From contig MNUP01000049.1 in assembly GCA_001871075.1 (NCBI GenBank), positions 1 to 20,558 on the forward strand: DNA of 20,558 nt, read 5' to 3'. The notes under the pieces were generated by a model, which had not been told where the DNA came from, searched no databases, and worked only from the letters and a program-made list of their open reading frames with translations. Source of the DNA: Candidatus Desantisbacteria bacterium CG1_02_49_89. GTDB taxonomy: Bacteria; Desantisbacteria; UBA1551. Within the stretch, counting starts at the first letter, position 1. The number at the start of each line of letters is the position of its first letter. Positions 1 through 20,558 of the stretch are shown piece after piece. Position numbers and translations under genes: made by a program.

Positions 1-50
1 CCAAAAGATCCTTTACCTTCTTCTTCACCTAAATAGGGCAAGAGAATAGA

Positions 51-77
51 GATTGCTTCGTTTTCACTCGCAATGAC
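51..77 (-). repeat. Dispersed GTCATTGCG...GAAGCAATC repeat, copy 1
   Basis: Read on the minus strand it starts GTCATTGCG and ends GAAGCAATC around a variable centre. The same ends occur at 1248-1273 (minus) and 19703-19738 (plus). I recognise this as a widespread type of dispersed intergenic repeat; its function is unknown to me. Confidence 0.7.
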
Positions 78-108
78 TGAATAAGTTCGGTAGAAAGGAA
101 TTGATAAA

Positions 109-1248
109 ATGGGAAATGTTTTAAAAAAGCAAAATTATTCGAGGCTTGTTGCTGAACTCGCTTCGTTGATTGAACAGGGGCGCAGGGTAGCGGTGCGGTA
201 TGTAAATACCGCCTTGGTGGCAACCTATTGGCTGATGGGTAGGAGGATTGTTGAGTATGAGCAGAAGGGCAAGGAACGGGCGGAATATGGGGAGAAATTG
301 CTGAGAAAGATATCTCATGATTTGACTCCGCGATTTGGGAAAGGCTTTACCGAAAGGAATCTTGAACATATGCGCCAGTTCTACCTTATTTATTCAGAGA
401 TTTCGCACACAGTGTGTGCGAAATTGCTAAAAAGGACAGAAAAGAAATCGCACACAGTGTGTGCCGAATTGATTCCAATATCCCAGACAGTGTCTGGGAT
501 TTCCGAAATACTGTCTCGGAAATTTCCACTATCGTGGTCTCATTATCGCCTGATTATGCGGCTTGAAGAAGCCTTCAAGCGCGAATTCTATGAAGCAGAA
601 TGCGTCCGTGGCAACTGGTCAGTAAGGCAATTGGACAGGCAGATTCAATCTATGCTATACGAAAGGACCGCGCTATCCAAACGCAAGCTTGCAGTAATTG
701 CAAAAGCCCACGAAAGACCAATAATCCTTAAGCCCGAAGATGAAATTAAAGATCCCTATGTCCTGGAATTTCTTAATCTAAAAGATGAATATTCGGAAAC
801 ACAATTAGAAGAAGCTCTAATCAGGTATCTTGAGCACTTCCTTCTTGAGTTGGGAGTCGGTTTTGCTTTTGTCGCGCGGCAGAAAAGGATTACGCTTGAA
901 GGCAGCCATTACCGGCTTGACCTCCTTCTCTATCACCGGATTCTGCGATGCCTTGTGGCAATAGACTTAAAAATCGGCGAGTTCACTCACTCGGATGCCG
1001 GGCAGATGAATCTTTATCTGAATTATCTGAAAGACAAGGAAAGATTTTCAGAAGAAAATGACCCGATAGGCATTATTCTTTGCACGGATAAAAAGAAAAC
1101 AGTTGTTGAATACGCGCTGGGCGGGATGAACAACAGAATATTTGCTTCAAAGTATAAACTGCAGCTACCCGACCCCGAGACCTTAAAATCAAAAATAGAG
1201 CACGAAAAGCAAAGACTTTTGGAAATGAAAATTGTCAAAGCAAGATAG
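109..1248 (+). CDS. DUF1016 (YhcG-type) PDDEXK nuclease-family protein
   Basis: A 379-residue protein with the two-part layout of the DUF1016/YhcG family: a helical N-terminal domain (about 8-150, with TYWLMGRRIVE and FTERNLEHMRQFY) and a C-terminal PDDEXK-like nuclease fold (about 225-360). Probable active-site residues are Asp271 (RLDLLLYH), Asp286 and Lys288 (IDLKIGEF) and Gln299 (AGQMNLYLN). The start is ATG 109 with AGAAAGGA upstream. The family is usually discussed as accessory or defence/mobile-element associated; the target here is unknown. Residues about 98-140 are an inserted stretch encoded by four DNA palindromes (see the repeat entry at 400-523), between the N-terminal domain and the conserved FPLSWSHY motif. 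The TAG stop overlaps the dispersed repeat that starts at 1248, and a second same-orientation copy lies upstream, so the gene looks like a repeat-bounded cassette unrelated to the sugar genes that follow. Confidence 0.9.
   Translation: MGNVLKKQNYSRLVAELASLIEQGRRVAVRYVNTALVATYWLMGRRIVEYEQKGKERAEYGEKLLRKISHDLTPRFGKGFTERNLEHMRQFYLIYSEISHTVCAKLLKRTEKKSHTVCAELIPISQTVSGISEILSRKFPLSWSHYRLIMRLEEAFKREFYEAECVRGNWSVRQLDRQIQSMLYERTALSKRKLAVIAKAHERPIILKPEDEIKDPYVLEFLNLKDEYSETQLEEALIRYLEHFLLELGVGFAFVARQKRITLEGSHYRLDLLLYHRILRCLVAIDLKIGEFTHSDAGQMNLYLNYLKDKERFSEENDPIGIILCTDKKKTVVEYALGGMNNRIFASKYKLQLPDPETLKSKIEHEKQRLLEMKIVKAR
400..523 (+). repeat. Four in-frame palindromes inside the DUF1016 gene
   Basis: Arms 400-410/414-424 (11 bp, loop AGT), 450-455/459-464 (6 bp, loop AGT), 480-488/492-500 (9 bp, loop AGT) and 499-506/516-523 (8 bp, loop 9 nt). 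They encode a repeated S-[HQ]-T-V-[CS] peptide pattern and keep the reading frame open. Confidence 0.85.
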
Positions 1249-1273
1249 ATTGCTTCACTATGTTCGCAATGAC
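1248..1273 (-). repeat. Dispersed GTCATTGCG...GAAGCAATC repeat, copy 2
   Basis: Same ends and orientation as copy 1 at 51-77, so the two form direct repeats around the DUF1016 gene. The first base of the repeat is the last base of that gene's TAG stop codon. Confidence 0.7.
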
Positions 1274-1335
1274 AGAATGAGCCCCCTCACTTTAATTCTC
1301 TCCCACACTGGGGAGAGAGAAATTGATTCAATGGC

Positions 1336-1404
1336 ATCAGGGCTGAAGCCCTGAGTTACGCCTCTGTGTCTCCGTGCCGTGCCCGCCAATCTTCAAGGCG
1401 TGGT
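1336..1404. repeat. Composite repeat: CAGGGCT hairpin plus CACGGA array with nested CCCGCC hairpin
   Basis: A hairpin (TCAGGGCTGAAGCCCTGA) is followed by a minus-strand copy of the CCACGGAGGCACGGAG repeat family (1362-1377). That copy is interrupted at 1378-1404 by an element with core CCCGCCAATCTTCAAGGCG. The same composite, in the other orientation, lies inside the rhamnosidase gene at 18262-18313. Confidence 0.7.
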
Positions 1405-1423
1405 CTCTGTGGGTAATTTTTCT

Positions 1424-1458
1424 ACGATGAACGATGCACGACGAACGATGAACGAGAA
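1424..1458 (+). repeat. 7-nt degenerate tandem array (ACGATGA x5) before the UroD-family gene
   Basis: Five consecutive 7-mers, ACGATGA, ACGATGC, ACGACGA, ACGATGA and ACGAGAA. The last one runs into the AGAAGGAG ribosome binding site (1455-1462) of the gene starting at 1468. Confidence 0.85.
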
Positions 1459-1467
1459 GGAGTTGCT

Positions 1468-2421
1468 ATGACGCCCAAAGAGCGTTTCAAGATCGCGCTG
1501 GAATGCAAGCCGCCGCCAAAAGGCCGCGTGCCCCATTTTGAGCTGGTGTTTTTCCTGACCATGGAGGCGTTTGGCAAGGTCCACCCTTCCCACCGCAGCT
1601 TTCACCAGTGGGACCAGATGAGCGAGACAGAAAGGCAGGTCCAGAGGGAGGATATGGCTGACATCTACGTGAAGACAGCTGAACGTTACGAGCACTCCGC
1701 CATATTCCTGCACCCCAATCCCGGAAGCTTTGAAGAGGTCTGCCGGCTCATTGACATCGTGAAGGAAAAAACCAACGATAAATACATGATCATGATCCAC
1801 GGCGGAGCCACCTACGGGATCCCAAACGGAACCGAAATGGCGAATTTTTCATACTGGCTTGCCGATAAGCCTGACGAAGCGAAAAAGAACGCGGATACCA
1901 TGGTCAACAACGCACTTGACACGGCCGCGAAATATAAAAAGCACGGCGGGCTGGACTGTTTCGCTATGTGCACGGACTACTGCCTTAACACAGGCCCGTT
2001 CCTCAGCCCAGGCCAGTTCTCGGAATTCGTGACCCCATACCTTATCAAGCTTGTAAAAGGATATAGGGATATGGGTTTTTACACCATAATGCACACGGAC
2101 GGCAATATTATGCCTATACTTGACCAGCTTGCGCAATCAAAACCTCACGCTTTGCAGTCGCTTGACCCGCAGGCAAAGGTTGATATAAAGGAAGTAAAAA
2201 AGCTCGTGGGTGACAGGATATGCCTTATAGGGAACGTGAATTGCGGCCTGCTTCAGACAGGCACGGATGAACAGGTCATCGAGTCAGCAAGATACTGCCT
2301 GAAACACGGGATGCCGGGCGGCGGGTACGTATTCTCCACAAGCAACTGCGTTTACACCGGAATGGCGCTGAAGCGGTACGAGCTTATTTTGGATGTCTGG
2401 CGCAAAAAAGGCAACTACTAA
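1468..2421 (+). CDS. Uroporphyrinogen decarboxylase-family protein (MtaA/CmuA-like)
   Basis: A 317-residue protein of the UroD superfamily, TIM-barrel proteins that include haem-pathway UroD and corrinoid-dependent methyltransferases such as MtaA and CmuA. Supporting motifs are the C-terminal half pattern PGQFSEFVTPYLIKLV, HTDGN at 209-213, LIGNVNCG and the C-terminal SNCVYTGM with Cys294. Corrinoid methyltransferases of this type bind zinc with His-x-Cys and a distant Cys; here the middle ligand position is Asp211, with His209 and Cys294 kept, so zinc binding may be altered or the chemistry different. Start ATG 1468 has AGAAGGAG five bases upstream. The protein is shorter than the other UroD-like gene (5860-7028), which does keep His-x-Cys. 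No corrinoid-binding partner is encoded nearby. Haem biosynthesis is unlikely given the carbohydrate context. The true substrate cannot be read from the sequence. Confidence 0.85.
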   Translation: MTPKERFKIALECKPPPKGRVPHFELVFFLTMEAFGKVHPSHRSFHQWDQMSETERQVQREDMADIYVKTAERYEHSAIFLHPNPGSFEEVCRLIDIVKEKTNDKYMIMIHGGATYGIPNGTEMANFSYWLADKPDEAKKNADTMVNNALDTAAKYKKHGGLDCFAMCTDYCLNTGPFLSPGQFSEFVTPYLIKLVKGYRDMGFYTIMHTDGNIMPILDQLAQSKPHALQSLDPQAKVDIKEVKKLVGDRICLIGNVNCGLLQTGTDEQVIESARYCLKHGMPGGGYVFSTSNCVYTGMALKRYELILDVWRKKGNY

Positions 2422-2428
2422 AGGATTA

Positions 2429-2493
2429 ACCACGGAGGCACGGAGGCACAGAGAATTCTTCGGCTTTTACAAATGACAAATGACTAATGACTG
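2429..2493 (+). repeat. Tandem arrays: 8-nt GGCACGGA x3, then 7-nt AAATGAC x3
   Basis: Positions 2429-2452 hold ACCACGGA, GGCACGGA and GGCACAGA. Positions 2471-2491 hold AAATGAC, AAATGAC and TAATGAC. The linker CTTCGGCTTTTAC between them recurs at 8343-8355 before an array with one unit fewer. Confidence 0.85.
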
Positions 2494-2499
2494 CCCTTT

Positions 2500-2519
2500 A
2501 ACCACGAATTAACTCGAAT
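2500..2519 (+). repeat. 10-nt repeat pair (ACNCGAATTA type)
   Basis: Two diverged 10-mers of the form AACCACGAATT / AACTCGAATT. A related pair (GACGAATT, GCACGAATT) follows at about 2561-2577. The rest of this gap carries no gene that I can support. Confidence 0.5.
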
Positions 2520-2614
2520 TGTTTGCTTCGCAACATTCTTTGTGGGTTACGTCGATAAACGACGAATTGCACGAATTTTGAATTCCAGTTTTAAAATAAA
2601 TTCCTTGCTGTTGC

Positions 2615-2646
2615 GTTGACACGTTGATACGCTGACACGTTGACAC
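2615..2646 (+). repeat. 8-nt tandem array (GTTGACAC x4) before the isomerase gene
   Basis: GTTGACAC, GTTGATAC, GCTGACAC and GTTGACAC in perfect register, ending nine bases before the AAGGAGG ribosome binding site of the gene starting at 2668. Confidence 0.9.
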
Positions 2647-2667
2647 GTTTTGAAAAAGGAGGCAGCA

Positions 2668-3522
2668 ATGAAAGTCGGATTAAGCAGCTACAGCTTGATA
2701 CAGGCGATAAACGCGAAGGAGATGGACCTGCCGGGCGCGGTGGCGTGGATAAAGGAGAACGGCGGCGAGCACGTGGAGATAGCGTATGACATCTTTGACC
2801 AGCCGCAGATGGCGGAAACGCTGAAGAAGAAGGCGAAGGACGTGGGGATAGATATTTCAAGTTACACGATAGGCGCCGGGTTCCTGCAGGCGAATAAGGA
2901 AGATTTTGAAAAGGAAGTAGCAAGGGTGAAAAAGCAGGTGGACATAGCCGCGGCGATGGGGGTTAAGCTTATGCGCCACGACGCGGCGTCCAGGCCGCCC
3001 AACGAGTGCGTGATCGAGCAGTTTGACAAAGACCTGCCCCAGATAGTTGACGGTTGCGGCAAGGTCGCGGACTACGCGAAACAGTTCGGCATCACGACAA
3101 GCGTTGAGAACCACGGGTATTTCATGCAGGCAAGCGATAGAATAAGGCTGCTTGTCAAAAAAGTCAACAGGGAAAATTTCAGGACAACCCTGGACGCGGG
3201 GAATTTCATGTGCGTTGACGAGGACCCGATAGCCGCGACAAAGAACAACATATCCATCGCTTCCCACGTTCACTTCAAGGATTTCTATTTCAGGCCCGCT
3301 CACGCGAATCCCGGAGAGGGCTGGTTCCCCACCCTGCACGGCAATTTCCTGAGAGGCTCGATCGTGGGCCAGGGAGACATCGACATAAGGACGGTTCTTA
3401 AGATCATAAAGGATTCCGGGTACAACGGATGCCTGTCAATCGAGTTCGAGGGCTTAGAAGAATGCAAGATGGGCTCAAGGGCGGGAATGGCGTTCGTTAA
3501 GAAGGCTCTGGCTGAGATATAA
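2668..3522 (+). CDS. Sugar phosphate isomerase/epimerase (xylose isomerase-like TIM barrel)
   Basis: A 284-residue protein of the AP endonuclease 2 / xylose isomerase-like TIM-barrel family, which includes tagatose/psicose 3-epimerases, inosose dehydratases and hydroxypyruvate isomerases. The four metal ligands expected in this fold are visible in order: Glu147 (SVENHG), Asp176 (LDAGNF), His202 (HVHFKDF) and Glu259 (LSIEFEG). GQGDIDIRTVLKIIKDSGY before the last ligand is typical. I chose ATG 2668 because AAGGAGG lies six bases upstream; an in-frame TTG at 2650 would put the ribosome binding site inside the coding region. No signal peptide, so cytoplasmic. It sits between a UroD-like gene and a Gfo/Idh/MocA gene. 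Isomerase/epimerase plus Gfo/Idh pairs commonly act on the same sugar or inositol derivative, but the substrate cannot be told from sequence alone. Confidence 0.88.
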   Translation: MKVGLSSYSLIQAINAKEMDLPGAVAWIKENGGEHVEIAYDIFDQPQMAETLKKKAKDVGIDISSYTIGAGFLQANKEDFEKEVARVKKQVDIAAAMGVKLMRHDAASRPPNECVIEQFDKDLPQIVDGCGKVADYAKQFGITTSVENHGYFMQASDRIRLLVKKVNRENFRTTLDAGNFMCVDEDPIAATKNNISIASHVHFKDFYFRPAHANPGEGWFPTLHGNFLRGSIVGQGDIDIRTVLKIIKDSGYNGCLSIEFEGLEECKMGSRAGMAFVKKALAEI

Positions 3523-3525
3523 ATA

Positions 3526-3546
3526 AGTCCACAGTCCACGGTCCAC
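3526..3546 (+). repeat. 7-nt tandem array (AGTCCAC x3)
   Basis: AGTCCAC, AGTCCAC and GGTCCAC directly after the isomerase stop codon. Confidence 0.85.
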
Positions 3547-3555
3547 CGTTTAAAG

Positions 3556-3587
3556 CGTGTCAACGTATCAACGTATCAACGTGTCAG
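3556..3587 (+). repeat. 8-nt tandem array (CGTATCAA x4)
   Basis: CGTGTCAA, CGTATCAA, CGTATCAA and CGTGTCAG, with no spacer between units. Confidence 0.88.
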
Positions 3588-3645
3588 AGCAAAAACAAGG
3601 AATTTATTTAAAACCTCAGTGAATTCAGCGGTAAAATCGGTATTT

Positions 3646-3689
3646 ATCCGTATGCATCCGTATTTTCTAATCCGTATGCATCCGCGAAC
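3646..3689 (+). repeat. 10-nt array (ATCCGTATGC type) before the 3707 gene
   Basis: Units ATCCGTATGC at 3646 and 3670, a longer ATCCGTATTTTCTA at 3656 and ATCCGCGAAC at 3680. The array stops just before AAAAGGAG of the gene starting at 3707. Confidence 0.8.
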
Positions 3690-3706
3690 ACAAAAGGAGA
3701 AGAACA

Positions 3707-4807
3707 ATGGAGAAGATCAAGATTGGGGTGATAGGGTGCGGGAACATAAGCCCTATTTATTTCACGAACCTGAAAAAGTTTGATTTTCTGCAGGTCGCGG
3801 CGTGTTCGGACCTGCTGATCGAAAGGGCGAAGGCAAGGGCGAATGAGTATAAGATACCGAAGGCTTGCAGCGTGAAAGAACTGCTGGCTGACCCGGAGAT
3901 CAAGGTAGTGCTGAACCTTACAATACCCATTGTCCACGCTGAAGTTGACCTCCAGATACTGACAGCGGGTAAGCACTCATACGCGGAAAAACCGCTTGCC
4001 GCGAACCGTAATGACGGCAAAAAGGTAATGAGCGAGGCAAAAAAGAGGAGCCTGCGCGTAGGCTCTGCGCCTGACACGTTTCTTGGCGGGGGCATCCAGA
4101 CCTGCAGGAAGCTCATCGATGACGGTTTTATAGGGAAACCTGTTGCCGGAACATCTTTTATGCTCTGCCACGGCCACGAGACCTGGCACCCTGACCCGGA
4201 CTTCTACTACCAGAAAGGCGGAGGCCCGATGTTCGATATGGGCCCCTATTACCTGACAGCGCTTATCAACCTGCTGGGACCGGTAAAGCGGGTCGCGGCG
4301 TCAACAAAAATGACTTTTCCTGAGCGGCTTATCACCAGCCAGCCGAAAAATGGGACCATTATAAAGGTAAACACTACAACCCATCTTGCGGGAGTTATGG
4401 ATTTCGCGAACGGAGCCATTGTTTCAATGATAACCAGCTTCGACGTCTGGTCAGCAGGCCTTCCGTGCATAGAAATATACGGGACAGAAGGTTGTATCAG
4501 GGTGCCTGACCCCAACGGTTTCGGCGGGCCGGTGGTCGTTTTCAAGAAGGGCTCAAAAGCGTGGGCTGAAACTCCCCTTTCCCATGGCTACTCTGAGAAC
4601 AGCCGGGGTCTGGGTGTCGCGGATATGGCAAAAGCGATTATCTCCGAAAGGAAGCACAGGGCGAGCGGTGACATGGCATTCCACGTGCTTGACATAATGC
4701 AGTCTTATGACGAATCCTCGGATGCAGGCAGGCATATTGAGATCAAGAGCACGTGCGAGCGCCCCCAGGCATTGCCAGCGGGATTGGGGTTCGGCCAAGT
4801 CGATTAA
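3707..4807 (+). CDS. Gfo/Idh/MocA family NAD(P)-dependent oxidoreductase
   Basis: A 366-residue sugar or polyol dehydrogenase-type protein. The N-terminal Rossmann fold is marked by IGVIGCGNI (residues 6-14). The EKP motif at 94-96 carries the usual catalytic lysine, Lys95. The C-terminal alpha/beta domain contains GGGPMFDMGPYY, where Asp177 fits the conserved acid and Tyr181 stands at the place often taken by His. The end, CERPQALPAGL, is a common C-terminal signature of the subfamily. Start ATG 3707 is preceded by AAAAGGAGAAG. This is the first of three members of the family in the window (others at 8794 and 14542). They differ in length and motif, so they probably act on different substrates or steps. 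Cytoplasmic; exact substrate unknown. Confidence 0.9.
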   Translation: MEKIKIGVIGCGNISPIYFTNLKKFDFLQVAACSDLLIERAKARANEYKIPKACSVKELLADPEIKVVLNLTIPIVHAEVDLQILTAGKHSYAEKPLAANRNDGKKVMSEAKKRSLRVGSAPDTFLGGGIQTCRKLIDDGFIGKPVAGTSFMLCHGHETWHPDPDFYYQKGGGPMFDMGPYYLTALINLLGPVKRVAASTKMTFPERLITSQPKNGTIIKVNTTTHLAGVMDFANGAIVSMITSFDVWSAGLPCIEIYGTEGCIRVPDPNGFGGPVVVFKKGSKAWAETPLSHGYSENSRGLGVADMAKAIISERKHRASGDMAFHVLDIMQSYDESSDAGRHIEIKSTCERPQALPAGLGFGQVD

Positions 4808-4815
4808 AAACATTT

Positions 4816-4850
4816 CAAATTTCAAATTGCAAATTTCAAATTGCAAATTT
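4816..4850 (+). repeat. 7-nt tandem array (CAAATTK x5)
   Basis: Alternating CAAATTT and CAAATTG units, five in a row. Related arrays lie at 14414-14441 and, inverted, 14467-14494. Confidence 0.92.
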
Positions 4851-4878
4851 AATCCCTTGAACTTCGGAACCTTTTTAA

Positions 4879-4906
4879 CATCCAGCATTTAGCATCCAGC
4901 ATCCAG
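4879..4906 (+). repeat. 7-nt tandem array (CATCCAG x4) before the esterase gene
   Basis: CATCCAG, CATTTAG, CATCCAG and CATCCAG, ending fifteen bases before ATG 4922. Confidence 0.92.
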
Positions 4907-4921
4907 CAAATAAAGGGAAAC

Positions 4922-5719
4922 ATGGAACGCATACCTGTGTTATTATGGGAAAAAGACGCGCCCGGAGCAACGGGCACAGGGCCTGAAGACTGCCCGCGGC
5001 TTACTTCCTATCTCTTGAAAACCGGCAAGCCGGACAGCGTGGTAATAGTCTGCCCGGGCGGAGGGTATGCTGCAAGGGCTGACCACGAAAAAGAACCGAT
5101 CTCTTTATGGCTGAACTCAATAGGCGTTTCAAGTTTTGTGCTGGACTACAGGGTCGCGCCTTATAAGTATCCTGTGCAGCTGTGGGACGCGCAAAGGGCC
5201 GTAAGGCTGGTCCGCCACAAAGCTAAGGAGTTCAATATTGACCCGAACCGCGTTGGAATGCTGGGTTTTTCAGCCGCAGGCCATCTTACGTCAATGCTTG
5301 GCACTCATTTTGACAGCGGAAAAAAGGATGACCCTGACCCGGTTGAAAGGCAGAGCTGCAGGCCTGACCTGATGATCCTGTGCTACCCGGTCATTTCAGC
5401 CGGGCAATTCATTGAGCCGGGTTCTTTTTCAAACCTTCTCGGCGAGAAAGCCACAAAGGATTTGCTGGATTCCATTTCAAGCGAGAAACAGGTGACTGCA
5501 GACACCCCTCCCGCGTTTATATGGCATACCCGGGACGACCAGGCTGTGTCGGTCGAGAACTCCATTCTTTTTGCGGAAGCTCTTAAAAAATTCAATGTCG
5601 CTTATGAATTGCATATTTTTGAGAGCGGTCCGCACGGCCTTGGACTTGCAAGCGATAACCCAAGTGTAAGCGCCTGGACAAAGTTATGTGAAAAATGGCT
5701 CAAAAAGCAAAATTTCTAG
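4922..5719 (+). CDS. Alpha/beta hydrolase, carbohydrate esterase-like
   Basis: A 265-residue alpha/beta-hydrolase of the acetyl-xylan esterase / BD-FAE-like group of the esterase-lipase superfamily. The oxyanion-hole region is CPGGGY near residue 45. The nucleophile elbow GFSAAGH gives Ser117. The likely acid is Asp205 or Asp206 in TRDDQAV and the base is His238 in GPHGLG. The stretch FVLDYRVAPYKYP before the elbow is typical of these esterases. There is no signal peptide, so it is predicted cytoplasmic and would act on imported, acylated oligosaccharides. Start ATG 4922 has only a weak AAGGGA-type ribosome binding site. Deacylation would fit the sugar-degradation genes around it, but a different ester substrate cannot be excluded. 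Confidence 0.85.
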   Translation: MERIPVLLWEKDAPGATGTGPEDCPRLTSYLLKTGKPDSVVIVCPGGGYAARADHEKEPISLWLNSIGVSSFVLDYRVAPYKYPVQLWDAQRAVRLVRHKAKEFNIDPNRVGMLGFSAAGHLTSMLGTHFDSGKKDDPDPVERQSCRPDLMILCYPVISAGQFIEPGSFSNLLGEKATKDLLDSISSEKQVTADTPPAFIWHTRDDQAVSVENSILFAEALKKFNVAYELHIFESGPHGLGLASDNPSVSAWTKLCEKWLKKQNF

Positions 5720-5735
5720 CAGTCTGCATCTGTAA

Positions 5736-5783
5736 CTCAGGACTTTTCGAAGACCCGCCAATTCTTAAGGTGGGAGTCCTGAG
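5736..5783 (+). repeat. Hairpin CTCAGGACT with a 30-nt insert in its apex
   Basis: The stem 5736-5744 pairs with 5775-5783. The loop is replaced by a 30-nt unit (5745-5774) containing TCGAAGACCCGCCAAT and TTAAGG. Close relatives of the unit sit in the apex of two other hairpins, at 18517-18546 and, on the minus strand, 8489-8518. Confidence 0.85.
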
Positions 5784-5787
5784 AATC

Positions 5788-5843
5788 TCAAACCTAAAGG
5801 TTTGAGTTACTCAAAACAGTGTTTACCTGTGTTAACCTGTGGT
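5788..5843. repeat. AAACCT hairpin and 46-nt repeat inverted at 18471-18516
   Basis: An empty hairpin CTCAAACCTAAAGGTTTGAG is followed by a block. Positions 5798-5843 match the reverse complement of 18471-18516 with 2 differences in 46. The block ends in a 10-nt pair, GTTTACCTGT / GTTAACCTGT (5821-5840), before the next gene's ribosome binding site. Confidence 0.9.
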
Positions 5844-5859
5844 AGAAAAGGAGGTTTTA

Positions 5860-6312
5860 ATGCCGGAATTTTATTTAAAGGACAAACTCGACTTCGCCGC
5901 GCACAATGAGGAAGTTTCGAAGGTCCTGGACGCCTATAATAAAGGAACGCCAACCCGGGTACCTGTGCAGTTATCAATGAACCCCAGGATGATACTGCTG
6001 AATCCCGAGCTTAACACAAAAGGAATTACCTGGAAGCAATATTTCGAAAAACCCGACACGCGCTGGGAAGTGGACCTGCAATTCCAGAAATGGGTAAGGT
6101 TCAACGTCATGCAGGATGTTGAGATGGGCTTTCCGCAGAAGGAATGGGGCGGCATAGGAGTAGGATATTCAAACTGCGACGAAGCAGCTTGGTTCGGCTG
6201 CCCTATCGTGTATCCGAAGAGCGATATGCCGTTCATTGAGCCAATACTGAAAGAAAATAAAAAAAACTTTATGACATACCAAACCCAGCGCCTTTTGACA
6301 GCCCTATTATGA
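5860..6312 (+). CDS. UroD-family protein, N-terminal part of a frameshifted gene
   Basis: Encodes the first part of a UroD/corrinoid-methyltransferase-like protein that continues in the -1 frame at 6309-7028. I set the start at ATG 5860, where AAGGAGG lies five bases upstream; an in-frame GTG at 5839 falls inside the upstream repeat. The frame closes at TGA 6310-6312 after FMTYQTQRLLTALL, which does not look like family sequence. Read in the -1 frame from the A-run at 6259-6266, the same DNA gives LYDIPNPAPFDSPIM, which fits the family pattern before the helix that follows. The break therefore lies at the homopolymer. A repaired product would have about 389 residues, a normal length. The break could be a sequencing or assembly indel, a real mutation, or programmed slippage. 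Confidence 0.8.
   Translation: MPEFYLKDKLDFAAHNEEVSKVLDAYNKGTPTRVPVQLSMNPRMILLNPELNTKGITWKQYFEKPDTRWEVDLQFQKWVRFNVMQDVEMGFPQKEWGGIGVGYSNCDEAAWFGCPIVYPKSDMPFIEPILKENKKNFMTYQTQRLLTALL
6259..6267 (+). other. A8-C run: frameshift site, A AAA AAC slippery heptamer in frame
   Basis: Eight adenines, then C. In the frame of the N-terminal part the last seven bases (6261-6267) read A AAA AAC, the classic -1 slippery form, and a -1 step leads directly into the C-terminal part. I see no obvious strong stem-loop just downstream. Confidence 0.6.
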
Positions 6313-7028
6313 GAAAATCGATCGAGGACCACGAGTACCTGGAAGAAAAGCGTAAAAAGACGGAATTTGAAGGAAAGCCGGTTGGCAGGGGAAGCATATT
6401 CGGGGGCGGGACAGACGGCCCCCTTACGATCGCCTGCAATCTTCGAGGAGCAAGCGAAGTCGCGATGGATTTTTATGAGGACCCCAAATACACGCACAAC
6501 CTACTGTCTTTTATAACAGATTCGGTGATAGCAAGGATAAAAAAGGTATATGAATATATGAAGATAGAATATCCCGGGCAGGGCTGGGGATTCGCGGACG
6601 ACAGCGTAGAGCTTATCTCTACCGAAATGTATAAGGAGTTCATCCTTCCCTACCATAAAAAATTACTGGCCGAATTCTCAAAAGGCGGGCCGAACGGCAT
6701 TCACCTGTGCGGCAAAGTGCAGAGGCATATGAAGTTCCTGAGAGATGAAATAAACATAAAGACCTTTGACCTGGGTTTTCCCACGGATATGGGAAAAGCC
6801 AGGGCTGAACTGGGGGAAGACGTGCTTTTGATCGGCAACATCGCGCCGCACCTGCTGAAACTTGGGCCTGAGCAGGCGATTATAGACGCTGTAAAGGACC
6901 TGTGCGGGTCAGGAGTGATGAAGGGCGGGAAGTTCATCCTGCACGACGGCAACAACTGCGCCCCGCTTACGCCGGTAAGCCACTTCCGGGCGATGTATGA
7001 GGCGGGGAAGCAGTATGGGATATACTGA
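6309..7028 (+). CDS. UroD-family protein, C-terminal part of a frameshifted gene
   Basis: The C-terminal 239 codons of the gene that starts at 5860; its ATG overlaps the TGA of the upstream part (ATGA). It contains the zinc motif expected of MtaA/CmuA-like methyltransferases: His132-Leu-Cys134 in GIHLCGKVQ and Cys217 in DGNNCAPLTP. These would be about His282, Cys284 and Cys367 of the repaired protein. Other family features are DDSVELISTEMYKEFILPYHKKLL and LLIGNIAPHLL. There is no separate ribosome binding site before ATG 6309, so independent initiation would need translational coupling; slippage at 6261-6267 or an indel is the simpler view. Unlike the 1468 paralogue, all three predicted zinc ligands are present, so this copy is the better candidate for a true methyl transfer role. 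Confidence 0.8.
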   Translation: MRKSIEDHEYLEEKRKKTEFEGKPVGRGSIFGGGTDGPLTIACNLRGASEVAMDFYEDPKYTHNLLSFITDSVIARIKKVYEYMKIEYPGQGWGFADDSVELISTEMYKEFILPYHKKLLAEFSKGGPNGIHLCGKVQRHMKFLRDEINIKTFDLGFPTDMGKARAELGEDVLLIGNIAPHLLKLGPEQAIIDAVKDLCGSGVMKGGKFILHDGNNCAPLTPVSHFRAMYEAGKQYGIY

Positions 7029-7029
7029 A

Positions 7030-7064
7030 GTTAAAGGTGAAAAGTTGAAGGTTAAAGGTTGAAA
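7030..7064 (+). repeat. 7-nt tandem array (GTTAAAG x5) that contains the start codon of the next gene
   Basis: GTTAAAG, GTGAAAA, GTTGAAG, GTTAAAG and GTTGAAA. The TTG start at 7059-7061 lies in the last unit and GAAGG at 7047-7051 can act as ribosome binding site, so the array itself carries the initiation signals. Confidence 0.85.
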
Positions 7065-8255
7065 ACTATACTGCTTACTATATTTTTAATTGGGGTGGGT
7101 TTAAATACCGGAGTTACAGCGGAAGGAGCAAAATTGGAGCAAAAGACAGAGGAGTTTTTTCCTATAGGGGTGTGGTTTGAGGGAGCTCCGGGACCGGCTG
7201 AATATCCTGCTGACAAGGCAGGCGCGAAGAAATATTATGACCGCTGTTTCGCAGACCTTGCCGCTCACGGGTTTAACTGCGTTGCTGTGCCGAACTGCCC
7301 TGAATCTTTGTGGCAGACGCTCCTGGAGTCAGCGCAGGAGAACAAAATAAAAGTCATTCTCGAGGTCAGACCGCTTGTGGAACTTATCTGCCGGGACAAA
7401 CCCTTGAAAGAAACGGAAGTTTACAAGACCGTGAAAAGAGTTGTTGATAAGATAGGCAATTACTCTTCCCTTCTGCGGTACCAGGTCAGGGATGAACCCC
7501 CTCCTGAGCAGGTCCAAAACTGGCTTGTGGTCAGGAACGCGCTCGAAGAGATCGACCCGTCCCGCCCCGCGTTCTCCTGTTTCTGCAACCCGGATTCTCT
7601 GAAGGCCGCGACTGACGCCGCTAAATTCTCCGAAACATGTTTTGATATCTACCCGCATTACGCGAAAGTGCCTGCGCAGACCCTGGGTAATTTCATAGAA
7701 TTGCTTTATAAATTCAAAAGGGCGTCCAGGGATAATGCGATGTGGGCGGTGCTGCAGTCCTTTGCCAAGCCTGAAGCGTGGCGGTATCCTTCGCCTGAGG
7801 AACTGCGAGCAGTGACATATTTGTCTATTGCGGCAGGAGCAAAAGGTATTTTCTATTTCCTTTACCAGACAATGCCGAAGCATTCAGAAGTGCTTGACGG
7901 GCTTATTAACGTTGACGGCAGCCCAAGGCCATTATATTCCACGGCTGAAACGCTCGCGCGCGAGCTCGGAAAGCTTGCCCCGCTCTTGATGTCTCTGAAG
8001 CCTGCGGAACAGACGGCTGAAATTTCCGGGCCTGCCCGCGCAGGCAGTTTTAAGGACCCGAATGGCAATCCTGTTTTGATAGTGGCAAGCGCGCGGCCCG
8101 GTGAGGGTGTGACCGTGACCGTGAGCGTGACGACGCTTGAAACAGGAAGCTGGAAGGACGCGCTGACCGGCGAGGTATTTTCCGCCAAGAACGGAGAACT
8201 CGCGATCCCGCTCGCTCCCGGCGCCGGCCGAGTCCTCAAAAGCACAAAAGATTAA
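7059..8255 (+). CDS. Secreted TIM-barrel glycoside hydrolase-like protein
   Basis: A 398-residue protein with a clear signal peptide (Met-Lys then a hydrophobic core to about residue 19, ending GVTA before EGAK). The start is TTG 7059; a later start would remove the signal peptide. The mature part reads as a GH-A-like TIM barrel: PIGVWFEG on strand 1, YQVRDEPPP with Asp145-Glu146 at the strand-4 end where the acid/base of such hydrolases sits, and AAGAKGIFYFLYQ near the last strand. A small beta domain follows (about 320-398, ending in APGAGRVLKSTKD). I cannot assign a GH family or substrate. It is one of only two proteins here with a secretion or membrane signal in the metabolic block, so it may act on extracytoplasmic glycans. 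The TAA stop overlaps the first base of the following tandem array. Confidence 0.7.
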   Translation: MKTILLTIFLIGVGLNTGVTAEGAKLEQKTEEFFPIGVWFEGAPGPAEYPADKAGAKKYYDRCFADLAAHGFNCVAVPNCPESLWQTLLESAQENKIKVILEVRPLVELICRDKPLKETEVYKTVKRVVDKIGNYSSLLRYQVRDEPPPEQVQNWLVVRNALEEIDPSRPAFSCFCNPDSLKAATDAAKFSETCFDIYPHYAKVPAQTLGNFIELLYKFKRASRDNAMWAVLQSFAKPEAWRYPSPEELRAVTYLSIAAGAKGIFYFLYQTMPKHSEVLDGLINVDGSPRPLYSTAETLARELGKLAPLLMSLKPAEQTAEISGPARAGSFKDPNGNPVLIVASARPGEGVTVTVSVTTLETGSWKDALTGEVFSAKNGELAIPLAPGAGRVLKSTKD

Positions 8256-8410
8256 CCACGGAGGCACGGAGACACAGAGGAATATTTGGCTCATATTAAA
8301 AACTTACCACGGAAGCGCGGAAAGACGGAAACACGGAGAATTCTTCGGCTTTTACAAATGACTAATGACTGTTTTTTTAACCACGGATTAGCACGGATTT
8401 CCACGGATAA
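8255..8410 (+). repeat. Four successive tandem arrays (8-, 8-, 7- and 10-nt periods)
   Basis: 8255-8278: ACCACGGA, GGCACGGA, GACACAGA. 8306-8337: ACCACGGA, AGCGCGGA, AAGACGGA, AACACGGA. 8356-8369: AAATGAC, TAATGAC. 8381-8410: CCACGGATTA, GCACGGATTT, CCACGGATAA. These fill the first part of the 538-bp gap 8256-8793. Confidence 0.9.
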
Positions 8411-8414
8411 GAAC

Positions 8415-8590
8415 CTTTTGGGAACTGTAATAGAGCCCTAGGAGTAGAGCACTGGGAGTAAACCCTTTAGGGTCGTTTAAACGGGGCTCCCTCCTTAAGG
8501 ACTGGCGGGTCTTCGAAAAGCCCTCCGAAGAGTCCGTATACTCCGTCCTTTCGGAGTCATCGGACCTACTCCTAAATAATTTCCACGAAA
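8415..8590. repeat. Hairpin cluster with a nested 30-nt insert
   Basis: Contains ACCCTTTAGGGT, the stem CTCCG..CGGAG near 8540, and the stem GGGCT (8484-8488) / AGCCC (8519-8523) whose apex holds the 30-nt CCCGCC insert on the minus strand (8489-8518). A minus-strand open frame through here is repeat-derived and I do not support it as a gene. Confidence 0.65.
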
Positions 8591-8665
8591 GCCCTCTGCT
8601 GCTCCGAAGAACTTGTAGCAAAACGCGAGGACCTCCGGGTCAGAACTGAGCTAATGACCCTACGG
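8591..8665 (-). repeat. Two-hairpin element, copy 1 (75 bp)
   Basis: On the minus strand it begins CCGTAGGGTCA and ends CAGAGGGC. The first hairpin GGGTCA/TGACCC has a 12-nt loop with TCAGTTC. The second is less regular (CCTC/GAGG outer pairs). Aligns end to end with copies at 10845-10913 and 15859-15927. Confidence 0.8.
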
Positions 8666-8710
8666 CACTGAAGGCACAGAGACACAGGGAAATCTTTTCT
8701 GGTTTCAAAC

Positions 8711-8739
8711 TTGACACTTGATACTTGGCTCTTGATACT
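8711..8739 (+). promoter_or_regulatory. 7-nt array TTGACAC/TTGATAC with promoter-like spacing
   Basis: Units TTGACAC, TTGATAC, TTGGCTC and TTGATAC at 8711-8738. TTGACA (8711-8716) followed after 17 bases by GATACT (8734-8739) resembles a sigma-70 promoter for the gene at 8794; GATAAT at 8743 is another possible -10. As a repeat the call is firm; as a promoter it is speculative. Confidence 0.4.
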
Positions 8740-8745
8740 TAAGAT

Positions 8746-8780
8746 AATCACCGTAATCGCAGTTGAAAATCACCGTAATC
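8746..8780 (+). promoter_or_regulatory. Paired AATCACYGTAATC boxes before the 8794 gene
   Basis: Two 13-bp copies at 8746-8758 and 8768-8780, starts 22 bp apart. Each contains the imperfect palindrome ATCAC-N-GTAAT. The second copy abuts the AAAAGGAG ribosome binding site. The same pairing occurs before 11006 and 13215. Confidence 0.55.
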
Positions 8781-8793
8781 AAAAGGAGTCAAA

Positions 8794-9792
8794 GTGATAA
8801 GATTTGGCCAGATCGGGGTCGGAGGGGAAGGCACTATATACACGCCGATAATAGCGGAAAATCCCGCGTGCAGGCTTGCAGCGGTGTGCGACATCAACAA
8901 GGAAGTCCTTGACAGGGTTGCCGGGGAACGGAAGGCGAATGCTTACACGGATTTCAGGGAAATGATAGAGAAGGAAGACCTGGATGCGGTTGCCATAATC
9001 CTCCCCCACTATCTTTATCCTGAGGCAGTGGGGCTTGCCGCGAAAAAGAACCTTCACATCCTGCAGGAAAAGCCGTTCGCGAGGAACCTGCCAGACGCGA
9101 AAAAGATAGTCAAAGCGCTGAAAGGCTACAAAGGAATATACATGCTGAGCGCGCAGAGGAAATACAGCCCTGCTTTCCAGAAGGCGAAAGAGATAATAAA
9201 GAGCGGCAGCATCGGGAAAGTCCAGCTTATCGAGGCGTACGCGCAATACAGGTTTACCAGGACTTCTGAGTCTTTCGGGTGGAGGACGAAAAAGAAGCTT
9301 TCCGGAGGGCTTGCTATAATTGATTTCGGGTGGCATATGCTTGACACGATATACTGGATAAAGGGCATGCCTTCAAGGGTTTACGCGAATACCTGCGGCA
9401 TAAAAGCGCTTGAGGGAAAGAACGACATAGACGAAACCGCGAACATAATACTTGAATACGCGGACGGTTCATCAGCGGTGGTGCTGACCTCTATTACCTC
9501 CATCGGCAGGTGCTGGGAGTTCACATTTCAGTGCACCAAGGGTACAATAAAATTCTCGCCCTGCTTAGTTGAAACCTATGACAAGGAAAAACTGATTGAA
9601 AAGCTGGATATCACGAAAACAGAGCCTGAAATGTTCGCGGCGCAGTTCAACGTATTCCTGAACGCGGTGCAGACAGGGAAAAAACCGCTGACAGGCCCAG
9701 CGTACGGCCTGAACCTTTCCCGCATCGCCGAGGCCGCGTACCGGTCAGCTTCGTCCGGCAAGCCAGTGCTCCTTAAAAACTTAACTGGTTAA
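8794..9792 (+). CDS. Gfo/Idh/MocA family oxidoreductase
   Basis: A 332-residue member of the family. The Rossmann start is FGQIGVGGEGT, the EKP motif is Glu92-Lys93-Pro94 with Lys93 as likely catalytic lysine, and IDFGWHMLDTIYWI (His181, Asp184) is the conserved G-x-H-x-x-D block. Start GTG 8794 is supported by AAAAGGAG five bases upstream. The TAA stop (9790-9792) lies inside the first unit of the following 9-nt array (ggTTAAaag), so the last residues NLTG may have been set by the array. It shares paired upstream boxes with the glycoside hydrolase gene at 11006 and galE at 13215, suggesting common control. Cytoplasmic; substrate unknown. Confidence 0.9.
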   Translation: MIRFGQIGVGGEGTIYTPIIAENPACRLAAVCDINKEVLDRVAGERKANAYTDFREMIEKEDLDAVAIILPHYLYPEAVGLAAKKNLHILQEKPFARNLPDAKKIVKALKGYKGIYMLSAQRKYSPAFQKAKEIIKSGSIGKVQLIEAYAQYRFTRTSESFGWRTKKKLSGGLAIIDFGWHMLDTIYWIKGMPSRVYANTCGIKALEGKNDIDETANIILEYADGSSAVVLTSITSIGRCWEFTFQCTKGTIKFSPCLVETYDKEKLIEKLDITKTEPEMFAAQFNVFLNAVQTGKKPLTGPAYGLNLSRIAEAAYRSASSGKPVLLKNLTG

Positions 9793-9822
9793 AAGGGTTA
9801 AAGGGGTTAAAAAGGTTAAAAG
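9787..9822 (+). repeat. 9-nt tandem array (GGTTAAAAG x4)
   Basis: GGTTAAAAG, GGTTAAAGG, GGTTAAAAA and GGTTAAAAG in register; the first unit holds the TAA stop of the preceding gene. A related 9-nt array is at 15626-15661. Confidence 0.9.
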
Positions 9823-9841
9823 TTGAAAGCTTATGCCCGAG

Positions 9842-9873
9842 CTTACAAGCTAACAAGCTTATAAGTTTACAAG
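9842..9873 (+). repeat. 8-nt tandem array (CTTACAAG x4)
   Basis: CTTACAAG, CTAACAAG, CTTATAAG and TTTACAAG directly upstream of the membrane protein gene. Confidence 0.9.
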
Positions 9874-9903
9874 CAAGTTTGATTTAAAAAGAGTACTTTG
9901 ATT

Positions 9904-10818
9904 ATGAGCAAAAACAAAAAGATAGCTTATTTTATATTGTTGGAAATATTGGCAATTATTTTTGCTTACTTTCCATCAATGTTGTTTAAATTAGAAGCAG
10001 AAAGTTTTAAATTTAACCATATTTTATCAATTATTTATGTGCTAATACCATATATTAGTTTCATGCTGCTTCCTTTAATAATATTTGTTTTAGGATTTGC
10101 AAGAAAATTAGATAAATTCTTAACTGCAATAGCTTTAATTCTATTTATTTTATGGCTTGCGTTTATAGCATATTTAGTCTTTGCTTGTAACAAAGGCTTT
10201 TCGCCAATTATTTTCTCCTTCTTGACAGCCCTCCCTGCTGCGGTTTTTTTTGGCGGAGCAAGTATAATAGGTTATTTATCAAACCAATTAAGAAAATCTT
10301 CTGAAAAAGATATGAAAGAGGAACCATTAATAAAAGAATTTAGTATCTATGAGATAAATTCTAAGGAGAATTTACTAGATATACAAGGCTATCTTCATGA
10401 TGCAAAATGTAATGATAATGAGATTAAATATGATACAGAAAGCGGAAAGATCGACATCATTTTTGACAGGCAAGGTTTAGGGGATTCTTTCAATAAAAAA
10501 ATTAAAACTGACTTTATACTTTTTCAAATATTTGAATACCCAATTGTTAGAAGCCTTCTTCACCTGGAAGACATATCTTCCTGCAAACTAACTCCTACAG
10601 CTAAAAATATAAAGGTTCATACTTTTGATGGAATTCGGTTTGAGAACGATAAATACCGCCTTTATTTTTACTGGTTAACAATGGATATAGATTTTAAAAC
10701 ATCACCCAAGGGATTCCTGAAGGATTTGGAATTAAGTAAAGATAAGATCGGCAGATATACTGGTTTTAAATACGTCTTTCCATTCGGAAGCTACACAGTG
10801 AAGCGTATTAAAAAATAG
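9904..10818 (+). CDS. Four-helix membrane protein with soluble C-terminal domain, unknown function
   Basis: A 304-residue protein that I do not recognise. Four hydrophobic segments lie at about 7-28, 39-66, 72-95 and 98-125, followed by a soluble domain of about 175 residues rich in Asp, Lys and aromatic residues (for example RLYFYWLTMDIDF), with no catalytic motif I can name. I prefer ATG 9904 over the in-frame TTG two codons earlier; the ribosome binding site (AAAGAG) is weak. The gene is clearly AT-rich with A/T-ending codons, unlike the sugar genes on both sides, and resembles in composition the broken membrane protein gene at 19758. It may be a later arrival in this block or an older gene around which the sugar genes were assembled. 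Confidence 0.75.
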   Translation: MSKNKKIAYFILLEILAIIFAYFPSMLFKLEAESFKFNHILSIIYVLIPYISFMLLPLIIFVLGFARKLDKFLTAIALILFILWLAFIAYLVFACNKGFSPIIFSFLTALPAAVFFGGASIIGYLSNQLRKSSEKDMKEEPLIKEFSIYEINSKENLLDIQGYLHDAKCNDNEIKYDTESGKIDIIFDRQGLGDSFNKKIKTDFILFQIFEYPIVRSLLHLEDISSCKLTPTAKNIKVHTFDGIRFENDKYRLYFYWLTMDIDFKTSPKGFLKDLELSKDKIGRYTGFKYVFPFGSYTVKRIKK

Positions 10819-10830
10819 TCTACTATTTCA

Positions 10831-10931
10831 TTTCGTGCTTTCGTCCGTAGCGCCATCCGCTCAGCTCTGGCGCGCAGGCCCCTGCGTTGAGCTGCGCAGC
10901 AGCTGCAGGGGGCACTTTCGTGCTTTCGTGG
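10831..10931 (+). repeat. 8-nt TTTCGTGC array split by the two-hairpin element
   Basis: TTTCGTGC, TTTCGTCC at 10831-10846 and TTTCGTGC, TTTCGTGG at 10916-10931, separated by the element at 10845-10913. An unsplit array of the same units is at 15952-15986. Confidence 0.8.
10845..10913 (+). repeat. Two-hairpin element, copy 2 (69 bp)
   Basis: CCGTAG left end. Hairpin 1 is GCGCCA/TGGCGC with a 12-nt loop. Hairpin 2 has outer CCCCTGC/GCAGGGG and inner AGCTGC-GCA-GCAGCT. The stems differ from copy 3 by paired changes. Confidence 0.85.
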
Positions 10932-10940
10932 AAATCCTTT

Positions 10941-10995
10941 ACACCGTAATCTCTTAGATAATCACTGTAATCATTTTTAAATAATCACTGTAATC
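10941..10995 (+). promoter_or_regulatory. AATCACYGTAATC boxes before the 11006 gene
   Basis: Full boxes at 10960-10972 and 10983-10995 (starts 23 bp apart), plus a partial box CACCGTAATC at 10942-10951. The last box abuts the GGGGG ribosome binding site of the gene at 11006. Confidence 0.55.
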
Positions 10996-11005
10996 AGGGG
11001 GCTCA

Positions 11006-12955
11006 ATGGAGAACTGGCATTCAAAGGGATTTTTCGGGATCCACTACGACCTGCACCCGAAAGCGACTGACACAGAACTCGGCAGGGAAGCGACGTTCGA
11101 CCATATATATAAGGAATTAAAGAAGGTAAAGCCGGATTTCGTGAATTATGACTGCAAGGGCCATCCGGGATACGCGGGGTACCCCACAAAGGTCGGCACC
11201 CCTTCACCCGGTATAGTGAACGACGCTTTGAAGGTCTGGAGAGAGGTCACGAAAAAGCTGGGCATACGGCTTGCTATCCATTATTCCGGGGTATGGGACG
11301 AGATCGCCATAGAAAAACATCCGGAATGGGCAAGGATCGGAACTGACGGGAAAAGGGACAAAGCCTCCACCTGCCGCAATCACGGTTATACCGAAGACCT
11401 TATGATACCCCAGCTCCTCGAAGTTGTTAAAGAATACGACCTGGACGGAATGTGGGTGGACGGCGAGAACTGGGGTTCAGGCCTCTGCTATTGCGATAAA
11501 TGCACGGAAAGGTTCATGAAGGAAACCGGGATCGCGGATATCCCGCAAAAAGCTTCCGACCCCAACTGGCAGAAATGGCTTGCCTCGAACAGGCAGTGGT
11601 TCGAGGAACACGTGAAAAAATATATGGATGCGGTGCACAGGCTCAAACCGGACTGCCTGGTGTGCTCGAACTGGATGTATTCTGTGCGCGAACCGGATGA
11701 GGTAAAGGTGCAGATGGATTACCTCAGCGGTGATTTTGACCCGTCTTTCGGGTGCGAAAGGGCAATGGCCGAGTCAAGGTTCCTGGATAGCCGCGGCATA
11801 ACCTGGAATCTTATGGCGTGGGGATTTTTCTTTCCCGGGGGCACAAGGACTTTCAAGAGCGATGTCCACCTCTGCCAGGAAGCTTCCGAGGTAATGGCGA
11901 ACGGCGGCAACCTTTTCATTTACGACCAGCCTAAAAGGAGCGGCCGCATTATCGGGTGGCACCAGGATATAATCGCGAAAGTCGCGAGGTTCTGCCGCAG
12001 GCGCCAGAAATTCTGCCAGGATACAAAATCTGTACCGCAGGCGGCAATTCTGCACAATAGCGCCCACCTTTATTCAAAAATGGATCCCCTGTTCTCTTTG
12101 AGCAACGGTCACTGCGAGATGGAAGGCGCTCTGCACGTTCTTCTTGAAAAAGGACTGCACGTTGATATTTTGAATGAGTTTGATCTTGCAAGGCGTATTT
12201 TCGAATACCCGCTGGTAGTGATACCAGAGCAGACCCTTCTGCCGAAAAAGCTCATAACCGCGGTAAAAGAATACGTGAAGAACGGCGGTTGCCTGCTTGC
12301 CAGCGGCGCTGAGCCCGCAAAGGCGTTTGCTGACATTCTGGGCATCAAGCCCGAAGAAGGAGAACTTAATAACTGCTTTGTTCCTGTGAGGAACGAAACA
12401 GTGCTTATCAACGGGCCCTGGCAGAAAGTGATGCTGTCCGGCGCGAAAGAGCTCAGCCCGGCCTTGAAAGGCAATGAGGTTTCCAGAGATGTCGAAGACG
12501 GAAAAGCAGGATCTCCCGCAGCAACAATAAACAAATATGGGAAAGGTCTTGCAGCAGGCATATACGGCCCTGCGTTCCTCGTGTATTATAACAGCCGTTT
12601 GCCGCGCATCCGGGAATTCATAGGAAGCGTGCTTAAAAAACTGGACAACCCGAAACTCATAAAGATGGACGCTCCTGCAAGGGTTGAGCTCTCTGTCAGG
12701 AAAAAAGACAATAAGATCATGCTAAACCTTGTGAACCGCGGCACCACCCATCCCCTTTCCACAAGGAACCACGCGGTTGAGGGCGTTCCTGCCATCGATT
12801 CCGTTAAATTAAGGGTCCCGCTGAAAGAAAAACCGAAAAAGGTAAGTCTGGGCGTTGATGAAGGAACAACGCTGAGAACAAAATACGCCAAAGGCTGGCT
12901 TTCCTGCGAAATCAGGAATTTATATATTCACAACATGGTAGTTATAGAAGAATAA
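11006..12955 (+). CDS. Glycoside hydrolase-like protein: fucosidase-like TIM barrel plus beta-galactosidase trimerisation-like domain
   Basis: A 649-residue protein without signal peptide. Residues 1-340 look like a TIM barrel related to alpha-L-fucosidase (GH29-like) and GHL-type hydrolases: FFGIHYDLHP at the start, LAIHYSGVWDE, and DLDGMWVDGENW with Asp152 at the expected nucleophile position, followed by CYCDKCTERF, a CxxC pair often seen after it. Residues 344-560 resemble the Rossmann/GATase-like trimerisation domain of GH42 beta-galactosidases (PQAAILHNSAHLY, LLASGAEP). Residues 570-649 form a small beta domain (MLNLVNRG). The start at ATG 11006 follows GGGGG. Probably cytoplasmic and acting on imported oligosaccharides. 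Substrate (fucose, galactose or other) is not certain, and a non-catalytic relative cannot be excluded. Its upstream boxes are shared with the genes at 8794 and 13215. Confidence 0.78.
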   Translation: MENWHSKGFFGIHYDLHPKATDTELGREATFDHIYKELKKVKPDFVNYDCKGHPGYAGYPTKVGTPSPGIVNDALKVWREVTKKLGIRLAIHYSGVWDEIAIEKHPEWARIGTDGKRDKASTCRNHGYTEDLMIPQLLEVVKEYDLDGMWVDGENWGSGLCYCDKCTERFMKETGIADIPQKASDPNWQKWLASNRQWFEEHVKKYMDAVHRLKPDCLVCSNWMYSVREPDEVKVQMDYLSGDFDPSFGCERAMAESRFLDSRGITWNLMAWGFFFPGGTRTFKSDVHLCQEASEVMANGGNLFIYDQPKRSGRIIGWHQDIIAKVARFCRRRQKFCQDTKSVPQAAILHNSAHLYSKMDPLFSLSNGHCEMEGALHVLLEKGLHVDILNEFDLARRIFEYPLVVIPEQTLLPKKLITAVKEYVKNGGCLLASGAEPAKAFADILGIKPEEGELNNCFVPVRNETVLINGPWQKVMLSGAKELSPALKGNEVSRDVEDGKAGSPAATINKYGKGLAAGIYGPAFLVYYNSRLPRIREFIGSVLKKLDNPKLIKMDAPARVELSVRKKDNKIMLNLVNRGTTHPLSTRNHAVEGVPAIDSVKLRVPLKEKPKKVSLGVDEGTTLRTKYAKGWLSCEIRNLYIHNMVVIEE

Positions 12956-13032
12956 GAATTTCCACGAAAGAAGCTTTTTACAGGGATCTTCGAAAGAGAT
13001 TTAAAAAACCAAGCTATAGATTCACAAGATTT

Positions 13033-13088
13033 CCACGAAATCACGAAAGTGTCACGAAATCACGAAAGAATAACCACGGAGGCACGGA
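13033..13088 (+). repeat. 8-nt array changing from TCACGAAA to CCACGGA units
   Basis: CCACGAAA, TCACGAAA, (GTG), TCACGAAA and TCACGAAA at 13033-13067, then ACCACGGA and GGCACGGA at 13073-13088. Confidence 0.85.
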
Positions 13089-13103
13089 GATTACAGTTTT
13101 AAC

Positions 13104-13158
13104 TTGACACTTGATACTTAGCTTGCCCGCCAATCTTGCTGGGCGGGACTCTTGACAC
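13104..13158 (+). repeat. TTGACAC/TTGATAC array interrupted by a CCCGCC hairpin (filled site)
   Basis: TTGACAC (13104) and TTGATAC (13111), then TTAGCT, then an insert (13124-13148, stem CCCGCC 13126-13131 / GGCGGG 13142-13147), then CTCTTGACAC. The uninterrupted equivalent is 8711-8738, where the third unit is TTGGCTC. The flanks continue to match beyond the insert. Confidence 0.88.
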
Positions 13159-13165
13159 TTAAAAT

Positions 13166-13202
13166 AATCACTGTAATCGTCAGTTCGAAAATCACCGTAA
13201 TC
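13166..13202 (+). promoter_or_regulatory. Paired AATCACYGTAATC boxes before galE
   Basis: Copies at 13166-13178 and 13190-13202, starts 24 bp apart; the second touches the AAGGAG ribosome binding site of the gene at 13215. Confidence 0.55.
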
Positions 13203-13214
13203 AAGGAGTGAAGG

Positions 13215-14390
13215 ATGAACGACATTATAATGGTGACCGGCGGGGCCGGGTATATCGGAAGCCACGTTGTCAAGCTGCTGCTTGAAAAGAAGCAGAAGGT
13301 TTTCATATTCGACAACCTTTCAGCAGGCCACAACCAGGTGCTGGAGTTCTTTAAAAAAACATACGGCGCGGACGCAGACAGCTTTATTTTCATTAACGCT
13401 GACACCCTTGACGAGGAAGGGCTGAGAAAAGCCATTGACAGCGTCAGGAAGAATCACTGGATATCCGGCATCATTGATTTCGCCGCAAAGATAGCTGTGG
13501 GCGAATCCCAGCAGAAGCCCCTTGATTACTTCACGACCAATGTCGTCGGGTTCAGGAACCTGCTTATGGCAACCGATCACATCCCCCTTGTAAAATCGTC
13601 AACAGCTGCTGCTTACGGCAGTCCTCTTGAGGAAGACATACCTTTGAAAGAGAGCGTGATCCCGAAAATGATCGCCGCGAAAAGGTATGACAGGAGCCAG
13701 CTCCTGCCCGCGTCTGTCCCGTTCGAAACCCTTATCGAGTGGTATACAAAGGAAGTTGTGGAAAAATACCCATTTTTTTACCTGGATAAAGCTGACCTTG
13801 AATTCCTTCACATCCCCGTTAATGTTTACGGTGTGACCAAGGTAATATGCGAGATCATGCTCAAGAAACATGAAAAGGAAGCAGGCAGGAAACACATGGC
13901 TCTGCGGTATTTCAACGCCGCGGGGGCTGATCCATCCGGGCTTATCGGAGAGGACCACATACCGGAAACGCACCTTGTGCCCCTTGTCCTGAAGGCGGCG
14001 ATGGGCAAGGTGAAATGCATAACGGTGTTCGGGGACGACTACGACACCCCTGACGGCACCTGCATAAGGGATTATATCTCGGTGATGGACCTTGCCGACG
14101 TGCACATTATCGCCCTGAACTACATAATAAAGGGAGGGGGGAGCAGGACCTATAACCTGGGGACAAATAACGGTCAGACCGTGATGCAGATAATCGAAGC
14201 GGCTAAAAAGGTCACAGGCAGGAACATACCCGTGGAAATGTCAGGCAGGAGAGAGGGAGACCCTACCGCCCTTGTGGCGGACGCGTCTTTGATAAAGAAA
14301 GAACTCGGGTGGAAGGCGAAGCGGGGCATTGACGAGATCGTGTCTTCCGCGTGGAAATGGCACAGTTCGCACCCAGACGGATATAAATAA
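13215..14390 (+). CDS. galE: UDP-glucose 4-epimerase
   Basis: A 391-residue extended short-chain dehydrogenase/reductase. The NAD-binding motif is TGGAGYIGSH (8-17). DFAAKIAVGES matches the GalE H-x-A-x-x-x-VGES region, though with Asp-Phe-Ala-Ala. The active-site Ser/Thr is Thr130 in SSTAAAYG and the YxxxK pair is Tyr205 and Lys209. The C-terminal half has RYFNAAGADPSG, HLVPLVLKA, VFGDDYDTPDGTCIRDYI and MDLADVH, all strong GalE signatures. The product interconverts UDP-glucose and UDP-galactose in the cytoplasm. Odd: Thr130 to Tyr205 is 75 residues, about 50 more than in E. coli GalE, because of an insertion (about 140-195, including AAKRYDRSQLLP). That explains the length of 391 instead of about 338. 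Start ATG 13215 is supported by AAGGAG. A related UDP-sugar epimerase activity is possible. Confidence 0.9.
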   Translation: MNDIIMVTGGAGYIGSHVVKLLLEKKQKVFIFDNLSAGHNQVLEFFKKTYGADADSFIFINADTLDEEGLRKAIDSVRKNHWISGIIDFAAKIAVGESQQKPLDYFTTNVVGFRNLLMATDHIPLVKSSTAAAYGSPLEEDIPLKESVIPKMIAAKRYDRSQLLPASVPFETLIEWYTKEVVEKYPFFYLDKADLEFLHIPVNVYGVTKVICEIMLKKHEKEAGRKHMALRYFNAAGADPSGLIGEDHIPETHLVPLVLKAAMGKVKCITVFGDDYDTPDGTCIRDYISVMDLADVHIIALNYIIKGGGSRTYNLGTNNGQTVMQIIEAAKKVTGRNIPVEMSGRREGDPTALVADASLIKKELGWKAKRGIDEIVSSAWKWHSSHPDGYK

Positions 14391-14413
14391 TAGCCATAAG
14401 GACATTGCAAAAG

Positions 14414-14494
14414 TCAAATTGTAAATTGCAAATTTTAAATTTAAGTCACGGGATCCCATAATTTTACAATTTACATTTTGCAATTTGAAATTTG
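14414..14494. repeat. Inverted pair of 7-nt arrays (CAAATT type)
   Basis: 14414-14441: TCAAATT, GTAAATT, GCAAATT, TTAAATT. 14467-14494: CAATTTA, CATTTTG, CAATTTG, AAATTTG, the opposite orientation. They flank GTCACGGGATCCCATAA and could fold on each other. Related to 4816-4850. Confidence 0.85.
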
Positions 14495-14541
14495 AAATGA
14501 ATTCTGCCGACGTATCTCTCAAATATTATTTAGGAGGCTGA

Positions 14542-15621
14542 ATGAGCAAGTACAGGGTGGCATTCATCGGGACGGGCAAACCGGGCAATCCGGGATTAAA
14601 AGGTTACGCTATGGCGTACCAGCACGCGCTTGGGTACAAGGCGCTTGCTGACTGCGAGATGGCCGCGTGCGCTGACATAGTCAGGGAGAACGCTGACGCG
14701 TTCGCGAAGCAATTCGGGATAAAAGGCGTGTATACCGATTACAACGAGATGCTTAAAAAGGAAAAACCGGACGTTGTCAGCATCGCGGTCTGGCCGCACC
14801 TTCACGCGGAAATGATAATTGCCTGCTGCAACGCGGGGGTAAAGGCGATCCACAGCGAAAAGCCGGTTGCGACTACCTGGGGGGACGCGAAGAGATGCGC
14901 GGCTGCGGCTGAAAAGGCCAGGGTCCAGCTCACGTTCAACCACCAGAGAAGGTTCGGCAGGCCGTTCAGGCTTGCCAAAGAGAAACTGCGCGAGGGCGCG
15001 ATAGGGAAACTCCAGAGGATGGAGTTCGGGCTTGGCGACATCTACGACGGCGGCACCCACTGGGTGGATATGATGAACATGTTCAATGACGAGACGCCCG
15101 CGGAATGGGTCATAGGCCAGATCGACACTCGCCAGATAAGGCTGGCGTTCGGCGCCCCTATCGAATGGCAGGGGATCTTCCACGTGATGTATAAGAACGG
15201 GGTGCAGGGGGTTTATTTTACAGGGGTGGAGACCGGGCGCAAGCTTGGTTTTAATACGCGGCTTTACGGCACAGAAGGGATAATAGAGCTGGGCTGGGAC
15301 GCGCTGCCGGGATGGATAGTAAGGTGGCTGAAGTATGACAAAGGCACCTGGACAGGAGACATGGCTAACGGGGAATCTTTGCACGACCCTAATTTCGTGG
15401 AAAGGGCGATAGCGGACACCATAGAATCTCTCAGGACAGGAAGGGAGCCGGAGCTCAGCGCGCGCAGGGCGATGAACGCGACAGAGATCATATTCGCGTG
15501 TTACGAGTCAAGCCGCAGAAGGGCGCGCATAGACCTTCCGCTTACCATAGAAGACTCCCCTATCCAGTCCATGATGGACAAGAATGAAGTGAAGTGGGAA
15601 TACGCCCCCAACGCTAAATAA
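14542..15621 (+). CDS. Gfo/Idh/MocA family oxidoreductase
   Basis: A 359-residue family member, third in the window. It begins YRVAFIGTGKPGNPG, a Rossmann start with an extended glycine loop. The EKP motif is Glu106-Lys107-Pro108, with Lys107 as likely catalytic lysine. The GGTHWVDMM block gives His173 and Asp176, as expected for the D/H pair of the substrate site; this is the most canonical of the three copies. GTEGIIELGWD is the usual strand at the domain end. Start ATG 14542 follows AGGAGG. No signal peptide, so cytoplasmic. Lies between galE and the rhamnosidase, so rhamnose- or galactose-derived substrates are attractive, but that is inference from position only. Confidence 0.9.
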   Translation: MSKYRVAFIGTGKPGNPGLKGYAMAYQHALGYKALADCEMAACADIVRENADAFAKQFGIKGVYTDYNEMLKKEKPDVVSIAVWPHLHAEMIIACCNAGVKAIHSEKPVATTWGDAKRCAAAAEKARVQLTFNHQRRFGRPFRLAKEKLREGAIGKLQRMEFGLGDIYDGGTHWVDMMNMFNDETPAEWVIGQIDTRQIRLAFGAPIEWQGIFHVMYKNGVQGVYFTGVETGRKLGFNTRLYGTEGIIELGWDALPGWIVRWLKYDKGTWTGDMANGESLHDPNFVERAIADTIESLRTGREPELSARRAMNATEIIFACYESSRRRARIDLPLTIEDSPIQSMMDKNEVKWEYAPNAK

Positions 15622-15625
15622 TAAA

Positions 15626-15693
15626 GTTAAAGGGGTTAAAAAGGTTAAAAGGGTTAAAAGTTAAATCCGTGCGAATCCGTGGAAATCCGTGGT
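15626..15693 (+). repeat. 9-nt array (GTTAAAAGG x4) and 10-nt array (AATCCGTGGA x3)
   Basis: 15626-15661: GTTAAAGGG, GTTAAAAAG, GTTAAAAGG, GTTAAAAGT. 15664-15693: AATCCGTGCG, AATCCGTGGA, AATCCGTGGT. First part of the 389-bp gap 15622-16010. Confidence 0.9.
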
Positions 15694-15740
15694 TGCAGAA
15701 GCAGCCATTTTTAAAAAGCTAAAAACTTATAAGGTAGTCT

Positions 15741-15799
15741 CCCGCCACTTCGGCGGGTCGCCGTAGGGGCGACAGTGAATTCAGTGAACTCAGTGGCAA
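15741..15799 (+). repeat. Two hairpins and a 9-nt array (CAGTGAATT x3)
   Basis: Hairpin CCCGCC/GGCGGG (15741-15757), hairpin GTCGCC/GGCGAC (15757-15773), then CAGTGAATT, CAGTGAACT and CAGTGGCAA at 15773-15799. A diverged AGTTTACA array follows near 15811-15838. Confidence 0.85.
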
Positions 15800-15858
15800 A
15801 TTTTTAAAGCAGTTTATAGAGTTTACAAGTTTACAAGTAAAATTCGTGCAAATTAGTG

Positions 15859-15927
15859 CCGTAGGGTCATCGATTCGGTTCTGACCCGAAGGCCCCAGCG
15901 TTACGGTTTCGTAGAAACCTGCAGGGG
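15859..15927 (+). repeat. Two-hairpin element, copy 3 (69 bp)
   Basis: CCGTAG left end. Hairpin 1 is GGGTCA/TGACCC. Hairpin 2 has CCCC/GGGG outer pairs and GGTTTC-GTA-GAAACC inside. Same length as copy 2. Confidence 0.85.
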
Positions 15928-15951
15928 TTAATTCGTGGTTAAAGTGAATTT

Positions 15952-15986
15952 TTTCGTGCTTTCGTGGTACTTTCGTGCTTTCGTGG
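15952..15986 (+). repeat. 8-nt tandem array (TTTCGTGC/TTTCGTGG x4) before the rhamnosidase
   Basis: TTTCGTGC, TTTCGTGG, TAC, TTTCGTGC, TTTCGTGG. A GTG in this array is in frame with the rhamnosidase but is unlikely to be its start. Confidence 0.9.
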
Positions 15987-16010
15987 AAATCTTTAGTTGT
16001 GGGGGTTGAT

Positions 16011-18455
16011 TTGAAAGAGCCGTTTGACGGCAGCGCTTTCTGGGTATGGTCTTCCGAAGGCCACTGGGCGACCCAGGCAAGGCAGGACCCTTACCGCGTA
16101 AGGTATTTCCGAAGGGCCTTTGAGGTGAACGACCTGCCGGCAAAGCTCCTGATCCATGTTTCAGCCGATTCCAAATACATCCTTTACGTAAATTCGCAAT
16201 TCGTGTGCAGAGGGCCGGCAAAAGGCGATATCGCCCACCAGTTTTACGAGACCGCGGACGCAAGCAGGTTCCTTAAAAAAGGCAGGAACGTTATCGCGGC
16301 TCTGGTAAAGTATTACGGCGACTCTTTCCCGAATTACGGAATGGGCGGAGCTCCTGACTCTGTGATGTCAGAAGCCCCGGGCTTCATTGCCGACGCGGTT
16401 TTGAAATACGGCGGCAAAGAGATAAAGCTGCACACGGACTCAACCTGGAAAGTACTTGTTGATGAGGCGTACAACCACAAGGCCTGCGCAGGCAACTGCG
16501 TATATACCGGATACCGCGAAATATTCGATTCCCGCAAATATCTGCGAGGCTGGGAAAGCCCGGATTTTGACGATAGTTCCTGGGAGAACGCTGTCCAGAT
16601 ATGGAAAGGCGAAACTATTTCCCGCAGGAATGACAGCGCTGTGCCGCATATCCTTTATCCCAGGATCATACCTGCGCTTGAAGAGGATCCCCGCAATTTT
16701 AAAACGGTTTTCGGCTCTGACAACAGGACCTGCGCCGGATTTGAAAAGGTAATCGCGAATAACGGCGTTTTTGAAATACCCGCCGGATCGTCAGTTGACA
16801 TTTCCCTGGATGCCGGGGAGCTTGTTACCGGTTTTCCCCTGCTTGAGGTCTCGGGAGGCAGGGACTCGGAAATAAAACTTGTTTATTCAGAAGCCCTGTT
16901 TGGGAAAAAACCGGGCAAGATGCCTTTGCCATGGGAGGAAAAAGGCCCTAAGATAAACCGCAACGATACCGAAGGCGGCGCTGTCCAGGGTTTATGGGAC
17001 ACGTTCATCCCTGGCGGCGGCGAATCAACATACAAACCTTTCCAGTGGGCCGCGTTCAGGTTCATGCGCCTGATCGCGGACGTAAAAGACGAACCGCTTA
17101 TTATAAGGAAAATAGGGTATATATACCACGCGTTCCCTTTCAGGCAAACCGGTATATTTTCAAGCTCCGACCCCGGATTTTCCAGGATACTTGACGTAAG
17201 CACCCGCACCCAGCGGCTTTGCTCGCACGAAACATACGAGGACTGCCCTTATTACGAACAGCTCCAGTATGCGGGCGACACACAGGTGCAGGCTCTTGTT
17301 TCGTATTACCTTTTCAGCGACGCGCGGCTCGCAAGGCAGGCAATACGCCATTTTGACTGGTCGCGCAACAGCGAAGGCATAACTGCCAGCAGGTACCCGT
17401 CAAGGGTGGGGCAGATAATACCTTTCTGGAGCCTTCACTGGATAATGATGGCCTGCGAATACTGGAAATACACCGGCGATGCCGAAGAAGCGGAAAGAAT
17501 GGTTCCCGGTATTTTCGCGGTGCTGGGATGGTTTGAAAGGCATATAGGCAAAACCGGGCTTCTTGAAAAACTCCCCTACTGGTGCGTGGCTGACTGGTCT
17601 CCGGAATGGACAGACAAAAAGGATGGCGCGGGCGTTCCTCCCGGAACAAAAACAGGGGTCTCGGCCCTTATCAATTTCCAGTATATATACTGCCTTGAAA
17701 TATTCGCAGGGATGCTTGAAGCTCTGGGACAGCGGGACAAAGCCGTAAGCCTGAAAAAAACCGCATCCGCGCTGAAGAAAAAAAGCAAAGCTGTTTTCTG
17801 GGACAATAAAAAGGGATTGTTCAGGGATTCGCCGTCTTATCCCAGGGATTTCAGCCAGCTTGCCAATGCCTGGGCAGTGTTATGCGGAGCTGCCGATCCT
17901 GCCTGCTATAAAAAGATCGCTGCCGCGCTTGAAAACCCGGATGGCCTGTCAAGGGCTTCTTATTTCGGGCTTTTCTACTGTTTCAGGGCTCTTTCCAAGA
18001 TGAACGAATATGACAGGGTTTTCAATATGCTCGAACCCTGGAAGGAAATGCTTAAGCTGGGGCTTACGACCTGGAGCGAGGATATAGTCAGCCAGAGGAG
18101 CGACTGCCACGCCTGGTCAGGCGCGCCCGCATTTGAGTTTTTCAACGAGGTGCTGGGCATCAAGCCCTTACTGCCGGGTTTTAAAAAAGTGCTGATACAG
18201 CCCAGGCCAGGGCCGCTAGAGCACGCTGAAGGCAGGATCGTGATACCATCATTAAAAGATTACCACGGAGGCCACGCCTTAAAGATTGGCGGGCGCGGCA
18301 CGGAGGCACAGAGAAATACAATTGAGGTAAGCTGGTTTAAGAAAAACGGTTGTATGGTAATAAAAGGAAAGCTGCCTGCGGGAATTACAGGCTTGGTTTC
18401 TTTCAACGGCAAAAGCGTTAACGTTACCCAGTCTTTTAAAACCATATTTAAATGA
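16011..18455 (+). CDS. GH78 alpha-L-rhamnosidase-like protein
   Basis: About 814 residues. The order is an N-terminal beta-sandwich (FWVWSSEGHW, then FRRAFEV and LLIHVSADSKYILYVN), a linker beta region, an (alpha/alpha)6 barrel from about 370 to 720, and a C-terminal beta domain. The barrel carries the GH78 signature Asp411-Cys-Pro-Tyr-Tyr-Glu416 and Asp423 (E-x6-D), with the spacing +5 and +7 expected of the catalytic Asp/Glu/Asp set. Glu690 in TTWSEDI is a likely fourth acid. No signal peptide is seen, so it should cleave rhamnosides in the cytoplasm. The start is uncertain: I prefer TTG 16011 (GGGGG upstream, like the 11006 gene) over GTG 15999; GTG 15975 lies in a repeat. Odd: residues about 752-769 are encoded by an intergenic repeat inserted in frame. 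Confidence 0.87.
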   Translation: MKEPFDGSAFWVWSSEGHWATQARQDPYRVRYFRRAFEVNDLPAKLLIHVSADSKYILYVNSQFVCRGPAKGDIAHQFYETADASRFLKKGRNVIAALVKYYGDSFPNYGMGGAPDSVMSEAPGFIADAVLKYGGKEIKLHTDSTWKVLVDEAYNHKACAGNCVYTGYREIFDSRKYLRGWESPDFDDSSWENAVQIWKGETISRRNDSAVPHILYPRIIPALEEDPRNFKTVFGSDNRTCAGFEKVIANNGVFEIPAGSSVDISLDAGELVTGFPLLEVSGGRDSEIKLVYSEALFGKKPGKMPLPWEEKGPKINRNDTEGGAVQGLWDTFIPGGGESTYKPFQWAAFRFMRLIADVKDEPLIIRKIGYIYHAFPFRQTGIFSSSDPGFSRILDVSTRTQRLCSHETYEDCPYYEQLQYAGDTQVQALVSYYLFSDARLARQAIRHFDWSRNSEGITASRYPSRVGQIIPFWSLHWIMMACEYWKYTGDAEEAERMVPGIFAVLGWFERHIGKTGLLEKLPYWCVADWSPEWTDKKDGAGVPPGTKTGVSALINFQYIYCLEIFAGMLEALGQRDKAVSLKKTASALKKKSKAVFWDNKKGLFRDSPSYPRDFSQLANAWAVLCGAADPACYKKIAAALENPDGLSRASYFGLFYCFRALSKMNEYDRVFNMLEPWKEMLKLGLTTWSEDIVSQRSDCHAWSGAPAFEFFNEVLGIKPLLPGFKKVLIQPRPGPLEHAEGRIVIPSLKDYHGGHALKIGGRGTEAQRNTIEVSWFKKNGCMVIKGKLPAGITGLVSFNGKSVNVTQSFKTIFK
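18262..18313 (+). repeat. Intergenic composite repeat inserted in frame in the rhamnosidase gene
   Basis: Copy of the ACCACGGAGG...GGCACGGAGGCACAGAG family with the nested CCCGCC-type element (about 18270-18296, minus orientation). It encodes roughly residues 752-769 of the enzyme; family-like sequence continues on both sides (GRIVIPS before, TIEVSW after). Confidence 0.88.
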
Positions 18456-18470
18456 TCACCACAGAATTTA

Positions 18471-18516
18471 ACCACAGGTCAATACAGGTAAACACTGTTT
18501 TGAGTAACTCAAACCT
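18471..18516. repeat. 46-nt repeat, inverted copy of 5798-5843
   Basis: Its reverse complement differs from 5798-5843 at 2 of 46 positions. It leads into the AAACCT hairpin that holds a 30-nt insert. Confidence 0.92.
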
Positions 18517-18554
18517 TCTCGAAGACCCGCCAATCTTTAAGGAGGGAGGTTTGA
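18509..18554 (+). repeat. Hairpin TCAAACCT with a 30-nt insert in its apex
   Basis: Stem 18509-18516 / 18547-18554. The apex holds 18517-18546, which matches the insert at 5745-5774 at 26 of 30 positions. The same stem without insert is present at 5788-5807. Confidence 0.88.
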
Positions 18555-18556
18555 TA

Positions 18557-18631
18557 TCAGGGCTGAAGCCCTGAGTTACAATAAAATTCCATGCCGTTGA
18601 TTCATAACTCATAATTCATAACTCATAATTA
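18557..18631 (+). repeat. Left inverted repeat of the PfkB kinase gene
   Basis: 75 nt: the CAGGGCT hairpin, a spacer with CCGTTGATT, then 7-nt units CATAACT/CATAATT (four). Its reverse complement matches 19509-19593 apart from one 7-nt unit, a 17-nt insertion and four substitutions. Confidence 0.88.
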
Positions 18632-18648
18632 TATTTAGCGGAGCAGCG

Positions 18649-19524
18649 ATGAAGGCGATATCGTTCGGCGAAGTGCTTTGGGACATAATCGAGGGAAAGG
18701 AATACCTTGGCGGCGCCCCTTTTAACCTTGCCGCGCACCTCGCGAAGCTGGGATGCAGTTCCCGGATGATCTCAAGGGTCGGTGAGGACGAGCGCGGCAG
18801 CAAGGTGCTTGAAGAAATGAAACACCTTGGCGTGGACCCCTCTTTCATGCAGAAGGACAAGGACCACCCAACAGGCACGGTCAACGTCAGGCTTTCATTC
18901 GCAGGCGAGCCGGAGTTCACCATAAACAAGAACGCGGCTTATGATTTCATAGAGTTTGATAAAAAGCTTGAAGCCGGGATAAAAGAAGAAAAATTCGACG
19001 CATTCTGCTTCGGCACCCTTGCGCAGAGGAGCGATGTCACTAAAAAAACGCTTTACACCCTTCTGGGCAGCGTGAACTCAAACCTGTTCTTCTACGACGT
19101 GAACCTGCGCCAGAAATATTATTCCAAAGAGATCATTAATAAGTCCCTTTCAGTTTCAGGCATAGTGAAGCTTAACGATGACGAGGCAAAGGTCCTGCCT
19201 GAGATCGTTTTCAATAAGAAAATGGATGAAAAGGAATTCGCAACAGAGCTGTGCCGCGGATACCGGGTAAAGATCGTGTGCGTAACAAGGGGCGGGAACG
19301 GGTGCGCTGTATATTCGGGCGGTGAATTCAGGGAGATCCCGGGCATAAAGGTGAAGGTCATAGACACGGTCGGCTCAGGTGACGCTTTCAGCGCTGGTTT
19401 CCTTTTCAAGCACTGCTCAGGCAAAGACCCGTTTGAAGCCGCGGAATTCGCCAACAGGCTGGGCGCGTTCGTCGCCTCAAAGCGCGGCGCGATACCGGAC
19501 TACGACCTTAATTATGAATTATGA
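18649..19524 (+). CDS. PfkB-family carbohydrate kinase (fructokinase-like)
   Basis: A 291-residue ribokinase/PfkB-family sugar kinase. The N-terminal family motif region is FGEVLWDIIEG with YLGGAPFNLAAHLAKLG (Gly21-Gly22, Asn26), a pattern common in fructokinases. The C-terminal motif DTVGSGDAFSAGF carries the catalytic base Asp245 and the Gly242-Ser-Gly anion hole. Central NLRQKYYSKE and KLNDDEAKVL also fit fructokinases. It would phosphorylate a released or isomerised ketose with ATP in the cytoplasm; fructose is the best guess. Start ATG 18649 follows AGCGGAGCAGCG. The gene is enclosed by long inverted repeats (18557-18631 and 19509-19593), and the last codons and the TGA stop lie in the right-hand repeat, so the C-terminal LNYEL is repeat-derived. 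Length is normal for the family. Confidence 0.9.
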   Translation: MKAISFGEVLWDIIEGKEYLGGAPFNLAAHLAKLGCSSRMISRVGEDERGSKVLEEMKHLGVDPSFMQKDKDHPTGTVNVRLSFAGEPEFTINKNAAYDFIEFDKKLEAGIKEEKFDAFCFGTLAQRSDVTKKTLYTLLGSVNSNLFFYDVNLRQKYYSKEIINKSLSVSGIVKLNDDEAKVLPEIVFNKKMDEKEFATELCRGYRVKIVCVTRGGNGCAVYSGGEFREIPGIKVKVIDTVGSGDAFSAGFLFKHCSGKDPFEAAEFANRLGAFVASKRGAIPDYDLNYEL

Positions 19525-19593
19525 GTTATGCCCCTCGGGGCATTATGAATCAACGGCAAGGATATTTATTGTAACTCAGGGCTTTAGCCCTGA
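19509..19593 (-). repeat. Right inverted repeat of the PfkB kinase gene
   Basis: Inverse of 18557-18631 with one 7-nt unit fewer and a 17-nt insertion (19531-19547) that forms the hairpin ATGCCCC/GGGGCAT. Contains the kinase stop codon. Confidence 0.88.
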
Positions 19594-19746
19594 ATACGAA
19601 TATATAAGTGGTTTAGGGTAGCGGTCCCGATTTATCGGGACATTTTCGCGTAGGGGCGGGCTTGCCCGCCCTTCGTAGGGCAAGGCTTTAGCCTTGCGGA
19701 ACGTCATTGCGGCCCGCTGAAGAGGCGGGGAAGCAATCCCGCGGGA
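19576..19746. repeat. Row of different hairpins before the last gene
   Basis: TCAGGGCTTTAGCCCTGA (19576-19593), GTCCCGA/TCGGGAC (19624-19641), GGGCGGGC/GCCCGCCC (19654-19671), GCAAGGCT/AGCCTTGC (19680-19697), the GTCATTGCG...GCAATC repeat (19703-19738, inner stem CCCGC/GCGGG) and TCCCGCGGGA (19737-19746). No U-tract follows any of them, so I do not call terminators. Confidence 0.85.
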
Positions 19747-19757
19747 GAGAATTTATT

Positions 19758-19907
19758 ATGCCAGTTTCGTTAACTTCTCAGGAACTGAAGGATATAACAA
19801 CTGATTCGTTCAGTCTTTACAAGAGAAATCTGCCCTTATTCTTTAAGATATCCATATTCTATTTAGTATCCTACACACCGCTTATGTTTAGCAAAAATAT
19901 GATTTAA
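19758..19907 (+). pseudogene. Multipass membrane protein, N-terminal fragment cut by a hairpin
   Basis: Forty-nine codons from ATG 19758 (GGGAGAG upstream) to TAA 19905-19907. The sequence (ELKDITTDSFSLYKRNLPLFFKISIFYL) is the start typical of multipass proteins related to the glycerophosphodiester phosphodiesterase membrane domain / YciC-DUF975 type: an amphipathic helix with a Lys-rich turn, then a first membrane helix. The stop codon is at the edge of a GC-rich hairpin. Removing 28 nt (19905-19932) joins this fragment in frame to the open reading frame that runs to the window end. AT-rich, like the gene at 9904. Confidence 0.7.
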
Positions 19908-19932
19908 CCCCCCGCGGCTTGCCGCGGGGTAA
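19905..19932 (+). repeat. 28-nt hairpin insertion, 9-bp perfect stem
   Basis: CCCCGCGGC (19910-19918), loop TT, GCCGCGGGG (19921-19929), flanked by TAA on both sides. It is very GC-rich inside an AT-rich gene, which points to an inserted element. The loop-centred GGCTTGCC is shared with the hairpin at 19654-19671 only in part. Confidence 0.8.
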
Positions 19933-20558
19933 TTCAAAGCTTCATTAAATTCTCCAAAAATTCAAACGTTAGCTATATCTATTCCTGTTTTATTATCTGG
20001 TATTTCATTAATTTTATCATTACTTCTTAATCTTATGGTCACCGATACAGTATCAGGTATATATACAAACCGGAAAATCAGCTTAATACATTCATACAAT
20101 TATTCCATTAAGCATTTCTGGCCGTTTTTAGGGATAAATCTACTTATAGGTTTAATTGCTCTATGTATTTTTATCATATGGTTGATAGTAGCTGGTTTTC
20201 TTTTTAAGGGTTTTTTTAGCAAAGTTGCATTTTGGTGGACCAGTATTTTAATTATTATTATAGCGATGATTATGATAAGGTTTATTTTTGTCCCGGCGGT
20301 TTTTGTCATAGAAAATAATACGAGTAAATTAGCATTAAAGAGAAGTGCGGAATTAGCCAAAGGCGTAAAAACTAAAATAACTGCAATAGAGATATATTTA
20401 CTATATTTTATTGTTGGATATTTCCCTTATTTCTTTGTCCCAAAGGAAACCTGGAAAAATATAAGTCAAATTTATAATATTATAGTAAGTTCTGCGGGAA
20501 CTCCATTTATCCAGGTCTTTTTTATAGTATTATATTATAAATTGATAACAAAAGAAAT
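19933..20558 (+). pseudogene. Multipass membrane protein, C-terminal part, open at the window end
   Basis: An open frame of 208 codons without any stop up to the window edge, in a different frame from the N-terminal fragment. It shows several hydrophobic helices (AISIPVLLSGISLILSLLL, FLGINLLIGLIALCIFIIW, SILIIIIAMIMIRFIF, IYLLYFIVGYFPYFF). The block FVPAVFVIENNTSKLALKRS and AELAKG matches the pattern after the central helices of this membrane family, where E-x-x-x-x-x-x-A-x-x-R-S-x-x-L-x-K-G is common. Internal ATG 20035 could start a shorter product. The gene continues beyond the window. Function of the family is not clear; a link to lipid or envelope processes is only suggested by name. Confidence 0.7.

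Follow-up and report, generated by a model that had tools for sequence, protein, structure and literature searches.

What are the short, degenerate tandem arrays that occupy so many of the gaps between the genes of this locus, and how do they come to be there? Degenerate heptamer arrays have so far been known piecemeal, from cyanobacteria and giant sulfur bacteria, and without a mechanism. A preliminary description of the window (20,558 nt of one contig of a draft genome of 2.48 Mb that is 93.5% complete) had taken them for a system with a different unit in each gap, situated before almost every gene and tending to end at the ribosome binding site. The present analysis covers about 656 kb in stretches (the window, L016-L035 and L151-L170), or 26% of the 2.48 Mb. 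Genes were called with a simple dicodon model and TRF was run on intergenic, coding and shuffled sequence. Array density was compared in the first 350 kb (period 6-11, score >=40), using as controls five dinucleotide-preserving shuffles and 284 kb of coding sequence, while families, defined as three or more arrays, were grouped over the 656 kb at a TRF score >=36, and an intergenic base was counted as dispersed repeat if it matched another site in the sample at E<1e-4. An Rfam search of the window gave no match, and a literature search using the repeat sequences themselves as queries matched no paper.

The arrays are real. TRF recovered 11 of the 12 that had been named, at or adjoining the positions given for them, the remaining one (ATCCGTATGCx4 at 3646) being seen by eye and absent from TRF output. 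The 350 kb contained 121 intergenic arrays of period 6-11, compared with 0-2 in each dinucleotide-preserving shuffle (n=5), and the 284 kb of coding sequence held 29, the intergenic density being 18 times higher. Arrays of period 2-5 were absent from the 350 kb at a score >=40. About 69% of the gaps of at least 60 nt (227/328) contain an array.

The idea of a different unit in each gap is contradicted by the larger sample, in which 21 recurring families hold 355 of the 514 arrays and many of those outside the families are weak matches in coding sequence. Within the window, the CACGGAGG family is found at 2431, 8257, 13068 and 18300, the GTTAAAG family at 7028, 9787 and 15626, the TTTGCAA family at 4812, 14415 and 14463, the TRTCARMG family at 2614 and 3556 (mutual reverse complements), and the AGTTTACA, CACGGATT and TTTCGTGC families at 9840 and 15811, 8380 and 15663, and 13034 and 15952, respectively. 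The arrays are parts of longer dispersed repeats, the middle 90% of matches being 32-110 nt, and such repeats make up 43% of intergenic bases. The median array length is 29-32 nt at periods 7, 8, 10, 11 and 14 and 39 nt at period 9, although the lower limit of this ~30-nt length is set partly by the detection threshold. Some arrays mix related units, and the core AATAAAATTCCTTGC and its variants precede arrays of the ATTCATA, CGTTGACA, CTCTGATA, ATTTTAAATTG and ATCTAGG types. Local slippage, meaning in-place tandem duplication of a few bases followed by mutational decay, would explain the tandem structure but is hardly credible when the same ~20 units occur at hundreds of sites and in genes, flanks and cores are shared, and periods 2-5 are missing. 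Among the few near-verbatim copies of long arrays is a 62-nt ACGACGT array found twice with one difference (L016:14202-14263 and L020:3808-3869).

The window illustrates how these modules are combined. A GTKCWTC-family heptamer array on the minus strand (1424..1455; ACGATGA on the plus strand; TRF and family assignment) lies upstream of the gene at 1468-2421. It is followed by a composite repeat (2420..2520, plus; self-BLAST) made up of a CACGGAGG array (2431-2453), an AATGACW array (2469-2491) and a CACGAATTA-type stretch, the module order of which recurs at 8246-8399 (self-BLAST) in a second composite (8246..8408, plus; TRF and self-BLAST) with CACGGAGG and CACGGAAA arrays, an AATGACT stretch and CACGGATT arrays; the order CACGGAG, AATGACW, CACGRATTA stretch is conserved at 2431-2520 and 8325-8399. 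The gene at 2650-3522 is flanked by 68-bp inverted copies that are 85% identical, one upstream (2587..2654, minus) consisting of the core AATAAATTCCTTGC and a CGTTGACA array (2614-2649) and one downstream (3549..3616, plus) with a CGTATCAA array (3556-3586). Similarly, the PfkB gene (18649-19524) has 75-85 bp inverted copies of a REP-like hairpin, core and array on its two sides, the upstream copy (18557..18631, minus) comprising the hairpin TCAGGGCTGAAGCCCTGAGTTAC, the core AATAAAATTCC and a ATTCATAACTCATA array, and the downstream copy (19509..19593, plus) being 79% identical over 85 positions. A REP-like hairpin flank with a CACAGGTDAA array (5797..5843, minus) has an inverted copy at 18471-18517 (96% identity), while an ACTTGAC array followed by a AATCACCGTAATC repeat (8709..8792, plus), which reaches the gene at 8794-9792, has a direct copy at 13101-13212. 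The CACGAAAT array, CACGGAG stretch and ACTTGAC array at 13026..13160 (plus; TRF and self-BLAST) include, in the ACTTGAC array, an interruption by a GC hairpin at ~13119-13150 that is seen against L164. A GTTAAAG-family array (7028..7063, plus; TRF) fills the 30-nt gap between the genes at 6309-7028 and 7059-8255, and two arrays, GTTAAAAG (9787-9822) and AGCTTACA (9840-9874), make up the feature at 9787..9874 (plus; TRF). Directly past stop codons lie a TTTGCAA-family array (4810..4852, minus; TRF and self-BLAST; gene 3707-4807) and a GTTAAAAGG array with a AAATCCGTGG array (15626..15692, plus; gene 14542-15621), and CAGTGAACT, AGTTTACA and TTTCGTGC arrays (15773..15985, plus) are upstream of or overlap the gene at 15975-18455.

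Members of a family that share a gap are usually inverted, with 35 inverted pairs versus nine direct ones, and same-family pairs account for 34% of the pairs within a gap versus 7.5% expected by chance. Each family uses one polarity for its inverted pairs (14/14 in ARTTATG, 4/4 and 3/3 in two others, and 2/2 in each of four more), a uniformity that would arise by chance with a probability of ~2e-7. Example doublets are predicted to fold as hairpins with z-scores of -3 to -7; in the window, the TTTGCAA-family doublet at 14415..14498, the arms of which (14415-14441 and 14463-14498) share one gap, gives a predicted hairpin with z = -2.98. About one quarter of the intergenic family arrays belong to inverted doublets. 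Cognate arms pair no better than arms swapped within the family and mismatch somewhat more, and it is therefore the fixed unit positions that hold the stem together, with mismatches spaced along it. Among the mismatches G-U and A-C are equally common, each being above all 200 arm swaps, and this equality rules out the idea that the variable positions reflect RNA wobble pairing.

The arrays occur on either side of genes and within them, contrary to the view that they precede almost every gene. Start codons have 20% of the family arrays within 20 nt, versus 16% with random placement, which does not confirm a tendency to end at the ribosome binding site; stop codons have 38% within the same distance versus 17%. 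Apart from GTTAAAG (18:3), the clear exception, almost every family has members in both orientations relative to the gene. Expression tuning, the first of the three roles initially suggested, is disfavoured because of this mixed orientation, the lack of enrichment at start codons and the presence of ~30-nt arrays in frame in essential genes, while the third, which makes the arrays a side effect of copying or repair, is nearest to the data. A regulatory or RNA-level function, in which the arrays would be binding sites or 3' hairpins for termination or mRNA stability with selection acting on fixed unit positions, is in keeping with the stop-codon enrichment, the strong predicted hairpins, the 97-100% conservation of fixed positions beside free ones in several families and the slight excess of convergent gaps in other phyla (15/58). 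We nevertheless consider it quite improbable, as the orientation is mixed, arrays show no enrichment at start codons, no clear depletion from divergent gaps is seen in other phyla (10/58), arrays lie within essential genes, and the arms show no covariation, A-C mismatches being as common as G-U ones and each exceeding the level in swapped arms.

Arrays of the same families are found in frame in the genes for IspG, Dxr, a radical SAM protein, TsaB, ThiL, TsaD, UvrA, LeuRS, LeuC, AspRS, NadC and PrmC, the identities of LeuRS, AspRS, IspG and UvrA being backed by PDB alignments and the other gene names coming from sequence alone. They occupy loops that are variable in other bacteria, and the unit identity of intragenic arrays is 92% versus 88% (p 0.007). 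The window has its own example in the rhamnosidase gene (15975-18455), where an in-frame element (18247..18313, plus), an inverted relative of 1362-1429, consists of a CACGGAGG array split by the hairpin CCACGCC..GGCGGGCGCGG; the Pfam Bac_rhamnosid_C match ends at residue 755, where the element begins, and the C-terminal domain is interrupted. The first array of LeuRS adds nine residues relative to the sister genus and about seven relative to most of 29 other genomes. Across the family arrays, the net length change against the sister genome ranges from +24 to -27 residues, which means that loops have often been replaced and not merely extended, and the changes at the second LeuRS site and in AspRS, IspG and NadC resemble replacement. 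The same loops hold different elements in the sister genome, namely REP-type hairpins such as GTAGTGGCAGAGTGAACTCTGC in IspG and UvrA and an array of another family, AGTGTCAAAATATCAA, in NadC. The NadC loop, with a AGTGTCAA-type array in the sister (L339) and an AAAATGC-type array here, is of equal net length in the two.

Comparison of copies within the genome showed GC-rich hairpins, 20-75 nt in length, as clean filled and empty pairs, with some of the hairpins inserted inside arrays (L019:19579 in a CGTTGACA array and L162:9539 in a CACGGAG array). Some of these clean insertions adjoin TTAC (L027:11645, L169:5087 and L163:16021 among others), and TTAC is a target in IS608-like single-stranded DNA transposition. 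The source genome has 10 Y1_Tnp matches and, as regards a reverse transcriptase as a possible mover, one RVT_1 match. Y1_Tnp is present in 45 of the 52 genomes that carry the unit CACRGAGR versus 174 of 324 others (p 3.5e-6), an association uncorrected for genome size and repeat content.

Taken together, the arrays look like small mobile hairpin elements and not like one private switch per gene, because ~20 families recur, sit in frame in essential genes and often form mirror-image pairs. With moderate confidence, we regard them as dispersed elements of a REPIN-like, non-autonomous kind that have degenerate tandem arrays for arms and are kept where they are harmless. The basic module is ~30 nt of degenerate tandem array. 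It stands alone or is paired with an inverted second array across a short spacer or core, every family keeping to a single polarity, and such a doublet gives a predicted hairpin of roughly 70-150 nt that has mismatches in its stem. Modules are dispersed genome-wide in either orientation, having spread presumably through transposition or single-strand-templated copying of the hairpin, and are joined into composites with REP-like hairpins that in turn insert into them; they persist at harmless sites between genes and in variable protein loops, probably with a near-neutral effect on the host. Several observations count against such mobile elements: no insertion or excision of an array module itself was seen in the within-genome copy comparison, array-sized filled/empty differences were few, some loop cases look like replacement, only about one quarter of the intergenic family arrays are in inverted doublets, the arrays do not carry the GTAG/CGTC tag of REPs, and the genome richest in CACRGAGR (G202, 248 matches) has no Y1_Tnp match.

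The known systems that come closest each share part of this anatomy. REPINs are inverted doublets of REPs (PMC3116915), and REPs carry a GTAG/CGTC tag and are also known to prefer the stop-codon side of genes and to have intragenic copies (PMC3733652). Like REPs and REPINs with their RAYTs, the present elements are short dispersed extragenic modules, single or in inverted hairpin doublets, mostly downstream of genes, with some in-frame copies at tolerated sites and with Y1 transposases in the genome, and hairpin-forming inverted doublets are over-represented as they are in REPINs. In their distribution, fixed-polarity inverted doublets, downstream preference and in-frame copies they agree with published accounts of REPs and REPINs, and in that sense they work like REPINs. 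They are not REPs themselves because the module is a degenerate 7-10 nt tandem array without a palindrome of its own or a GTAG or CGTC tag, whereas a REP is a 20-40 bp palindrome so tagged at one end, a form that the family consensus units do not take; REP-like hairpins proper are separate modules of the same composites. Also unlike REPs and REPINs, ~20 families coexist here, and the array-richest genome found, G202, lacks a Y1_Tnp match. REPs and REPINs are moved by a RAYT, a Y1 transposase, and lie beside its gene; for the present elements such an enzyme is a candidate mover, with the 10 Y1_Tnp matches of this genome and the positive association across genomes on one side and the lack of a match in G202 on the other. 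MITEs have terminal inverted repeats and a target-site duplication; the present elements have inverted arms, and no empty counterpart turned up for an array doublet. Rickettsia palindromic elements, which are palindromes with a CGTC end found in frame in protein genes at tolerated sites (PMC3733652), share the in-frame location, but the elements here are mostly single tandem arms of ~30 nt. TAACTGA direct repeats occur in marine Beggiatoaceae, cyanobacteria and Bacteroidetes as a single unit mostly directly upstream of start codons, related heptamers being rare (PMC4679880). Like the present arrays, they are short, made of heptamers, situated in gaps and in some ORFs, patchy across phyla and with no known mover, and they differ in that the units here are many and degenerate, near stop codons and not start codons, and often in inverted pairs; TAACTGA is absent from the 21 families of the 656 kb.

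The short tandemly repeated repetitive sequences (STRRs) of heterocystous cyanobacteria, to which the arrays had been compared at the outset, are alike in kind, being degenerate tandem heptamers that are intergenic and in many copies, and of the 16 records matched by an AATGACW array, 14 are plasmids of filamentous cyanobacteria, Nostoc, Tolypothrix and Scytonema among them. The accompanying notion that nearly all genes have a unit to themselves is unsupported because the units are a small shared set. The present arrays differ from STRRs in having many more families, periods of 8-11, fixed-polarity inverted doublets, shared cores and in-frame copies in essential genes, and this is anatomy not described in the STRR or TAACTGA reports. 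That anatomy is now largely resolved into ~30-nt modules, one-polarity doublets, shared cores, set variable positions and in-frame copies, and the origin and spread of these repeats becomes directly testable, cultured species included.

How the arrays vary bears on how they are made. Within families, nearly all differences are confined to one to four unit positions, as in ARTTATG (0,62,0,14,3,2,2 differences by position), TRTCARMG (1,47,1,2,3,40,19,3), RGTTRAA (36,0,0,1,29,0,0) and GTKCWTC (0,0,36,1,19,1,1), and fixed positions are 97-100% conserved in several families. The mismatch positions are non-uniform with p from 7e-6 to 4e-53, values that assume independence among units, an assumption that recent copies violate, and the direction of the bias therefore matters more than its size. 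Variable positions are nearly independent of one another and their combinations are mostly unique to an array (29/31, 29/29, 15/15 and 13/13 distinct), the exception being one combination present in 12 of 34 ARTTATG arrays. In seven larger families units are no more alike within than between arrays, and they are more alike within arrays in TRTCARMG, TTTGCAA, TTGACAC, ATCCAGT, CACAGAGG and the CGTGGAAATT type. This variation pattern is not predicted by slippage of a founder unit with random decay, which the higher within-array likeness of five families and the CCACGRATT-type family would suit, and which the concentration of mismatches at few positions and the seven families without extra likeness would not. 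The pattern would be expected if the arrays formed a recombining pool, if selection acted on the fixed positions, or if arrays were synthesised to a degenerate pattern. DGR-like adenine mutagenesis is ruled out, most units having fixed adenines.

The same pattern can be read in terms of repair or template switching, in which arrays would be filler at breaks or stalled forks, laid down by repeated short copying from existing arrays, and continual short-tract conversion within a family would keep fixed positions uniform and reassort variable ones. The replacement-like loop changes (second LeuRS site, AspRS, IspG and NadC), the arrays mixing related units, the individual variant combinations with near-independent variable positions and the absence of excess within-array likeness in seven families all speak for such a process. 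We think it unlikely as the main explanation, since alone it leaves unexplained both the single polarity of the doublets and the sharp-ended arrays of similar length in other phyla.

The exact 23-mer CACGGAGGCACGGAGACACAGAG was found outside this genome in at least 111 stretches, the hosts including Acidobacteria, Gemmatimonadetes, Planctomycetes, Nitrospirae, Nitrospinota, Bacteroidetes, Spirochaetes, Chloroflexi, Verrucomicrobia, Proteobacteria and a Calothrix chromosome. The periodic signal drops away directly outside it. An inverted partner lies within 120 nt at 50 of 115 sites, with none in control stretches, and CACRGAG comes first and CTCYGTG second in 49 of these pairs with the reverse order in none, one site having both. 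Across the domain, 52 of 386 genomes have the unit CACRGAGRCACRGAG (CACRGAGR) itself, with 141 matches here; a reversed-pattern control is not valid for it because the reversed pattern falls in phase with the same array. ARTTATG is found in 15 and AATGACW in five of 366 genomes, with three genomes for each reversed control. A bulk dictionary shared across phyla is ruled out by 14-mer and 13-mer counts: own 14-mers outside the CACAGAGG family occur at 18 places versus five for their mirror images (807 kb of other-phylum loci), and 13-mers are not in excess in the several other genomes sampled. As these tests show little excess, only a few units appear to be widely shared, CACRGAGR and, more weakly, ARTTATG and AATGACW.

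A further reading is a cross-phylum class of mobile hairpin distinct from REP/RAYT, in which some enzyme or copying process would write each array anew from a degenerate pattern. Drawing from a pattern with set fixed and variable positions could explain why most arrays differ yet obey the same rule, and we regard this variant as unlikely. Genomes of other phyla (L187 in G017, L231-L233 in G065 and L227-L230 in G354) carry their own units in degenerate arrays between genes, chiefly heptamers, at 11-17 arrays per 10 kb of intergenic DNA. In other phyla convergent gaps are in slight excess (26% vs 17%) and a terminator role finds no clear support from gap types.

Other repeats and features accompany the arrays in the window. 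REP-like hairpins gtagggcaaggctttagccttgc and gtaactcagggctttagccctga and GATTGCTTC...GCAATGAC elements lie at 19560-19760, 1-76 and 1249-1275 and are of a kind familiar from other bacteria. Short tandem palindromes (ttcgcacacagtgtgtgcgaaat twice and cccagacagtgtctggg) at 405-535 are in frame in the gene at 109-1248, a DUF1016_N / YhcG_C nuclease, and fall between its two Pfam domains. The region 1468-19524 is a co-directional run of sugar-related genes by Pfam, comprising a URO-D-like protein, a xylose-isomerase-like barrel, Gfo/Idh/MocA dehydrogenases, an esterase, glycosyl hydrolases, the rhamnosidase and the PfkB kinase. Neighbouring genes are co-directional in 429 of 444 cases here and in 337 of 357 in the sister genome sample (G001), which far exceeds the usual bacterial level.

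Follow-up and report, generated by a model that had tools for sequence, protein, structure and literature searches.

The window, the whole stretch of 20,558 nucleotides analysed here from Candidatus Desantisbacteria bacterium CG1_02_49_89, is contig C123 of one MAG, whose 2.48-Mb genome lies in 150 contigs and is 93.5% complete. Among the genomes used for comparison, G001 belongs to the same order and the remaining sampled genomes share the domain only. The gene of interest and the copies of the repeat that surround it in the window are as follows.

15975..18455, + strand: GH78 alpha-L-rhamnosidase-like gene of 826 amino acids, host of the insertion (ORF, Pfam, fold match).
18255..18317, + strand: 63-bp composite repeat, in frame, encoding KDYHGGHALKIGGRGTEAQRN (four other composites, family-consensus ends, absent in 78 homologues).
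18273..18299, + strand: 27-nt inner segment CACGCCTTAAAGATTGGCGGGCGCGGC of the composite (composite compared with the simple-family consensus).
1359..1421, - strand: intergenic sister composite (C123 match 1362-1421, 88% over 60 nt, E 8.3e-15).
2422..2457, + strand: simple 36-bp copy directly after the stop of a URO-D-like ORF (1468-2421).
8248..8283, + strand: simple 36-bp copy; the TAA in its leader (8253-8255) terminates the ORF at 7059-8255.
13066..13090, + strand: simple copy, shortened on its right side, intergenic.
18504..18548, - strand: separate repeat just 3' of the GH78 gene, with the same CCTTAAAGATTGGCGGG core in opposite orientation.

The GH78 catalytic, N-terminal and C-terminal rhamnosidase domains are all present in the 826-residue product (Pfam PF17389, E 1.1e-29; PF08531, E 4e-12; and PF17390; all above the cut-off), and a fold search with a model of the protein returned GH78 crystal structures as its best matches, with 2okx at the top. 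Residues D423, E428 and D435 correspond in the alignment to D567, E572 and D579 of 2okx and, together with E702, are invariant across the 58 sequences of the family; we take these four to be the catalytic acidic residues of GH78. As judged from its predicted domains, its fold and its conserved acidic residues, the host protein is GH78 alpha-L-rhamnosidase-like. Its start codon is uncertain because a different repeat, TTTCGTGCTTTCGTGGAAATC at 15948-15993, extends over the start of the ORF as annotated, so that the true start may lie slightly downstream of GTG 15975 or the first codons may be those of the repeat itself; the TTTCGTGCTTTCGTGGAAATC repeat has a further copy at 10911-10939 and an inverted copy at 13026-13071. 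Downstream of the gene, an inverted repeat pair (51 nt, 92%; 18557-18607 and 19543-19593) flanks a sugar-kinase-like ORF at 18649-19524.

The sequence at 18255-18317, AAAGATTACCACGGAGGCCACGCCTTAAAGATTGGCGGGCGCGGCACGGAGGCACAGAGAAAT, is the CCACGGAGG composite with a nested CGCC...GGCG core that the initial annotation had described, and it lies open in the GH78 frame as claimed there. Comparison with the rest of the genome places this composite in a family of array repeats, 75 copies of which, five of them composites and the majority in a simple 36-bp form, we aligned on the motif CCAC. The unit is sharply bounded at positions -8 and +27 relative to CCAC, giving 36 nt with the consensus AAAAATAACCACGGAGGCACGGAGACACAGAGAAAT, and the composite form is this simple unit plus the 27-nt inner segment (also given as CACGCCTTAAAGATTGGCGGGCACGGC), so that 63 = 36 + 27. 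A 78-nt query run against the organism's own genome recovered four other composites (C101:3189-3245, C86:14309-14365, C123:1362-1421 and C107:12557-12618) at 87-93% identity and E values from 2.5e-18 to 1.6e-14; the DNA match of the GH78 copy to them spans 57-62 nt, and none of the four falls within a called gene. The core of the inner segment, CGCCTTAAAGATTGGCGGGC, has about 30 near-matches genome-wide, as compared to zero for a reversed control, and often lies within another repeat, as at 18504-18548. The exact array pattern is nearly limited to this genome among the genomes sampled, with 37 matches here and 3 in 97 others. Similar CACAGAG arrays exist in other environmental genomes.

Several searches for further attributes of the element came back empty: the composite core has no match in viral contigs, the window contains no Rfam family, and the papers listed in a literature search on the CCACGGAGG repeat itself were all unrelated. 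No signal of target-site duplication was seen over the 75 copies, and the two ends of the consensus, AAAAATAACC and GAGAAAT, do not pair as inverted repeats. The hairpin of the lone element is unexceptional in stability when compared with shuffled sequences (z -0.35 as DNA and -1.28 as RNA); the element folds no better than shuffles, and the hairpin as a structural driver was dropped.

A search with a three-sequence alignment gave 80 homologous proteins from Verrucomicrobia, Phycisphaerae, Acidobacteria, Bacteroidota and Firmicutes, two of which end before the region of the insert, leaving 78 for comparison. The distance from the column of P743 to the column of W787 is 24 residues in 76 of the 78, 31 residues in the other two and 45 residues in the window protein. 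The net gain of the protein is thus 21 residues or 63 nt, equal to the length of the repeat as set independently by the family consensus. Counting codons from GTG 15975, the insert comprises residues 761-781 and the element begins at a codon boundary; at the junction the window protein reads ...IPSLK[19]NTIEVSW where two homologues from whole genomes have ...IPTLK-GDISVRW, the exact edges being uncertain by 1-2 residues. The 46 residues that follow the insert score 21.9 bits against the homologue profile, compared to a maximum of 6.7 bits in 2000 shuffles, and the C-terminal beta domain of GH78 truly resumes after the insert. With the Pfam domains upstream, this bears out the earlier description of GH78-like sequence on both sides. 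The initial annotation had proposed in advance an alignment with GH78 homologues as a check, and that alignment shows 78 of them to be without the 21-residue insert. Its central proposal, that an intergenic repeat had become part of the rhamnosidase, is supported by these homologues and by a gain equal to the length of the element; its figure of 18 residues (752-769) has to be corrected to 21 (761-781). Because the nearest homologues are about 42% identical to the window protein, with no close empty-site relative among them, the choice between insertion and ancestral presence is made by parsimony, which favours insertion.

We consider it highly probable that the GH78 gene received, at a turn of the C-terminal domain, a copy of a repeat with a 36-bp unit, in its 63-bp composite form. 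A multi-copy repeat in a short-contig MAG does invite the suspicion of an assembly artefact, as assemblers misjoin at repeats, and two molecules joined through the repeat, or a misplaced copy, would give a chimeric gene. The flanks, however, are of the same domain, the same protein family and the same frame, with collinearity down to single residues; for a random misjoin to give this, a second GH78 gene would have had to be joined at precisely this loop, and we regard an artefact as highly improbable. Ordinary variation of the loop with a chance likeness to the repeat would draw on the slight length variation among homologues, two of which are longer by 7 residues, but it has to face a DNA match of 57-62 nt at 87-93% identity (E down to 2.5e-18) with intergenic copies, and its probability is negligible. 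Chance similarity as such was ruled out by this DNA-level match.

In an AlphaFold model built with 58 sequences (mean pLDDT 89.4), the insert lies between two confidently modelled strands, 750-756 and 782-790, and residues 764-774 fall below a pLDDT of 50. The model supports an insert that forms an exposed, probably disordered turn between the two beta strands, in keeping with the surface loop predicted earlier. The two longer homologues (L102 and L113) have seven residues of unrelated sequence inserted in this C-terminal hairpin, which suggests that the loop is tolerant of insertions. The intact reading frame and these longer loops at the same site could also be read as signs that the insert was recruited and alters the enzyme in its substrate binding, its stability or its contacts with partners. 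The inserted peptide, however, is in essence what the repeat consensus encodes and bears no mark of adaptation, and its predicted structure is disordered; we judge recruitment to be very unlikely.

How the gene stayed open can be read from the frame of the element. Each of its forms (36 and 63 bp) has a length divisible by three, and translation starting at its first base meets no stop in 65 of the 75 copies, so that a copy landing in element phase would add an extra 21-residue loop (for the composite) and leave the gene open. The initial annotation had proposed instead that the loss of one A relative to a related context with a TAA stop produced read-through. The TAA is real, lying at 8253-8255 where it ends the ORF at 7059-8255, and the fuller form of this argument, in which the gene was first broken by a 64-nt copy with a TAA stop and a later deletion of a single A restored the frame, can appeal to a left-anchored comparison with 8241-8260 and to TAA being the commonest leader. 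That comparison (AAAAGATTACC against AAAAGATTAACC) was made from the left, which is the wrong end of the repeat as an anchor. When anchored on CCAC, its own register, the GH78 copy has family-normal ends and the normal 63 nt, and the triplet ahead of CC is TAA in 31 of the 75 copies, AAA in 15, TCA in 15 and TTA, as here, in 8. The usual leader placed in the GH78 phase (AAA AAT AAC CAC) is likewise open. As the CCAC-anchored copy is of normal length, TTA is a natural variant and the usual leader would be open too, no repair step is required; the claim of a lost A is not supported, and a history of breakage and repair appears very unlikely.

A second copy may also be translated. On contig C45 (L194, 2800-5800), a URO-D-like ORF runs through a simple copy at about 1534-1569 of L194, as ...YEEKINHGDTEAQRDAQRKTD..., in the same element frame as the GH78 copy, before continuing as an apparently membrane-bound tail of some 200 residues. 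The URO-D-like paralogues in the same genome, with open frames mostly of about 330-400 codons, are without this tail. No convincing homologue of the tail was found in 59 genomes, for which reason we treat the ORF as a putative fusion. With at least 22 URO-D-like matches and 10 Y1_Tnp genes, the 2.5-Mb genome has many of both for its size.

The remaining copies are mostly intergenic and lie at the 3' ends of genes. For the 65 copies with both neighbours called, and with gene calls that are plain ORFs of at least 100 codons so that the counts are approximate, CCAC lies within 1 base of the upstream stop in 9, as compared to 0.65 expected from random placement in the gap, and within 8 bases in 18, as compared to 2.9. 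All nine of the closest copies have the stop codon of the upstream ORF inside the repeat leader. Examples of gene-end copies are those at 8248-8255 of the window and at L043, L044, L068, L006 and L067.

We propose that the composite element was copied into the GH78 gene between two beta strands and that, having landed in an open phase, it would have been translated as an extra loop of 21 residues with the gene unbroken. Its persistence could be accounted for by the tolerant loop, a length that is a multiple of three, the open frame and the intact catalytic residues, and the insert would then be a neutral passenger without a new function.

Among known systems, REP sequences are short extragenic repeats near the 3' ends of genes that are mobilised by Y1 transposases (RAYT). 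The repeat described here resembles them in being short, extragenic and situated by gene 3' ends, in a genome with 10 Y1_Tnp genes. Unlike REP sequences, it has no clear hairpin and is absent from the Y1_Tnp loci inspected: no copy lies within 1.5 kb of the six best of the 10 Y1_Tnp genes.

In-frame insertion of peptides by short bacterial repeats is best documented for two other groups. The Rickettsia palindromic elements (RPEs) are about 150 bp long, each encodes a conserved peptide, and nearly half lie inside ORFs (PMC10969869), while the enterobacterial RU elements (RU-1, RU-2 and RU-3) are MITE-like, 103-168 bp long, carry open frames and occur within annotated genes too (PMC2759123). Like the RPEs, the present repeat is dispersed, short and open in frame, occurs in frame in unrelated genes (here two ORFs in the same element frame), and has been inserted into a protein-coding gene without a counterpart in homologues. 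It differs from them in its length of 36 or 63 bp, in having no clear palindrome, in its unrelated sequence (the RPEs being compared by description), in the distant and poorly sampled lineage that carries it, and in frequency, with 1-2 of about 75 copies in genes as opposed to nearly half of the RPEs (PMC10969869). It shares with the RU elements an intergenic habit with open frames and occasional copies within genes, but it is shorter and neither terminal inverted repeats nor target-site duplications were seen. Since its size and the palindrome or MITE features differ, we do not assign the repeat to either group; by analogy, it would work as RPE and RU elements do, with an unrelated and shorter sequence. 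Rather more tentatively, and with considerable doubt, it might be seen as a protein-compatible selfish element, an unrelated counterpart of the RPEs, of 36 or 63 bp, that is open in its first frame, is found in at least two ORFs in the same frame and supplies stops at the ends of genes. The lineage is distant and little sampled, the insertion is measured to the codon (63 nt for 21 residues), and the case makes it possible to test cleanly whether inserts of this kind are tolerated passengers, as we suppose for this one, or change the enzymes that carry them.
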